NCBI RefSeq assembly: GCF_963664965.1 | Contig: NZ_OY761823.1 | Coordinates: 3,304,001-3,368,000, forward strand | DNA length: 64,000 nucleotides | Source of the DNA: an uncultured Pseudodesulfovibrio sp. | Lineage (GTDB): Bacteria; Desulfobacterota; Desulfovibrionia; Desulfovibrionales; Desulfovibrionaceae | Direction: 5' to 3' | Shown here: positions 1 to 64,000 of the stretch, piece by piece | Position numbering within the stretch: position 1 is the first letter of the stretch | Layout of the letters: each line of letters opens with the position of its first letter | Notes under the pieces: model-generated | The model's input: only the letters and a program-made list of their open reading frames with translations | Database searches by the model: none | Told to the model about the DNA's origin: nothing | Translations under genes and position numbers: made by a program

Positions 1-459
1 ATAGGAACAGAAATGGGAGCAGCCGTCCTGCACCTTGACTACGGCACGGGACCGGCCATAGCCGTCGATGGAAAACGGCGCAAAGGCAGGGCGCTCGGCA
101 GAAGGCACGACCTTGCCTTCCGGTCCGGCAAGCAATGCGGATTTATCTTCCTGCGCCACGACCCGGACCACACCCGGAAGCGTTTGCAACTCCTCGGGCA
201 TGACCTGTGCGGCACAGCCGGTAATGATGATGTCTGCTTCGGGATTGTCGCGATGAAACCGCCGGACGGTCTGGCGCAGATCAGCCACGGCATTGGCTGT
301 CACGGCGCAGGAATTGACGAGAATAAGGTCGGCCTCGGCAGCCGTTTCCACGGCCACGGCCTGTCCGTCATCGACGTTGCGAACCCATGCCTCGGCAATG
401 GAGCGGGTTTCATACTGGTTGATCTTGCAACCGAGGGTAGCGGTATAAAAGCGAATCAT
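1..459 (-). CDS. mtaB: tRNA (t6A37)-methylthiotransferase MtaB, N-terminal part (cut by window edge)
   Basis: Partial gene: 153 codons are open from an ATG at 459 to the left edge. The N-terminal methylthiotransferase domain has its three cysteines at about residues 11 (LGCKINQYE), 51 (NSCAVTA) and 82 (TGCAAQ). The radical-SAM motif CxxxCxxC begins at residues 147 and 151 (CSHFC) and runs off the window. The LGCKINQYE start is characteristic of the MtaB branch, which adds a methylthio group to t6A37 of tRNA; MiaB and RimO have different starts. The gene is divergent from the lipoprotein gene at 517. The N-terminal call is firm; the C-terminal TRAM domain cannot be checked. Confidence 0.85.
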   Translation of the reverse strand, partial: MIRFYTATLGCKINQYETRSIAEAWVRNVDDGQAVAVETAAEADLILVNSCAVTANAVADLRQTVRRFHRDNPEADIIITGCAAQVMPEELQTLPGVVRVVAQEDKSALLAGPEGKVVPSAERPAFAPFSIDGYGRSRAVVKVQDGCSHFCSY

Positions 460-516
460 GTATCGTCTGTATTAATGTATGGTATTTTCAACAACTTTCA
501 AAAATGAAGTGACGCA

Positions 517-1023
517 ATGAAAAAAATTCTGCCGGCCCTGTCCCTGTTCCTCGCCCTCGCTGTCCTCGCCGCCTGCGGCGCTCCCAAACCCAAGCCCATC
601 GGCAACGTAGGCGTCAAGCTCAAGGACGACCATCAGGCCGTTCAGTTCTATCAGAATCAGCTTAAGGACAACCCGGATTCAGTGGTCAACCTGACCAACC
701 TCGGTCGTGCGTACTACAATCTCGCCGATTACGACAAGGCCATCGACGCATTCAAACATGCGACCAACGTGGAGCCCTATCCCATGGCCGTCTTTTATCT
801 CGGTCTTTCCCACATCGCAAAAGGCGATCTTGAAACCGGCTTCGATATCCTGACGGACTTCCGCTACACGGGCAACGCCGACGTCACGGAAGCAGTCCGA
901 AGCGAAGCGAAACGCCTTCGCAGCAGCGAAGATGTCACGACCGAAGCAATCGCTCAGGCCATGTTCAAGGCGTGGGACCAAGGGCTGCAAAAAGACCGGG
1001 AAGCAAACACCCCGAAGGAGTAA
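517..1023 (+). CDS. TPR-containing lipoprotein
   Basis: 168 residues. A signal peptide ends in the lipobox LAAC with Cys20, so the protein is predicted to be a lipid-anchored envelope protein. Residues 45-110 hold tetratricopeptide-like helices (NLGRAYYNLADYDKAIDAFKHA followed by a second hairpin). The last 60 residues are charged and without a recognised domain. The gene is followed by a second lipoprotein of similar plan at 1075, probably in the same transcript. Its function is unknown; TPR lipoproteins usually act as assembly scaffolds. The lipoprotein and TPR calls are firm. Confidence 0.75.
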   Translation: MKKILPALSLFLALAVLAACGAPKPKPIGNVGVKLKDDHQAVQFYQNQLKDNPDSVVNLTNLGRAYYNLADYDKAIDAFKHATNVEPYPMAVFYLGLSHIAKGDLETGFDILTDFRYTGNADVTEAVRSEAKRLRSSEDVTTEAIAQAMFKAWDQGLQKDREANTPKE

Positions 1024-1074
1024 CGCCGCGCCTGCACATGCGGCCTAATGCAATTGCCGGGGAGGGTCAACCGA

Positions 1075-1626
1075 ATGAGAAGCATTCTCCTGTTTTTTGT
1101 CATTCTGTCCGTTCTGTTCGCGGGCTGCCGCATGGGGGCCACCATGGGCGGCGGAAGCACGGGCGTATCCGTGGGGACGAGCAGGGCCGGCACGACCGTC
1201 GGCGTCGGCACGGGTACGGGCTTTGCCGTCTCCTACAGCAGCTACGGGGATTTTCTCTACAGCGGCAACAATGAAGCCTACGCCAACAACAAAAAGGGGC
1301 TTGCGGCTTTTCTTGCCAAGGACTACCCCGCTGCGGCCGACATCTTTCAGGCAACCCTTGATGCGTCTCCGGGCAACCCGGACGCCACGTATTATCTGGG
1401 CCTGACGAACATCTTCCTGAATGACCGGGAAAAGGGATATGCCCTGCTCTCGAACTACAGGGACTCGCTCAACAACCGAATTGCCAGCGAGGTCAGATGG
1501 TGGGCCGGATACTGTCGTAAAAAACCGGAACTCACGGCAGAGAAAGTCTACCGAACCATGAACAAGGCCCGTTCAGAAGGCTACCAGCGGCAGCAGCAGG
1601 AAGACTGGGAAGACCGAAGGTGGTGA
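1075..1626 (+). CDS. Lipoprotein with TPR-like C-terminal half
   Basis: 183 residues from the ATG at 1075, which lies just after a GGGGAGGG ribosome binding site; an upstream ATG at 1048 has no such site and would bury the signal peptide. The lipobox is LFAGC with Cys18. It is followed by a Gly/Thr-rich low-complexity stretch (about residues 21-55) and then TPR-like helices (AAFLAKDYPAAADIFQATLD, then DATYYLGLTNIFL). The architecture resembles the neighbouring lipoprotein at 517, so the two may be a diverged pair. No enzymatic motif is visible. The mature N-terminus is unusually glycine-rich. Confidence 0.7.
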   Translation: MRSILLFFVILSVLFAGCRMGATMGGGSTGVSVGTSRAGTTVGVGTGTGFAVSYSSYGDFLYSGNNEAYANNKKGLAAFLAKDYPAAADIFQATLDASPGNPDATYYLGLTNIFLNDREKGYALLSNYRDSLNNRIASEVRWWAGYCRKKPELTAEKVYRTMNKARSEGYQRQQQEDWEDRRW

Positions 1627-1669
1627 TTCCGCCTTTGCGGTTTCACCCTCTACACTCACCCGCACACGG

Positions 1670-2710
1670 CTATAGCGACCGTTCGATCACCCCACCGCCA
1701 AGCACGGCTCCGCTCTCGTCATAGACAGCGGCGACCTGCCCGGGGGTAGGCCGGGTGTGCGGTTCGATAAAGTGAAATGTCAGCTTTTCACCGTCGTACG
1801 CATAATGGCTGGGCTTGGCCCTCTGACGATAACGGGTCTGGAGCATGACGGTTTCAGGCCACTGCGTAGGCTCGACCATGAGGTTGACCTGCCCCGCGAC
1901 GCAGCCGGGAGATTCAAGCTCGTTTTTCGGGCCGACCACAAGCGCATTGTTGGGGATGTCCTTGTCAATGACATACAATGCTTCCTTCCATGCGATACCG
2001 AGTCCGCGCCGCTGCCCCTGCGTATGCCGCCAAAGCCCCTGATGCCTGCCCACGACAGTGCCGTCGGCAAGCCGGACAGGGCCGGGACCGGGCATGTCAC
2101 CGTGCTCAAGCAGAAAGGCCTGATAATCATCACGGGGAACAAAGCATATCTCCTGACTCTCGCTCGGAATGGGTGGAGTCAGTCCGTGAGCGTCAAGAAT
2201 GGCAAGCACGTCCTTTTTCAAGGTCGTGGCCAACGGAAACCATGCATGCCGAAGCTTATCGATGGACACAAGTGAGAGGAAATAGCTCTGGTCCTTGGAA
2301 AGATCGGCCCCGCGAACCAGCATGCGCCCCGTGTCGGGGCGGTCTTCCATGCTCACGTAATGTCCGGTGGCGATACTGTCCGCCCCCAATTCACAAATCG
2401 CATCGAACAGGATGCCGAATTTCATGAGCGGATTGCACAGGGCACAGGGGTTGGGAGTCAGACCGGCGCGGTAATCCCGCACGAACGGCGCAACCACCAG
2501 TTCATCAAACTGGTGATGCAGATCAACGGCATGAAACGGTACGCCGAGCACTTTGCAGGCTTCGGTCAAACCGTTGGTCACCCGTTCCCAATCCGGATTT
2601 TCCGGCAGAAAATGCCCATGCACAGCCATAACGTCATGCCCCTGCTCTTTCATGAGAACAAGGGAAAGCAAACTATCCATGCCTCCGCTGACGGCCACGG
2701 CTATTGTCAT
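1670..2710 (-). CDS. mnmA: tRNA-specific 2-thiouridylase MnmA
   Basis: 346 residues. MnmA activates U34 of Lys, Glu and Gln tRNAs with ATP and inserts sulfur. The ATP-pyrophosphatase P-loop SGGMDS is at residues 8-13. The first catalytic cysteine lies in the PNPCALCN segment (Cys92; the family usually has PDILCN, here there is also Cys89), and the second is Cys189 in SQEICF. TGHYV is also present. The start at 2710 follows a GGAGGAAG site; the reading frame extends six codons upstream without support. The length is slightly shorter than the usual 360-370. It is convergent with the lipoprotein pair and divergent from the C69 peptidase. Confidence 0.92.
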   Translation of the reverse strand: MTIAVAVSGGMDSLLSLVLMKEQGHDVMAVHGHFLPENPDWERVTNGLTEACKVLGVPFHAVDLHHQFDELVVAPFVRDYRAGLTPNPCALCNPLMKFGILFDAICELGADSIATGHYVSMEDRPDTGRMLVRGADLSKDQSYFLSLVSIDKLRHAWFPLATTLKKDVLAILDAHGLTPPIPSESQEICFVPRDDYQAFLLEHGDMPGPGPVRLADGTVVGRHQGLWRHTQGQRRGLGIAWKEALYVIDKDIPNNALVVGPKNELESPGCVAGQVNLMVEPTQWPETVMLQTRYRQRAKPSHYAYDGEKLTFHFIEPHTRPTPGQVAAVYDESGAVLGGGVIERSL

Positions 2711-2870
2711 GCACTTCCTCCGATACAATTCAAAAACTCAAAATCACCACACCCAAGGTGAACATCTTAAAGAAGCTGTCGATGAATGAAAAGAGATTAT
2801 AACTCACGCGAATGCGGTGCTGTGATACAAAGAGGCAAATTCCCGGTTCTGCCGGTCAAGGAGCAACAGC

Positions 2871-4604
2871 ATGTATCGGTTCACAGCGCTTTTTCTCGCC
2901 GTTTTCATTCTCTCCGCAGTTCAGGCACTCGCCTGCACCACCATGATCGTCACGCCCGGTGCCAGTGCAGACGGTTCCATGCTCGTCGCACACTCCGATG
3001 ATGACGAACTGGGCGACCAGCGGCTCATTTACGTTCCCGCCAAGAAGCAGGAAGGAAGCCGAAAGACATATTCCGACGGGCTCATGTATCCGCGCATCGT
3101 GACGGATGACCGGGGTCCGGCATACAACACCCCGGATCATGAACCGACCGCACCGCTCGCCCTCATTCCCTACAATGAAATCTGGAAGATACTCGGACGA
3201 GAGCAAAAGACCTCTTTCGCCTATTTTGACGGCAATTACGGCATCATGAACGAAAAGAACCTGATGATGGGCGAATGCACCAACGCCGCCAATTTCGAAC
3301 CCGACCCGAATCCGAAACGATCACACGGCAAGCCGCAACGCATTTTCTACAGTTCCGAACTTTCCCGCATCGCGCTTGAAAACTGCACCACGGCCCGAGA
3401 GGCAGTCCGGCTCATGGGCGGCTTGATCGACAAATACGGTTTCTTCTCCACAGGGGAAACACTGCTTGTCGGTGACCAAAAGGAAGCATGGGTATTCGAG
3501 ATGTGCGCCCTGCCCGACGCCAGGTACCATTCGGCATGGGTGGCCAAGCGCGTCCCCGACGGTGAATATTTCGTGGCGGCAAACACCTTCCGCATCCGCG
3601 AAGTAGTGATGAATGATCCCGACAATTTTCAATATTCCAAGCACCTTGTCCCCGGTTTGAAAAAACTCGAATGGTGGGACATCAAAAAGCAGGGACCGAT
3701 AGACTGGCTGCGGGCCGTCAGTCCCGGCGAATACAACCACCCGTACTACTCACTCCGGCGCATATGGCGGACCATGGACCGCGTCAATCCGGACCTGGGC
3801 TTGTCGCCATGGGTTCAGGACACATATACCCGCGACTACCCGTTTTCCATCAAACCGAAAAACAAACTCACGCCCCACGACGTATTCGCCCTGTACCGCG
3901 ATCATTACGAAGGAACGGAGTTTGACCTGACCAAGGGCGTCGCCGCCGGTCCATACGGTGACCCGCACCGCTTTGTCGGTCCGTATGACGGCAACCAAAA
4001 CAACGTCAGCAAGGAAAAGAAATTCTATGGCGCGTGGGAACGGGCGATCTCGGTCTTTTATCAGGGGTATACCTTTGTGTGCCAGACCCGGCCCAAAGCC
4101 CCGGAATTCACCAAGGGCGTACTCTGGTTCGGACCGGACGTCTCCGCGACAACCTGCTTCACGCCCTTCTTCTCGAAGATGGCACAACTGCCCAAACCAT
4201 ATCAGGTAGGAAGTCCGCAAAAATTCAACCCGGCCTCGGCGTGGTGGCACTTCGACCTGCTCGCCAACTGGACACGGCTCAACTTCCAACGCATGACCAC
4301 AGTGGATATCAATCCCGTACAGCAGGAGCTGGAACGCAAGGCCATGCTCGGCATGAAAGCCATGGACATGGCAGTCGCCAACCAATCGCCCGAAGAAGCC
4401 CGCCGACTGGTGACCGAGTTCAGCTTCAGGACCGCATCCATGATTCTCAACCGATGGCGCAACCTGAGCTTTGACCTGTTCTCCAAATATTCGGACGGCT
4501 ACATCAATGTACCGGGACACCCCGTTCTTGCCATCGGCTACCCTGCATCATGGCTGAAAGAGACGGCATACAACAACGGCCCGATCAGCTATGATATGAA
4601 GTAA
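2871..4604 (+). CDS. Secreted dipeptidase, peptidase family C69
   Basis: 577 residues. The signal peptide (residues 1-21, ending ALA) is followed directly by CTTMIV, so cleavage would expose Cys22 as the N-terminal nucleophile expected of this Ntn-hydrolase family (PepD-like). The family motif continues as GASADGSMLVAHSDDDE. Other matching stretches include MNEKNLMMGECTNA and the long C-terminal half typical of family members. The AAGGAG ribosome binding site supports the start. The predicted role is periplasmic or extracellular dipeptide hydrolysis. It is a single-gene unit, convergent with gatA. Confidence 0.85.
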   Translation: MYRFTALFLAVFILSAVQALACTTMIVTPGASADGSMLVAHSDDDELGDQRLIYVPAKKQEGSRKTYSDGLMYPRIVTDDRGPAYNTPDHEPTAPLALIPYNEIWKILGREQKTSFAYFDGNYGIMNEKNLMMGECTNAANFEPDPNPKRSHGKPQRIFYSSELSRIALENCTTAREAVRLMGGLIDKYGFFSTGETLLVGDQKEAWVFEMCALPDARYHSAWVAKRVPDGEYFVAANTFRIREVVMNDPDNFQYSKHLVPGLKKLEWWDIKKQGPIDWLRAVSPGEYNHPYYSLRRIWRTMDRVNPDLGLSPWVQDTYTRDYPFSIKPKNKLTPHDVFALYRDHYEGTEFDLTKGVAAGPYGDPHRFVGPYDGNQNNVSKEKKFYGAWERAISVFYQGYTFVCQTRPKAPEFTKGVLWFGPDVSATTCFTPFFSKMAQLPKPYQVGSPQKFNPASAWWHFDLLANWTRLNFQRMTTVDINPVQQELERKAMLGMKAMDMAVANQSPEEARRLVTEFSFRTASMILNRWRNLSFDLFSKYSDGYINVPGHPVLAIGYPASWLKETAYNNGPISYDMK

Positions 4605-4625
4605 ACCAATCAACATCAAACAAAA

Positions 4626-4663
4626 ACAACCGGTTGCAAACCATCGTCTGCAACCGGCTGTTC
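4626..4663 (-). terminator. Hairpin terminator between the C69 peptidase and gatA
   Basis: Nine-base arms CCGGTTGCA (4630-4638) and TGCAACCGG (4649-4657) pair perfectly. Read on the minus strand the stem is followed by TTGTTTTTG. It probably ends the gatC-gatA transcript and may also serve the convergent peptidase gene. Confidence 0.6.
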
Positions 4664-4682
4664 TGTTGTTCTCAATTGTCTT

Positions 4683-6140
4683 CTACAGTTTCGGCATGGG
4701 CATGGGATCGAGATTCCTCTCAAGGCACTCAGTCACGCCGAGCATGTCCGCCTCGCAGAATGCGGGCCCCATGAACTGGAGGCCTACCGGCATGCCGGAG
4801 TCCTTTCCGAGTCCGACAGGCAGGCTCATACCGGGCAGACCGGCGAGGTTGCAGGAAATGGTGAAGATGTCCATGAGATACATCTGCAACGGATCAGCCT
4901 TTTCGCCCGCCTTGAACGCCGTGGTGGGGCAGACCGGACCGGCGATGAGGTCGCACTGCTCGAACGCCTTGTCAAAGTCCTCGCGCAACAGTCGGCGAAC
5001 CTTGGCGGCCTTGTTGTAGTATGCATCGTAATAGCCGGAAGAAAGTACGTAGGTGCCCATGATGATACGACGCTGCACCTCGTCGCCGAACCCTTCGGTA
5101 CGGCTGGACGTGTACATGTCGATGAGTTCCTCGGCATCCTTGTTGCGATGCCCGAACCGCACGCCGTCAAAACGGGACAGGTTCGAGGACGCCTCGGCCA
5201 TGGCGATGATGTAATAGGTGGCGATGGCGTAGTCGGTCAGCGAGAGCTTCACCGGAACGGTCTTGGCGCCGAGTTCTTCCATCTTGGCGACAGCGGCCCT
5301 GCATGCGGCTTCAACTTCGGCATCCAGTCCTTCGCCCCAGTATTCCTCGGGCAGGCCGACGGTCACGCCCTCCAGATTCTCCCTGCCGAGCGCAGCCAGA
5401 TAATCCGGTACTTCCACATCCACGGAGGTCGAATCCTTGGGGTCATGCCCCGCGATCACCTGCAACACGCGCGCGGCATCCTCCACGCTACGGGTCATGG
5501 GACCGATCTGGTCCAGAGAGGAACCATAGGCAACAAGCCCGAACCGGGACACACGGCCATAGGTCGGCTTGAGTCCGACGATACCGCAGAAAGACGCGGG
5601 CAGACGGATGGAACCGCCCGTATCCGTACCGAGAGCGGCAAAGCACTGTCCCGCCGCAACCGTAGCGCCGGAACCGCCGGACGAACCACCGGGGACACGG
5701 TCGGTATCCCACGGGTTGCCGGTCTGGAAAAATGCGGAATTCTCGGTGGACGACCCCATGGCGAACTCGTCCATGTTGGCCTTGCCCACGATCACGGCTC
5801 CTGCCTCGCGCAGTTTCTCGACAGCCGTGCCATCGTAAAACGGAACGAAATCTTCGAGAATCTTCGACGCACAGGTGGTCTTGATTCCCTTGGTGGCAAG
5901 CAGATCCTTGAGCACGATAGGCACGCCCCACAGCGGCTTGGCTGCGTCCGGCCCTTCGGCGTCCATGGCTTCGGCCTGCTTCATGGCCTCGTCACCGACA
6001 ACGGAAATGAGCGCCTTGACCTCGGGTTCGGTGGCCTCGATGCGATCAAGGCAATCCTTCACGGCGTCCGCCACCTTCACTTCACCGGACTGAATCAGCG
6101 CGGCAATCTCGGAAAGAGTTTTCATATACAGATCAGACAT
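4683..6140 (-). CDS. gatA: Asp-tRNA(Asn)/Glu-tRNA(Gln) amidotransferase subunit A
   Basis: 485 residues, the normal length. GatA is the amidase subunit that frees ammonia from glutamine for transamidation of misacylated tRNA. The amidase-signature triad is complete: Lys78 (VLKD), Ser153 (GGSSGGS) and Ser177 (DTGGSIR). The gene lies 24 bp after gatC in the same transcript; gatB is not in this window. The start at 6140 has an AGGA site; an internal ATG five codons later is possible. A GatCAB system implies the organism lacks a GlnRS and/or AsnRS route, as is common in this group. Confidence 0.95.
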
Positions 6141-6164
6141 TGTGTATCCTGAATAATTCGCGGG

Positions 6165-6449
6165 TTAGACAATCTTGGGGACAACGAAAAACTGGCCGTC
6201 CTGCTCAGGCGCATTGGAAAGCACCTCATCCCGGCTGTAATCCTTGCGGACTTCATCCTTACGCAGCACCGTCGTATGCTTCACAGGGCTGTACATCGGC
6301 TCCACATTGTCCGTATCAAGCTCACCGAGCTTGTCCATGTAATCAAGAATATCGCCAAGCTGTCCCGCGAACAGCTCCAGCTTTTCCTGCGGCAGGTCAA
6401 GACGAGACAGTCGTGCGACCTTGGCCACCTCTTCAGGGCTGATTTTCAT
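6165..6449 (-). CDS. gatC: Asp-tRNA(Asn)/Glu-tRNA(Gln) amidotransferase subunit C
   Basis: 94 residues from the ATG at 6449, preceded by AGGAG. The frame stays open upstream, but the extra 70 codons would overlap the previous gene and lack family similarity. The sequence starts [19 protein letters not shown] and ends with a [21 protein letters not shown]-like tail, both typical of GatC, the small subunit that holds GatA and GatB together. It sits between the lipoprotein gene at 6484 and gatA. Confidence 0.93.
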
Positions 6450-6483
6450 TGTAAACTCCTTGATATTCAAAGCCGTCATCCGG

Positions 6484-8526
6484 CTAGAAAATATTTTGTT
6501 CCTGTTTGGCCTTCTCTTCTTCCATACGCTTTTCATAGGCTTCGATGCGCTTTTCACGACGAGCCTTGGCCCTCGCGATACGGGCGGAGACCTTGTCGGC
6601 ATCGACAAGCTGCTTGCCGTTACGCACGGGGCTGAAAAGGAAGAGATCCTGACTGGCAACGCCGTCCGCGTTCCACGTCATCTTCGCCATGCTGAACTCG
6701 ATATCCTGAGCACTGGCGATACGTTTGTTGACCTCGTCGCGATTCCAATTGGACGGCAAGGCACCGAACTTCCCGGCAAAGCGCAGGAAATCGTAACCGA
6801 GAGCGACCCAGAAGTCGGCCTGTCCGAGACCTTCCTCGGTCAGGGCGCTCTGCAAGGCACGTCCGCCCTCACTGCGATCCCACCATGCGCCGGGGCATAC
6901 GGCGAGACGGTAGTAATGCTCGTCAATGTCCTTGGCGTCATCAAGAGCGCGGCTCCAGAGTCCGGGACCGAGAAACACGAGCTGATCGCCTTCGTAAAAG
7001 AAAAAGTTGGGAAGCAGGGTCTGCGCCTGACGCCAGCCGTCCGGCACGAACACGGCACCGAAATCAGGCTGCTCGAGCGGAGCGTCCTTGTTGTCGTTGA
7101 AATCGGCAGGCACCTTGAGCAGCTTGCCGACGCGCTTGCCCCACTGCTTGAGGTTGCGGGAAGGATACGACTGCATGCCGCGAATACGGCCGCCGAGCGG
7201 ATATGCCTCGCGGTAGAAGGTCTCGGCCATGGCGCGGCCGAATTTCTCTTCGGGATAAAAAACTGCCAGATCACGGATGCCGAGCTGATCCACGGCAAGG
7301 CTGACCAGACTCCGAACTTCGTCGTTACGGCTGGTGAAAAAACGCCATGCGTCCCGGCCCTCTTCAAGATCGCCGAGCGAGGAAAGGAACGTGAAAAAGG
7401 CACGCTGGTCCAGCACGCCGTTGCCAGCATCCGCACCTTCGTACAGCTTCTTGAAGGCCTTCACTCGCAACGGGCCGCCCACCACGGAATAATGCGCGGG
7501 GAGTTCGGCAAGACGCTTGTCCCATCCCCTGGTCTCGGTATTGATGACCCGCAGATCAATGTCCACGCCTTCCTGCGCCAGACGCCACTGGGCAAGACCG
7601 GCACCCCGCAGGATTTTCACGCCCACCTTGGCATACGGGCCAGTGAGCGGCAGGGCCAGAGCCAGACCGATACGCGGCAGGCCGTACTTGGCCTCAAGAT
7701 CGGCAAGCTGTGTCGCGAGCGGAGAAGGATCGGCAAGGTCGGATTTGGCTGCCAGATTGCTCAGGCTACGCCAGACCACAGACCATCTGTCCTCGTCAGA
7801 CGCCTCACGCACACCACGCTCGAAACCGACCATCACGTAGGGGAAACGCCACTGATTCTCAGCCGTCACTCCCTTGGAAAGTTCGAGAAGCTGCGAATCA
7901 TCAAGCTCCCGGACCGTTTTCAGATATCCATGCTCCATAGCGGCACGGGCAGCCATGTCCGGAGCCTGTCCGTAAAAACCGGCAAGCACGTTAAGTGCCC
8001 GCTCTCCGTCATCCTTCTTCTGGAAATATTCCGCGTACCACAACCCGACGTCCTTGCGGGTTTCCCACGGCAGACTGCTGTTTTTGAGCACCCATTTCAG
8101 ATGATTCTGCAACCGCTCGGTCTTGCCGAGAGCGGCCATGGTATTCAGATACGTCTGTTCCCACGAAGGCAGGCTCAAAGCATTCGTATCCTGATTGGCC
8201 CAGTTTTCAAGAGCGATGCGGGCCTGATGATAGTGCTTGTTCTGGTAAGCGGATTCGGCCAGACGCCCGAAGATGGTCGGCAGCTCACTGCGAACGAGAT
8301 CAGGACGCTCCAGAAGCGCCGCATAATACAGTTCGGCAGCCTCGTACCGCTTGGCTTCCCACGCGGTGTCGGCTTCCATCAGAAGATTGGGCGTGGACAG
8401 CAGGTCAACGCTCTTTATGGAGACCTGTTTCGGGGCGCAACCCCAGACAAACAGGGCAAGAATCATGAAAAGCGCACTCAGGCGCAAAGTGTGTCGCATG
8501 GTCATATATCCCGGTGCTCGACGCAT
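6484..8526 (-). CDS. PBP-activator-like lipoprotein (LppC/LpoA-type, periplasmic binding fold)
   Basis: Up to 680 residues. The signal peptide ends VWGC (lipobox). About 250 residues of TPR-like helices follow, then a C-terminal half resembling a type 1 periplasmic binding protein ([19 protein letters not shown], later [11 protein letters not shown] and VGGPL). This plan matches the LppC/LpoA family that activates penicillin-binding proteins from the outer membrane; the role here is inferred. Three starts are possible (8526, 8505, 8499), and only the last two give a compact signal peptide. It is the first gene of the transcript with gatC and gatA. Confidence 0.7.
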
Positions 8527-8555
8527 ATCCTTGAAAACGGTCTTTGAAAGCTAAA

Positions 8556-8588
8556 GAAAAACCCGGCCCGCAAACACTGCGGGCCGGG
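8556..8588 (-). terminator. Intrinsic terminator of grpE-dnaK
   Basis: Ten-base arms CCCGGCCCGC (8562-8571) and GCGGGCCGGG (8579-8588) are followed on the minus strand by TTTTTC. This is a strong GC stem with a T tract about 40 bp beyond the dnaK stop. Confidence 0.85.
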
Positions 8589-8627
8589 TAATGCTATACT
8601 GTGCTTGGCCGATCAAGGCAAGTTTGA

Positions 8628-10550
8628 TTACTTGACCTCGGTGTAGTCGGCATCGACGACATCATCGTCGTCCTTGGGAGCCGCTCCGCCTTCGGCACCG
8701 GCACCACCGGCTGCTCCGGCACCCATGTCGGGACCGCCCTGTTCGGCGGACTGCTGGGCGTAGAGCTGTTCAGCCAGCTTGTGGGAAGCCTGGGCCAGTT
8801 CTTCGGTCTTGGCCTTGATCTCGTCCACATCGTCGGTTTCCAGCGCCTTCTTGAGGGTCTCGATCTTGCCTTCGATATCAGTCTTGAGTTCGCTGTCCAC
8901 CTTGTCGCCGAGGTCACGCATGGACTTCTCGGAGGTGTAGATGAGCGTATCAGCCTGATTGCGGGCCTCGATGAGCTCCTGCTTCTTCTTGTCGTCGTCG
9001 GCGTGGGCCTCGGCGTCCTTGACCATCTGATCGATTTCGTCATCGGAAAGACCGGAAGACGCGGTGATCTGGATGGACTGTTCACGGCCGGTACCCATGT
9101 CCTTGGCCTGAACGTGGACAATGCCGTTGGCGTCGATGTCGAAGCTGACCTCGATCTGCGGGACGCCGCGAGGTGCCGGCGGAATACCGGTCAGCTCGAA
9201 GTTGCCGAGCAGCTTGTTGTCGGCAGACATCGGGCGCTCGCCCTGGAAGCAGCGGATGGACACGGAGGGCTGGTTGTCAGCCGCAGTGGTGAACACCTGG
9301 GACTTCTTGGTCGGGATGGTGGTGTTGCGCTCGATGAGTCGGGTCATGACGCCGCCCATGGTCTCGATACCGAGGGAAAGCGGGGTCACGTCGAGCAGGA
9401 GCACGTCCTTGACGTCACCGGCGAGGATACCACCCTGAATGGCAGCACCCATGGAGACGACTTCGTCCGGGTTCACGGAGCGGTTGGGCTCCTTGCCGAA
9501 GAAGGACTTCACCTTTTCCTGCACCAGAGGCATGCGGGTCATACCACCGACGAGAATGACTTCGTCAATGTCGGAAGCGGACAGACCGGCGTCCTTGAGG
9601 GCCTTCTTGCACGGCTCGACAGTGCGATCGACCAGATCGTCGACGAGCTTTTCGAGCTTGCCGCGGCTGATCTTGACCATCATGTGCTTGGGACCGTTCT
9701 GGTCAGCGGTGATGAACGGCAGGTTCACCTCGGATTCCATGGAGCTGGACAGCTCATGCTTGGCCTTTTCCGCTGCCTCCTTGAGGCGCTGGAGAGCCAT
9801 GCGATCCTTGGACAGGTCGATGCCGTTTTCCTTCTTGAACTCCTCCACGAGGTATTCAATGATACGATGGTCGAAGTCTTCACCGCCAAGGAAGGTGTCA
9901 CCATTGGTGGCACGGACTTCCACGACGTTGTCGCCGACTTCGAGAATGGAAATATCGAAGGTACCGCCACCGAGGTCGAAAACCGCGATCTTTTCGTTGG
10001 CCTTCTTGTCGAAGCCGTAGGCCAGAGAAGCGGCAGTCGGTTCGTTGATGATACGCTTGACCTCAAGACCGGCGATCTTGCCTGCGTCCTTGGTGGCCTG
10101 ACGCTGGGAGTCGTTGAAGTAGGCCGGGACGGTGATGACCGCTTCGGTGACCGGCTCGCCCAGGTAGGTTTCAGCGTCCTTCTTCAGTTTCTGAAGAATC
10201 ATGGCGGAAACTTCCGGCGGGCTGTACTTTTTGCCGTCGATCTCGACCCAGGCGTCGTTGCCGTTGCCTGCGACGATCTCGTAAGGGCAGTGTTCCTGCC
10301 ACTTCTTGACTTCAGGGGCGTTGACGTTACGCCCCATCATGCGCTTGATGGCGAAGACGGTCTTTTCCGGGTTGGTAACGGACTGGCGCTTGGCGATATC
10401 GCCGACCAGACGTTCCTTGTCAGTGAATGCCACGACGGACGGCGTGGTACGGCCACCTTCCGGATTGGTTACGCATTTCGGGTCCTTGCCCTCCATGACG
10501 TAAACACAGGAGTTGGTGGTTCCGAGGTCGATCCCTATGATCTTGCCCAT
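8628..10550 (-). CDS. dnaK: Chaperone protein DnaK (Hsp70)
   Basis: 640 residues. It has the N-terminal ATPase ([40 protein letters not shown]), the interdomain linker and substrate-binding domain ([17 protein letters not shown]), and an EEVD-like acidic end ([14 protein letters not shown]) after a Gly/Ala-rich tail. It works with GrpE, encoded directly upstream, and with J-proteins such as the one at 20051. An AGGAGG site precedes the ATG. The 116-bp gap to grpE shows no terminator, so the two are probably cotranscribed. No dnaJ follows it, unlike in many bacteria. Confidence 0.98.
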
Positions 10551-10666
10551 ATGTATATCCTCCTAAAATCTCTATTTGATATTTCGCTTGAAGCGATAGT
10601 TTTTCGTTCTTTTCTCAATAAGCACGCGGTACGGCTTGTAAAGGGCAGTTCCGCAATTTTTTGCAC

Positions 10667-11320
10667 TTAAGCCTTGTTGACCATCACCTTGGCCGGACGC
10701 AACAGGCGTCCTTTCAGGATGTAGCCGCCCTGCACGACCTGTGCGATCACATTGTCTCCGAGGTCATCCTCTTCGACAGTTCCCACGGCTTCATGCTTTT
10801 CGGGATTGAACTCAGTCCCCCGAGCGGCTTCAACAGCCTCAAGGCCATGGCTTTTCACGGCGTCAAGAAACAGCTTGCGGGTCATGTCCACGCCGATAAC
10901 GAAATTCTTGCATGCGGCGTCGAGATTATCGGTATGCGCCAAGGCGAGATCAAGATTGTCGAGCACCGGCAGCAGGTCGGCCAGAACAGACTCGCCCGCG
11001 TACTTTTTCAACTCCTCGGCCTCGCGAAGCAGACGCTTCTTGACGTTCTCGGCATCGGCAAGCGCACGCAGCCGGATTCCCTCGGCCTCCTTGTGTACGT
11101 CACACTCGGGGCAGACAGACTCGCGGCACAGGGCGACGAGTTCTTCCTGACTCAGGGAAACCTCTTCCTCTTCAGTCACTTCCTCGACATCCTCGGCATC
11201 GGCATCCGTGGCTTCAAATCCGGGAGCCTGATCGTCCTCACCAAAGAGCTTGCCGTCTTCATCGTACAGCCCGTTGATGGGAACTTCCGTATTCTGTTTC
11301 TTTTTCACCATTGAATCCAT
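10667..11320 (-). CDS. grpE: Nucleotide exchange factor GrpE
   Basis: Up to 217 residues. The first 60 residues are acidic and disordered, followed by a long coiled coil and the C-terminal beta domain (ILKGRLLRPAKVMVNK at the end). GrpE releases ADP from DnaK. The usual LPVLDNLDLAL motif is present. A CxxC pair lies in ESVCPECDVHKEA, just before the coiled coil. Two starts are possible: 11320, with AAGGA almost touching the ATG, or 11311, with better spacing. The gene heads the dnaK transcript. Confidence 0.92.
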   Translation of the reverse strand: MDSMVKKKQNTEVPINGLYDEDGKLFGEDDQAPGFEATDADAEDVEEVTEEEEVSLSQEELVALCRESVCPECDVHKEAEGIRLRALADAENVKKRLLREAEELKKYAGESVLADLLPVLDNLDLALAHTDNLDAACKNFVIGVDMTRKLFLDAVKSHGLEAVEAARGTEFNPEKHEAVGTVEEDDLGDNVIAQVVQGGYILKGRLLRPAKVMVNKA

Positions 11321-11345
11321 TTCCTTGAAAAACTGATTTGGTCAT

Positions 11346-11367
11346 AAAAAAGCCCCGCCTAAGCGAG
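11346..11367 (-). terminator. Hairpin with T tract upstream of grpE
   Basis: Arms 11352-11358 and 11361-11367 pair fully only in minus-strand RNA, where one pair is a G-U wobble; the stem is followed by TTTTTT (11346-11351). It probably ends the transcript of the receiver-TPR and PilZ genes. It lies between a TTGACA at 11400-11405 and the grpE start, so it could alternatively be the 5' hairpin of the grpE mRNA. Confidence 0.7.
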
Positions 11368-11446
11368 GCATGATGGACAAATAAGCATAGGGAAAAAGTT
11401 GTCAACAACCCATTTCATAAGAAATAGGCAAAAAATGAAAAACACG

Positions 11447-11782
11447 TCAGACCCACTTGTGCAGCTCAAGCCATTCACGAAGGTCCCTCGCGGAATCAAG
11501 TAGCGGCGAGTCGAACTGCAAGCCTATGTGCCGCTTGTAAATCCACGCGATCCGGCAAGTCTGCCCTGTAAACAAGGCCCTGTCCCCGACAGTGACATCA
11601 CGCAACGAAACGGGGTCGCCCACGTCAAAATGATCCGCCTCTTCAGCAAAAGGGCATTCCACAAGGGCTCCGACCACACTCACGTCCTTGATAAGACAGA
11701 ATGTCGAATCGGCCCCGGTCTCAAGGGCACAGATCATTGCCGCGGTCAATTGTTCACGCGGATACTCCCGTCGCTCGTCCAT
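11447..11782 (-). CDS. PilZ-domain protein (putative c-di-GMP receptor)
   Basis: 111 residues from the ATG at 11782, the position that places the PilZ signature at the N-terminus. Both halves of the c-di-GMP binding signature are visible: RxxxR (RREYPR, about residues 4-9) and DxSxxG (DVSVVG, about residue 34). It is a stand-alone PilZ domain with no output domain. The start lies inside the end of the upstream receiver-TPR gene (29-bp overlap), indicating translational coupling. It is probably a signalling adaptor; the target is unknown. Confidence 0.72.
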   Translation of the reverse strand: MDERREYPREQLTAAMICALETGADSTFCLIKDVSVVGALVECPFAEEADHFDVGDPVSLRDVTVGDRALFTGQTCRIAWIYKRHIGLQFDSPLLDSARDLREWLELHKWV

Positions 11783-13238
11783 TGCCACCCGCCTTTGCCA
11801 GCATGTCTTCGCAGTCCTTGTAGCCCGGAGAAATCTCATGCAGATGCTTCAGGCACTGCTTGGCTTCACGCAACTTGCGTGCCTTGAAGAACGTTTCGCC
11901 CATGTTGTAGGCGATATCCGGATTACCCTTGTACATCTCCGGATTGATCCCAAGCGCCTGACTCATCTTTTCAGCACCCTCAGGGTATTTCTTAGCATCA
12001 GTATAGGCCAATGCCATATTATATTGAATATTTTCATCACCCGGTGCGAAACGGGCCGCCTCGGCATACGCCTCGACCGCTTCATGCCACAGCCCCTGTT
12101 TACGCAAGGAAATACCGAGGCGGTTGTAGATGTTCATGGCCATCTGACTCTTGGAACTCTTCACGAAATCAAGGCTTTGGCGGTAATATTTCGTCGCCAT
12201 CTTGGGGTCGTGCGCGGCTGCCAGCTCCGCGATATCAAGAGACATCTCCCCCACCACGGACAAGGCTTCTTCCTGCGCGGAATGGATGGCACAGTCAAAA
12301 TATTTTTCGGCAGACAAGGGGTCTCCCTGATCAAAATGCAACTCCGCGATCTTGATCTTGCGGTTGCAGTTGAGCGGCGACATGCGATCAAGTTTGACCA
12401 GATACTTGAGTGCCTCGGGCTTGTTGTCGTCTTCGGCGTGAATCATGACGATTTTCTGAAGCGGCTCAAGGTAGTTGTCTGAATTACGCTCGGCGCTGAC
12501 ATAGGCATTCAACGCTTCCTGACGCTTCGCAAGCCCCTTCTTGGCATCTCCGAGAACCACCATGGCGGCAGCGTTCTTCGGCCACTTGTGCAACACGGAC
12601 TCCGCGACTGAAACAGCCTCCTCAAACCGATGGGCCTCGACGTGCTCCCGGGCCTCCTGCACCAAGGAGTCCGCCTCGCACTGCGGCTTGAGCATGAAGG
12701 CGATCTTTTGAATGACGGCATTGATACTGGCCGGTTTCTTCAAAAAGGAATCCGCTCCCTCCTCGAAAAACTGGAACAGGCGGTCCTTGTTCAGCTCACG
12801 GGAAAGGACGGCGACCTTGATCCCCTTTTTCTTGTAGGATGAACGGACAAATCGCAGAAAGGAAAGGGTCAACTCGGAATCAAGGCAGTGCTCCATGAAT
12901 AGGAAGGGCTTCACGTCCTTTTCTATGAAAAACTGCAACACCTCGGCAGCGCGGGTGAGATCGGGAACGACCTTGATATACTCCTGTTCTATCCCGAGAG
13001 AAAGCACGATGGCCGACTTGACGCTCTGATAAAAATTCTTGTCACGGGTAATGAGAATGAAGATGCCGGGATTATCGACAAAGTCATAAATCAAGTCGCT
13101 ATATTTATTGACAACCTCGTCCTCAGTACGAACAACATACAGACTCTTGGTCTCGGACTTCTTTTTTTCCTCAATATCCTTGAGTTCGGCCTCACAGGAT
13201 TTGATGACGTAAAGACTCTTGGCGTTTCGTTTTCGCAT
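11754..13238 (-). CDS. Degenerate receiver-like domain fused to TPR repeats
   Basis: 494 residues. Residues 1-55 contain two similar segments (KSLYVIKS and KSLYVVRT) separated by a charged helix. Residues 55-190 look like a CheY-type receiver fold (FILITRDKNFYQSVKSAI, then FLFMEHCLD, then FLKKPAS at the usual Lys-Pro), but the phospho-acceptor Asp environment is not clear. From about residue 200 to the end there are several TPR units (for example AVEAYAEAARFAPGDENIQYNMALAYTDAKKYPEGAEKMSQAL). It is followed by, and overlaps, the PilZ gene. A scaffold role in signalling is inferred, not shown. Confidence 0.65.
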   Translation of the reverse strand: MRKRNAKSLYVIKSCEAELKDIEEKKKSETKSLYVVRTEDEVVNKYSDLIYDFVDNPGIFILITRDKNFYQSVKSAIVLSLGIEQEYIKVVPDLTRAAEVLQFFIEKDVKPFLFMEHCLDSELTLSFLRFVRSSYKKKGIKVAVLSRELNKDRLFQFFEEGADSFLKKPASINAVIQKIAFMLKPQCEADSLVQEAREHVEAHRFEEAVSVAESVLHKWPKNAAAMVVLGDAKKGLAKRQEALNAYVSAERNSDNYLEPLQKIVMIHAEDDNKPEALKYLVKLDRMSPLNCNRKIKIAELHFDQGDPLSAEKYFDCAIHSAQEEALSVVGEMSLDIAELAAAHDPKMATKYYRQSLDFVKSSKSQMAMNIYNRLGISLRKQGLWHEAVEAYAEAARFAPGDENIQYNMALAYTDAKKYPEGAEKMSQALGINPEMYKGNPDIAYNMGETFFKARKLREAKQCLKHLHEISPGYKDCEDMLAKAGGNGRATGVSA

Positions 13239-13398
13239 CGCATGTCCCCTGAACGCAACGTATCTTTTCTACCAAGTAATCAAACTACCTCGCATATGAC
13301 AAATAACAATAGGAAAAAGGCCCGAATAGAACAAGGGAATCGGGACATTTTCCTGCCTTGACATAATTCAAATTGAGAAGGTCGCACCTCGAATACGG

Positions 13399-14634
13399 CT
13401 AAACCTTGAATTCCCCGCCTTCATAAATCAGCACGGGCTGTCCCGTTTTGAGGATTGCTGTCACCCGTTTGGGCTGTGTATTGACCAGATCCCAGTGCAT
13501 GTTCGAAGAATTGAAACCGAGTTCATATTCCAGTTCAGGCGTGAGGACCTCCGGCGGCCCGGTAAAGCTCTCCAGCACGGAGCCGCCGAGGGCGATATGG
13601 CAGTTGCCGTGCTCGCCGCCGAAATTCTCATCCAGCAACGTATGCGCCATGAACCGGTCCACGCGGGAGAACCGCTTGTCGGTCAGGGAAAACTCGCCCA
13701 CACGGCGTGCGCCGGAGTCGGAATACATCTGGTTCTGCAAGAAGACCTGTCCGCGTCCTGCCTCCACGCGAGCCGCAACACCATCGGAAAAATCAAGCGA
13801 CGCCCCCATGACGAGATGACCATACCGAAGGGTGGGCTGATCCGCATAGTAGGTGCCTTCCACGCCGCGCGCATCGGGTGCGAAATAGATTTCATACCCC
13901 GGAATATTGGTACCGCTCACGCCCACGAAACGACGATTCTCGCCCACCGGGACCTTGAGGTTGATATCCTCGGACTCGACCCGCAGGCTCTTCATATCCA
14001 TGGAATCCAGCCAGTCACACACTTCGCCGACCTCGCGTTTGAGCCGCTTCCACTCCCGGACCGGCGCAGGCATGTTCAGCCAGCAGGCACGTTGCAGGGC
14101 GTAGGTATATTCCTCAAGCGTCATGCCGCTGGCTTCGGCAAGGGCTTCAGAGGGATACACACAGGTCGTCCATCCGAGAGTACCCGCCCGCTTCCGCTTT
14201 TCAAGAATGCTGCGGGTAACGCTGTCCGCCTTGCGGGCCTCGGCAATGGTCCGGGGATCAACGGTTTGCAGATGTGTAAGGTCTTCGGGTGAAAGAACGG
14301 TGATGACTCCGGCAGCCTGAGAGTAAAGTTCGGCCAGTCCCGGAGCCTGAAAAAGCAACTGTCCGTAGCTCGCGTTCAAATACCGCTCCATCTCCATATA
14401 CGGCGTTGGCAGGGCCATGGGCACGGGCATGAGGTGCGCGTCAATAAGCTTGGAATACACCGCCTCCACCAGAGCCAGCCCGGGCATGTCATACCGGATG
14501 ACGACCACATCCCGCTTTTTAAGCGGTTCCCGCCGACTCTCATTGAGCGCCCACAACAGGACCTCGGCATAATTCTCAATATCCACGGAATCAAAAAGCG
14601 ACACATATTCTCCCGGGTTCACCGGCGTCAGCAC
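13399..14634 (-). CDS. Aminopeptidase, family M29 (AmpS/PepS type)
   Basis: 411 residues, the family's usual length. The conserved blocks of M29 metallo-aminopeptidases are present: GEFSL, HTLLDENFGGEHGNCHIALG and the C-terminal NSSNMHWDLV, which carry the Glu, His and Asp metal ligands. The predicted start is a GTG at 14634; an in-frame stop lies upstream and no strong ribosome binding site is seen, so a later start is possible. It is a cytosolic exopeptidase with broad specificity. It is divergent from the YheT-type hydrolase. Confidence 0.85.
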   Translation of the reverse strand: MLTPVNPGEYVSLFDSVDIENYAEVLLWALNESRREPLKKRDVVVIRYDMPGLALVEAVYSKLIDAHLMPVPMALPTPYMEMERYLNASYGQLLFQAPGLAELYSQAAGVITVLSPEDLTHLQTVDPRTIAEARKADSVTRSILEKRKRAGTLGWTTCVYPSEALAEASGMTLEEYTYALQRACWLNMPAPVREWKRLKREVGEVCDWLDSMDMKSLRVESEDINLKVPVGENRRFVGVSGTNIPGYEIYFAPDARGVEGTYYADQPTLRYGHLVMGASLDFSDGVAARVEAGRGQVFLQNQMYSDSGARRVGEFSLTDKRFSRVDRFMAHTLLDENFGGEHGNCHIALGGSVLESFTGPPEVLTPELEYELGFNSSNMHWDLVNTQPKRVTAILKTGQPVLIYEGGEFKV

Positions 14635-14717
14635 CGGCCAGTTTCAAGATATAACCCCCCGCCCAGGTTGGCAAAGGATATTTTGACATCATCTGCTTCG
14701 GGTCGTACACAACAGGA

Positions 14718-15695
14718 ATGCCGATACTCCCGAATCCAAATCATGTTCCCCCTCTCCCGTTCCGTAGCGCGAATCTTGCCACGCTCTATCCGCCGCTTTT
14801 CCGCCCCACGCCGCAATACAGTTGCGTACGCGAACGCATCGACACGCCGGACGGTGATTTTCTGGATATCGACCGGCACCAGAGCCGGGTGGGGGAATCA
14901 CGAAAATTGGCTGTCATCAGCCACGGGCTGGAAGGCAACTCCCGGAAAAAATACATTCTCGGGATGGCGCACATGGTCACGGGCCTCGGCTACGACGCCG
15001 CCTGCTGGTGCCAGCGCGGATGCAGCGACGAACCCAACCGCCTGCCGCGGTTCTATCATTCCGGTGAAACCGACGACCTGCATTCCGTCATAACCCACGG
15101 CCTGTCCGGCGGAAGATATGACGAAGTCGTGCTCATCGGATTCAGCATGGGCGGCAACCAGATTCTCAAATATCTCGGAGAAAATCCGGACCGGATACCG
15201 CAGCAGGTATCGGCTGCCGCAACGTTTTCCGTGCCGTGCGATCTTGCGGCGACCGGAAAGATTCTCTCCCTCCGGTCACGGCGCATATACCATGAATATT
15301 TCATGCTCGGCCTGAGAAAAAAGATTCGAGAGAAGGCGGAGATATTCCCGGAAATCGTAGACCCGTCGAAACTGAACGGCATCACGAACCTGCGCCAGTT
15401 CGACGACCGCTACACCGCACCGCTCTGCGGCTTCAATGACGCCGACGATTACTACGCCAAGTCAAGCTGCAACCAGTTCCTCGGCAACATCCGCATTCCC
15501 ACACTGTTGGTGCAGGCCAAAAACGATCCGTTCCTGCCGTCGCGGTGCTACCCGCGCGCCGAGGCCGAAGCCAACGACAACCTGTTTCTTGAAACGCCGA
15601 AACACGGCGGCCATGTCGGATTCGTCCAATCCGACCCGGACAACGTGTACTGGTCGGAAGAACGTGTGAAGGCGTTTCTCGCAGAACTGGGGTGA
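14718..15695 (+). CDS. Alpha/beta hydrolase, YheT family
   Basis: 325 residues. The nucleophile elbow is GFSMGG (Ser about residue 143). The other members of the triad are Asp in QAKNDPFLP and His in KHGGHVGF. The opening ISHGLEGNSRKKYI is characteristic of the YheT family of putative hydrolases, whose substrate is not settled. The ATG directly follows AGGA, so spacing is poor and the exact start is uncertain. It ends two bases before the stop of the convergent membrane-protein gene. Confidence 0.82.
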   Translation: MPILPNPNHVPPLPFRSANLATLYPPLFRPTPQYSCVRERIDTPDGDFLDIDRHQSRVGESRKLAVISHGLEGNSRKKYILGMAHMVTGLGYDAACWCQRGCSDEPNRLPRFYHSGETDDLHSVITHGLSGGRYDEVVLIGFSMGGNQILKYLGENPDRIPQQVSAAATFSVPCDLAATGKILSLRSRRIYHEYFMLGLRKKIREKAEIFPEIVDPSKLNGITNLRQFDDRYTAPLCGFNDADDYYAKSSCNQFLGNIRIPTLLVQAKNDPFLPSRCYPRAEAEANDNLFLETPKHGGHVGFVQSDPDNVYWSEERVKAFLAELG

Positions 15696-15696
15696 A

Positions 15697-16572
15697 TCAG
15701 TACCGATATATCCACGGTACAAGAAAGACCATAAACATTGTCCAGACGGAATAGGCCGGGAGGTATTTCGCCACTCCGCGCTCAACAGCATCAAGAGAAC
15801 CACCTCCCTTCCAGCTTTTCAGGCACCCCTTGCACATGACGGCAAGGTTGCCGAGCACCATCAGATTCGACCCCAAAACAGCCAGCCGGTTGGCGGTCAA
15901 GCCGTGGTCGTACTCATACATGCGCCAGACAATGGCGATGACACCGAGCACATCCAGCAGCAGTGTGGCGACCAGCATACAACTCAGTACGGCCTTGACG
16001 ATCTTCTGTTCCCCATACTCACGCCGCCCGGTCAGGGTAAAAACCGCCGTTCCCAACACGCACAGCAAAAGCACGTTATACAGCAACAGCGTGGAGCGTT
16101 CCTGAAAAAGTTCCTCGATATTCAGCGCCATCGCAATCATGTAGCTCACGATCAGCAAAAGAAGCAGCGGAGAAAAAATCCTTGCCAGAAGCGGAACCAT
16201 CCGGCGAGCCGCCGAATACATATCCGTCGCCCACATCGCCACGATCGGAATGGCTGCCAGACCATAAAGAGCCACATACTCCATGACCCAACGAGTCGGA
16301 AGATTCAGGAGTTCGAAAAGCCCGAACGTCAACCCGAGCAGGACGCCGCCGCCTACGAAAAACAAGCCTGCGTGAATAATCATTTCACCGAAAAACCGCA
16401 GGTATTCGATACGCGCTTTTTCGCTCCTCCACTCATCGCCGAGCCGGATCATGCCATAGGCACACCAAAGGAAAAACGGCAGATACAGGCAGGAAAGTAT
16501 AAAAGAATCATCCCATGCGGTGGGAAGCATGAACACATATCCGCTCACGCCGACACAAAAAAGGAAAACCAT
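15697..16572 (-). CDS. Multi-spanning membrane protein, C-terminal part of a frameshifted gene
   Basis: 291 codons as read. It contains about eight hydrophobic segments and conserved-looking loops (RIEYLRFFGEMIIHAG, LARIFSPLLLLLIVSYM). The opening hydrophobic stretch continues the one that ends the fragment at 16545, in the -1 frame. The two fragments overlap by 28 bp at a run of six T on the coding strand. One more T would join them into a single protein of about 415 residues. The family is unrecognised; a DUF4153-like protein is possible, with low certainty. It lies downstream of clpB. Confidence 0.55.
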   Translation of the reverse strand: MVFLFCVGVSGYVFMLPTAWDDSFILSCLYLPFFLWCAYGMIRLGDEWRSEKARIEYLRFFGEMIIHAGLFFVGGGVLLGLTFGLFELLNLPTRWVMEYVALYGLAAIPIVAMWATDMYSAARRMVPLLARIFSPLLLLLIVSYMIAMALNIEELFQERSTLLLYNVLLLCVLGTAVFTLTGRREYGEQKIVKAVLSCMLVATLLLDVLGVIAIVWRMYEYDHGLTANRLAVLGSNLMVLGNLAVMCKGCLKSWKGGGSLDAVERGVAKYLPAYSVWTMFMVFLVPWIYRY

Positions 16573-16940
16573 CCGACCATCTTCCGGAAACGGTTCTTCA
16601 TGTACAGAGTCAAAAAAGCCATGGCACCAAACGGAATCAAAGCCACATATCGGGGGAAAAATTCACTTTCCGTCACCGGCGTCCAGTCAGGAACCTTGTA
16701 GAGACTCCCTGCCACCAGACACAAAACCACCATGAGGACCAAATCAAACGTCCTCAGGGTGGCGGTACTTTCCGGGACATATTCGAAGCGCGCCCGCCAC
16801 ACCTGCAAAAGCAGGGAGTCGGGGCGCTTCGATAAAGCATCCTGAAACACAGCCCTGAATGCCTGCGGCTTCTGACGATACAGTTTCTCCATCCCGTCAG
16901 GGTCCTCAGACAAATTCAAAATCCGTTCAAGAATGCTCAC
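16545..16940 (-). CDS. N-terminal part of the frameshifted membrane protein
   Basis: 131 codons, starting 14 bp after the clpB stop. The first 60 residues are a soluble helical segment (MSILERILNLSEDPDGMEKLY). Two hydrophobic segments follow, the second ending in FRKMVGWFSFFVSA at a stop codon. That stop lies just past a T6 run; the -1 frame continues as LFCVGVSGYVFML without interruption. Read as one gene with the fragment at 15697, it would be a normal polytopic membrane protein. Function unknown. Confidence 0.55.
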   Translation of the reverse strand: MSILERILNLSEDPDGMEKLYRQKPQAFRAVFQDALSKRPDSLLLQVWRARFEYVPESTATLRTFDLVLMVVLCLVAGSLYKVPDWTPVTESEFFPRYVALIPFGAMAFLTLYMKNRFRKMVGWFSFFVSA

Positions 16941-16954
16941 TGTCCGGATACTCC

Positions 16955-19552
16955 TTACTCAAACACCAAAGCGCCGTCTTTCTCATTCACCGTCACGCAG
17001 TCGCCCTCGCCGAGTTCGCCGCCGATAAGCAGCTTGGCAAGCGGGGTCTCCAGATGGGCCTGAAGATAACGGTGCAGCGGACGGGCTCCGAAGTTCGGGT
17101 CGTACGCGGACTCGGCGATGAATCCCTTGGCCGCGTCCGTGAGCGACAGTTCGATCTTGCGGTCGGCCAGACGGCCCTTCACACCCTGAACGAGCAGGTC
17201 GATGATCTTGACCAACTGGTCCTGACTGAGCGGACGGAACAGCACGGTCTCGTCCACGCGGTTCAGGAATTCGGGCCGGAAGTGGTGATGCAGGACATCC
17301 ATGACCTGATCTTCCACCCCGCTCTTGAACTCGCCTGCAGCATCAATGCCGTCGAGCATATACTCGGCACCGAGGTTGCTCGTCATGATGACGATGGTGT
17401 TCTTGAAGTCCACGGTACGGCCGTGGGAGTCCGTCAGACGACCGTCATCAAGAATCTGCAACAACACGTTGAACACGTCATGATGCGCCTTTTCGATCTC
17501 GTCGAAGAGCACCACGGAATACGGCTTGCGGCGCACGGCCTCGGTCAGTTGTCCGCCTTCGTCATAGCCGATGTAACCGGGAGGCGCACCGATGAGCCGT
17601 GCCACGGTGTGCTTTTCCATGTACTCGGACATGTCGATACGCACCATGTTGTCCTCAGAGTCGAACAGACTCGACGCGAGGGTCTTGCACAGCTCGGTCT
17701 TGCCCACTCCGGTGGGACCGAGGAAGATGAACGAACCGATGGGACGGGAGGGGTCCTTGAGACCGGCACGGGCGCGCAGCACGGCGTCTGCCACCGCCTG
17801 CACGGCCTCGTCCTGCCCGATCACCCGTTCATGCAGTACGTCAGCCAACTTGAGCAGTTTTTCGCGCTCGCCTTCCATGAGCTTGGAAACGGGAATGCCG
17901 GTCCACTTGGCAATGACCTGTGCCACGTCGTCCGGGCCGACTTCCTCTTTCACCATGCGGGGAGTATCACCGGACTCCAGCGCCTCGTTGCGCTCGTTGA
18001 GTTCCTTTTCCAGACCGGCCAGCGTACCGTATTCCAACTCGGCGGCCCGGTTGTAATCATGTACGCGCTTGGCCTCCTCGATCTCACGGCGCACGGCCTC
18101 GATCTCTCCCTTGAGGGAACGCAACCGCTCGATGCCGCCCTTTTCGTTTTCCCACTGGGCAACAAGTGCGGCCTGCTTTTCCTTGAAATCCACAAGGTCC
18201 TTCTCAAGCTTCTTGAGCCGTTCCTTGGACTTGGCGTCGCTCTCACGCTTGAGGGCTTCCCGCTCGATTTCAAGCTGCATGATCTGACGGTTGACCTTGT
18301 CCAGTTCATACGGCTGCGAATCGATCTCGGTCCGAATCAGGGCTGCGGCCTCGTCAATGAGGTCGATCGCCTTGTCCGGCAGTTGCCGATCGGAAATGTA
18401 CCTGTCAGACAGCACGGCGGCCTCGACCACGGCACCGTCGGAGATACGCACGCCATGATGCACTTCAAACCGCTCACGCAGTCCGCGCAGGATGGAAATG
18501 GTGTCCTCGACAGACGGTTCTTCCACCATGACGGTCTGGAAACGGCGTTCGAGCGCCGGGTCCTTTTCAATGTATTTGCGATACTCGTCCGTGGTGGTCG
18601 CACCAATGCAGTGCAGTTCACCGCGCGCCAGCATGGGCTTGAGCAGATTGCCCGCGTCCATGGCGCCATCTGTCTTGCCCGCGCCAACAATGGTATGCAG
18701 TTCGTCGATGAACATGATGATTTGTCCGGCGGACGCCTGCACTTCCTTGAGCACGGCCTTGAGACGTTCCTCGAACTCGCCGCGATATTTGGCACCGGCG
18801 ATGAGCGCGCCCATGTCGAGAGAAAACACGGTCTTGTCCTTGAGTCCCTCGGGCACGTCCTCGGCCACGATACGCTGGGCAAGCCCTTCGGCTATGGCCG
18901 TCTTGCCGACGCCAGCCTCGCCAATGAGCACGGGATTGTTCTTGGTGCGGCGGGACAGGATACGGATGACACGGCGGATTTCCGCATCACGTCCGATGAC
19001 CGGATCGAGCTTGCCGGAGCGGGCTTCTTCCACGAGGTCGCGTCCGTATTTCTTGAGGGAATCATAGGTCGCCTCGGGGTTGTCCGAGGTCACGCGCTGC
19101 TTGCCGCGCACTTCCTCAAGCGCACCGAGCACCTTGTTCTTATCAAGCTTGAACTGCTTGTTGACCTTGCCCACGCCGGTCGATGCCGGCTCGTCCATGA
19201 GTGCGAGGAAAACGTGCTCCACGGAGACGAATTCATCCTTGAGGCGCTTGGCCTTGTCGTCAGCCGAGACCAGCACTTTCTGCAACCGCTGGGTCACGAG
19301 TATCTGATCGGGCCGCGCTCCGGGACCGGAAACGCGGGGCAGCTTGGCAATTTCCGCATCCACCGCGCCCATGTAAGCGTCAGGCGACACGCCCAGCTTA
19401 CGCAGAATCTGGGGCACAAGCCCCTGCTCCTGAGCAACCAGCGCACGCATGAGGTGTTCGCAGTCTATCTGCTGATGTCCGCTCCTGATGGCGAGATTCT
19501 GCGCCTCGGAAACGGCATCCTGTGTTTTTCTGGTGAAAGTATTCGGGTCCAT
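16955..19552 (-). CDS. clpB: ATP-dependent disaggregase ClpB
   Basis: 865 residues, full length. It has the N-terminal repeat domain, the first AAA+ module with Walker A GEAGVGKT (211-218) and [11 protein letters not shown], the M-domain coiled coil (about residues 405-525) and the second AAA+ module ([17 protein letters not shown]). It rescues aggregated proteins with DnaK. It follows cbpA and cbpM by 153 bp. AAGGAGG precedes the ATG. A possible -10 element (TAGAAT, 19654-19659) lies upstream, so the gene may have its own promoter. No CIRCE element was seen. Confidence 0.98.
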
Positions 19553-19705
19553 ATGAACCTCCTTGATCTCTGGTATATGTCAGTCCGCTCCCGCTTTTCA
19601 GGCAAGACGCCACCGCTCAGGGCCGCCGCGGTGTTCACGCACGCCTGCCCCACATTCTAGGGCAAGCCGCCCGAATTCGGAAGTTTCCTGATGAAATTTC
19701 AACGG

Positions 19706-20038
19706 CTACACCAGCCGCTTCAACTCCTCGATTTCGGTCTCCAGTTCCTCGACACGCTCCAGCAGGTCGACAATGATGCTGCCGCTGTTGAAGGATACGT
19801 CGAGGTCCTTGACCAGCCGCATCAGCTTGTGGATGCGGTACACGTCACGCAGACGGAAAAGATAGTCCTCCGCACAGGTCCGGGTCGGGTTGATCCAGCC
19901 GAGATCGACCAGCTCGGCCATCTCGGCAGGTTCAATGGCAGTCAGTTCAACCAACTCTGCCCACGCTACATATTCGGAACGTTCCGGCAGGTTGAGGCCG
20001 GGTATCCGCATCATTTGCTTGAGTCGATCAGATGTCAT
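19706..20038 (-). CDS. cbpM: Chaperone modulator CbpM-like protein
   Basis: 110 residues. It has a MerR-like helical N-terminal part (EIAEMAELVDLGWI-type helix, LRDVYRIHKLMRLVKDLDV) and a C-terminal heptad region (DLLERVEELETEIEELKRL). This matches CbpM, the specific partner and inhibitor of the DnaJ-like CbpA. The position 12 bp after the J-protein gene supports the call. The alternative, a MerR-family regulator, is less likely because of the context and the short coiled-coil end. Confidence 0.75.
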   Translation of the reverse strand: MTSDRLKQMMRIPGLNLPERSEYVAWAELVELTAIEPAEMAELVDLGWINPTRTCAEDYLFRLRDVYRIHKLMRLVKDLDVSFNSGSIIVDLLERVEELETEIEELKRLV

Positions 20039-20050
20039 AGCCTGCCACCC

Positions 20051-21010
20051 TTAAAAATTCCTCGGCGTGAATGCCGATTTAGCCTGAAGTTCCTCCCACA
20101 GCTCCCGCTCCTCGGAAGAGAGGCGGTCCGGAGCCTGAATCATGATACGCACGAACTGATCGCCACGTTTCGCGCCGCTGCCGAGTCCCCTGCCCTTGAT
20201 ACGAAGTTTCTTGCCGGAACCGATGCCCGGGGGGATCTTCATCTCGACCGCACCGTCCAGCGTCGGAATACGCAGGGTCGCACCGAGCGCGGCTTCCCAC
20301 GGAGCCAGCGGCAGGTCGAGAATGATGTCGCCGTCATTCACCTTGTAGAGATGATGCGGCATCAGCTTGATCTTGAGATACAGATCACCGCGGGGCCCGC
20401 CGGACATGCCGGGATTTCCCTGACTGGCCAGACGAATCTTCTGCCCGTCCTTGATGCCCGCAGGCACCTTGACCTCAAGAGTCTTGGTGGTCATTCGCGG
20501 AATGCCGTCAGGACCGGACACCTGTTCCTGCAACGTGATGGACTTGGCTCCGCCCCGATACGCTTCCTCAAGGGTCAGCTCATAAAAAGCCTCGGAATCG
20601 CTGCCGCGCCGAGGACGCTGCTGAAAACCTCCGCCACCGAAGCCGCCCTGCTGGAAGCCGCCACGAAAGCTCGCACCGCCGGGACCGCCGCCACCGAAAA
20701 TGGTTTCAAAGAAATCGGAGAAGTCGCCTCCACCGCCGCCGAAATGCATGCGCTCATGACCGGGCGGGGGCTGAAAATTCTGTCCGTGCTCCCAGTTGGA
20801 ACCAAACTGGTCATACATCTTCCGTTTCTTCTCATCCTTGAGAACTTCGTACGCCTCGTTGATTTCCTTGAACTTGGCCTCGGCAGTAGCGTTCCCCGGA
20901 TTGAGATCGGGGTGGTATTTGCGGGCCAGTTTCTTGAAGGCTCGGCTGATCTCCTCACCGGATGCAGACCGGGAAACTCCAAGCAGCTTGTAATAATCTT
21001 TATATTCCAT
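20051..21010 (-). CDS. cbpA: DnaJ-class co-chaperone CbpA
   Basis: 319 residues. It has a J domain (residues 1-70, HPD at 33-35) and a Gly/Phe-rich linker (GGGGGDFSDFFETIFGGG and on to about 135). Two C-terminal beta domains follow (ITLQEQVSGPDGI, LEVKVPAGIKDGQKIRL). The CxxCxGxG zinc repeats of type I DnaJ are absent, so this is a type II/CbpA protein. It stimulates DnaK ATPase. It is first in the cbpA-cbpM-clpB group and divergent from the BON-domain gene, with a good sigma-70-like promoter at 21062-21089. Confidence 0.9.
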   Translation of the reverse strand: MEYKDYYKLLGVSRSASGEEISRAFKKLARKYHPDLNPGNATAEAKFKEINEAYEVLKDEKKRKMYDQFGSNWEHGQNFQPPPGHERMHFGGGGGDFSDFFETIFGGGGPGGASFRGGFQQGGFGGGGFQQRPRRGSDSEAFYELTLEEAYRGGAKSITLQEQVSGPDGIPRMTTKTLEVKVPAGIKDGQKIRLASQGNPGMSGGPRGDLYLKIKLMPHHLYKVNDGDIILDLPLAPWEAALGATLRIPTLDGAVEMKIPPGIGSGKKLRIKGRGLGSGAKRGDQFVRIMIQAPDRLSSEERELWEELQAKSAFTPRNF

Positions 21011-21061
21011 TCGAGATGTTTTCCTTGTCCAAGCGAAAATTATTTATCGATTCAAAACTGT

Positions 21062-21089
21062 ATGGTAATCTGCTTTCACCGACTGTCAA
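21062..21089 (-). promoter_or_regulatory. Promoter of cbpA
   Basis: On the minus strand: TTGACA (21084-21089), a 16-bp spacer and TACCAT (21062-21067), about 50 bp before the cbpA ATG. The -35 is perfect and the -10 is four of six. A sigma-32-like reading (CTTGACA with a downstream CCATA) is also possible, given the heat-shock genes. Confidence 0.45.
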
Positions 21090-21165
21090 GATATGGACTG
21101 CAATTGGAGTAACATTTTTTCCACAGAGTTTTCCACAACCATAGAAAGACGGAGAAGCCATTGCC

Positions 21166-21720
21166 ATGAATTTCATTTCCAAGTCTACAATCTGTCTGAT
21201 CGTCATCGTTTGTGCCATGATAAACATCGCGTGGACTCCATGGGGCAGCATTTACGAATCGGCACGCGACGAACGAAGCGTGGTCGACCAGGCCGCCGAC
21301 AAACAGATATCACTGTCCATCAAGGCCAAACTCGCTGACCGGGACAAGGGAAAGGCCCTGAAGGTACATGTCTACTGTTTCCTACGCCACGTCTACCTTG
21401 TCGGAGCGATCGACGACACGGCATTCCGGAGCTTCGCTGTCGCAACTGCCAAAGCAACCGAGGATGTCAAAAAGGTGACCAAATACTTCGTCAGGGAAAG
21501 CGACACCATGACCAGCGACCTTGAAATCGCCACACGGGTCCGTGCCAAACTGGTGGCCGAAGAAGACCTCAGCTCCACACAGATAGAAAACGAAGTCATG
21601 AACGGCGAAGTGGTCATGCTCGGCATGGTGCGTTCCAAGGCCGATGCCCGACTGGCCATCAAGCTGACCAAAAGCGTGGAAGGCGTTCGAAAAGTGACAT
21701 CGTTCCTCATAACGCCCTAG
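21166..21720 (+). CDS. Exported BON-domain protein
   Basis: 184 residues. An N-terminal hydrophobic segment (residues 8-25) could be a signal peptide or anchor; there is no lipobox. Two BON domains follow: residues 45-115 (ISLSIKAKLADRD to VYLVGAIDD and VKKVTKYF) and 118-184 (LEIATRVRAKLVAEEDLSS to VVMLGMVRSK and VRKVTSFL). BON domains bind phospholipid, and proteins such as OsmY and DolP help maintain the envelope. The role here is inferred from the fold. It is divergent from the chaperone genes. Confidence 0.78.
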   Translation: MNFISKSTICLIVIVCAMINIAWTPWGSIYESARDERSVVDQAADKQISLSIKAKLADRDKGKALKVHVYCFLRHVYLVGAIDDTAFRSFAVATAKATEDVKKVTKYFVRESDTMTSDLEIATRVRAKLVAEEDLSSTQIENEVMNGEVVMLGMVRSKADARLAIKLTKSVEGVRKVTSFLITP

Positions 21721-21827
21721 CTGGCTAAAAAATACGTTTTCAAGGAGCCTGCCCATACGTACGGAATGAGACGGCGATCAACCCGGTGAAACGGGAAACC
21801 TTGGTATATTTGTGACAAGACTTTTAT

Positions 21828-21848
21828 TGTATCGTGATCGGTGATACA
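21828..21848. promoter_or_regulatory. Six-base inverted repeat, possible operator
   Basis: TGTATC (21828-21833) and GATACA (21843-21848) form a perfect inverted repeat with nine bases between. It lies in the 240-bp gap before the phosphoglycerate mutase gene, next to a TTGTGACAAG segment. It could be an operator or a small hairpin; there is no direct support. Confidence 0.2.
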
Positions 21849-21961
21849 TACGCCACCGTCCCTGCAACGCTGCCGACATGCCCACTTCACGATCATGGTG
21901 ACCGACAGGGACCGCTTCACGAATAACGCTTTCACAGCAAACCTCTCCACGGAGTCGAAAC

Positions 21962-23302
21962 GTGCCGAAAACCTGTGTACTCATAGTTCTCGACGGACTG
22001 GGTGACCGCTCACATGCCGCCTTTGGCCACAAAACCCCTCTTCAGGCCGCAGAAACCCCCTGCCTCGACCGGCTGGCGACCATGGGCGGCACAGGCCTGT
22101 TCCACGCCGACAAGGTGGGCCGCCCCCTGCCCAGTGAAAACGCACATTTCACCATATTCGGAAGCCCGAAAAACGAATTTCCCGGACGCGGATATCTCGA
22201 AGCCCTCGGCTGCGACATCCCTATCGGGGAAAACGACGTCGCCGTTCTGACCCACTTCATCTGCGTCCTTGAAACACTGGATCGGCAACTGACTCTCAAG
22301 TACGACCGCATTTGCGGCACGGGTGAGGAAATTGACGCCCTGTACGACGCGGCCTCGGAATTCGAAAGCCAAGGCATCACTTTCAAACTCCACCGCACAG
22401 GCCGCATGTTCAGCGTGCTCACCATGCACGGTGACGTCAGTCCGTACTTCACCGACTCCAACCCCATGCTTGAAGGCCGCTTCATTTCACAGATCAGGCC
22501 GCTTGAGAAGTATGCAAACGATCCCGCTACCATCCGCAGTGCAAAGGCTCTGGGCGAGTATATTGAATGGACCTATCATCAGTTAAACAAGGTCCCGCAG
22601 AACGAACTGCGAATCAAACAGAAACTTCCGCCCATCAACGGCATAGTCACACAGCGTGCAGGTCGGTGGGTGCCCCACACGTCCATGCGCGGCCGGTACG
22701 GCCTCACAGGGCTGTCCGTTGCCAGCGGCCCGGTCAACAAAGGGCTGGCCGATTATCTGGGCATGGATTTCCAGCAGGTCAAAGACACCCGCGATCCGGG
22801 CCGCGATCTGGCAAGTCGTCTGGCTATCGCGCAGGAATCGCTGGACAACTACAATTTCATCCACATCCACTCCAAGGCACCGGACAAGGCGGGACACAAC
22901 AAGAATCCCCGCGCGAAAGTCCGCATCATCGAGTCCATCGACCGGGGACTGGCCGACTCCATCGAACCGCTGCTCGACAACGACGACGTCTTCGTGGTCA
23001 TCATGGGCGATCACTCCTCCGCTGCCAGCGGCGGCCTGATCCACTCGGGCGAACCCGTTCCGGTCATGTTCATCGGTGACGGCATACGCCGGGACAACGT
23101 CACGCAGTTCGACGAGATCAACGTCGCAGGCGGCGCACTGGGCTTCCTGCGCGGCGATGAAATCCTGCACATGATTCTCAACCATCTCGACAAGGCACGT
23201 CTGGCCGGAACCCACGACGCTCCCCTGCCACAGGAATTCTGGCCCGGAGATTACGATCCGTTCCTCGTTGAACCTGAAATCACGAAGGAAGACGACGAAT
23301 AG
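21962..23302 (+). CDS. 2,3-bisphosphoglycerate-independent phosphoglycerate mutase, archaeal (ApgM) type
   Basis: 446 residues from a GTG start with an ACGGAG site. It is a member of the alkaline-phosphatase superfamily: first metal site LDGLGDRS, the likely phospho-Ser in PSENAHFTIFG, a second metal region HIHSKAPDKAGH, and VIMGDHSS near the C-terminus. The layout (PCLDRLATMGGTGL before the serine) fits ApgM rather than the longer bacterial GpmI. The reaction would be 3-phosphoglycerate to 2-phosphoglycerate in glycolysis. Related phosphonopyruvate decarboxylase-type proteins are an alternative. Terminator at 23339-23377. Confidence 0.75.
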   Translation: MPKTCVLIVLDGLGDRSHAAFGHKTPLQAAETPCLDRLATMGGTGLFHADKVGRPLPSENAHFTIFGSPKNEFPGRGYLEALGCDIPIGENDVAVLTHFICVLETLDRQLTLKYDRICGTGEEIDALYDAASEFESQGITFKLHRTGRMFSVLTMHGDVSPYFTDSNPMLEGRFISQIRPLEKYANDPATIRSAKALGEYIEWTYHQLNKVPQNELRIKQKLPPINGIVTQRAGRWVPHTSMRGRYGLTGLSVASGPVNKGLADYLGMDFQQVKDTRDPGRDLASRLAIAQESLDNYNFIHIHSKAPDKAGHNKNPRAKVRIIESIDRGLADSIEPLLDNDDVFVVIMGDHSSAASGGLIHSGEPVPVMFIGDGIRRDNVTQFDEINVAGGALGFLRGDEILHMILNHLDKARLAGTHDAPLPQEFWPGDYDPFLVEPEITKEDDE

Positions 23303-23338
23303 TATCAATCATTCGCCGCACGTCTGACCCTCGACGCA

Positions 23339-23377
23339 AAAAACACCCCTTCATGCACCACACGCATGAAGGGGTGT
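23339..23377. terminator. Bidirectional terminator
   Basis: Fourteen-base perfect arms (23343-23356 and 23364-23377) form a stem between the convergent phosphoglycerate mutase and rhomboid genes. On the minus strand a run of five T follows; on the plus strand the tail is a weaker CCTTCTTCC. Confidence 0.75.
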
Positions 23378-23400
23378 CCTTCTTCCGACAGTCTAGCGTA

Positions 23401-24135
23401 CTAGGATTCGTTTTCCGATTCGGGGTCATAATCCTTGGTATCGGGGTTGTAGCAGTAACGGCATGTCCCGCGCCGCCTGAATACACGAATCAGGATAATG
23501 CCGGCCACAAAACCGCCCACATGCGCCCACCATGCCACCTCGTGCGTCTCCCGGGAGACAGACAGGACGCCGGAAAGTATCTGGGAAAGAAACCACACGC
23601 CAAGAAACAGCACGGACGGCAGCCGCAGAAACAATGGAATGAAAACAATCGGCACAAGCGTCAGCACCCGCCCATGGGGATAAAGCATGATATACGCCCC
23701 CATGACGCCTGCCACCGCACCGGAAGCTCCCACCACAGGTATGGTCGAGGTCTGCTCAAACACCATATGTAGCCCCACCGCTGCCAAGCCGCACAATACA
23801 TAAAACAGAATGAACCCGCCGTGGCCGGTGACATCCTCGATATTGTCACCGAAAATCCAGAGCATCCACATGTTCAGGATGATATGTATCCATCCCCCGT
23901 GCAGGAACATGTAGGTCAGCAGCGGCCAGCCCATGGTCTGGGGATACCCGGCCCATGTCGCCCACTCCGGCTCAAAGAACCGCGCAGGGACCACGCCGAA
24001 CAAATAAAACAGGTGCATCTGCGATCGCAGATCCAAACTTTTCGCAAACAGGAACACAAGCGCGTTGACAAGAATCACCGCACTCACGGCAATGGGTGCG
24101 GACACCCTCGGCACATTGTCCCTGATTGGAATCAA
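23401..24135 (-). CDS. Rhomboid-family intramembrane serine protease
   Basis: 244 residues from a TTG start at 24135 with a GGAGAGGG site; the protein then begins MIPIRDNVPR, the usual rhomboid opening. It has six predicted membrane segments. The catalytic Ser138 is in GASGAVAG and the catalytic His205 in AHVGGFVAG; HGGWIHIILNMWMLWIFGD is the conserved loop region. The C-terminal tail carries CxxC (Cys225, Cys228). The start overlaps the stop of the RluD-CoaE gene by four bases (TTGA), indicating coupled translation. The substrate is unknown. Confidence 0.88.
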   Translation of the reverse strand: MIPIRDNVPRVSAPIAVSAVILVNALVFLFAKSLDLRSQMHLFYLFGVVPARFFEPEWATWAGYPQTMGWPLLTYMFLHGGWIHIILNMWMLWIFGDNIEDVTGHGGFILFYVLCGLAAVGLHMVFEQTSTIPVVGASGAVAGVMGAYIMLYPHGRVLTLVPIVFIPLFLRLPSVLFLGVWFLSQILSGVLSVSRETHEVAWWAHVGGFVAGIILIRVFRRRGTCRYCYNPDTKDYDPESENES

Positions 24136-25820
24136 TCGCCCTCTCCTGTGTTGTCGAATTCGGCAGCAAGATTCGGCCACAGCTTATCCAGCCACGCCGC
24201 GAAATCGGCATTCCGCCGCTCGAAACGTTCCTGCGCCCATGCCTGAAGCCTTGCGGCCTCGGTCTTGAGCGCATCAAGATCGGCGTCATTGACCAACTCG
24301 ATATCACACGCGGCGAGCTTGTCCTTTTCCGACCACTGCCACGAATCAAACACAGCCAGAATTTCGCTGTCCAGTCCGCGCAGTTTTCGCAATTCGCCGG
24401 TCCGCTTTTCCTCTGGACAACGCACGCCTGCCACGGCGTCCACACTGCCCCGCTTGTGCCACCCCCCTTCCAGAAGCAGGGGAATCTCGGCATAGCACAC
24501 CGGTTCATCCCGATGTTCCTTGAAAAACTCCTCGCACGCATGACGCACCATGGGATGCACCATGTCCATGATCTCGCGGCGCATCCTGTCCGAACCGCGC
24601 ATGGCCGCAAACAGCGCGGGCTTATCCACGCCTCCGTCTTCCTGAGAATACTCCCCGCCGAAGCGCTGGCCGATCATGGCGGCACCGTCACCTCCAGGGC
24701 GGTACAGTTCCGCCACGGATTCATCCGCACTGAAACAGGGCTGCTCGGCTTCCAGCAGCGAACTGAGTAGAGCAGACTTACCGCAACCGGGCATTCCAAC
24801 GATGCCGACCCGCAAGCACTCCCTCGGCAGTGCGCCGAGCAGGGTCAGGAAATCCTCGGGCGGCTTTCGCCACAAGGTCACCTTTTTACCCGAAGCCGGG
24901 TGCGTGAATGAAAGATAAAACGCATGCAGCATCTGGCGCGGAGCAAGTGTCGCCAGACGGTCGGGCCGCCGCTGCCACTCGGCATTCTCACGCGGGCCGT
25001 ACACCGCGTCACCCAGCAGCGGGTGACCGATATGCGCCATGTGCACGCGAATCTGATGCGTCCGCCCTGTATGAATCCGCACGGCCACAAGGCTCGCCAG
25101 CCCGCGGGGACCGGTCCAGAGCACACGGTAATCACTCTTGGCCTCACGCCCGCCCTTCTCGACCACGGCCATGCGCGTCTTCTGGGTCGGATGTCTGCCG
25201 ATGGGCGCTTCAATCACCCCGGTCTCACGCTCCGGCTTTCCATGCACGATGGCAAGGTACACCTTGCGAATCTTCCGATCAGCAAAATCAGCCGACAGCT
25301 TGAGCCTATCCGCCTCGGTACGCGCCACCGCGATCAGCCCGGACGTATCCTTGTCCAGTCGATGCACGATACCGGGCCGCTGCCCGTCCATGCCGGACGC
25401 ATCTCCCGCGATGTCGGGCCATTTATATAGTAGATGGTTGACCAGTGTCGGTCCCGGCTCACCCGGTGCCGGATGCGTGGTCAGACCGGCGGCCTTGTCC
25501 ACGACCACCACATGCCCGTCCTCGAACACCGCATCAAGGTCACCGGCAACCGCCTCGGGCAGGGAATCCCCGGCACCAGACGTATCCGCACCGATGACAA
25601 GCGTTTCATATCCGGAAAGTTTATGCTTTCCCTTGGTGACGACTTCGCCGTCCACACGGGCCAACCCGTTCTCGATCCACGACTTGACCCTTCCACGCGA
25701 AACGCCTTCATCACTCAGCTCACGGCCCCAGAATTTATCCAGCCGCAAACCAGCGTCAGAAGGAGCAACTTCACGTTCCCATTTTTTTTCATCGGTGCTT
25801 TTTGTCATATCGCACAGCAT
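24132..25820 (-). CDS. coaE: Fusion: RluD-type pseudouridine synthase and dephospho-CoA kinase CoaE
   Basis: 562 residues. Residues 20-75 are an S4 RNA-binding domain. Residues 95-325 are a pseudouridine synthase with the catalytic Asp156 in HRLDKDTSGL and TGRTHQIRVHMAHIGHPLLGD-like blocks. Residues 336-550 are a P-loop kinase: GMPGCGKS (342-349), FSADESVAELY and AEIPLLLEGGW, matching dephospho-CoA kinase, the last step of CoA synthesis. The fusion joins an rRNA modification enzyme to an essential kinase. Start 25820, or 25808 if the second ATG is used. Followed by the rhomboid gene with a 4-bp overlap. Confidence 0.9.
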   Translation of the reverse strand: MLCDMTKSTDEKKWEREVAPSDAGLRLDKFWGRELSDEGVSRGRVKSWIENGLARVDGEVVTKGKHKLSGYETLVIGADTSGAGDSLPEAVAGDLDAVFEDGHVVVVDKAAGLTTHPAPGEPGPTLVNHLLYKWPDIAGDASGMDGQRPGIVHRLDKDTSGLIAVARTEADRLKLSADFADRKIRKVYLAIVHGKPERETGVIEAPIGRHPTQKTRMAVVEKGGREAKSDYRVLWTGPRGLASLVAVRIHTGRTHQIRVHMAHIGHPLLGDAVYGPRENAEWQRRPDRLATLAPRQMLHAFYLSFTHPASGKKVTLWRKPPEDFLTLLGALPRECLRVGIVGMPGCGKSALLSSLLEAEQPCFSADESVAELYRPGGDGAAMIGQRFGGEYSQEDGGVDKPALFAAMRGSDRMRREIMDMVHPMVRHACEEFFKEHRDEPVCYAEIPLLLEGGWHKRGSVDAVAGVRCPEEKRTGELRKLRGLDSEILAVFDSWQWSEKDKLAACDIELVNDADLDALKTEAARLQAWAQERFERRNADFAAWLDKLWPNLAAEFDNTGEGD

Positions 25821-25889
25821 ACACCGGGAATCATTGGAAAGTAAAACCCATTATTGCCAGTCAAGTTGTCGAACCAACGAAATTGCCCC

Positions 25890-25918
25890 TTGACCGCGGG
25901 CGATCTTCTGAATAGAAA
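25890..25918 (+). promoter_or_regulatory. Possible promoter of upp
   Basis: TTGACC (25890-25895), a 17-bp spacer and TAGAAA (25913-25918), about 70 bp before the upp start. The -35 is five of six and the -10 four of six. Confidence 0.35.
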
Positions 25919-25985
25919 AAGAAAGTTTTACGCATTCAACTTTTTTTCAGACAATCAATTCAAAAAATCAAGGAGAGGTAGACCT

Positions 25986-26612
25986 GTGGCTTTACACGTG
26001 GTTGACCACCCACTTATCCGACACAAAGTCGGTATCTTACGCAAGCATGATATTTCCACCAGCCGTTTTCGCCAGCTCGCAAACGAAATCACCCGGCTGC
26101 TGACTTACGAAGCAACCAAGGATTTCGAGACCGAGAAGACCACCGTTGAAGGTTGGGCAGGCGAAGTCGAAGTCGATTCCATCAAAGGCAAGAAGGTCAC
26201 CGTGGTGCCCATCCTGCGCGCCGGTCTCGGCATGCTCGACGGCGTCTACGACATGATCCCCGGTGCCAAGGCCTCTGTCGTCGGTTTCTACCGCAACGAG
26301 GAAACCCTTGAGCCGGTCGAGTACTACGTTAAGCTCGCAAGCAACATGGACGAACGCATCGCGCTCATCCTCGACCCCATGCTCGCAACCGGCGGAACCC
26401 TCGAAGCCACCATCAAGCTGCTCAAGGAATCCGGCTGCAAGTCCATTCGCGGCCTGTTCCTCTGTGCCGCGCCTGAAGGCGTTGACCGCATATTGAAAGC
26501 ACACCCGGACGTCGACATCTACGTCGCGTCGGTAGACGAAAAACTGAATGACATCGGATATATTATCCCCGGCCTCGGAGACGCGGGGGACAAGATATTC
26601 GGTACCAAGTAG
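25986..26612 (+). CDS. upp: Uracil phosphoribosyltransferase
   Basis: 208 residues, the same length as E. coli Upp, from a GTG start preceded by AAGGAGAGG; the frame is open upstream, but the extra codons are not family-like. Motifs: [14 protein letters not shown], the PRPP loop [11 protein letters not shown], and the C-terminal [17 protein letters not shown]. It converts uracil and PRPP to UMP in pyrimidine salvage. It is paired with the uracil permease gene at 26767, with a terminator between them. Confidence 0.96.
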
Positions 26613-26619
26613 GTAACGG

Positions 26620-26646
26620 GGCACGCTGCAAAGCGTGCCTTTTTTT
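26620..26646 (+). terminator. Intrinsic terminator after upp
   Basis: Arms GGCACGCT (26620-26627) and AGCGTGCC (26632-26639) are followed by seven T. The stem lies only eight bases past the upp stop, so uraA either relies on readthrough or has its own promoter in the 120 bp that follow. Confidence 0.85.
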
Positions 26647-26766
26647 GGGACAAGTTTTTTTTGGAGTCGCGGGAGACTCCGCACATTTCGGACAGGCCGC
26701 ATCACAGTTCGTGGGGGACGATGGATGCGCCCGCGGTCCGGCAACCAAGAGGAGAGTTGGTAAACC

Positions 26767-28137
26767 ATGAATGAAGTTCATTCCACTGAGTACAGCTTCA
26801 AGCCCAAAGACGCGCTGCTGGGCGCGCAGATGCTATTCGTCGCCTTCGGCGCACTGGTCCTCGTGCCACTGCTCACAGGCCTCGATGCCAACGTCGCCCT
26901 GTTTACCGCAGGTGTCGGCACACTGATCTTTCAGGTCATCACCAGAGGAAAGGTGCCCGTATTCCTGGCATCCAGCTTCGCATTCATCGCGCCCATCATC
27001 TACGGCGTACAGACCTGGGGCATCCCCTCCACCATGTGCGGACTTCTGGCCGCCGGACTGCTCTACGTCGTCTTCAGCTTCCTCATCCGCATCTTCGGTG
27101 TTGAAATGCTGCGCCGTGTGCTGCCCCCGGTCGTGACCGGCCCCGTCATCATGGTCATCGGCCTCATCCTCGCCCCTACCGCCGTCCACATGGCCATGGG
27201 CAGGACCGGCGACGGAGGCGCATGGCTCGTCCCCAACATCACCGCAATGATCATCGCCGGTGTCGCACTGCTGACCACAATCTTCGCCTCCCTGCTCGGC
27301 AAAGGCTGGATCAAGCTGATCCCCATCCTGCTCGGTATCGTCGCAGGGTACGCAACCTCGCTCATCCTTGACGCAACCGGCTTCTCCGCAGCACAGCAAG
27401 CCATTTTCGATCCGGGCACCCTCCAGAACTGGACCGCTCCGACACTCATCAGCTTCGGAAAAATCGCCGAAGCACCCGTGCTCGCCATCCCGAACTTCAC
27501 CTTCCCGACATGGAACCTCGAAGCCGTTCTCTTCATCGTTCCCGTCGCCATCGCACCCGCCATCGAACACTTCGGTGACATCCTCGCTATCGGCGGCATC
27601 TCCGGCAAGGACTACGTCAAGGACCCCGGCGTCCAAAACACCATGCTCGGTGACGGCATCGCGACATCCATCGCAGCCGCCCTCGGCGGACCGCCGAACA
27701 CCACCTACTCCGAAGTGTCCGGCGCAGTCGCCCTCACGCGCTCCTTCAACCCCGGCATCATGACCTGGGCCGCCATCACCGCCATCATCCTCGCCTTTGT
27801 CGGCAAGATCGGCGCTATCCTCGGCACCATCCCCGTACCCGTCATGGGCGGCATCATGATCCTGCTCTTCGGTGCCATCACCGTTATCGGCATCAACACC
27901 CTCGTCCGCGCAGGACAGGACCTCATGCTCCCCCGAAACCTCGCCATCGTCGCGATTATCCTCGTCTTCGGCATCGGCGGCATGAACTTCGACCTCGTCA
28001 TCGTCAAACTCGGCGGCATCGGCCTCGCCGGTGTCATCGGCGTCGTCCTCAACCTCATCCTGCCCTGCAAAAACTGCAACGATCCGCTGCCCGACGAAGT
28101 CAACCCCGTCGGCCCCGATCACCACACCGACCTCTAG
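26767..28137 (+). CDS. uraA: Uracil/xanthine permease (NCS2 family)
   Basis: 456 residues with about 12-14 membrane segments. The opening LLGAQMLFVAFGALVLVPLLTGL, the middle APAIEHFGDILAIGGISGKDY and NTTYSEVSGAVALTRSFNP match UraA-type NCS2 transporters. The signature Glu of the substrate site lies in IEHFGD. It imports uracil by proton symport; the pairing with upp makes uracil the most likely substrate over xanthine. An AGAGG site precedes the ATG. Confidence 0.9.
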   Translation: MNEVHSTEYSFKPKDALLGAQMLFVAFGALVLVPLLTGLDANVALFTAGVGTLIFQVITRGKVPVFLASSFAFIAPIIYGVQTWGIPSTMCGLLAAGLLYVVFSFLIRIFGVEMLRRVLPPVVTGPVIMVIGLILAPTAVHMAMGRTGDGGAWLVPNITAMIIAGVALLTTIFASLLGKGWIKLIPILLGIVAGYATSLILDATGFSAAQQAIFDPGTLQNWTAPTLISFGKIAEAPVLAIPNFTFPTWNLEAVLFIVPVAIAPAIEHFGDILAIGGISGKDYVKDPGVQNTMLGDGIATSIAAALGGPPNTTYSEVSGAVALTRSFNPGIMTWAAITAIILAFVGKIGAILGTIPVPVMGGIMILLFGAITVIGINTLVRAGQDLMLPRNLAIVAIILVFGIGGMNFDLVIVKLGGIGLAGVIGVVLNLILPCKNCNDPLPDEVNPVGPDHHTDL

Positions 28138-28162
28138 GTCCGGTAGGTAAACGAATAAATAA

Positions 28163-28198
28163 GGGGTGGCTGTCTGCGACAGCCACCCCTTTATTTTT
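28163..28198 (+). terminator. Intrinsic terminator after uraA
   Basis: Perfect 12-bp arms (28163-28174 and 28178-28189) with a TGC loop are followed by TTTATTTTT. Confidence 0.9.
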
Positions 28199-28204
28199 GG
28201 GGTT

Positions 28205-28358
28205 GCCTCCGGCGGCCAGAGGAAGGGGGGAAGGGAGCACCCCCTTGATTCGCCCCGTCCTGGGGCTCACCCCTTCGGGGCGATGGGAAACCCATCGTCC
28301 AAATCCGCTGTCCTGCGGATTTGTGAAAGCAGGGTACTCCCTTCCCCCCTTCCTCTGG
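28205..28358. repeat. Structured repeat copy 1: multi-hairpin element closed by a 22-bp inverted repeat
   Basis: Perfect 22-base arms (28216-28237 and 28337-28358) enclose four hairpins. These are GCCCC-gtcct-GGGGC (28252-28266), CCCC-ttc-GGGG (28270-28280), CGATGGG-aaa-CCCATCG (28281-28297) and AAATCCGC-tgtcct-GCGGATTT (28301-28322). A GCCTCCGGCGGC motif (28205-28216) precedes the arms. The same series of inner hairpins recurs at 51813-51885 with paired base changes. No protein-coding pattern is visible. Confidence 0.75.
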
Positions 28359-28460
28359 ACTTCATCCCCCCATCCCTCTCCCCGTAACTTTTGGTCCCGT
28401 GCTGATGCGCGGGGGAGGATATCAATAAACTGCTGCTAGATATTTTTTTAAATTCACTGA

Positions 28461-28488
28461 TTAACAACTGGTCTTTTTGGGATATAAT
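28461..28488 (+). promoter_or_regulatory. Strong sigma-70-like promoter in the gene-free interval
   Basis: TTAACA (28461-28466), a 16-bp spacer and a perfect TATAAT (28483-28488). It starts a plus-strand unit that ends at the terminator at 28641-28680, with no long coding frame between. Confidence 0.6.
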
Positions 28489-28495
28489 TTAATTA

Positions 28496-28680
28496 TCAAC
28501 TGAGGATATTTATTAATATTTACCCCCATAAGGAGGTCTCCATTATGGAATGATTTCAAATCATCTATTGGACAATCAAAATAGGTTGGCTCATCTGACG
28601 AATCATTAAATGAATTCGCCGGAAGTAATTCCTATCCCTCGTGGTGACGGCATATGTCGTCATCACACCTTTCTTTTTTT
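28496..28680 (+). ncRNA. Candidate small RNA or micro-peptide transcript, about 185 nt
   Basis: Defined by the promoter at 28461-28488 and the terminator at 28641-28680 in AT-rich DNA, unlike the GC-rich surroundings. Inside, AAGGAGG (28530-28536) stands eight bases before ATG-GAA-TGA (28545-28553). That two-codon frame overlaps by ATGA a 19-codon frame (28550-28609) encoding MISNHLLDNQNRLAHLTNH. Five GGA motifs occur, two near small hairpins (ATTGGACAAT, GGAAGTAATTCC), which would suit a CsrA-binding RNA; this is speculation. It could equally be a small-protein mRNA. Confidence 0.4.
28641..28680 (+). terminator. Intrinsic terminator of the candidate small RNA
   Basis: Arms 28641-28649 and 28658-28666 pair with one G-U wobble that works only in plus-strand RNA. 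They are followed by CTTTCTTTTTTT. Confidence 0.75.
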
Positions 28681-28851
28681 CACGAACTAATTTAAAAAAA
28701 TTGATTACCATTGCCGTGCTAGTAAGTAGTCAACTTTGCGAATTGATTTTTAAAAAATTAATACTGTTATCAATCAGCAGTCGCCCCCCCCAACACGCCG
28801 CCATCTCCGCCCTTTCGTTCCCGCAACACCGGCACATGCGGCGTGGGCACT

Positions 28852-28922
28852 GTTCCGAAGAAATCGCGCCGGTCAGTTATTTTTCAATTTCCACCAACTG
28901 TCCGGCGCGATTTCTTCGGAAC
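28852..28922. repeat. Perfect 21-bp inverted repeat with a 29-nt loop
   Basis: Arms at 28852-28872 and 28902-28922 are exact reverse complements. The pairing continues inward past one T-T mismatch for five more pairs (CAGTT/AACTG). No T tract follows on either side, so it is not a plain terminator. It lies in DNA with no convincing gene. An 8-bp inverted repeat (CACGCCGC 28794-28801, GCGGCGTG 28838-28845) lies just upstream. Confidence 0.7.
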
Positions 28923-28973
28923 GCAGTTTCCCGGCCCCACACACCTCCGCCCGACACAACACACCCGCCGAAG

Positions 28974-29055
28974 GCGCGCCAAAAAGCTTCGGAGATTCTC
29001 AAGAACCCTTCACGAAGGGTTCTTGAGCCGTCGGAGACGCCCGTCCGGCGAGGAC
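28974..29055. repeat. Structured repeat copy 2
   Basis: A perfect 14-bp stem (28998-29011 and 29014-29027, core AAGAACCCTTC) is flanked by a CAAAAAGCTTCGGAGATT segment and a CGTC-GGA-GACG hairpin. The reverse complement of 37281-37385 has the same order of parts with matched base changes. The rest of 28360-29160 holds no gene I can support. Confidence 0.65.
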
Positions 29056-29161
29056 ATCTTCATCCCTCCCCACCTCCCCGCCCATTCAGCGAGCCGCAAC
29101 AATTCCGTAGACCCTTTCACTGGAACCCGTTACACTGCGCGTGCCTGAAAGGGGGATAAGC

Positions 29162-29920
29162 ATGAAAGAGACTGTGACTGGATTGGTCCTGACATATAAT
29201 GGAGAGCGGCTACTGGAAAAATGCCTCAAGTCGCTTGATTTCTGTGACGAACTGCTGGTGGTGGATTCCGAGTCCTCGGACCGCACGCGGGAGATCGCGG
29301 AAAAATGCGGTGCGCGGGTGATTGTTAATCCGTGGCCGGGTCCGGTGGATCAGTTCAAGCTGGCTCTTTCGGAGATAACCACTACATGGGTGGTTTCGCT
29401 CGATCAGGACGAGTTCCTTACGGACGAACTGCGGGGTAACATTGTTTCGAAGCTGTCGAAAAAGGAACATGTCGCTGGATATTATACGCCGCGCAGCTCG
29501 TTCTACTTCAATCGGTTCATGAAACATTCGGGGTGGTACCCGGACTATCTTTTCCGGGTGTTTCGACTGGGTAAAATGGAAGTCACGGCAAGCGGCGCAC
29601 ACTATCATTTCACCCCTCGCGGCGAGACGCTGAAACTGGAAGGTGATATTCTCCATTACCCGTATGAATCGTTTGAGCAGCATATGGAAAAGATCAATTA
29701 CTATGCCGAAGAGGGCGCGAAATCGCTGCGGGAGAAGGGCCGCAAAGGCGGTCTGGTGCGCGGCCTTCTGCATGCGAAAATGAAATTCATCAAACTCTAT
29801 CTGCTGAAACTCGGATTTCTCGACGGCAAGGCCGGATTCTACAATGCCCTGGCGGGCTTCTATTATACTTTCCAGAAGTATATCAGGGTCGAAGAAACCG
29901 AAAAATGGGGCGGCGAATAA
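29162..29920 (+). CDS. Glycosyltransferase family 2 (WaaE/KdtX-like)
   Basis: 252 residues from the ATG at 29162, preceded by AAGGGGGAT; an in-frame GTG seven codons earlier is less likely. GT-A fold: LVLTYNGERLLEKCL, VVDSESSDRT and the DxD-type SLDQDEFL. GWYPDYLFRVFRLGK and HYPYESFEQHMEKINYYAEE are typical of lipopolysaccharide core glucosyltransferases of the WaaE group. It is probably a cytoplasmic membrane-associated enzyme of envelope glycan synthesis; the sugar and acceptor are unknown. It is a single gene following the gene-free interval. Confidence 0.8.
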   Translation: MKETVTGLVLTYNGERLLEKCLKSLDFCDELLVVDSESSDRTREIAEKCGARVIVNPWPGPVDQFKLALSEITTTWVVSLDQDEFLTDELRGNIVSKLSKKEHVAGYYTPRSSFYFNRFMKHSGWYPDYLFRVFRLGKMEVTASGAHYHFTPRGETLKLEGDILHYPYESFEQHMEKINYYAEEGAKSLREKGRKGGLVRGLLHAKMKFIKLYLLKLGFLDGKAGFYNALAGFYYTFQKYIRVEETEKWGGE

Positions 29921-30018
29921 TCGTCTGATTATATTTTCTCATCCGGTTCCTCCTTTCCGGTCTTTGTGGTATTCATGCCTCTCGCAATTCGAACACCAAG
30001 CCACTTTCAGGAGGATCA

Positions 30019-30858
30019 ATGACCAATTTTCTCGACCCGGAAACCGTCCAGCAACTGTTTGAACAGGGAATCGCGTTCGTCTCCATTCACGGACTGAACA
30101 TTCTCATCGCGCTTCTCATATTCGTTTTCGGACGGATGATTGCAAAGAGGATTGCAGAGCTTACGCGTTTAGCCATGCGTAAAAGCAATGTAGATGAGAC
30201 ACTTCGCGCATTCCTGAGAAACATCATCTACTATGCCCTGCTGGCGGCGGTCATCATAATGGCCCTCGGACAGACCGGGCTGAACATCACGTCCTTCCTC
30301 GCCGTACTCGGTGCCGCAGGTCTCGCCATCGGTCTCGCGCTCAAGGATTCACTGTCAAACTTTGCAGCGGGCGTCATGCTCATCATGCTCAGGTTTTTCA
30401 AGAAAGGCGATTTCATCAAAGCCGCAGGCGAAACCGGCAAGGTCACGGCTATCAACATTTTCAATACCATCCTGACCACGGCTGACAACAGGGCCATCAT
30501 CGTGCCCAACTCGTCGGTCCTGTCCGGCACTATCATCAACATCACGGCCAACGACACACGCCGCGTCGATCTGGTTATGGGCATCGGATATGATGACGAC
30601 CTGCTCAAGGCAAAAGAGCTTCTCAAGAAAATAGTCAAGGAAGAACCGCGAGTTCTGGCCGAACCGGAACCGCTCGTCGAGGTTCTCGAACTGGCCGATT
30701 CATCCGTCAACTTCGCAGTACGCCCGTGGTGCAAGACAGAGGATTACTGGGGCGTCTATTACGCCATCACGGAAAAGGTAAAGATCGTATTCGATCAGGA
30801 AGGCATTTCCATCCCCTACCCGCAGACCGACGTTCATCTGTACAAGACGGATGCGTAA
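30019..30858 (+). CDS. mscS: Small-conductance mechanosensitive channel MscS
   Basis: 279 residues, close to E. coli MscS (286). It has three membrane segments; the pore helix carries the Gly/Ala pattern GAAGLAIGLALKDSLSNFAAG, followed by a beta domain (GDFIKAAGETGKVTAINIFNTIL, IIVPNSSVLSG) and a C-terminal alpha/beta domain. It opens on membrane tension to release solutes after hypo-osmotic shock. An AGGAGG site precedes the ATG. It is followed by structured repeat copy 3. Confidence 0.93.
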   Translation: MTNFLDPETVQQLFEQGIAFVSIHGLNILIALLIFVFGRMIAKRIAELTRLAMRKSNVDETLRAFLRNIIYYALLAAVIIMALGQTGLNITSFLAVLGAAGLAIGLALKDSLSNFAAGVMLIMLRFFKKGDFIKAAGETGKVTAINIFNTILTTADNRAIIVPNSSVLSGTIINITANDTRRVDLVMGIGYDDDLLKAKELLKKIVKEEPRVLAEPEPLVEVLELADSSVNFAVRPWCKTEDYWGVYYAITEKVKIVFDQEGISIPYPQTDVHLYKTDA

Positions 30859-30877
30859 TTTTTGGGAACAAATCAGG

Positions 30878-30970
30878 ATGGGAATCCGCCTTTGGCGGAA
30901 TGAATAGATGATTTCGTCTCCGACGGATTAAGGGCTATACCCTTAAGAATCCCATTCTCGCCTTCGGCGA
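30878..30970. repeat. Structured repeat copy 3
   Basis: ATGGGA (30878-30883) and TCCCAT (30950-30955) close an element containing TCCGCC-ttt-GGCGGA, CGTC-tcc-GACG and TTAAGGG-ctata-CCCTTAA (30928-30946). A CGCC-ttc-GGCG hairpin follows. The motif CTTAAGAATCCC is shared with the copies at 51780 and 55651. It lies between mscS and the hisA terminator. Confidence 0.6.
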
Positions 30971-30980
30971 CTCAACAACA

Positions 30981-31015
30981 AAAAGCCCCGGCACTCTTTC
31001 GAGTGCCAGGGCTTT
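30981..31015 (-). terminator. Terminator of hisA
   Basis: A stem from AAAGCCC and GGCACTC (plus-strand order) pairs with GAGTGCC and GGGCTTT around a TTTC loop, with one mismatch. On the minus strand a T-rich tail (TTTTTGTTG) follows. Confidence 0.7.
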
Positions 31016-31034
31016 GAATTTGTTGCAGGTAGAA

Positions 31035-31763
31035 CTACTGAGCGTCGATCCAGGCGTTTGCTTCCTTGACTTCCAGCGTACCAACGTAAATGGCCCGACC
31101 GGAAATGGCACCCTCAAGTCCCTTTTTCGAAAGCGGGTACAGGTTCTTAATGTCGTCCAGCGTGTGCACGCCGCCCGCAGCGATGACCGGAATGGAGGTC
31201 TTGGCGCACAGGGCCTCCAGGCCTTTCACGTTCACGCCGGTCTGCATGCCGTCTCGGGAGATGTCTGTGTAGACGATGAAACGGATGCCGTCTTTTTCAA
31301 GACGCGGCAGGACATCGTCAATGGTCAGACCGGCATCTTCCACCCAGCCCTTTGTCTTGAGCTTGCCGTCAACCGCGTCCAGCGAGACGCCGATGCGACC
31401 GGGCAGGGCCTTGCACAGTTCGGAGAACATCTCCGGATCTTCCAGTGCCATGGTGCCGATAATCAGGCGATGCACACCGGCTTCCACATACTTCTCGGCA
31501 GTGGCGATATCACGAATGCCGCCGCCCAGCTGAACCGGAATATCAATAGCGGAACAGATGTTCTTGATCAGTTCGAAATTCTTGGGCATCCCGGAAAATG
31601 CGCCGTCGAGATCAACGACATGCAGGTAACGGGAGCCGAGTTCTGCCCAGTACCGGGCCTGCGCCACGGGGTCGGACGCGAACACGGTGACCTGATCTTC
31701 CTTGCCCTGTGCAAGGCGGACACATTCACCGTTCTTGATGTCTACAGCGGGGAAAAGAATCAT
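31035..31763 (-). CDS. hisA: Phosphoribosylformimino-5-aminoimidazole carboxamide ribotide isomerase HisA
   Basis: 242 residues, normal length. A (beta/alpha)8 barrel with the catalytic Asp8 (PAVDIKNG) and the second catalytic Asp in [10 protein letters not shown]. The phosphate-binding motifs GGGIRD and [10 protein letters not shown] are present. It catalyses the fourth step of histidine synthesis. It is separated from hisB by an acetyltransferase gene on the other strand and a lipoprotein gene, so the his genes here are not one operon. Confidence 0.96.
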
Positions 31764-32111
31764 AATCCGGGTTCCTTGTATTTAACTATTTGGAATTATT
31801 ATATGCCCTTAATGAATATTCAAACATTGCCGACCGTTTTTCAAACTCCGGCCAGACACGGATGTACAGTTTCAACATCGATTTCAAAATATCATCAAAG
31901 AGCGAGAAAAAAAGGGAGCGTCTCTCCGCGATTGCGGAAATCATTTCGCATGATTTTTTTGGAAAACGATTGTAACGGCTTGTCGATGCCGCTCGCGCCA
32001 ACAATCCGTTCGTGTTTGTAGCCGCAACTTGAAGCAGCGGTCAAGTAGACACATTTGCCCGACTACGCAAAACCTTGTATACGCCAAGATTCTCAAGAAA
32101 AGGAGTCCGCC
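31764..32111. other. 348-bp interval without a supported gene
   Basis: AT-rich relative to its flanks. A minus-strand frame of up to 72 codons ends at 31786, 22 bp before hisA, but it has no clear ribosome binding site or family pattern. A weak plus-strand hairpin (AAATCAT-ttcgc-ATGATTT, 31938-31956, then TTTT) could be a terminator. Nothing else stands out. Confidence 0.5.
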
Positions 32112-32555
32112 ATGAATATCGAGCACGTCGACAGAAACGCGTATGATGCCCTGCTTGCAGTCTGGGAATCTTCCGTTCGCGCCACACACGATTTTCTGCA
32201 AAACGAGGACATCGAGGCATTGAGACCGTTGATTCTTGAACAGTATTTTGAAGCTGTTGAATTGAGATGCGCGAAAAATCCAGAAGGGAAGCTGCTTGGT
32301 TTTTGCGGTGTAGCAGAGGGCAATCTTGAAATGCTGTTCGTTGCATCCGAAAATCAGGGGAAAGGAGTGGGGAAAGCCCTATGCCTATATGCAATTGAAA
32401 AACTTGGAATAACCAAAGTCGATGTCAACGAACAAAACCCGCAGGCAATCGGATTCTATGAACATATGGGATTCCGAACAATTGGACGTTCCCCGTTGGA
32501 TGGGCAAGGTAAACCTTTTCCGCTGCTTCACATGGAATTGACCAAAGAACGGTAG
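32112..32555 (+). CDS. GNAT-family N-acetyltransferase (YjaB-like)
   Basis: 147 residues from the ATG at 32112, preceded by AAAAGGAG; the frame is open upstream but unsupported. Acetyl-CoA binding motif NQGKGVGKALCLYAI (Q/RxxGxG/A type). The C-terminal half (DVNEQNPQAIGFYEHMGF, then GRSPLDGQGKPFPLLHMEL) is very close to E. coli YjaB, also 147 residues. YjaB binds acetyl-CoA; its physiological substrate is not established. The codon use is more AT-rich than that of neighbouring genes, suggesting later acquisition. Confidence 0.82.
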   Translation: MNIEHVDRNAYDALLAVWESSVRATHDFLQNEDIEALRPLILEQYFEAVELRCAKNPEGKLLGFCGVAEGNLEMLFVASENQGKGVGKALCLYAIEKLGITKVDVNEQNPQAIGFYEHMGFRTIGRSPLDGQGKPFPLLHMELTKER

Positions 32556-32600
32556 ACATTTTCGTTCTCATTGAAAGCCGACTCCCGATCATTGGCCAAT

Positions 32601-32630
32601 AAAAAACCCGCTCTCCGAAGAAAGCGGGTT
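32601..32630 (-). terminator. Bidirectional terminator
   Basis: AACCCGCT (32605-32612) and AGCGGGTT (32623-32630) form the stem. The minus strand follows with TTTTTT. It ends the hisB-lipoprotein transcript and may serve the convergent acetyltransferase gene. Confidence 0.8.
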
Positions 32631-32676
32631 ACTTTGCATTGCTGACTCAGCGCGTTTCAGGTGACGCGCATCGAAA

Positions 32677-33327
32677 TCATAATCCGAGTTCCGTAAGTTT
32701 TTCCGCGATACCGTCAGAGGCCAGCCGCGTCGCAGTCACCCATTGGCCGCCGCGGGAAGCGAACTTCTTGGCGGTAAACAGATTTTCAGACAGCGACACC
32801 TGCGTTTCCTCGTAACGGACACGGGTGAGACGTTCGTTTTTCACGTCGATAAGATACATATCCAAGGCAATGGACGCCGGAGTGGTCACGCCGGAAGTGC
32901 TGCCGACGCGTTCGCGCCAGTGGGTGATCTGCGGCACGAGCAGCAGGTCGGCCTGCGCGCACTTGGCGACGCCGAGCCAGTACTTCCATGCCGAAACCTT
33001 GGGCAGGCCTTCCTCTTCAAAAACAACCACGTCCTCGCACTCCTTGAGCGCAAGCGGCGTGATATAGTCGAACACCTGATGTTTCTGGAGTGTGTCGATA
33101 AGAACAGAATCAAGCGCTTCCAAGGTTCCGTCAGGAACAGGCTTGCCCTCTTCCTCAAGATAGCCGGCCAGAATCTGCCAGTTATAAATCGGATTGGTAA
33201 ACCCGGCCACGGCGAGCTTTCCCTCGGGACGGGGCACGGCAGCCGTACGGCTCTTGGGGCCGCAACCTGCGAGCAACAGTGAAAGACAGGCGACAGACAA
33301 CAGGATGATGAAAATTCTACGTTGCAT
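32677..33327 (-). CDS. Lipoprotein of unknown function
   Basis: 216 residues. Signal peptide with lipobox LLAGC. The remainder (KLAVAGFTNPIYNWQILAGYLEE, LIDTLQKHQVFDYITP, ADLLLVPQITHWRER, YLIDVKNERLTRVRYEETQ) has the pattern of outer-membrane lipoproteins that resemble CsgG or TolB-N-like domains. I do not assign a family. Its ATG shares one base with the hisB stop (TGATG), so it is translationally coupled to hisB. The link to histidine synthesis is probably only positional. Confidence 0.7.
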   Translation of the reverse strand: MQRRIFIILLSVACLSLLLAGCGPKSRTAAVPRPEGKLAVAGFTNPIYNWQILAGYLEEEGKPVPDGTLEALDSVLIDTLQKHQVFDYITPLALKECEDVVVFEEEGLPKVSAWKYWLGVAKCAQADLLLVPQITHWRERVGSTSGVTTPASIALDMYLIDVKNERLTRVRYEETQVSLSENLFTAKKFASRGGQWVTATRLASDGIAEKLTELGL

Positions 33328-33911
33328 CAATCAAGACTCCCCTTGGTGCTGGACACACCCTTTCTGCCGATCCGAACAGCCTGACCGAGCGCAATGCCCA
33401 TGGCCTTGAAAGCTGCTTCCAGAAGGTGATGACCGTTGAGACCGTATTCGTACTTGACGTGCAGGTTCATGCCCGCCTTGAAAGCGAAAGATTTCAGAAA
33501 TTCACGCCAGACGTCCTTTTCGTCGCCAGCGATAACGGCAGGCAGCAGTTCATCGTTATACACGATGTAGGGACGGCCCGAGATATCCACGACGACTTCT
33601 GCCAGCGCTTCGTCCATGGGGACCTTGGCGGATGCCACACGGACGATCCCCTTCTTGTCACCAAGGGCTTCGGACAAAGCCTGCCCGAGACACAGCCCGA
33701 TGTCCTCAAGGGTGTGGTGCGAATCAATTTCCAGATCGCCCTTGCAGGTCAAATCCAGATCGAACCCGCCCCAGAAGGCGCACAGCGTGAGCATGTGATC
33801 CGCAAAACCGATGCCGGTATTGACGTTCACCTTCCCTTCGCCTTCAAGAGTCAGGGAAAGCCTGATGTCTGTCTCGTTGGTGGTGCGTTCCACCGTGGCT
33901 TGGCGTGCCAT
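33327..33911 (-). CDS. hisB: Imidazoleglycerol-phosphate dehydratase HisB
   Basis: 194 residues: the monofunctional dehydratase, without the phosphatase domain of E. coli HisB. Metal-binding signatures are [10 protein letters not shown] and [16 protein letters not shown], with the N-terminal [10 protein letters not shown]. It dehydrates imidazoleglycerol phosphate in histidine synthesis. A GGAGAG site precedes the ATG. It is followed by the coupled lipoprotein gene. Confidence 0.96.
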
Positions 33912-33995
33912 GACGCTCTCCTTTACTGCACGCGTCCGCAGGGACGCATTATCACTATGTGCGCGACTGTATAGTAATTCTCTAGAAAAGTGAAC

Positions 33996-34031
33996 CGGGC
34001 GCGACCCGCCTTTTTCGGCAGGCCGCGCCCG
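33996..34031 (-). terminator. Probable terminator after tatC
   Basis: CGGGCGCG (33996-34003) and CGCGCCCG (34024-34031) pair around an inner mismatched stem. It is GC-rich but with only a short TTCACTTTTC tail on the minus strand, so efficiency is uncertain. Confidence 0.5.
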
Positions 34032-34039
34032 ATGTATTG

Positions 34040-35314
34040 TTATGCTTTTGCAGATTCTTCGTCAGGTTCTTGCGACGCATCCCCAGAGGCTTCATCAGCG
34101 GTCGATGCAGCACCCTTTTCAGCTTCCGCTGCTGCGGCATCCATCTCGGCCTGCGCTGCGGCTTCCGCCTCAGCCTGCTTCTTCAGGTGCCGTTTTTCCT
34201 TCTTTCCGAAGAAATAAGCCACCCAGATTCCAAGCTCGTACAGGATGATAAGCGGTCCGGCCATGAGGCACTGCGTGAACGGATCAGGCGGAGTCAGCAC
34301 GGCAGCCAACACAAACCCGATAAGAATGGCGTACTTGCGTTTCTTGCGAAGGCCCATGGACGAAACCATGCCCATGCGCGCAAGGAAGAATATGAACAAT
34401 GGCAACTCAAACACGAACCCGAAGGCGAACAGCAGTTTCAGGCAGAAACTCAGATATTCATTGAGCTTCGGCGTAAACTGAATTCCTCCGGTGGAGAAGC
34501 TGGCAAAGAATTCGAAACCGAACGGGAACACGACAAAATAGCCGAACAATGCTCCCGAGGTGAAGAAAATGGCCGAAATCATGGCCATGGGAATCATCCA
34601 TTTACGCTCATGAGCATACAGCCCGGGCGCGATAAATCCCCAAATCTGGGCAAAAACGTACGGGCTGACAAGAAACAACCCGGCCACGATGGATATTTTG
34701 ATATGTGAGAAAAACGCTTCCGCCGGATAGGTGTACTGGAAGTGCCCTTCCTGTGCCACCTGCATCAGTGCAGTCTGAAGCGTCGTGATGAACAGATCGA
34801 CCTTGGCGGCCCCCTGCGTCAGGCCGTGCTCACCCATCATGTCCGTGAGCAAGGTCCGCAGGTCATTGTAGAAAGCCTGCGGCAAAACCGGGTTTTCGGC
34901 CATCTTCTTCTGAAACACCTTGATCATGGGTTCCATGAGGATGTCGAACATCTTATCGGCAAAACCGTAACAGGCCACCATGCCGACGGCTATGGCGATA
35001 AACGCCTTGGTCAGACGGACACGAAGTTCGCCCAGATGGTCAAGCAATGACATCTGGGCGCCTTCGCCGTCTTCAATATCAGTATCTTCGCTTTCGTCGG
35101 TATCGTCGGAATCCTCGGAATCAGATTCCTCCGGTTCACTCGAACCATCGGAATCGCCAGCTTCGGCCTCCAGTTTCCCTTCGGCTTCGGCAAGATCCTC
35201 TTCCGAGGCGACAGGCATTCCCTCGTCTTCAAGAGACGGATCGTCCGAAGAATCCTGCCCGTTCGCAGTTTCTCCGTTCGGGATTTCCTTTACATCATCT
35301 TTGTCGGAACTCAT
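34040..35314 (-). CDS. tatC: Twin-arginine translocase subunit TatC with long acidic extension
   Basis: 424 residues against about 250 in most TatC. The core begins near residue 88 ([18 protein letters not shown]). It has six membrane segments and the conserved [13 protein letters not shown] and [13 protein letters not shown] blocks. Residues 1-85 are almost entirely Asp/Glu/Ser. The loop between the first two membrane segments carries about 60 extra residues, and the Ala/Glu-rich C-terminal tail is also long. The start at 35314 is 8 bp after tatB, with AGGT upstream. It forms the Tat receptor complex with TatB for folded-protein export. Confidence 0.92.
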
Positions 35315-35322
35315 GCGGGCAC

Positions 35323-35661
35323 CTAGGCTTTCGTCTCGGCCTTGTCGGCAGCGGTCTCAGCCTGTGCCTTTTCCAGCTCAGCCTTGGCAGTCTCAGCCTC
35401 GGCCTTGGCGGTTTCAGCCTCAAGCTTGGCCTTCTCCGCCTTACGGCGGGCCAGTTCCTCGTCCACTTCCCGCTTACGGGCTTCAGACTCGGCCTTGTTG
35501 ACCTCGTCATCAAGAGTGCTCTTCACGTCATTGCCGACACGCTTGAATTCAGCCATTCCCTTACCAAGGGAGCGCAGCATTTCAGGCAGTTTCTTCGGGC
35601 CGATGACGATAAGCGCCACAACACAGATGATAAGCAGCTCAGGTCCGCCAATTCCAAACAT
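35323..35661 (-). CDS. tatB: Sec-independent translocase protein TatB (TatA/B family)
   Basis: 112 residues. N-terminal membrane helix [29 protein letters not shown] followed by an amphipathic helix ([16 protein letters not shown]), then a highly charged, repetitive Lys/Ala/Glu tail. The ELL start and the longer tail favour TatB over TatA. It lies directly upstream of tatC in one transcript and 29 bp after guaA. No separate tatA is in this window. Confidence 0.85.
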
Positions 35662-35690
35662 ATGATACCTACTCAGCGACAGTTAAATCG

Positions 35691-37235
35691 TTATTCCCAT
35701 TCAATTGTGCTCGGCGGCTTGGACGAAATATCCAGAACCACACGGTTGACGCCCTTGACCTCGTTGATGATCCGGTTGGACATCCGGGCAAGCAGTTCGC
35801 TCGGCAGACGCGACCAGTCCGCGGTCATGGCATCAAGCGAATCGACCACGCGCAGGGCGATGACGTTCTCGTAAGTACGATCATCCCCCATGACACCGAC
35901 GGTCTTGAGCGGAAGCAGCACAGCAAAACCTTGCCATACCTTACGATACCAGTCTGAGGCAACCATTTCATTCTGAACGATCTTGTCTGCCAGTCGAAGA
36001 ATCTCCAAACGCTCCTCGGTTACTTCACCGATAATGCGGATAGACAGGCCCGGACCGGGGAACGGCTGACGCCAGATGATGTGCTCGGGCAGGCCCAGCT
36101 CATACGCGGCGCGGCGCACTTCGTCCTTGAACAGTTCACGAAGTGGTTCAACCAGTTTGAGGTTCATCTTCTCGGGCAGGCCGCCGACATTGTGGTGCGA
36201 TTTGATAACCGCGGAGGGACCCTTGAAGGATTCGGACTCGATAACGTCCGGGTACAGGGTGCCCTGACCGAGGAATTTCACACCGTCGATGGCCTTGGCC
36301 TCGCGGTCGAACACCTCGATGAACTTGTAACCGATCAGCTTGCGCTTCTTTTCGGGATCGTCAACGCCCTTGAGGTCGTCGAGGAATTCCTGCGCGGCGT
36401 CCACGAACTTCACGTTCAGGTCGAAGTGCTCGGCAAGGAAACCGATGACCTCTTCCTTCTCGCCCATTCGCAGCAGTCCGTTATCAACGAAAATGCAGTG
36501 CAGGTTCTTGCCGATGGCCTTGTGCAGCATGACTGCGGCCACGGTGGAATCGATACCGCCGGACAGACCAAGAACGACCTTGTCGTCGCCGACCTGCTTC
36601 TTGAGGTCTTCAATGGCGGTCTCGACGAAACCGGCCATGGACCAGGTAGCCTCAAGTCCGGCCACCTTGAACAGGAAGTTCTGGATGATGGTATCGCCAC
36701 CCTCGGTGTGCGCCACTTCCGGATGGAACTGCAAAGCGTAAATTTTCTTCTCAACATTGCCCATGGCAGCGAATTCGATGGAATCCGTCTTGCCCATGGG
36801 AAGGAAACCCTCGGGAATCGCTTCCACGCGGTCACCATGAGACATCCACACGGTCAGGTCGTCCTTGTTCTCGATGCCGTCAAACAGGACACAGTCGTTC
36901 AACGCAGTGAACTGTGCGCGTCCGTATTCGCGATCCGTCGAGGAAACGACACGGCCGCCCAGCTTATGCGACAGCAGCTGCATTCCGTAGCAGATGCCGA
37001 GCACCGGGATACCCATTTCCATGTATTCCATGTTCAGGTCCGGGCAACCGCCCTCAAGGACACTGGAGGGACCGCCGGACAGGATGAGTGCCGACGGCTT
37101 GAAGGCCTTGACCCGCTCGGGGTCCACATTACAGGGGTGAATCTCGGAATAGATACCCGCCTCGCGCACACGGCGCGCAATAAGCTGGGTAAACTGGCTG
37201 CCGAAATCCAGAATAAGTACTCTATTGTCGTGCAT
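35691..37235 (-). CDS. guaA: GMP synthase (glutamine-hydrolysing)
   Basis: 514 residues. Class I glutamine amidotransferase domain with nucleophile Cys in GICYGMQLL and His-Glu in [13 protein letters not shown]. The ATP-pyrophosphatase domain has the P-loop [12 protein letters not shown]. The C-terminal dimerisation domain ends [13 protein letters not shown]. It converts XMP to GMP. It follows guaB by 239 bp that contain structured repeat copy 4. tatB and tatC follow closely. Confidence 0.98.
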
Positions 37236-37280
37236 GTGTTCCTCTCTAATTCACAAAGGGAAAAATGAAAAGTTCTAAGA

Positions 37281-37385
37281 TTGCCTCCGCCCTGCCGGAA
37301 GAAGAGGCCTCCGGCGGCCCAAGAACCTTTCGAGAAAGGTTCTTGGGAATCTCCAAAGCTTTTTGGTGCGCTTCGCGGGCTGTGC
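37281..37385. repeat. Structured repeat copy 4, between guaB and guaA
   Basis: A perfect 14-bp stem (37318-37331 and 37334-37347, core AAGAACCTTTC) stands next to GCC-tcc-GGC. The reverse complement aligns part by part with copy 2 at 28974. The stem and the neighbouring small hairpin differ between the copies by paired changes. No T tract follows, so it need not stop transcription into guaA. Confidence 0.65.
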
Positions 37386-37474
37386 GAGCGTCACAAATCG
37401 CCTGTTAAAATTTTTTATAAATGACGAAAAGGGACAACGCCGTAAGGCACCATCCCCTCTCGTCTTTTCTTGAA

Positions 37475-39715
<2,241 letters not shown>

Positions 39716-39723
<8 letters not shown>

Positions 39724-40510
39724 CGTCATCCTCCCCGAGATAGGCCTTGATCACGGCCGGGTTCTCGGCGATCTCCTGCGGCGTTCCATCGGCTATCATG
39801 CGCCCATAGTCAAGCACATAAATGCGATCGGACATGGACATGACCATTTTCATATCGTGTTCAATAAGCATTATGGAGATGTCAAACCGGTCGCGGATAT
39901 CCACAATAAGTTTCTCAAGCTCCAGTGTTTCTTGAGGATTCATGCCTGCGGCAGGTTCATCCAGAAGCAGCAGAAACGGATCGGTTGCCAAAGCGCGGGC
40001 AATTTCAAGCCGACGCTGTTTTCCATAAGGAATATTGGAAGCCAGTTCGTTGACGTACTCTTCCAGTCCGACGAGCTTGAGCAGTTCATAGCTCTTGCCG
40101 ATGACGGCCTGTTCCTCATCACGAGTGGCCTTATTGCGTGAGACAGCCCCCCAAATCGAGGACTTGGTCCGGCAATGCGTGCCGATCATGACGTTCTCAA
40201 GGGCGGTCATGGACGGAAAGAGCCGGATGTTCTGGAAAGTTCGCGCCATGCCGAGCTCGGTAACGATGTTCGGCTTGCGGCCATTGATACGCAGGGTTTT
40301 ACCCTTGGCTTCAGGATCGATGAGCACACTGCCGCTGGTCGGGCTGTAAATGCCCGTGATGCAGTTGAAGAACGTGGTCTTGCCCGCACCGTTGGGTCCG
40401 ATAAGTGCCACGATTTCCTTGTCGCCAACCACGAGATCGACTTCGTCAAGGGCACGGATGCCCCCGAAGTCCTTGCTCACGGAATTAACGTTGAGAACTG
40501 GATTATTCAT
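39716..40510 (-). CDS. livG: Branched-chain amino acid ABC transporter ATP-binding protein LivG
   Basis: 264 residues from the ATG at 40510; the longer open frame runs back into livM and is not family-like. Walker A GPNGAGKTTFFNCITGIY, the LivG-type ARTFQNIRLFPSMTALENVM, signature IPYGKQRRLEIARAL (degenerate, as usual in LivG) and Walker B LLLLDEPAAGMNPQE. It overlaps livM by 8 bp and livF by 8 bp, so the three are translationally coupled. Confidence 0.95.
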
Positions 40511-41795
40511 TGGCACCGCCCGCGGTAGTTGCTGCTTCGTACTTGTAGACCTTGCGCTTGGCGCTGATAAGCCCCTGCGGGCGGAAGACCATGACCAGCA
40601 CCATGATGGCACCGAACAGGAGCATCCTGAATTCAGCAAAATCACGCAGATACTCGGGCACCAGAATCAGGATGATGGCACCCGCGATGACGCCCCGGAT
40701 CGAGCCCATGCCACCGATGACGACAACGGACAGGATGATGGCCGACTCCCAGAAGGTAAAGGACGCGGGATTGATGAACGTGGTCTTGGCCGCGAACACG
40801 ACACCGGCCATACCGGCCCATGTCGCACCGAGCGAGAATGCCATGAGCTTGGTCTTCATCTTGTCGATGCCCATGGCCTGACAGGCTATCTCATCCTCAC
40901 GCAGGGCGAGCCACGCACGCCCTATACGGGAATTCTGCAATCGATTGACGCAGAAAATGGTGAAAATGACCAATCCGATCATGATGTAATACATGTATTG
41001 GGTCGAGGCGATCACACCCATCTTCATTCCGAAGAGAGCAGGACGGTCAATGCCGGAGATGCCGGAGGGTCCCATGGTCACTTCGCCCCAGTTTTCAAGT
41101 ACGAGACGGATGATCTCACCGAACCCGAGGGTGACGATGGCAAGATAGTCGCCCCGCAACCTGAGCACGGGAAAACCGAGAAGGATACCGCAGATGGCTC
41201 CGAGCACCGCGCCGACTGGAAGCATGTACCAGAAACCGATGTCCCAATGCATGTTACACAGGGCGTAGGCATACGCGCCCACGGCGTAAAAGGCCACGTA
41301 TCCGAGGTCCAGCAGACCGGCCAGACCGACAACGATATTGAGGCCGAGGCCGAGCACGATATAGACCAGACACGAAATCATGATGTTTGTCTGGTACAGA
41401 TCAAACACCTTGGGGAAGGCCAGTGCGGCCAAAAGAATCACACCGACGGCAACCACCTTGAGAATGGTGTTGGACTGAATCCGTGTCAGCAGGGATTCGA
41501 CCTTGCTTTCCTCTCTGGTCTCGTCCTTTTTCAATTCCTTGCGTGCCAACAGCCAGCGCCAGACAAAGGAACCAAAGAAAATGGCAACCGCGATGTAGGC
41601 CATTCTCTCCCAATGCCACACCACGGTCTTCTCAATGGTATTGACCCGAATCACCATGATCGGGAAAGTAAGAAAAACGAACCAGATCGCAGCGAGAAAG
41701 GACTTCTTGAACGCATGGGCGACACTGTCGCACCCGGCACTCAGGAAGAACTCCACAAAGCTCATTTGGTCCGGTGATTTTATTGCATTACTCAC
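40503..41795 (-). CDS. livM: Branched-chain amino acid ABC transporter permease LivM
   Basis: 430 residues, longer than the usual 320-360 because of about 100 N-terminal residues with extra membrane segments. The core has GLGLNIVVGLAGLLDLGYVAFYAVGAYAYAL and the late LREDEIACQAMGID cytoplasmic loop that contacts the ATPase. It pairs with LivH in the inner membrane. It lies 50 bp after livH. The extended N-terminus is also seen in E. coli LivM. Confidence 0.93.
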   Translation of the reverse strand: MSNAIKSPDQMSFVEFFLSAGCDSVAHAFKKSFLAAIWFVFLTFPIMVIRVNTIEKTVVWHWERMAYIAVAIFFGSFVWRWLLARKELKKDETREESKVESLLTRIQSNTILKVVAVGVILLAALAFPKVFDLYQTNIMISCLVYIVLGLGLNIVVGLAGLLDLGYVAFYAVGAYAYALCNMHWDIGFWYMLPVGAVLGAICGILLGFPVLRLRGDYLAIVTLGFGEIIRLVLENWGEVTMGPSGISGIDRPALFGMKMGVIASTQYMYYIMIGLVIFTIFCVNRLQNSRIGRAWLALREDEIACQAMGIDKMKTKLMAFSLGATWAGMAGVVFAAKTTFINPASFTFWESAIILSVVVIGGMGSIRGVIAGAIILILVPEYLRDFAEFRMLLFGAIMVLVMVFRPQGLISAKRKVYKYEAATTAGGANE

Positions 41796-41845
41796 TATAT
41801 ATTCCTTGCGTGAACAGACGGCCGGGACCGTCGTAAAATCTCAAT

Positions 41846-42748
41846 TTACACCTTCTGAATCTTTTCCTTACCCATGATACCAGCAGGCCGGAAAATCAGA
41901 ATGAGCACCAACAGGCAGAATGCGAACACGTCCTCGTAGTCCGAGGAAACGTAGCCCGTGGCAAACGCCTCGGTCAGCCCGAGAACGAGTGCGCCGAGCA
42001 TGGCTCCGGGTATGGAACCGATTCCGCCCAGCACCGCAGCGGTAAACGCCTTGATGCCGGCAATGAAGCCGATGAAATAGTTGATCTGCCCGATGTGCGA
42101 GGCAATGAGTACACCGCCGACGGCGGCCAGACTGGAGCCGATCACAAAGGTGGCAGAAATGACCATATCGACATTGATGCCGACCAGCAGCGCCATCTTG
42201 CGATTCTGCGCGGTGGCACGCATGGCCTTGCCCAGCTTGGTATACTTGATGAACAACGTCAGCCCGATGCAGACGGCAACCGTGGACAGCACGATGACCA
42301 GTTCGGACGAACTCATGGGAAACCCGCTGCCCTTCAGGAAATCGAACTCGGGAATGAGTTCGGGAAACGGCAGAAAGTCCGAGGTCTGAGAAAGCATGAC
42401 GTAGTTTTGCAGAAAGATAGACATACCGATCGCGGAAATAAGCGGCGACAGACGCGGGGCACCGCGAAGCGGCTTATACGCGACCTTTTCGATGGTGTAA
42501 CCGTAAGCGGCAGCCCAGATGACGGCACAGACAAGCGCGATCGCCAGAATCGAGGCACCGGGGAACCCGAGCATGGTGAGCAGACCTGCAACGATGAGGC
42601 CCGTAAACGCGCCGATCATGTAGATCTCGCCATGCGCGAAGTTGATAAGCTCGATAATGCCGTAGACCATGGTGTAGCCCAAGGCTATGAGCGCATAAAT
42701 ACTGCCACGGGTCAATCCGCCGAAAAGCAGTTCCAGAAAATAATCCAT
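41846..42748 (-). CDS. livH: Branched-chain amino acid ABC transporter permease LivH
   Basis: 300 residues with eight membrane segments. Family blocks include GLTRGSIYALIALGYTMVYGIIELINFAHGE, RATAQNRKMALLVGINVD and AVLGGIGSIPGAMLGALVLGLTE. It is the permease partner of LivM. A 10-bp hairpin separates it from the binding-protein gene livJ upstream. Confidence 0.95.
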   Translation of the reverse strand: MDYFLELLFGGLTRGSIYALIALGYTMVYGIIELINFAHGEIYMIGAFTGLIVAGLLTMLGFPGASILAIALVCAVIWAAAYGYTIEKVAYKPLRGAPRLSPLISAIGMSIFLQNYVMLSQTSDFLPFPELIPEFDFLKGSGFPMSSSELVIVLSTVAVCIGLTLFIKYTKLGKAMRATAQNRKMALLVGINVDMVISATFVIGSSLAAVGGVLIASHIGQINYFIGFIAGIKAFTAAVLGGIGSIPGAMLGALVLGLTEAFATGYVSSDYEDVFAFCLLVLILIFRPAGIMGKEKIQKV

Positions 42749-42770
42749 TTGCGTCCCTGTATTAAATAAC

Positions 42771-42802
42771 GCCAGGGGACAGGTAAAAACCCGTCCCCTG
42801 GC
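42771..42802 (-). terminator. Strong hairpin between livJ and livH
   Basis: Perfect 10-base arms (42771-42780 and 42793-42802) with an inner GG/CC pair and no downstream T tract on the minus strand. It probably stabilises the livJ message or attenuates transcription into livH, so that more binding protein than permease is made. Confidence 0.5.
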
Positions 42803-42825
42803 CCAATGCTTTTATCTGTTAAAAC

Positions 42826-43998
42826 CTACTTTACTTCCACGTATTTGCCGTCTTTGACCTGATAGATAGCAAAGCCAACGCCCTCGGCATCACCCTTGGA
42901 ATCAAACTTGATCTTGCCGACTGCGGTGTCAACATACTTGGTCCGCAGGGCTTCGGTGACCTTGGCATAATCGGTGGAACCGGCATTCTCGACAGCCTTC
43001 AGCAGAGCCAGGGCGGCGGAGTATGCTTCCGGGAAGAACGGGCCGGGGTCGGCACCGAATTCCTTCTTGTGAGCGGCAACGGCTTCCTTGTAGATCTCGT
43101 TGGCGGAGAAATCCATGGGGCCAGTGGCGTAGACGCCTTCAGCGTATTTGCCTGCGACCTTGATGAAGGTTTCGTCCTTCACGCCGTCATCGGACAGGAA
43201 CGGGATGTCGATGTTTTTCTTACGCATGGCGGAAACGATCTTGGAAGCTTCGGGGTGGTAACCGCCGAAGATGACCGCGTCAGCACCGCTGCTCTTGATC
43301 TTCTGGACGACAGCGGAATAATCCACTGCACCGGGAGTCACGCCTTCGAACAAGGTGACTTCCATGCCGTCTTCCTTCTCGACAAACTGCTTGCAGAAAG
43401 AGGCAAAGCCCTTTCCGTAGTCACCCTTGTCATGGATAACGGCGATCTTCTTGAGACCGAGGCCCTTGGCAAAGGCGACTTCAAGAGCGGCCTGAGCGTC
43501 ATCAGGAGCGATGGTGCGGAAGAAGTTCGGGTACTCGCCGGACTGGGTCAGCGGCGGGTTGGTGGCGGAAGGAGACATGAGAACGATTTCAGACTCGGCG
43601 TAGATGGGCAGCGCGGCCTTGGTAGCGCCGGAGCAGATGTGACCGAGAACGATCTTGACATCGTCGGACAACATCTTGGTGGCGGCGTTGGTAGCCAGTT
43701 CAGGCTTGCACTGATCGTCCTGAGAGACGACTTCCACCTGCATGCCGTTCACACCGCCGGCAGCGTTGACCTTGGCGGCAACGAGCTTGGCAGCATTGAC
43801 AGTGGGCAGACCATAAGAAGCCAGGTCGCCGGAATGAGCGCCAGCAACACCGAGAACCAGTTTTCCGGCCGGAGCGACTTCCCCAGTCGCCACGTCAGCC
43901 TGCTCATCCTTTTTTTCAGCCTTTTCCATTTCTCCGCCACAAGCTGCCAACATTGCCACCATGGCAATGCACAGTGCGATCAGATGCAGTTTTCTCAT
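42826..43998 (-). CDS. livJ: Branched-chain amino acid ABC transporter substrate-binding lipoprotein
   Basis: 390 residues from the ATG at 43998, with GAGAGGAAG. Signal peptide with lipobox LAAC, then a Glu/Lys linker and a type 1 periplasmic binding fold (KLVLGVAGAHSGDLASYG, INAAGGVNG-like VNAAGGVNG, KIVLGHICSGATKAALPIY, LMSPSATNPPLT). It binds the amino acid and delivers it to LivHMGF. A disulfide is possible between DDQCKPE and GHICSGA. The promoter is at 44113-44140, with a leader of about 107 nt. Confidence 0.93.
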   Translation of the reverse strand: MRKLHLIALCIAMVAMLAACGGEMEKAEKKDEQADVATGEVAPAGKLVLGVAGAHSGDLASYGLPTVNAAKLVAAKVNAAGGVNGMQVEVVSQDDQCKPELATNAATKMLSDDVKIVLGHICSGATKAALPIYAESEIVLMSPSATNPPLTQSGEYPNFFRTIAPDDAQAALEVAFAKGLGLKKIAVIHDKGDYGKGFASFCKQFVEKEDGMEVTLFEGVTPGAVDYSAVVQKIKSSGADAVIFGGYHPEASKIVSAMRKKNIDIPFLSDDGVKDETFIKVAGKYAEGVYATGPMDFSANEIYKEAVAAHKKEFGADPGPFFPEAYSAALALLKAVENAGSTDYAKVTEALRTKYVDTAVGKIKFDSKGDAEGVGFAIYQVKDGKYVEVK

Positions 43999-44112
43999 AC
44001 TTCCTCTCCTCAGTTCGTATAAGGTTCCAACAGCAACATACTGCTTACATACGCAGGACATTATCACTTGGTTGAATCTCCGTCTCCCCACGGATTTTCA
44101 ACACAATGACCC

Positions 44113-44140
44113 ATTGTATTTATTTTACAAATCTTGTCAA
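44113..44140 (-). promoter_or_regulatory. Promoter of the liv operon
   Basis: On the minus strand: a perfect TTGACA (44135-44140), a 16-bp spacer and TACAAT (44113-44118). It lies about 110 bp before the livJ start in AT-rich DNA. Confidence 0.65.
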
Positions 44141-44192
44141 TATGTTACGCCCTTTACTGCGCCTCACTAACCCTTTGTATTTTCAAAATCTT

Positions 44193-44786
44193 TTACTTCT
44201 CAATTTCTTGGGCCGCCAACTTTCGCATTTCAGCATCATTCTTTTCCAGTTTCAGCACTTTTTCGAAATATTTTCGGGCTTCAACCGGTTTCTTGAAATA
44301 ATGCTTGTAAATGACCCCGAGGTTGAACATCGCCAGCGTGTCAGCCGGATCGATCTCGAGAATCTGTTCATAGTAGGCAGACGCCTTCACGAATTCTTCC
44401 TTGTTGAAATAGGCAATACCGATCGCCTTGAGCACGTCGGTGTTCCCCGGCTTCAGTTCATTGGCCTTTTCAAGCGGCTCCAAAGCCCGATCCCAGGCAC
44501 GCATCATGAGAAACGAGTTGCCGAGATTGACAAGCGCTTCCACGTCATTGGGGTTTTCCTCAACACGGGCCATGAATTCCTTTACACGAGCCATGCCGCC
44601 CCCCTGCCCCATACCGGGCGGAGGAGTCGCTCCCTCCCCGGACATGCTGCTGGGCTGCTGCCCTTTCACGAACAGGTTCGGGTTGTCCATGCGGTACATG
44701 AAACTGGTCACGAACATGGCCGCAACCGAAACAACCACGGCGAGAATCACCGCCTTGCGACCGAAAACCACGGATTTAGCCGTCAT
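44193..44786 (-). CDS. Membrane-anchored TPR protein of the cytochrome c maturation cluster
   Basis: 197 residues from the ATG at 44786, preceded by GGGGGAAG. One N-terminal membrane helix (residues 11-32), a Pro/Gly linker, then three TPR units (DVEALVNLGNSFLMMRAWDRALEPLEKANELKP, then AIGIAYFNKEEFVKASAYYEQILEIDP, and a third). This resembles the TPR half of CcmI/NrfG-type factors that hold apocytochrome c. It is the last gene of the ccm cluster and overlaps ccmD by 11 bp. No CxxC-containing CcmH is nearby. Confidence 0.75.
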   Translation of the reverse strand: MTAKSVVFGRKAVILAVVVSVAAMFVTSFMYRMDNPNLFVKGQQPSSMSGEGATPPPGMGQGGGMARVKEFMARVEENPNDVEALVNLGNSFLMMRAWDRALEPLEKANELKPGNTDVLKAIGIAYFNKEEFVKASAYYEQILEIDPADTLAMFNLGVIYKHYFKKPVEARKYFEKVLKLEKNDAEMRKLAAQEIEK

Positions 44787-44922
44787 TGTCTTCCCCCAGA
44801 AGTTCGAGCTGTCGGACACGCTTCTCCAACGTGCTGGACTTGCCAGCCAGGAAAATGAGATATCCGGCCACACCGAGCCAGACTGCCGCGTTTGCCATAA
44901 AAAGATACGTGGTTGCAGACAT
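44776..44922 (-). CDS. ccmD: Heme exporter protein D (CcmD)
   Basis: 48 residues from the ATG at 44922, preceded by AGAGGGAT; the longer open frame begins inside ccmC and is not credible. One membrane helix (YLFMANAAVWLGVAGYLIFLAG), then a charged helix (LEKRVRQLELL), the standard CcmD plan. It helps release holo-CcmE from the CcmABC complex. It lies between ccmC and the TPR gene. Confidence 0.85.
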   Translation of the reverse strand: MSATTYLFMANAAVWLGVAGYLIFLAGKSSTLEKRVRQLELLGEDNDG

Positions 44923-44950
44923 GATATATCCCTCTTTAAATCCGTTGATT

Positions 44951-45613
44951 CTATTCTTCGTCCCAAATGAGCATGGCTTCAAGACGAGCCTGCTGCGCCA
45001 ACTGTTTCGCCCGCGTCAGGAGCATGGCTCCCCACACGAAACCGAAAGCGGTCAACCCGGCGAAAACCGTCTGCCACATCCGTATTTCCATGCCGGAACC
45101 CTTGCGAGCCAGACCGTCGGGATGTGCGCTGCCCCACAGCTTTGCCGCAAAAAACACGAGCGGCACATCGAGAAACGCCACAATGCCGAGAACGGCGCAC
45201 ACGAGCGCCTTGCGGTCCCGGCCCATGGGCGTCGAGCGCAGCACGAGATACCCCGCATACACATACCACATGATGAGCGCGGTGGTCAGTTTCGGGTCCC
45301 ACAGCCACCAGTGGCCCCACTCGGCACGGGCCCAGACCGAACCGGTGACCAGTGCGAGGGTTGCGAACAGCACGCCGATCTCTGCGGCCGCCCCGGCCAC
45401 CCGGTCATACACCGGCTTGCGACTGAAGAGGTACAGGATGGACGACACGAAAACCACGAAGAAGCTCACCAGCCCCCACCACGAACACGGCAAATGCATG
45501 TAGAAAATCTTCTGCACCGGCCCGGACTGGGCAACCGGCGCATAAAACCAGATCATGTACTGTTGAACCAACAGGGCGACTGCCGCCACTGCAGCCAGTA
45601 TCTTTACCTTCAT
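44951..45613 (-). CDS. ccmC: Heme exporter protein C (CcmC)
   Basis: 220 residues with six membrane segments. The tryptophan-rich heme-handling motif is WGHWWLWDPKLT, flanked by the conserved His of KIFYMHLPCSWW and of WGSAHPDG. It loads heme onto CcmE. It is seven bp from ccmB upstream and 28 bp from ccmD downstream. Confidence 0.95.
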   Translation of the reverse strand: MKVKILAAVAAVALLVQQYMIWFYAPVAQSGPVQKIFYMHLPCSWWGLVSFFVVFVSSILYLFSRKPVYDRVAGAAAEIGVLFATLALVTGSVWARAEWGHWWLWDPKLTTALIMWYVYAGYLVLRSTPMGRDRKALVCAVLGIVAFLDVPLVFFAAKLWGSAHPDGLARKGSGMEIRMWQTVFAGLTAFGFVWGAMLLTRAKQLAQQARLEAMLIWDEE

Positions 45614-45619
45614 AAGAAC

Positions 45620-46297
45620 CTACTCTTCTCCACTGTAGACAAACGGGAACAGGAACAGACCCGCTCCGGCGAACAAACAGTCAAAGGCGAAAATCAAACC
45701 GACCCAGCTGTTGTAGCCATCCGGGCCATCCGGGGAAAAACACATGCCGAACAGGGTAATGCCCGACAGAAGCACCGGCAGCAAAAGCGGAAAAACGATA
45801 ACCGACAGCAACGACTCGCGAGCGGCCTGTCCCTGCGACAAGGCTCCGAGCAGCGCACCGATGACCACCAGCCCGATATCCGCACCAATGAGCGTGATGC
45901 ACAGCAGCCACCACGGGCCGTGAATGGTCTGACCGAGAAACGCGACAGTCGCGGGCAGAAAGACAAGCTGCGAGACCAGCAGCAGGCTCAGTCCGGCAAC
46001 CCCCTTGCCGATCCAGACGGCATGCACCGGCACAGGCGACGACAAAATGCCGATACGCGCACCGTTGGCCTCCTCGATGGCGAACAGGTCGTTGAACACG
46101 AGCACCAGCCCGAATGCCGACGCAAGCCAGAAGATGGCCCCGGCTGCCTGTGCGGTAATCTGCCCGCCAAGCGGCTTGGACAGACTGAACAGAAAAATCA
46201 GAAGCAGTCCGAGCAGGACGGCCTGAACAAGCCCCTGCCCACCGGACATGGACAGTTTCAAATCCTTGGAAGCAATGACTCCTGCGCGCTTCAGCAT
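45620..46297 (-). CDS. ccmB: Heme exporter protein B (CcmB)
   Basis: 225 residues with six membrane segments. It opens with ASKDLKLSMSGGQGLVQAVLLGLLLIFLFSL and contains FNDLFAIEEANGARIGILSSPVPVHAVWIGK, which match CcmB. It is the permease subunit driven by CcmA. It overlaps ccmA by 7 bp. Confidence 0.93.
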   Translation of the reverse strand: MLKRAGVIASKDLKLSMSGGQGLVQAVLLGLLLIFLFSLSKPLGGQITAQAAGAIFWLASAFGLVLVFNDLFAIEEANGARIGILSSPVPVHAVWIGKGVAGLSLLLVSQLVFLPATVAFLGQTIHGPWWLLCITLIGADIGLVVIGALLGALSQGQAARESLLSVIVFPLLLPVLLSGITLFGMCFSPDGPDGYNSWVGLIFAFDCLFAGAGLFLFPFVYSGEE

Positions 46298-46962
46298 GCC
46301 TCCACCTCCGGTGCATATCCCGATGCCGCCCCGAAATATTCGACCTTCCGGCCGCCGATGGCGAGCACGATGTCAGCGAGAGCGGTGTCCTCGGCAACGT
46401 GATGGCTGATCCAGACCACGCTTGTTCCCCGGTCGCGAAATCCCGTGATTTCCCTTCGCAGGGTCGCGAGTGACTTCGGATCGAGTCCGGTTCCGGGCTC
46501 ATCAAGGAAAATGAGCTTCGGCTCCACAAGATAGATGCGTGCCAGATTGAGACGCTGGGCCATGCCGCGCGAAAAGGACCCGGCCTTTTCCTCGGCGGCA
46601 CGTTCAAGCCCCACCCGTTTCAGCAGTTGCATCAACTCGTCACGGGATGGAGACAGATCATACATGCTGCCCCAGAATTTCAGATTGGCGAGCGCGGACA
46701 TCCCCGGATAAATGAACGTCGAATGCCCGAGATAGGCAACGTCCTCAGGGTCGAGATTCAGGCTCACATCCCCGGCAGAGGGCTTGGACAATCCGGCCAT
46801 GATACGCATGAGCGTGGACTTGCCCGCACCGTTGGGACCAGCCACGAGCATAATCTGCCCCGGCCCGACCTCGCAGGATATCTCCTTGAACACGAGCTTG
46901 CTGCCGTAGAATTTGGCGGCACGCTTCACTGTGAGAAGCGGCTTCCCCGGATCGGCAGTCAT
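46291..46962 (-). CDS. ccmA: Cytochrome c biogenesis ATP-binding protein CcmA
   Basis: 223 residues. Walker A GPNGAGKST, a signature-like SFSRGMAQRLNLARIYL, Walker B LIFLDEPGTGLDP and switch His WISHHVAED. The FSRGMAQRL variant of the ABC signature is typical of CcmA. ATP hydrolysis drives release of heme-loaded CcmE. It is translationally coupled to ccmF (TAATG, one shared base) and ccmB. Confidence 0.93.
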   Translation of the reverse strand: MTADPGKPLLTVKRAAKFYGSKLVFKEISCEVGPGQIMLVAGPNGAGKSTLMRIMAGLSKPSAGDVSLNLDPEDVAYLGHSTFIYPGMSALANLKFWGSMYDLSPSRDELMQLLKRVGLERAAEEKAGSFSRGMAQRLNLARIYLVEPKLIFLDEPGTGLDPKSLATLRREITGFRDRGTSVVWISHHVAEDTALADIVLAIGGRKVEYFGAASGYAPEVEAC

Positions 46963-48857
46963 TATTTTTCCCTCTCAGGACGTCGCGTACGGGTCAACAC
47001 GAGCAGGGGCAGCAGGCACATGAGCGTACCGCCGATCCATATCCAGTTGACCAGCGGGTTGATGCTGATCTTGAAACTCGCCTTGTCGCCCTCGGTAAAC
47101 CCGAGCAGCGTTGAATACAGCTCATCACCAAGGCTGAAAATGGTGGAGACCTCGGCAAACTGCTGTCTTTCCCAGTTCACGTAGATACGTTTTTCAGGAG
47201 CCATCATTCCGAGCAATTCTCCGTCCCGCGAAACTTCCAGCAATGTGGTCGCACGGGCCCGAATTTCCTTGGTGCGGTCCTCGGCCATGCTCACATACTT
47301 GATGTCGTACTCACCGATATGCGCCACTTCGCCTTCGGACAGAACAAACTCCTGCTCGATCTTGTACGGCCCGGAAAAGGCCACGCCAAGCGCCATGAGC
47401 ACCAGCCCGAGATGAATGCCGTAGGCACCCCATGACCGCCGAGTCGTCCGAACAGCCGGATACAAAACGAAGAGCAGTACAATGGAAGCCATGGCAGCCA
47501 CCGACGCGGCAGCGGTCAGCAGAGCCAGTGGCTTGGTCATGCCAAAGAAATAAAAGGCGATCAGGCTGCCGACAAGCACGACACTCACGCCGATCAATCC
47601 CTTGGAATTGCGGACACCGCCCTTCCATCCGAGCCACGGACAGTAGGCGAAAATCAACACGATAAAGCTCAGGAACGGAAGGCAGACACGGTTGTAGAAA
47701 TGTGCGTCCAGCCCCATGGACTCGGTGGTCCAGATACGGCTGATGACCGGCCACATGGTGCCGATGGTGACGACCGCGCCAAGCGCGAGCAGGAACCATG
47801 CGGTGATGACCAGCATGCCCTGACGGCTGACAAGGTCGGACAGGGAGCGATGGGTATGCCGCTCGCCCATGAAAACGACCATCAGCGTAACGGCAATCCA
47901 GACCATCTGCGCCCAGAAAAGCGGAATAGCCACACCGGATTCACCGAACCCGTGAATGGACTGGATCACGCCGGAACGGGTCAGGTAGGTCGAAAAGACA
48001 CAGAGCAGGAACGTCAGGGACATGATGAAGACGTTGGTGCGTTGCAGGGCGTTACGCCGCGCCTCGATAATGGAGGTGTGAATAACGGCGGTTCCGGCAA
48101 ACCACGGAATAAGAGAAGCGTTTTCCACCGGGTCCCATGCCCAGTAGCCGCCCCAGCCGAGTTCCATGTAGGACCACCAGCCGCCCAGCACGATGCCTGC
48201 GGTCAGGAACGTCCATGACAGGATGTTCCAGTTGCGACAGACCTTGATCCACGATTTTTCTTCTCCCGCAATGCATGCGGCAAGGGCGCAGGCAGCCGGG
48301 ACGGCATACCCGGCAAAGCCGAGGAACAGGAGCGGCGGATGGAAGATCATGCCGGGATTGCGAAGCAGCGGATTCAGGCCGCGGCCGTCGTGCGGAGCCG
48401 GAATGATTTCAATGAATGGATTGCTCCAGCTTGTGAGCAGCAGCAGGAAAAAGCCCTGAATGGTCAGGAAGAACATCCAGAAATAGAGCCGCGTCCTCGG
48501 AGCAAGGGTCTTGTATCCCTGCGTCTGCACGAAAATCACACCGCAGAGAGCGATGATCAATTCCCAGAACAGCAGCGAACCTTCACGCCCGCCCCAGAAG
48601 GCTGTGAGCGTATAGACGAACGACAGCGCGTTATCCACGTTGTCATATACATATTCAAAGGAATAATCCCGTGAGGTCAGCGCCACGAGCAGAATAAGTG
48701 AGGAAAAGACAACGCCGCCGGACGCGATCTGCTGGCCGCGTTCGATAAGCGGCAGAGCCGAGTCTTTCCCGCTCCACGCGGCCATTGCGGCCCACGCTGC
48801 GAGAAAAAGAAAAGCGAGCAATGCGAAAAGCAGGCCCACATAACCGGTCAGGTGCAT
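46962..48857 (-). CDS. ccmF: Cytochrome c heme lyase subunit CcmF
   Basis: 631 residues from the ATG at 48857, preceded by GAAGGAG; 40 upstream open codons are unsupported. About 14 membrane segments; the WWD heme-handling domain is GWGGYWAWDPVENASLIPW, with WGGREGSLLFWELI and HPPLLFLGF blocks. A periplasmic domain lies near the C-terminus. It ligates heme to CxxCH motifs of apocytochromes. No ccmG or ccmH accompanies it here. Confidence 0.95.
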   Translation of the reverse strand: MHLTGYVGLLFALLAFLFLAAWAAMAAWSGKDSALPLIERGQQIASGGVVFSSLILLVALTSRDYSFEYVYDNVDNALSFVYTLTAFWGGREGSLLFWELIIALCGVIFVQTQGYKTLAPRTRLYFWMFFLTIQGFFLLLLTSWSNPFIEIIPAPHDGRGLNPLLRNPGMIFHPPLLFLGFAGYAVPAACALAACIAGEEKSWIKVCRNWNILSWTFLTAGIVLGGWWSYMELGWGGYWAWDPVENASLIPWFAGTAVIHTSIIEARRNALQRTNVFIMSLTFLLCVFSTYLTRSGVIQSIHGFGESGVAIPLFWAQMVWIAVTLMVVFMGERHTHRSLSDLVSRQGMLVITAWFLLALGAVVTIGTMWPVISRIWTTESMGLDAHFYNRVCLPFLSFIVLIFAYCPWLGWKGGVRNSKGLIGVSVVLVGSLIAFYFFGMTKPLALLTAAASVAAMASIVLLFVLYPAVRTTRRSWGAYGIHLGLVLMALGVAFSGPYKIEQEFVLSEGEVAHIGEYDIKYVSMAEDRTKEIRARATTLLEVSRDGELLGMMAPEKRIYVNWERQQFAEVSTIFSLGDELYSTLLGFTEGDKASFKISINPLVNWIWIGGTLMCLLPLLVLTRTRRPEREK

Positions 48858-49014
48858 AAAAACTCCTTCAAAACGAATTTTGCTTGCGGAATGCACAGCC
48901 ATACCGCACATCGGGACTGTACGTCCATGACCAAAGTCAAATGGCGATAAATCAGCCGTATCATCAGGCGCAACCATGTGAACAATTTTTCACCAGCCGC
49001 GATCCCGCTTCGAC

Positions 49015-49062
49015 AAAAAAACATCAGACCCAAAGCGGAGCCATCCGCACAGGCCTGATGTT
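49015..49062 (-). terminator. Terminator after ccmE
   Basis: AACATCAG (49020-49027) and CTGATGTT (49055-49062) pair around a second small GC stem. The minus strand then reads seven T. Its position between ccmE and ccmF suggests that ccmF-A-B-C-D has separate expression or depends on readthrough. Confidence 0.65.
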
Positions 49063-49098
49063 CATTGATATTTTGACAAATACAAGGCAAATGCAGGC

Positions 49099-49530
49099 CT
49101 AACTCTTGGCCGCTTCCATTTCCTTGCTCTGCTCTTCGTACTTGGACGGACACTTGGTCACAAGGGTTCTGGCCTTGAAGACCTCCCCGTCGGGCGTAAA
49201 CGAACCTTCAACGATAACCTCGACGTCTTCCTTGAAGGTGTCCGGCAGTGCCCCCTTGAAATCGACACGCAGCTTCTTCTGCCCATCCAGCTTGTCAATG
49301 AGATCAAAGGACGCTCCGAGCTTGCCCTCGGCAATGACGAGGCCCGCAGGCGACACCTTGCCGAACAGACGTGCCTGCTTGATCTCGGCACGATCCATAT
49401 CCAACGCCTCGGAAACATTCAAAAAATAAACACTGTCTTCGGTCAATCCGGAAAACACAAGATACCCGAGGCCGCCCAGAAAGAGCAGGAGAGCCACGGC
49501 ATACACCGCTTTATTGGAACTTTTCGCCAT
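49099..49530 (-). CDS. ccmE: Cytochrome c maturation heme chaperone CcmE, cysteine variant
   Basis: 143 residues. N-terminal membrane anchor, then an OB-fold domain (ARLFGKVSPAGLVIAEG, VDFKGALPDTFKEDVEVIVEGSF). The heme-binding site, HxxxY in most bacteria, is here Cys127-Pro-Ser-Lys-Tyr131 (CxxxY). Cysteine-type CcmE is known from sulfate reducers and archaea. It carries heme from CcmC to CcmF in the periplasm. It lies 32 bp after the CBS-domain membrane protein gene. Confidence 0.92.
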   Translation of the reverse strand: MAKSSNKAVYAVALLLFLGGLGYLVFSGLTEDSVYFLNVSEALDMDRAEIKQARLFGKVSPAGLVIAEGKLGASFDLIDKLDGQKKLRVDFKGALPDTFKEDVEVIVEGSFTPDGEVFKARTLVTKCPSKYEEQSKEMEAAKS

Positions 49531-49562
49531 ACATATCCCTATTGAACGCCGGACTGGCGCTG

Positions 49563-50621
49563 CTATTTTTTCTTTTCCGCGTCTGCTTTCTTGCGGGCGT
49601 TGGTCAGCTCATCACGCTGCTGGCGTGCGAGTTCCCGCATGTCCACGACCTGATCGGTCTCATCAACAATTTCACTGCCGAGGATTTCCTCAAGCACGTC
49701 TTCCAGCGTGACAACACCGGCCACGCCGCCATACTCGTCGAGCACCACACACAGGTGCAGCCGACTGCCGAGAAACTTCACCAAGAGCGCATCCAGCGTG
49801 ATGGTTTCGAGCACGAAACGCACCGGACGCATGATGTCGCTCAGCTTGAGTTCATCCCGGTCATCGGCCAGCGCCTCAAGCACCTGCCGACGATACACCA
49901 CACCGACGATATCTTCCGGGTCGTCTTCATACACCGGAATCCGGCTATGCGGCCACGAGGGATGCACCTCGCGCGCTTCGGCCACCGTCATATCCGACGG
50001 AAGCGAAAACACCACGGTGCGCGGCGTCATGATCTCTTCCACCACCTTGGAATCAAGCGAGAGGATGTTCCTGATGGACTGTTCCTCATACGGCTTGATC
50101 GACCCGGATCGCCTCGTCAGCGAAACGACAGCCCGGATGTCGTCTTCCGTGTGGTCCGGCCCTTCATTACACTTACTGACCGACGTTGACAGCAAACCGA
50201 GCACCTTGATGACCGGCTTGAAAAGCCAGACCAGCCCCCGAAGCGGACGGGCAAGCGGCGGAGCGATCTGGTCGCTGTACACCACACCGATCGTCTTCGG
50301 GAGTATCTCGGTGAAAATGAGAATAATTACTGTAAAACCCGCTGTAAAGGCCCAAAGCGTTTCTTTTCCGTACAAATTTGCCCAGGCCCAGCCCGCGACA
50401 GCGGCCCCGGCGGTGTGGGCGCAGGTGTTCAGCGTCAGGATGGCCGTGATCGGCTCATCCACATTTGAACGCAGTTTGTGTAGTATTTTAGCAGACTTGC
50501 TGCCGGAAGACATCAGTTTTTCGATGTCTCCCCAGCTCATTGAATAGAGCGCGGCTTCTGCCACAGAGCAGAACATGGAGACAAACACGGCCACGCCGAC
50601 GGCGAGAATGAGTTCGAACAT
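49563..50621 (-). CDS. CNNM/CorC-type membrane protein with CBS domains
   Basis: 352 residues. The N-terminal DUF21 domain has about four membrane segments (MFCSVAEAALYSMSW, FTEILPKTIGVVYSD). A CBS pair follows at about 205-320 (VVEEIMTPRTVVFSL, SRIPVYEDDPEDIVGVVYRRQVL, LCVVLDEYGGVAGVVTLEDVLEEILG). A short charged tail ends the protein. The transporter-associated CorC_HlyC domain is absent, so it is a shortened member. A role in divalent-cation (Mg/Co) transport is inferred from the family. It lies upstream of ccmE. Confidence 0.82.
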   Translation of the reverse strand: MFELILAVGVAVFVSMFCSVAEAALYSMSWGDIEKLMSSGSKSAKILHKLRSNVDEPITAILTLNTCAHTAGAAVAGWAWANLYGKETLWAFTAGFTVIILIFTEILPKTIGVVYSDQIAPPLARPLRGLVWLFKPVIKVLGLLSTSVSKCNEGPDHTEDDIRAVVSLTRRSGSIKPYEEQSIRNILSLDSKVVEEIMTPRTVVFSLPSDMTVAEAREVHPSWPHSRIPVYEDDPEDIVGVVYRRQVLEALADDRDELKLSDIMRPVRFVLETITLDALLVKFLGSRLHLCVVLDEYGGVAGVVTLEDVLEEILGSEIVDETDQVVDMRELARQQRDELTNARKKADAEKKK

Positions 50622-50751
50622 TGGTTGTTTCTTTTACCTCGATCAGTCCGGTTGAAGCCGGAGTCTTGAAGCCTCAAGATAGCAGATGGAAACCGCGCAT
50701 GCAATACACAACACCCTTGACTTCCACGGGGATTGAGGCGAACTGGAAGAC

Positions 50752-51765
50752 ATGACCAAATCCGGTGCATCAAAACTCACTGTCGTGTTCCGCCTCAGCC
50801 ACATGGGCGACGTGGCCCTGACCACGGGCGTACTCTCCCACTGGCACGAAAAACGCGGTGACCGATTCATCTTCATCACGCGCGCAGGAAGTGCGCCGCT
50901 TCTGGAGAACCACCCCGCCGTGGCAGAAATCATCCGCCTTGACGACGCCGTGCTCAAGGGCATGGACTGGTTCAAAGAAGCCCGACGGTTGGCAGCGCAG
51001 TACAAAGATAATCGGCTGATCGACCTGCACGGCACCCTGCGGTCCCGCATCCTTTCCCTTGTCTGGAAAGGAGAGGTCCGCCGCTATCCGAAATTCGGCA
51101 TCGTCCGCCGTCTCTATGACCGCACCCATGCCGAGCGCTACCGGAAAATTCTCGAAGCCACCAACGTGACGCAACGCTACGCCATGGCCCTCGGCGGCAA
51201 GCCTCCGGCAGCCGGGCACCTCACGCCCCGCATTCACCTGACCGATGCCGAGCGCGACGAAGCAAAGATGCTGCTCGACAACATAACCAACGGACGACCG
51301 CTCATCGCCATCCATCCATACGCCACACATCCGGCGAAGCAGTGGCCGCGTGAGCACTGGCTCACCCTGACCAGCCTGCTCGCCAGCGCCGGAATGGACT
51401 GGTTCGTCATCGGACACGACGACACCCCGCTCCTTCCCGGTCATGACCGCGAATTCACCAACGTGACCAACCTGCGCGATACCTGCGCGCTTCTCGCCGA
51501 AGCCGACATGCTCGTCACTGCCGATTCCGGTCCCATGCATCTCGCCAGCGGCGTGGGCACGCTCGTCACCGCCCTGTTCGGCCCTACCGCCAAGGTCTGG
51601 GGATTCTACCCCGCAGGACCGCAGGACACTGTGCTCGAACTCGACATGGATTGCCGTCCCTGTTCGCTCCACGGCGGCAGGACATGCGAAAAAGGTTACG
51701 AATGCCTCGCAAGCCAGACGCCCGAGATGGTCATGGAAGTGATCACGCGGCGATTCGCGGAGTAA
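50752..51765 (+). CDS. Glycosyltransferase family 9 (heptosyltransferase-like)
   Basis: 337 residues. GT-B fold with RLSHMGDVALTTGVL at the N-terminus, AIHPYATHPAKQWPREHW (nucleotide-sugar site) and the family-defining TADSGPMHLASGVGT. A Cys cluster near the C-terminus (DCRPCSLHGGRTCEKGYECL) is typical of lipopolysaccharide heptosyltransferases. It probably transfers heptose to the inner core of lipid A. It is a single gene, divergent from the CNNM-type gene and followed by structured repeat copy 5. Confidence 0.85.
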   Translation: MTKSGASKLTVVFRLSHMGDVALTTGVLSHWHEKRGDRFIFITRAGSAPLLENHPAVAEIIRLDDAVLKGMDWFKEARRLAAQYKDNRLIDLHGTLRSRILSLVWKGEVRRYPKFGIVRRLYDRTHAERYRKILEATNVTQRYAMALGGKPPAAGHLTPRIHLTDAERDEAKMLLDNITNGRPLIAIHPYATHPAKQWPREHWLTLTSLLASAGMDWFVIGHDDTPLLPGHDREFTNVTNLRDTCALLAEADMLVTADSGPMHLASGVGTLVTALFGPTAKVWGFYPAGPQDTVLELDMDCRPCSLHGGRTCEKGYECLASQTPEMVMEVITRRFAE

Positions 51766-51779
51766 TGGCAGAAGGGGAT

Positions 51780-51942
51780 GCCGCTTTGCGGCGATGTCGG
51801 GTGGTTGGATTCGCCACGTCCTGTGGCTCACCGCTTTGCGGCGTCGGTAAAGAACCGACGTCCAAATCCGCTGTCCTGCGGATTTGTCGCCTCCGGCGGC
51901 TTAAGGCCGAGGGCCTTAAGAATCCCAGTGCGCCTATCGGCG
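51780..51942. repeat. Structured repeat copy 5 (seven to eight hairpins)
   Basis: Successive hairpins: GCCGC-ttt-GCGGC (51780), GCCAC-gtcct-GTGGC (51813), CCGC-ttt-GCGG (51831), CGTCGGT-aaaga-ACCGACG (51842), AAATCCGC-tgtcct-GCGGATTT (51864), CGCC-tcc-GGCG (51888), TTAAGGCC-gag-GGCCTTAA (51901) and CGCC-tatc-GGCG (51931). The block 51813-51885 matches copy 1 with compensating stem changes; 51888-51942 matches copies 3 and 6. It lies between the heptosyltransferase-like gene and the trpB terminator. Confidence 0.75.
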
Positions 51943-51952
51943 GGACAGTAAC

Positions 51953-51989
51953 AAAAAATAAGCCCCCTCTCCGAGGAGAAGGGGCTTAT
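51953..51989 (-). terminator. Terminator of trpB
   Basis: ATAAGCCCC (51958-51966) and GGGGCTTAT (51981-51989) form a stem, followed on the minus strand by ATTTTTTG. Confidence 0.8.
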
Positions 51990-52006
51990 GACTTATTTAT
52001 AAAAAA

Positions 52007-53224
52007 TTAACCGCGAACTTTGGGCAGTTCGATGGTGCCTTCGCTGACCATTTTTTCAATCTGGGCAACGTCCTTGTCGCCACGGCCGGAGAGGTTGACC
52101 ACGATAATGGTATCCTTGCTCAGGTCCGGGGCGATGCGGGTGGCGTGTGCCAGCGCATGGGACGATTCCAGCGCGGGGATGATGCCTTCCATCTGCGAAA
52201 GCAGGAAGAAATTGTCCACGGCTTCCTTGTCGGATGCGTACACGTATTCGGCCCGATTCAGGTCCTTCAACTGGGAATGCTCGGGGCCGACGCTCGGGTA
52301 ATCAAGACCGGCGGAAATGGAATACACTTCGGCAGGCTCGCCGTCCTTGTCCTTGAGCATGTAGGAATTGAAACCGTGCATGATGCCGGGTTCGCCGAGG
52401 GAAAGCGTGGCGGCATGGTCGCCGTAATCAAGCCCGCGGCCCGAAGGCTCGACGCCCACCAGCTTGACCGACTCGTCGCAGATGAACTCGGAGAACAGGC
52501 CGATGGCATTGGAACCGCCGCCCACGCAGGCAATGCAGTAATCCGGCAAACAGCCTTCGGCTTCCATGATCTGCTGTTTGGTTTCGCGCCCCACGACAGA
52601 CTGGAATTCGCGGACCATGAGCGGATACGGATGCGGCCCCACAGCGGAACCGAGCAGGTAGAACGTCTCTTCAGCGTCCTGCACCCATGCGCCAAGCGCT
52701 TCGTCGACCGCTTCCTTGAGGGTCTGCTGGCCGGACTGGGCCGCAACGACCTTGGCACCGAGCATTTCCATACGGAATACGTTGAGCTTCTGGCGTTCCA
52801 CGTCCACGGCACCCATGTAGATGGTGCATTCCATGCCCATGAGCGCGGCAGTGGCGGCAGTGGCGACGCCGTGCTGCCCCGCGCCGGTCTCGGCAATGAT
52901 CTTCTTTTTGCCCATGCGCTTGGCGAGCAGGATCTGGCCGATGGTGTTATTGACTTTGTGCGCGCCGAGATGGTTCAGGTCTTCGCGCTTCAGGTAGATT
53001 TTCGCGCCGCCCAGCTTTTCAGTCAGGTTCTCGCAGAAATACAGCGGGGTTTCGCGTCCGGAAAAATGCTTGAGGTAGTAATTGAATTCCTCAATGAACT
53101 CGGGATCATTGCGGTATTTTTCAAAGGCCTCAGCCAGCGTGTTCAGGATGGGGATGAGCGGTTCCGGAACATACTGTCCGCCGTATTCGCCAAAAAATCC
53201 ATCCGCAGTACACACATCTGTCAT
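52007..53224 (-). CDS. trpB: Tryptophan synthase beta subunit
   Basis: 405 residues from the ATG at 53224, preceded by GAGGAGAG; the open frame continues upstream through the attenuator and is not coding there. The PLP lysine is Lys90 in HLGAHKVNN, and the phosphate loop is [20 protein letters not shown] is also present. It condenses indole with serine. No trpA or other trp gene is adjacent, so this is a solitary copy. Expression is predicted to be set by the leader at 53264-53406. Confidence 0.96.
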
Positions 53225-53263
53225 ATCTCTTCTCTCCTCGAGTTTCCGGCAGTGCCCAGACCT

Positions 53264-53348
53264 AAAAAAACCGCGGTCAGTTTGCACTGCCGCGGTTATC
53301 ATATCTCGTTTCTGCTCGTTTAGTTGCAGGCCAAGACTCTCCCACGGC
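53264..53348 (-). promoter_or_regulatory. Tryptophan attenuator (antiterminator/terminator) of trpB
   Basis: Terminator stem: AACCGCGG on the transcript (53297-53290) pairs with CCGCGGTT (53276-53269), followed by seven T (53264-53270). Antiterminator: GCCGTGG (53348-53342) can pair with CCGCGGC (53295-53289), which takes the 5' arm of the terminator. A third pairing, GGCGC within the Trp codons with GCGCC after the trpL stop, would block the antiterminator when translation is fast. The three stems are mutually exclusive, as in classical trp attenuation. Confidence 0.85.
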
Positions 53349-53352
53349 GCCG

Positions 53353-53406
53353 TTACCAGCGCCACCACCAATTGCGAAGGGTGAAGGAAGAATTGTTGTT
53401 CTGCAT
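53353..53406 (-). CDS. trpL: trp leader peptide TrpL
   Basis: 17 residues, [17 protein letters not shown], ending in four Trp codons of the last five. It lies 55 nt before the terminator stem of the trpB leader. Such codon clusters make ribosomes stall when charged tRNA-Trp is scarce. No clear Shine-Dalgarno sequence is seen, and the best promoter (53413-53442) would start transcription at or within a few bases of the ATG, so the message may be leaderless. Confidence 0.85.
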
Positions 53407-53412
53407 GACGAA

Positions 53413-53442
53413 ACGCTAGGCGAAGAGAACCGCACTTGTCAA
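53413..53442 (-). promoter_or_regulatory. Promoter of trpL-trpB
   Basis: On the minus strand: a perfect TTGACA (53437-53442), an 18-bp spacer and a weak TAGCGT (53413-53418). No other good pair was seen before trpL. Transcription would begin close to 53406. Confidence 0.4.
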
Positions 53443-53489
53443 GGGGTTACCGTAAAGTCGGCATCAAGTCGTTTTTTTACCGAACCGCC

Positions 53490-54146
53490 CTAACTGCGTT
53501 TTCCCCAATATTTCTCGACTTCTGCGGTATGATCTTCAAGAAATGTTTCCACACCGGGCGGCACGAGAAACCGCAGGCTTCGGCGCTCAAGCCACCGCTC
53601 ACGAATGTGCCGCCCCTTGATATCGAGCCGCGGAATGTCCACGAGTCGAATGGTATGCCCTTCCGGGAAGGTCCAGACGCCCTCGGGTTCCTGCTTGGCT
53701 TCGGGCCAGCGCGCCTTGATGCATCCGGCGACGGCTGTAGCGGCATCCCATCGATTGACCACGGCAATGGACGCCATGAAAGGGATTTCAAGCCCGCGCC
53801 GCCACTGGTCGAGTTCCAGAAACGTGGACGCCCCTACAATGAAAAAGAAATCCGATTCCGGCTGTTCGGTCCGGTAGCAATGCAGAGTATCGCAGGTGAA
53901 CGACGGCCCTTCCCGCTCCCCCTCAAGCGGATTGCTGCCCAGCCCCGGCACCCCGTCTATGGCCTGATTGACCAATTCCAGACGAAGGTCAAACGGCAGG
54001 ATATCCTCCTCCTGCTTATGCGGCGGCTGCTTCGCGGGCACCAATTCCACCCGGTCAAGCGACAACCGCTCAAGCACTTCAATAGCCATCCGCACATGGC
54101 CGTTATGGACGGGATTGAAACTCCCGCCGAGGATACCAATTTTCAT
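53490..54146 (-). CDS. nadD: Nicotinate-nucleotide adenylyltransferase NadD, variant motif
   Basis: 218 residues. Nucleotidyltransferase start GGSFNPVHNGHVRMA (residues 7-21), then VPAKQPPHK and a FIVGASTFLELDQWRR block matching NadD (usual FIIGxDxLxxLxxW). The C-terminal ISSTxIR motif that contacts ATP is replaced by DIKGRHIR (175-182). It adenylylates nicotinate mononucleotide in NAD synthesis. In many bacteria nadD directly follows proA; here a plus-strand lipoprotein gene lies between them. The overall call is firm. Confidence 0.88.
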   Translation of the reverse strand: MKIGILGGSFNPVHNGHVRMAIEVLERLSLDRVELVPAKQPPHKQEEDILPFDLRLELVNQAIDGVPGLGSNPLEGEREGPSFTCDTLHCYRTEQPESDFFFIVGASTFLELDQWRRGLEIPFMASIAVVNRWDAATAVAGCIKARWPEAKQEPEGVWTFPEGHTIRLVDIPRLDIKGRHIRERWLERRSLRFLVPPGVETFLEDHTAEVEKYWGKRS

Positions 54147-54368
54147 TGAGGGTTCTCCTTACGTCTTTTGCAAGGATAGACGGAGTGATGGAAGGTGGCA
54201 AGGGGAACAAAAATGTGCATCTTCAATGCAGACACAATGAATCCCCCCCCTTTTCAAACCAATCAAAGTCTTATACCGCAAAACAGCTACTATCTGACGG
54301 CACGAACAAACGCAATGGCCTTTATTTCATAAACCATGCTATATCATTCTCAAAGAAGGGGAGAGGAC

Positions 54369-55580
54369 ATGCAAACACGTCGCAGAATCAAATGGGCTGA
54401 AATTGTATTAATCCTGTTCATTTCAATCACAGTAGTCGGATGCTTGAAAAGCACCGAGCAGCCGATTCCAACAGAGGAGACCGCTGGCAACGAAGAGACT
54501 GTTGAGGAAGAAAGCATTGTTGTTGAAGAAAAAGTTATTGTGGAAGAAGGGTGTATTGCCACCCCCAAATCAGCAGAAAATTCTGAAGAACAAGGATATA
54601 CCGAAGTCGAAGTATTCTTCGCAACCGACAGGAATCAACTCCTACCCGGTGAAACTCCCAAGTACTTCGGGACAGAACGTTCAGACCTCAAATATGGTGT
54701 ATGTTATGTCAGCATTCCCCGTGACCACCGAATGGGTGAACTTGAAGCTCCGGGCCGTTTTCTATTTTGGAGACTCAAGGAAGATCCTCGTTATCACATC
54801 GTGACTCTCAATGCGGAAGTCCTGCCGTCAGACACTTTTTTCGAACACTTGCAGTCACAAATAATGAACTGCGACCAAAAAAGCGCTCTCATTTTCTTCC
54901 ATGGCTTCAACGTCACTTTTGATGACGCGGCACGCCGCACGGCACAAATGGCATACGACCTCGGCTTCAAGGGCGCACCGGTCTTCTATAGCTGGCCGTC
55001 CCAAGGCAAGGTCGCGCTCTACACCGTTGATGAGCAAACCATTGAATGGTCACAAGCCAACATGCGGCAATTCCTTGAAGATTTTTTCGAGAAATCAAAC
55101 GCTGATAATGTCTATCTTATCGGCCACAGCATGGGAACGCGGGGACTGACCCGAGCGCTTATCGAAATTTTACGCGAAAAGCCGGAAATAAAGACGAGAC
55201 TCAAAGAAATCATTCTGGCTGCGCCGGATATTGACGCCGATGTCTTCAAACGAGACATCGCTCCTCAAATCATTTCCCATGGAGAAAACCTGACCCTGTA
55301 TACATCGGCCGACGACAAGGCTTTGGAGGCCTCACGCATTGTCCACAAAGCCCCGAGAGCCGGAAACAGCAAATTCGGAGTCACGATCGTTCCGGGCATG
55401 GAAACCATTGATGCAACAGGACAGGATACCGGATTTCTCGGTCACAGCTACATCGGCGATATCTATTCTCTCCTTTCAGACCTCTATGCCCTTATGATGA
55501 ACGAACACAGGGCACCAGAACGTTTTGGCCTTGAATGCATCGAGTGCAGGGAAGGCAGGTACTGGAAATTCAAAGAATAA
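54369..55580 (+). CDS. Lipoprotein with alpha/beta-hydrolase domain (DUF900-like)
   Basis: 403 residues from the ATG at 54369, preceded by AAGGGGAGAGG. Lipobox VVGC, an acidic Glu/Val-rich linker (residues 35-80), then a hydrolase domain: VEVFFATDRNQ opening, oxyanion region IFFHGFNVTFDDAARR, nucleophile elbow GHSMGTRGL, an acid residue near APDIDADVF, and a late His in GHSYIGD. This matches the DUF900 group of secreted hydrolases; the substrate is unknown. Codon use is more AT-rich than in its neighbours, and it separates proA from nadD, suggesting insertion. Confidence 0.78.
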   Translation: MQTRRRIKWAEIVLILFISITVVGCLKSTEQPIPTEETAGNEETVEEESIVVEEKVIVEEGCIATPKSAENSEEQGYTEVEVFFATDRNQLLPGETPKYFGTERSDLKYGVCYVSIPRDHRMGELEAPGRFLFWRLKEDPRYHIVTLNAEVLPSDTFFEHLQSQIMNCDQKSALIFFHGFNVTFDDAARRTAQMAYDLGFKGAPVFYSWPSQGKVALYTVDEQTIEWSQANMRQFLEDFFEKSNADNVYLIGHSMGTRGLTRALIEILREKPEIKTRLKEIILAAPDIDADVFKRDIAPQIISHGENLTLYTSADDKALEASRIVHKAPRAGNSKFGVTIVPGMETIDATGQDTGFLGHSYIGDIYSLLSDLYALMMNEHRAPERFGLECIECREGRYWKFKE

Positions 55581-57016
55581 CAAAACCAACAAAGTGAAGA
55601 AGGCCGCCCCCAACCGGGAACGGCCTTCTTCATTTTATATAAACTTCTGCGCCGACAGGCACACCCGGGATTCTTAAGGCCCTCGGCCGTAAGCCCGCCG
55701 GGAGGCAAAATCACCCGACAATCGCGCCGAAGCGCGCATCCCCCCGTGCCTTTCATTACTCCCTGAATCTGGCCTTCGCCCAAAAGGACGAACTTGGCGC
55801 TGGTGAGTTCCTTGATGCCCATGGGGCCGTAGGCGTGCAGCTTGGAGGTCGAGATGCCGATTTCGGCGCCGAGACCGAGCTGCCCGCCGTCGTTGAAACG
55901 GGTGGTGGCGTTGGCGACCACGAGCGAGGCGTCGACTTCGCGGATGAACCGCATGCACCGCTCATAGTTCTCGCTGAGAATGGATTCGGTGTGATTGGAA
56001 CCGTACTCCGCGATGTAGTCCATGGCTTCGTCCATGGAATCCACGACTTTGACAGCCATGACGAGATCGAGAAATTCGAAGCCCCAGTCCTCGGGAACGG
56101 CGGGTTCGGCAAATTCACCGAGCAAAGGCAGGGAGCGTTCGCAGGCCTTGAACTTCACGCCCTTGGGACCGATGGCCTTGGCGACCTTGGGAAGCAATAC
56201 TTCGGCCACGTCCTTGTGGACGAGCAGACATTCGAGCGCGTTGCACCCGCTGGGATACTGCATCTTGGCGTTCTCGATGATGGGAACGGCCTTGGGAATG
56301 TCGCAGGACTCGTCCGCGAAAATGTGGCAGACACCTTTGTAATGCTTGAGCACGGGCATGGTGGCCTGCTCGGTGACGGCTCGGATGAGGCCTTCACCGC
56401 CGCGCGGGATGACCACGTCGATGTAATCGGCGAGCTTGAGCATTTCGGCCACGGCTTCGCGGTCCGTGGTGGGCGGCACCTGTACGGCGGCACTGGGCAG
56501 ACCGGCTTTTTCGAGCGCCTTGTGCATGAGGTCGGCAAGACACTTGTTGGAATGGAACGCCTCAGACCCGCCGCGCAGGATGACTGCGTTACCGGCCTTG
56601 AGGCAGAGAATGCCTGCGTCGACCGTGGCGTTGGGACGGGATTCGTAAATCATGGCGACCACACCGAGGGGAACGCGCATGCGCCCGACGAGCATACCGT
56701 TGGGACGCTTGGTCATGGATTCGATCTCGCCCACGGGATCGGCCATGGCAGCGACTTCGCGGCACCCCTGAATCATGGAGTTCAGCACTTTTTCGCTGAT
56801 GGTCAGCCGCTGTACGCGCGCCTTGTCGAGGCCACGCTCGGCAGCCGCGTCGAGATCGAGCTTGTTGGCTGCGGCAATGGCTTCGGACTCGGATTCAAGC
56901 AATTCCGCCAGAAACAGCAGGGCGTCCTGCTTGGCCTTGCCGGAAGCATTTGACAATTTCCGGGCCGCAACACGGGCCTGCTTGCCCATTTCCACCATCT
57001 GCTCACGTATATTCAT
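55484..57016 (-). CDS. proA: Gamma-glutamyl phosphate reductase ProA with disrupted 3' end
   Basis: Start at the ATG 57016 after AAGGAG. Residues 1-417 are a normal ProA: YESRPNATVDAG, IPRGGEGLI, catalytic Cys in YPSGCNALECLLVH, and ELTSAKFVLLGEGQI. After GQI the frame reads Q-G-V-M and runs on about 90 codons through a structured repeat and a terminator hairpin, ending antisense to the neighbouring lipoprotein gene. In the other frame, one base away, the codons are R-E-stop at 55756, the expected GQIRE end. A one-base insertion or sequence error is likely. It makes glutamate semialdehyde for proline. Confidence 0.88.
   Translation of the reverse strand: MNIREQMVEMGKQARVAARKLSNASGKAKQDALLFLAELLESESEAIAAANKLDLDAAAERGLDKARVQRLTISEKVLNSMIQGCREVAAMADPVGEIESMTKRPNGMLVGRMRVPLGVVAMIYESRPNATVDAGILCLKAGNAVILRGGSEAFHSNKCLADLMHKALEKAGLPSAAVQVPPTTDREAVAEMLKLADYIDVVIPRGGEGLIRAVTEQATMPVLKHYKGVCHIFADESCDIPKAVPIIENAKMQYPSGCNALECLLVHKDVAEVLLPKVAKAIGPKGVKFKACERSLPLLGEFAEPAVPEDWGFEFLDLVMAVKVVDSMDEAMDYIAEYGSNHTESILSENYERCMRFIREVDASLVVANATTRFNDGGQLGLGAEIGISTSKLHAYGPMGIKELTSAKFVLLGEGQIQGVMKGTGGCALRRDCRVILPPGGLTAEGLKNPGCACRRRSLYKMKKAVPGWGRPSSLCWFCYSLNFQYLPSLHSMHSRPKRSGALCSFIIRA
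55596..55637 (+). terminator. Terminator of the DUF900-like lipoprotein gene
   Basis: Perfect 11-bp arms (55596-55606 and 55621-55631) are followed by ATTTTAT. The stem lies 16 bp past the stop of the lipoprotein gene. Confidence 0.7.
55651..55710. repeat. Structured repeat copy 6, at the 3' end of proA
   Basis: The reverse complement contains GCCTCCCGGCGG, then TTACGGCC-gag-GGCCTTAA, then GAATCCC and a GCC-tgtc-GGC hairpin. The order and much of the sequence are those of 51888-51942 (copy 5). It lies inside the apparent C-terminal extension of proA, about 45 bp beyond the canonical stop. Confidence 0.65.
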
Positions 57017-57247
57017 GTCCACTCCTTGTATTCCTTCACTTTTTCCTGAAAACAGAATTTTATTCTTTTTCAGCCGAAACTCTGGCTAACCTTTGGGGAG
57101 GGTAAAAGTCAAACCGCATGCACACTCCCGGACAGTTCCTCACCCTCCAAAATGAGCCGCATTTTACTCTTTTGTCATTTACAGGAGACCACCCCCCTGA
57201 AAAACGGTTGATTTTGTCGAAATACAAACGGTTTTGGAAAATAGTCT

Positions 57248-57276
57248 TTGACCTTTTTTACAATTTTGCTTATCAA
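57248..57276 (+). promoter_or_regulatory. Promoter of the TPR-iorA-iorB-regulator operon
   Basis: TTGACC (57248-57253), a 17-bp spacer and TATCAA (57271-57276), about 75 bp before the TPR gene. No sigma-54 (-24/-12) element was seen here. The rest of the 333-bp interval 57017-57349 holds no gene I can support. Confidence 0.5.
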
Positions 57277-57349
57277 GCGCATTGCGTTGCCGTGACTCGT
57301 TTTCCCGACGTTACGGCCATACAATACCCTACGGAGGACAACGAAAACA

Positions 57350-58003
57350 ATGGCTGAAAACAAGACTACCGAGCACTCCACACTTGAGGATATCGAAAAC
57401 GCCGCTCCCGCGAGCATGCACCCGATCCTCGAAGCCGCTTTCAAGTATCAGAAACAGATCGCTATCGGCGTCATCGCCATTGTCGTCGCAACTGGCCTGT
57501 ATGCTGGCATAAACTCGTATTCCACGCATGCACGGACGACCGCTCAGGCCGAACTCGGCACAATTCTCCTTGAGAAAAAAGGGCAGGACAAGATTGCCGC
57601 CCTTGAAGCCCTGCTCGGCTCCGCACCGTCTTCGGTCAAGTCCGCAGTGCTGCTCGAACTCGCACAGTCCACCATGAACAGCGGCGACTACGACAAAGCC
57701 GTCGACTTCTGGAATCAGCTCAGCGGCGAAACCGACGCCGAGCTCCGGATCGTCGCCCGCATGGGCAAGGCCAAGTGCCAGATTCTCGCAGGAAAATTCG
57801 CTGAGGCCGTCACCGAACTCAAGGACCTCGCCGGTGTCGCCCCTGAAGGCTTCACCGTCCCGGTCTACCGTGAACTCGCCGTGGCCGCAGAAGCCGCAGG
57901 CAATGTGAACGAAGCCCTGTCCGCCTACCGCAAGCTCGCCGAGCAGAAGATAGCGGACAAGCCCTTTGTCGAGTTCAAAATCGCCCAGCTGGAATCAAAA
58001 TAA
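57350..58003 (+). CDS. Membrane-anchored TPR-like protein
   Basis: 217 residues. Cytoplasmic N-terminus, one membrane helix (about residues 37-55, IAIGVIAIVVATGLYAGI), then helical repeats (AVLLELAQSTMNSGDYDKAVDFWNQL, GKAKCQILAGKFAEAVTELKDLAG, LAVAAEAAGNVNEALSAYRKLAEQ). The plan is that of YfgM-type proteins. It precedes iorA by 34 bp, presumably in the same transcript. The role is unknown. Confidence 0.75.
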   Translation: MAENKTTEHSTLEDIENAAPASMHPILEAAFKYQKQIAIGVIAIVVATGLYAGINSYSTHARTTAQAELGTILLEKKGQDKIAALEALLGSAPSSVKSAVLLELAQSTMNSGDYDKAVDFWNQLSGETDAELRIVARMGKAKCQILAGKFAEAVTELKDLAGVAPEGFTVPVYRELAVAAEAAGNVNEALSAYRKLAEQKIADKPFVEFKIAQLESK

Positions 58004-58037
58004 TATCGTCACTGCAAACAATCCACGGAGATACATA

Positions 58038-59873
58038 ATGGCAAATCCGCTTTTGGCAGATACGCCCGGTGCCCAGCACCTCCTTCTCGGCAATGAAGCC
58101 ATTGTCAGAGGGGCCGTCGAAGCCGGAGTACAGGTCGTGACCTGTTACCCCGGCACTCCCTCGTCCGAAGTTCCGGACACGTTTTATCGCATTTCGCCGG
58201 AAGGCAAGTACTACTTCGAATATTCGGTCAACGAAAAGGTCGCCCTTGAGGTGGCCGGTGGAGCAACTCTGGCCGGAGCCATGACCCTGTGCACAATGAA
58301 GCACGTAGGCGTCAACGTGGCTGCCGACCCGCTCATGACCCTTTGTTATACAGGCGCCCCCGGCGGCATCGTACTGCTGTCCGCCGACGATCCGGGCTGT
58401 CACTCCAGCCAGAACGAGCAGGACAACCGCTACTATGCCCGCATCGCAGGCATGCCGGTTCTGGAACCTGCTACGGCGCAGGAAGCCAAGGACATGGCCC
58501 GCGACGGCCTGCTCCTTTCCAAAAAGCACGGCGCACCGCTCCTGCTTCGCACCACCACCCGCGTCAACCATCTTCGCGGCCCGGTGGAATTCGGCCCCGC
58601 ACCCGATCCGGGCAAGGCCGAAGGCTTCAAACGCAACCCGTCCAAGTTCGTGCCCATTCCGGCATTCTCCAGGCCCATGCACGTGGCGCTGCTGGAACGA
58701 CTCGACGCCCTGCGCGAAGAAGCGGAAAAATCTCCGTACAACACCGTCACCGGCTCCGGTGATTTCGGCATTGTCTGCTCCGGCATCAGCCGCGCCTACG
58801 TGGCCGACGCACTCGAGGCCACCGGCCTCACCGACAAGGTAACGGTCCTTGAACTCGGCTTCACCAACCCGATGCCGGAAAACAAGTGTACCGAATTCCT
58901 CAAGTCCGTATCCAAGGTGCTTGTTGTCGAGGAACTGGAACCCATCGTCGAGAACGAACTTCGCGTGCTCGCGCAGAAACATTCTCTCGACCTCGAAATC
59001 TTCGGGAAAGACGTGCTGCCGCCCAACGGCGAATTCAACGTCACCATGGTTGAAAACGTCATTCGCGAACTGCTCGGCGAAGAAGCTGTTCCCGCCCCAA
59101 CCTGCGAACAGCCCGAACTGCCCGTGCGTCCGCCGAACCTCTGTGCCGGCTGCCCGCACCGCGGTACCTATTTCGCCGCCAAGAAGGTCTTCGGCGACGA
59201 CGCCGTCTATTCATCGGACATCGGCTGCTACACCCTCGGCATTCTGCCCCCGCTTCAGGCGGCAGACTTCCTGATCTGCATGGGCTCTTCGATCTCGGCA
59301 GGCGGCGGCGTGGCAAAGGCCTCCGGACAGACCGTGGTTGCCTTCATCGGCGACTCCACGTTCTTCCACTCCGGCCTGTCCGGCGTTGCCAACGCGGTGT
59401 TCAACAGCCACGACGTCCTGCTTGTGGTTCTCGACAACCGCACCACGGCCATGACCGGCCATCAGCCGAACCCCGGCGTTGACGCAACCGTCCTCGGTGA
59501 GAATGACCATCCGCTCGACATCGAATCAGCTGTACGGGGACTGGGAGTCACCGAAGTACGCACGGTCAACCCCTTCAACCAGAAGAAGACGCTGGCCGCC
59601 TTTGAGGAACTGAAGGGACTGAACGGCGTCCGCGTACTCATCGCCAAGGAGCCGTGTCCGCTGTTCAGCCGCAGGGTCCACAAGAAGGTCGCACCTCAGG
59701 TGGCCTATTTCACCGAAGAGGCACGCGGCAATTTCGAAGTACTGGACACGCTGGCCTGTCCGGCCATGTACAGGGACGGCGACATGCCCGCCATCAACCC
59801 GATCCTGTGCAACGGTTGCATGCTCTGCCTCCAGCTCGACAAGAACATCAAAGCGAAAAAGAGGGGCAGCTAG
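58038..59873 (+). CDS. iorA: Indolepyruvate:ferredoxin oxidoreductase subunit alpha, single-cluster form
   Basis: 611 residues from the ATG at 58038, with ACGGAG. The N-terminal pyruvate-oxidoreductase domain (GNEAIVRGAVEAGVQVVTCYPGTPSSE) is followed by a TPP-binding domain (NLCAGCPHRGTYFA, DIGCYTLG, FIGDSTFFHSGLSG). The C-terminal ferredoxin region keeps Cys574 (CPAM), Cys591, Cys594 and Cys597. It lacks the first CxxCxxC and the last CP, so ligands for only one [4Fe-4S] cluster remain. It oxidises aryl pyruvates to acyl-CoA with reduced ferredoxin. Confidence 0.93.
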   Translation: MANPLLADTPGAQHLLLGNEAIVRGAVEAGVQVVTCYPGTPSSEVPDTFYRISPEGKYYFEYSVNEKVALEVAGGATLAGAMTLCTMKHVGVNVAADPLMTLCYTGAPGGIVLLSADDPGCHSSQNEQDNRYYARIAGMPVLEPATAQEAKDMARDGLLLSKKHGAPLLLRTTTRVNHLRGPVEFGPAPDPGKAEGFKRNPSKFVPIPAFSRPMHVALLERLDALREEAEKSPYNTVTGSGDFGIVCSGISRAYVADALEATGLTDKVTVLELGFTNPMPENKCTEFLKSVSKVLVVEELEPIVENELRVLAQKHSLDLEIFGKDVLPPNGEFNVTMVENVIRELLGEEAVPAPTCEQPELPVRPPNLCAGCPHRGTYFAAKKVFGDDAVYSSDIGCYTLGILPPLQAADFLICMGSSISAGGGVAKASGQTVVAFIGDSTFFHSGLSGVANAVFNSHDVLLVVLDNRTTAMTGHQPNPGVDATVLGENDHPLDIESAVRGLGVTEVRTVNPFNQKKTLAAFEELKGLNGVRVLIAKEPCPLFSRRVHKKVAPQVAYFTEEARGNFEVLDTLACPAMYRDGDMPAINPILCNGCMLCLQLDKNIKAKKRGS

Positions 59874-59874
59874 A

Positions 59875-60471
59875 ATGAGCGACATCAAGCCCATCCGCAT
59901 ATTCATGACCGGTGTGGGAGGCCAGGGAACCCTGACCGCCACCACCCTGCTCGCCAAAACCGTGCTTGCCGCCGGTCTCCCCGTCACTTCGGGCGAGATT
60001 CACGGCATGGCCCAGCGCGGCGGCGTAGTCGAATCCACTGTTCTCATCGGGTGCAAGTCACCCAAAATCGGACATGGCGAAGCCGACATCCTGCTCGGTT
60101 TCGAACCCATGGAAACCCTGCGCGCCCTGCCGTACCTGAAAAAAGGCGGACTGGTACTCTCCAGCACCGAGTTCATGCCGCCTCTGGCAGTCGCCATGGG
60201 CAAGCAGGACTGCCCCACTATCGACGACGTGAAAAAAGCCGTCGCCGCTCACACGGACCACTCCTACTTCATGGCCAGCCAGACGCTCGGCCTTGAAGCC
60301 GGCGCACTCCAGAGCGGCAACATCGCGCTGCTCGGTGCATTGTGCGGCGCGGGCAAACTGCCCTTCGGTCCGGAAGCACTTGAAGCAACCATCAAGGCCA
60401 ACCTTCCCGAAAAGATTCAGGCCATCAACCTCAAAGCCCTGGAGCTTGGCGTCAAGGCACTTGACGCTTAG
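59875..60471 (+). CDS. iorB: Indolepyruvate:ferredoxin oxidoreductase subunit beta
   Basis: 198 residues. The gamma-domain fold of 2-oxoacid oxidoreductases opens with FMTGVGGQGTLTATTLLAKT, then SGEIHGMAQRGGVVESTVLIG and ADILLGFEPMETLRALP. It forms the complex with IorA; the two genes are one base apart. It acts in the catabolism of aromatic amino acids after transamination, or in reverse in their synthesis. Confidence 0.95.
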   Translation: MSDIKPIRIFMTGVGGQGTLTATTLLAKTVLAAGLPVTSGEIHGMAQRGGVVESTVLIGCKSPKIGHGEADILLGFEPMETLRALPYLKKGGLVLSSTEFMPPLAVAMGKQDCPTIDDVKKAVAAHTDHSYFMASQTLGLEAGALQSGNIALLGALCGAGKLPFGPEALEATIKANLPEKIQAINLKALELGVKALDA

Positions 60472-60481
60472 AGAAAGTTAG

Positions 60482-62059
60482 ATGCCATACACTACACAGG
60501 ATGCCTCCAATCTCAGCTATCTGGTCACACTCAAGACCATTCAGGAAACACTCAAGCGGGACACCCCGCTTGAAGAATCCCTGAACGCACTGCTCAAGAT
60601 TCTGGCACGCGACATGGAGTACGTCCGGGCGTTCATGGTCATCATGGACCCCAAGACCGAGAACCTGAAACTCTCGCTCACGTACAGCCCGACGCAGATA
60701 GCCGATGTCACCTATTCGCCCGGACGCGGCGTAATCGGACGGGTTTTCGACTCCGGCCAATCCATCTCCATCCCGCGCCTGTCCGATGATCAGGAATTCC
60801 TCAACAAGGCGTTCGGCCGCAGCGAAGAGGAGCTGAAGAAACTCGGCTTCATCTGCGTTCCGGTCATCAACCGCCGAGCCGAGGAAGAAGAAGTCATCGG
60901 TGCGCTATCGGTAGACGTGCCGCTTATCCCTGCCGAAGACATGGACGCCCATCGCCAATTCCTCGAAGTGGTGGCAGGCATCATCGCCGGTCATGTGGCT
61001 CAATTGCAGGAAGAAATGGCTGCCCAGAACCACATGCTCACGCAGGGCATGATGGCAGGCGGCATGGACGCGGCTCCGCCCAAGGACTTCGTGGCTGCAA
61101 GCAAGGCCATGCGCCTTGTTCTGCGCCAGTCCCGTCAGGTGGCTCCCAGTCGGGCAACCGCCCTGCTGCGTGGCGAATCCGGCACAGGCAAGGAACTGCT
61201 GGCCGAGGCCATCCATTCTTCCAGTCCCCGTGCGGACAAGCCGCTCATCAAGCTGAACTGCGCCGCCCTGCCGTCCGAACTGATCGAATCCGAACTGTTC
61301 GGGCATCAAAAAGGTGCGTTCACCGGTGCATTCCAGACCAAGCGAGGCCTGTTCGAAGTCGCGGATCAGGGAACCCTGTTTCTCGACGAGATCGGCGAGC
61401 TTTCCATGGACGCACAGGCAAAGGTTCTGCGCGCCATTCAGGAAAAGGAAATTCAGCGCGTGGGCAGTGAACAGACGATCACCGTGGATGTCCGCCTCAT
61501 CTGCGCCACACACCAACCCCTTGAGGAACTGCTCGAAAAAGGCAAATTCCGCGAGGACCTGTACTATCGCATCAACGTCTTCCCGATCTTCATCCCGCCG
61601 CTCAAGGAGCGCCGCGAGGACATTCTGCCGCTGGCAGAGCATTTCCTCACCGAATTCTCCGAAGAGTACGGCAAGGAAGTGAAACGCATCTCCACGCCCG
61701 CCATCGAGTTGTTGGTCATGTACCACTGGCCCGGAAACGTGCGCGAACTCAAGAACTGCATCGAACGCTCGGTTCTCCTGTGCGAAGAAGCAGTTATCCG
61801 CACCTACCACCTGCCGCCGACGCTCCAGTCTGCGGAAAGCTCGGCCACCGGCACCAACCTCTCTTTCGGTGAGGCTGTCGCCAAGTTCGAGCAGGAATTG
61901 CTGGTGGATTCGCTCAAGAAGACCGGGGGCAACATGCTCCAGTCCGCTCGCGACCTGCGCGTCTCGTACCGAATCGTCAACTACAAGGTGAAGAAGTACA
62001 ATCTCGACGTGAAGAAGTTCTCGCAGTCCAGAAAGGCGAAACGCAAACTGGAAAAATAG
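60482..62059 (+). CDS. Sigma-54-dependent transcriptional activator (GAF-AAA+-Fis, NifA-like)
   Basis: 525 residues. N-terminal GAF domain (residues 25-180). AAA+ domain with Walker A GESGTGKE, the sigma-54 contact loop GAFTGA, Walker B LFLDEIGEL and the sensor region WPGNVREL. A short Fis-type helix-turn-helix closes it (LKKTGGNMLQSARDLRVSYRIVNYKVKKY). It lies 10 bp after iorB, so it is probably cotranscribed with the oxidoreductase genes; its target promoter and signal are not known. Length and domain order are those of NifA/VnfA-like regulators. Confidence 0.9.
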   Translation: MPYTTQDASNLSYLVTLKTIQETLKRDTPLEESLNALLKILARDMEYVRAFMVIMDPKTENLKLSLTYSPTQIADVTYSPGRGVIGRVFDSGQSISIPRLSDDQEFLNKAFGRSEEELKKLGFICVPVINRRAEEEEVIGALSVDVPLIPAEDMDAHRQFLEVVAGIIAGHVAQLQEEMAAQNHMLTQGMMAGGMDAAPPKDFVAASKAMRLVLRQSRQVAPSRATALLRGESGTGKELLAEAIHSSSPRADKPLIKLNCAALPSELIESELFGHQKGAFTGAFQTKRGLFEVADQGTLFLDEIGELSMDAQAKVLRAIQEKEIQRVGSEQTITVDVRLICATHQPLEELLEKGKFREDLYYRINVFPIFIPPLKERREDILPLAEHFLTEFSEEYGKEVKRISTPAIELLVMYHWPGNVRELKNCIERSVLLCEEAVIRTYHLPPTLQSAESSATGTNLSFGEAVAKFEQELLVDSLKKTGGNMLQSARDLRVSYRIVNYKVKKYNLDVKKFSQSRKAKRKLEK

Positions 62060-62078
62060 CGGCAATACAACGTAAAAA

Positions 62079-62114
62079 ACAAAAGCCCGGAAACAGCTGT
62101 TTCCGGGCTTTTGT
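62079..62114 (+). terminator. Terminator of the ior operon
   Basis: A fully palindromic 36-base segment with core AAAAGCCCGGAAACA paired to its complement around AGCT. It includes an internal TTTTGT tail and lies about 20 bp after the activator stop. Confidence 0.8.
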
Positions 62115-62155
62115 CGTTCTTGATTCGATTCCCCTGATTTCCCGATCCAGACACG

Positions 62156-62187
62156 AAAAAAGGCGGTCAGGTTCAACCCGACCGCCT
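62156..62187 (-). terminator. Terminator of the SLOG-like gene
   Basis: AGGCGGTC (62161-62168) and GACCGCCT (62180-62187) form a stem, followed on the minus strand by TTTTT. Confidence 0.8.
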
Positions 62188-62212
62188 TGAATACTCTTTC
62201 GACTGTCCGTCT

Positions 62213-62764
62213 TTACTTGAAGGAACGGGCAAAGAGATCTTCGAGAGCCTTCTTGCCGTTGTCTTCGAGGAAACGGGTGCCGGTGCCGGTGAAGTGCTTG
62301 TCCGTGATGACCGGAGCCTCGACGGAAACCCACTCGCCCTTTTCCCACTTGAACCAGCCGTTTTTCTTCTGGCCAAAGACATAGAGTTCCTTGTTGCAGA
62401 TCTTGGCAAACTCAGCTCCCCAGCCGGTGCCGCCCTTGACGGTGCCGTCATCGAGAATGGTTCCGACGACAAAAACCTGATGGCCGGATTCGACCTGATG
62501 CATGATGGTCTGAAGCACCTTACGCATCTTTTCAGCGTTGGTGAATTTGCGATTGAGCAGCTTGGCAACATAGGTCAGGCTGACGTCTTTCTTGGTCAGC
62601 TCTTCGTCTGTCAGCACACGGACGCCGCGGGTGCGCTCGATGCGATGTCCTTCAAAAGTGTAGTTGACCTCGCTCAGGCCATAGTACTCGGCGAGCTTGC
62701 CGAACTGGTTCTCAGCGCCCTGCGCGCCGCCGCTGAACAAGGTGTAAGATGCGAATTTGGTCAT
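62213..62764 (-). CDS. SLOG-like (Rossmannoid nucleotide-binding) protein of unknown function
   Basis: 183 residues. The start FASYTLFSGGAQGAENQFGKLAEYYGL resembles the nucleotide-binding loop of SLOG-superfamily proteins (SGGAQGAD-type). Later blocks (GHQVFVVGTILDDG, GTGWGAEFAKICNKELYVFGQKKNGWF) fit a Rossmann-like alpha/beta fold that ends in a small beta domain. No enzyme family is recognised. AAGGAG precedes the ATG. A TATAAT on the minus strand (62860-62865) could be its promoter, though the -35 is poor. It is a single-gene unit. Confidence 0.55.
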   Translation of the reverse strand: MTKFASYTLFSGGAQGAENQFGKLAEYYGLSEVNYTFEGHRIERTRGVRVLTDEELTKKDVSLTYVAKLLNRKFTNAEKMRKVLQTIMHQVESGHQVFVVGTILDDGTVKGGTGWGAEFAKICNKELYVFGQKKNGWFKWEKGEWVSVEAPVITDKHFTGTGTRFLEDNGKKALEDLFARSFK

Positions 62765-62925
62765 GAACTCTCCTTGCGTATGGTGTAGAAAATTTGACTG
62801 TACGCGGTTAATTGATTGGCAGTATGCACGGCGCGTACGTTCGGAGCAATGCCAACTGCATTATATTTTTCAAAAAATCCACTATTTTTTCAAATATAAT
62901 TTTCCACGGTCCCCATACGGTCCAC

Positions 62926-64000
62926 TCAACCATAAAGGGCCTTCATTTTTCCCATCAGGTCGTCGAGCAAAACCCGGTCCATGCCCGAGGCCATGCGCTC
63001 GAACTCTTCGACCGTGTATTTCGTCTGCAATTTATACATGTTCGCCGAGGTATTTCCTTCCTCGAGCTGTCCCGCCTGACTGACACTACCGGTCTTCCGC
63101 TTATGCAAAATGGAAAGAAATCCCTGATACACAGCATATCCGCCGCCAAGAACCATGCGTAAATCCCGCTCCAGATCATCGTACTGCGTTGGGGAAAAAC
63201 GCAGATCAAACGGGCCGTTTTCCAACAGGTGATCCGGTCGGAACAGATGCACGCACCCGGTCACCGAAGTACAGGGACGAATGTAGTCGGCCTGACCGAA
63301 ATCGCCGTCCTGCAACATGATGGTGGACATGAGTATATCCTTCCGTTCCTGTTTGTCAGGTGTCAGGTTGTGCTCCCCGCACTGCACGCGGGCTGGTCCG
63401 TCATGATTCACCACCTTGCAGCCCCAGACGCCGGCGTCGGGATACCTTTCTACTGCGGCACCGAGACGCAACAGCCAATCCTGAGGCAGGGAAATATCAT
63501 CATCAATGTACGCAACGAAATCACTTTTCCGCACTTCCGGCAAATTCATGAGCCAGTTGCGCGCGGCAGGAGCACCCACGTTGACGGGCATGGTCACCGC
63601 TTCCGCCCGTTCGGAACCGAAACGGTCCACAAATCGCCGAATGACATCCGGCGTATCATCCGAGCTGCCGTTGTCGAGTATCCGGACATGGGCGTCACCA
63701 AGATCGGACTTCACCAGCGAATCCAGCGTCTCCGCAAGATCATCCGCCTTGTTGTAACTGTAACCCAGCACCATGGTCCGCCCGGAAAGCGGTGTGTGCC
63801 TGGATGCGCCACCCGTTTTCAATTCATACAGACGCAGCCACAGCCCCGCGTTCCATGGTCGCACCTCTGCACAACGCCGCAGCAATTCCGTCGCCTTTTC
63901 AATCTTCCCGGAACGCAGCCACGCCGTCACCAAACGCTCCTCGCCCACAGGCAGCGGCAGAGAATGCAGGCATTCCCGGTACGTCCCGGCTGCGGCGCGC
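62926..64000 (-). CDS. TPR-glycosyltransferase family 2 fusion, 5' end beyond the window
   Basis: The open frame continues to the right edge, so the start lies outside. The first visible 60 residues look like TPR helices (VTAWLRSGKIEKATELLRRCAEVRPWNAGLWLRLYELK). The glycosyltransferase domain follows: MVLGYSYNKADDLAETLDSL, RILDNGSSDDTPDVI, the DxD motif in AYIDDDISLP, and FDLRFSPTQYDDLERDLRM. A GTG at 63948 could be read as a start but would split the TPR. Probable role: protein or surface glycan glycosylation. Confidence 0.75.
   Translation of the reverse strand, partial: RAAAGTYRECLHSLPLPVGEERLVTAWLRSGKIEKATELLRRCAEVRPWNAGLWLRLYELKTGGASRHTPLSGRTMVLGYSYNKADDLAETLDSLVKSDLGDAHVRILDNGSSDDTPDVIRRFVDRFGSERAEAVTMPVNVGAPAARNWLMNLPEVRKSDFVAYIDDDISLPQDWLLRLGAAVERYPDAGVWGCKVVNHDGPARVQCGEHNLTPDKQERKDILMSTIMLQDGDFGQADYIRPCTSVTGCVHLFRPDHLLENGPFDLRFSPTQYDDLERDLRMVLGGGYAVYQGFLSILHKRKTGSVSQAGQLEEGNTSANMYKLQTKYTVEEFERMASGMDRVLLDDLMGKMKALYG

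Follow-up and report, generated by a model that had tools for sequence, protein, structure and literature searches.

We identified a repeated four-hairpin element in the window, i.e. the 64,000-nt stretch of an uncultured Pseudodesulfovibrio sp. genome (contig NZ_OY761823.1) analysed here. It is probably a very small non-autonomous mobile element that is kept by the folding of a single strand and moved in trans. Comparison with core-free homologues shows precise insertion at many unrelated targets; no movement was observed.

An earlier note had described two look-alike intergenic pieces of the window as sharing one series of hairpins. They are copies of one repeat: copy 1 as BLAST query retrieves copy 2 at an E value of 2.7e-17, and every stem and loop named in that note is present. 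The part common to both is a core of 77-79 nt (Table 1). The shared series holds for this core and not for the full ranges first given (28205-28358 and 51780-51942), which are too wide: the first takes in the arms of one intergenic palindrome, the second further hairpins of host repeats. The fourth hairpin is likewise present, with a stem of 9 bp, one pair more than originally described. Across copies, the core is mostly ~70-85 nt long and without a gene of its own, the order of the hairpins is fixed, and a (G/A)TCC(T/A)-type loop is usual in hairpins 1 and 4. The two window copies sit in different host repeats. A core-free version of the outer palindrome of copy 1 was found elsewhere in the genome, and a 154-bp composite of core and host repeat recurs at 97% identity. 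Copy number therefore overstates the number of core jumps, because some copies spread inside larger repeats.

Table 1. Positions of the core element, its hairpins and the surrounding repeats in the window
Feature	Position	Strand	Remarks
Core, copy 1	28247..28323	+	Four hairpins; T flanking on each side (28246, 28324); model R1, 101.6 bits
Copy 1 hairpin 1	28252..28266	+	Arms 28252-28256/28262-28266; loop GTCCT
Copy 1 hairpin 2	28270..28280	+	Arms 28270-28273/28277-28280
Copy 1 hairpin 3	28281..28297	+	Arms 28281-28287/28291-28297; most variable hairpin
Copy 1 hairpin 4	28300..28323	+	Arms 28300-28308/28315-28323; loop TGTCCT
Outer palindrome around copy 1, left arm	28216..28237	+	Outside element
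Outer palindrome around copy 1, right arm	28337..28358	+	Outside element
Core, copy 2	51808..51886	+	G on left, T on right; model R1, 105.9 bits
Copy 2 hairpin 1	51813..51827	+	Arms 51813-51817/51823-51827; loop GTCCT
Copy 2 hairpin 2	51831..51841	+	Arms 51831-51834/51838-51841
Copy 2 hairpin 3	51842..51860	+	Arms 51842-51848/51854-51860
Copy 2 hairpin 4	51863..51886	+	Arms 51863-51871/51878-51886; loop TGTCCT
Host-repeat hairpin left of copy 2	51780..51792	+	Outside element; core-free homologues exist
Host-repeat hairpin right of copy 2	51900..51920	+	Outside element; core-free homologues exist
RF02902 match at copy 2	51801..51895	-	Full-length, 27.0 bits; gathering score 39.8

The proposal that structure is preserved by paired changes was borne out, as covariation exceeded that of shuffles in three alignments. 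Both-side changes were found in 24 of 25 pairs (265 cells) of the genus alignment (5/5, 4/4, 7/7 and 8/9 pairs for hairpins 1 to 4), in 20 of 25 pairs of a mixed alignment and in 22 of 24 pairs of a gammaproteobacterial alignment, and none of 500 shuffles reached the observed covariation score in any of the three. For further pair types, the observed count was matched by 2/500 shuffles in the mixed set and 1/500 in the gammaproteobacterial set. The stems vary and their pairing is kept, and a folded strand is therefore maintained. G-U departures were not clearly favoured over A-C departures (46 vs 41 cells in alignment A3, 15 vs 8 in alignment A5), a comparison that does not decide between RNA and single-stranded DNA.

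The element is widespread. The genome of origin holds 28 model matches at E<=0.01 (24 of them above 48 bits) rather than just the two copies first noticed. Within the genus, 22 of 35 other genomes carry the element, as do 32 of 296 other genomes of the phylum and 136 of 369 sampled gammaproteobacterial genomes. Several copies are partial or weak. Neither the window core nor a 40-nt piece of RF02902 was matched in phage and plasmid collections; among viral contigs, the first pattern occurred in one contig and the second in none.

The statement that no named family has this layout needs correction. The Rfam family RF02902 (AaHKsRNA22) matches the element, though below its threshold: its model aligns end to end (positions 1-101) with all four hairpins, in the same order and with the same linkers, on the opposite strand. 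The window copies score 35.7 and 27.0 bits, and the best copy in the genome reaches 39.5 bits against a gathering score of 39.8, at which setting Rfam returned no family in the window or in five other loci. At E<=1, RF02902 had 14 matches in this genome, 13 of them at core copies and all of these on the opposite strand; it also gave a weak signal in 1 of 14 control genomes. Under the E-value setting of the Rfam search a tmRNA passes at one other locus (L267). We conclude that the element and RF02902 belong to the same family. By its name (Aggregatibacter sRNA 22) RF02902 is a small RNA of one genus, whereas the element occurs in several bacterial groups. Neither the letters of the core nor its encoded peptides had a match in the literature searched.

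Rfam types RF02902 as an sRNA gene, and the structure is conserved across phyla (mixed and gammaproteobacterial alignments). Both would fit a functional cis-acting or small RNA that is under selection and owes its dispersal to host repeats and recombination, not to mobility of its own. We consider this very improbable given the patchy occurrence within the genus, the partial or weak copies, the unrelated contexts of the copies and the homologous sites from which the core is missing.

The insertion sites argue for movement of the core itself. By the stricter of two comparisons, 100 of 132 filled sites had a core-free homologous counterpart. The insertion point reads TT^C or TT^G, in most cases with a single shared T: among 56 flank clusters, a T precedes the shared T in 50, and C follows in 41 and G in 13. 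Border ambiguity was 1 nt at the junctions read and 3 nt at the outer palindrome of copy 1, with no long target duplication at the core borders and, by inspection, no terminal inverted repeats (the two ends, GAYTCG and ATTTG, show no complementarity). At one place three mutually differing copies stand head to tail with a single T separating each. A target rule based on hairpin loops looked convincing by eye but fell short of significance when 43 flank clusters were tested (p=0.11).

Copies were also found within genes, including Rhs-type and phage-type genes. A BREX-3 PglZ gene carries one copy in frame; the match of this gene to NF033449 is full-length, and two homologues lack the insert. At the six in-gene sites that could be assigned (PglZ, portal, GGACT, two M15 places and Rhs), the RF02902 strand has the sense of the gene. 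Long ORFs over the genus copies were not counted as genes because the sole Pfam match (1 of 10) lies outside the core. Of 27 distinct cross-taxon cores, 14 had all three antisense frames open, compared with 33% in shuffles; selection for open reading frames was set aside as an explanation, several of these cores being the same site.

A frequent target is the T-loop of duplicated tRNA 3' ends, with tRNA T-loops making up 38 of 233 sites. There the RF02902 strand has the tRNA sense in 20 genomes and the opposite sense in 1, a count that does not amount to 20 independent events because the tRNA units may go back to a small number of ancestral ones. This strand bias suggests a link with transcription or RNA. 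In three loci (L234, L235 and L193), read by eye, the repeated tRNA tail extends from the T-loop through to the terminator T-run. Movement could be mediated by RNA, with an RF02902-strand RNA joined into another RNA, such as the T-loop of a tRNA precursor, and copied back to DNA. The sense orientation at tRNAs and in genes, the extent of the repeated tails and the sRNA name of RF02902 favour this account, which we nevertheless judge clearly unlikely: the G-U excess is not clear, the tRNA units are possibly few ancestral ones, the copies at one tRNA locus (L240) have the other orientation, and RVT_1 has no match in the genome of origin. A reverse transcriptase link was rejected, as RVT_1 is missing from 8 of the 13 genomes of the genus, counting the genome of origin, that have at least five copies.

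The 3' ends of tRNAs are classical targets of integration, and the tail of the unit equals that of the neighbouring tRNA in five loci. The tRNA-tail units may be scars of integrative elements, the core being a mere passenger that prefers TTCGAA, a possible if rather doubtful account. Against it, what recurs in the array units read, which are ~154-180 bp long, is confined to the tail, the terminator, the spacer or inverted T-arm, and the core. Beyond the mobile element proposed above, one might see a cross-phylum mobile class whose folded single strand is tied to transcription and is probably RNA, which prefers the universal T-loop of tRNAs and copies tRNA tails, as far as the terminator, into arrays of unit genes downstream of tRNAs; we put this forward as speculative and, on balance, unlikely.

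No helper gene was found. A REP-associated tyrosine transposase, suggested earlier as a partner, was not found: PF01797 (Y1_Tnp) has no match in the genome of origin, in 11 of 13 same-genus genomes (own included) with at least five copies, or in multi-copy hosts such as G069, G073, G216 and G206. Among 48 other hosts, Y1_Tnp was present in 32 and absent from 16. A REP/RAYT system was rejected given its absence here and the lack of a positive link across the genus. No recurrent helper ORF emerged from 28 cross-taxon loci, and ORF groups recurring away from shared sites were small (at most three loci, e.g. an SmpB-like group in three). HUH-type transposition, with the core a miniature IS200/IS605-like or REP-like element whose Y1 transposase has been lost or resides on other mobile elements, would explain the asymmetric ends without inverted repeats, the 1-3 nt border ambiguity, the two end hairpins with like loops and the T-rich target. 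With PF01797 unmatched in so many multi-copy hosts and the GTAG tag missing, we regard it as possible, though rather unlikely.

For the trans-mobilised element that we favour, one strand would fold into four hairpins of fixed order, a trans-acting factor would recognise this folded strand, and the strand would be joined to a TT^C or TT^G site, in most cases with one T in common. By analogy with IS200/IS605 and REP ends, folding may be needed for movement. The target strand may be one exposed or made by transcription. About one-third of the sampled gammaproteobacterial genomes carry an element that is otherwise known, within the literature searched, as an obscure sRNA family, and RF02902-like matches should not be read as ordinary regulatory RNAs. 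The link of the element to T-loops and tails of tRNAs would account for arrays of tRNA fragments beside tRNA genes. The element is small enough for synthesis and has many matched core-free and filled sites; it would allow one to ask if a folded strand of 80 nt can be mobilised by itself, and by what.

Among known systems, REP/RAYT elements resemble the core in being hairpin-bearing, multi-copy and non-autonomous, and differ in their GTAG tag and RAYT gene; at core borders GTAG occurs in the target only, at Rhs sites. Rickettsia palindromic elements are short palindromic repeats that occur within RNA genes and, in frame, within genes for proteins (PMC2229807). They are 105-146 bp long, have terminal inverted repeats and are known from Rickettsia. 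The core shares in-frame insertion into a conserved protein gene (BREX-3 PglZ), but it is shorter, lacks such repeats and has four separate hairpins. CGTC-tagged palindromic repeats have no dedicated transposase (PMC3733652); they are single hairpins of 8-9 bp, most with a CCA-type tail. The core is instead a fixed four-hairpin unit; by eye and uncounted, CGTC precedes hairpin 4 in many copies, followed by the 9-bp stem, T and then C or G. MITEs differ in having inverted repeats and a multi-nucleotide target duplication rather than 1-3 nt of ambiguity. The small dispersed repeats (SDR) of cyanobacteria, to our knowledge confined to that group, are 21-27 nt long, show compensatory changes and nest inside other repeats and themselves; the core is like them in its compensatory changes and nesting and lies outside their length range. 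Miniature elements of the IS200/IS605 type share with the core the end hairpins, the absence of inverted repeats and the absence of a long target duplication.

A core of 77-79 nt (GAYTCG...GGATTTG) is common to the two window stretches, whose flanks are unlike each other and in both cases are host repeats. Copy 1 is located 3' of a Xan_ur_permease gene within an intergenic palindrome and has a T as either neighbour; copy 2 is located 3' of a Glyco_transf_9 gene, ahead of a convergent PALP-family gene, and is preceded by G and followed by T. The copy 1 palindrome is also present without the core several times in the genome, and because of this the extent of the insert could be defined, with a 3-nt ambiguity (TGA) at the palindrome border. 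This genome (G000) has several families of recurrent intergenic palindromes, whose arms resemble CCAGAGGAAGG or TTAAGAACCC; they occur with or without the core, and we know of no name for them.

63 BLAST matches were obtained in the own genome with copy 1 and its palindrome as query, many of them to the palindrome only. R1, a covariance model built from 15 own-genome copies, gave 28 matches there at E<=0.01, 24 of them above 48 bits, spread over several unrelated repeat families and Rhs-type genes. Of the 132 filled sites in the genus set, 100 have a core-free homologue among the fetched loci (22/24 own, 78/108 in relatives); a looser rule gave 106/132, some of which are spurious because the matches ran into the core ends. 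The shared base on the left was T at 18/24 own, 95/108 genus and 28/29 cross-taxon sites. When 186 sites were grouped into 56 flank clusters, this T was preceded by another T in 50 clusters and followed by C in 41 and by G in 13. At one locus (L338), three mutually different copies follow each other with a single T between them, which suggests serial insertion at the element's own border, but duplication followed by divergence may also account for the triplet. The own chromosome has a 1.55-Mb gap without a good core copy, as seen in 19 of 20000 simulations (20 merged events, uniform placement); a weak match (21.2 bits) to the Rfam sRNA family RF02902 (AaHKsRNA22) lies within it.

Positions of core copies and associated features
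Feature	Sequence	Position
Core copy 1	window	28247-28323
Palindrome with core copy 1	window	28216-28358
Core copy 2	window	51808-51886
Core-poor gap	G000:C1	1,785,084-3,332,246
Weak RF02902 match	G000:C1	2,514,448
Core with ~54-nt insert, Rhs-type gene (G032)	L238	999-1136
Core with ~54-nt insert, Rhs-type gene (G032)	L239	1001-1138
Core copy	L267	423-497
tmRNA gene, minus strand	L267	867-1219

In an alignment of 111 rows (98 distinct, including a few weak or overlapping matches), 24 of 25 pairs were altered on both sides and 96.3% of cells were paired; none of 500 shuffles was as high, and slid structures dropped to 39-52%. Both-sided changes were found in 19/25 pairs within the own genome (33 rows, including weak ones), in 20/25 across mixed taxa (67 rows), and in 22/24 among gammaproteobacteria (54 rows, 97.0% paired). 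Alignments fitted to a covariance model favour the structure; despite this, double changes are far above the shuffled and slid controls. In two of the copies located in Rhs-type genes, hairpins 3 and 4 are separated by an extra ~54-nt insert with a hairpin of its own, which we read as another small element nested within the core.

R1 hits were obtained in 22 of 35 other same-genus genomes and in 1 of 24 genomes from other families of the order. The hairpin 4 pattern occurred in 52 stretches of GTDB contigs (about 0.1 chance matches expected by our estimate), 26 of them titled Pseudodesulfovibrio, Desulfovibrionaceae or Desulfovibrio; the titles of the other 26 include Ectothiorhodospira, Halopseudomonas, Desulfosoma, Planctomycetota, Anaerolineales, Caldilineae and Spartobacteria. 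Titles of metagenome-assembled genomes may be wrong through misbinning; the hosts include the strain-numbered Ectothiorhodospira shaposhnikovii DSM 243 and Halopseudomonas formosensis JCM 18415. The whole element was found by R1 in all 27 other-title and viral loci given. Among 296 further genomes of the phylum, a second model, R2, matched 32 (22 families), but none of 10 that belong to different genera of the own family. In cross-taxon hosts, which were preselected for carrying the element, R2 matches reached 18 in a single genome. In the class of Halopseudomonas, 136 of 369 genomes matched, including two previously known carriers (G077 and G074); E-values are rough, and copy numbers in this class are lower bounds because only 13 candidates per genome were scored. 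The element was evident in all 20 gammaproteobacterial loci fetched, which were picked for arrays and high scores. In one genome (G088), many copies lie at contig ends (C18, C41, C154, C221, C261, C262, C267, C307, C320), so the assembly was probably broken by the element or its carrier repeat, and the real copy number would then be higher. A viral contig (L293, IMGVR_UViG_3300023440_000622) carries two copies, and phages may thus be vehicles between hosts.

The RF02902 strand, opposite to the core strand, lies in tRNA sense within T-arms at 38 of the 233 sites examined, these 38 being spread over 20 genomes. The opposite orientation was listed once (L240 in G023, whose second copy is oriented alike), and a further tRNA-sense T-arm site in G023 (L193) was missed by the pattern used. 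Among 15 loci scanned (L391-L394, L396 and L397 being left out), 12 are T-arm loci, and 10 of these contain an intact gene for tRNA-Arg, tRNA-Ser or tRNA-His; L193, L234, L235 and L240 likewise contain an intact tRNA gene. In 5 of 14 loci compared, the tail of the unit was identical to that of the adjacent tRNA, and in others it was partly so; scores were low where borders shifted (L383) or the neighbour was another tRNA (L385). At L234, L235 and L193 the repeat extends from the T-loop across CCA and the terminator as far as the terminator's T-run, and in many gammaproteobacterial units an inverted T-arm, by eye, adjoins the core. Within protein genes, the core is in frame in a BREX-3 PglZ gene (NF033449, 877 bits), inside a 31-aa insert missing from two plasmid homologues; it lies near one end of genes for a Mu-type portal, a GGACT protein and M15 peptidases (two places), and interrupts the reading frame of Rhs-type genes (TIGR03696) that have uninterrupted homologues. 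The RF02902 strand is the sense strand at six such sites (PglZ, portal, GGACT, two M15, Rhs), a count that covers copies assignable to known genes among those over open frames. Elsewhere, a tmRNA gene is followed by a core copy at a distance of ~370 bp, and L271, L287 and L292 share an ORF that resembles SmpB by eye.

By sequence comparison, the core is shown to be mobile, precisely inserted and conserved as a folded strand. We consider it probable that the folded single strand is mobilised in trans. The biased orientation of copies at tRNAs and in genes suggests a strand linked to transcription, but the bias may be inflated where tRNA units share a common origin. Movement may follow an RNA route or an HUH-type route, either of them less likely than not. 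Departures from pairing were G-U versus A-C in 46 versus 41 cases (111-row alignment) and 15 versus 8 (mixed taxa), so RNA pairing is not specifically indicated. The own genome gave no match to the reverse transcriptase domain RVT_1 or to the Y1 transposase domain Y1_Tnp (PF01797).

Among known families, RF02902 matched the window copies with 35.7 (copy 1) and 27.0 bits (copy 2), and 13 of its 14 own-genome matches at E<=1 fell on core copies, the best (39.5) being under the gathering score of 39.8. One of 14 control genomes, Methanocaldococcus jannaschii, gave a match, below cut-off. Within the literature searched, one paper names the AaHKsRNA series, and the member it treats is a different one, RF02898 (PMC9577009). 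The likeness of RF02902 to the core is an end-to-end alignment on the opposite strand.
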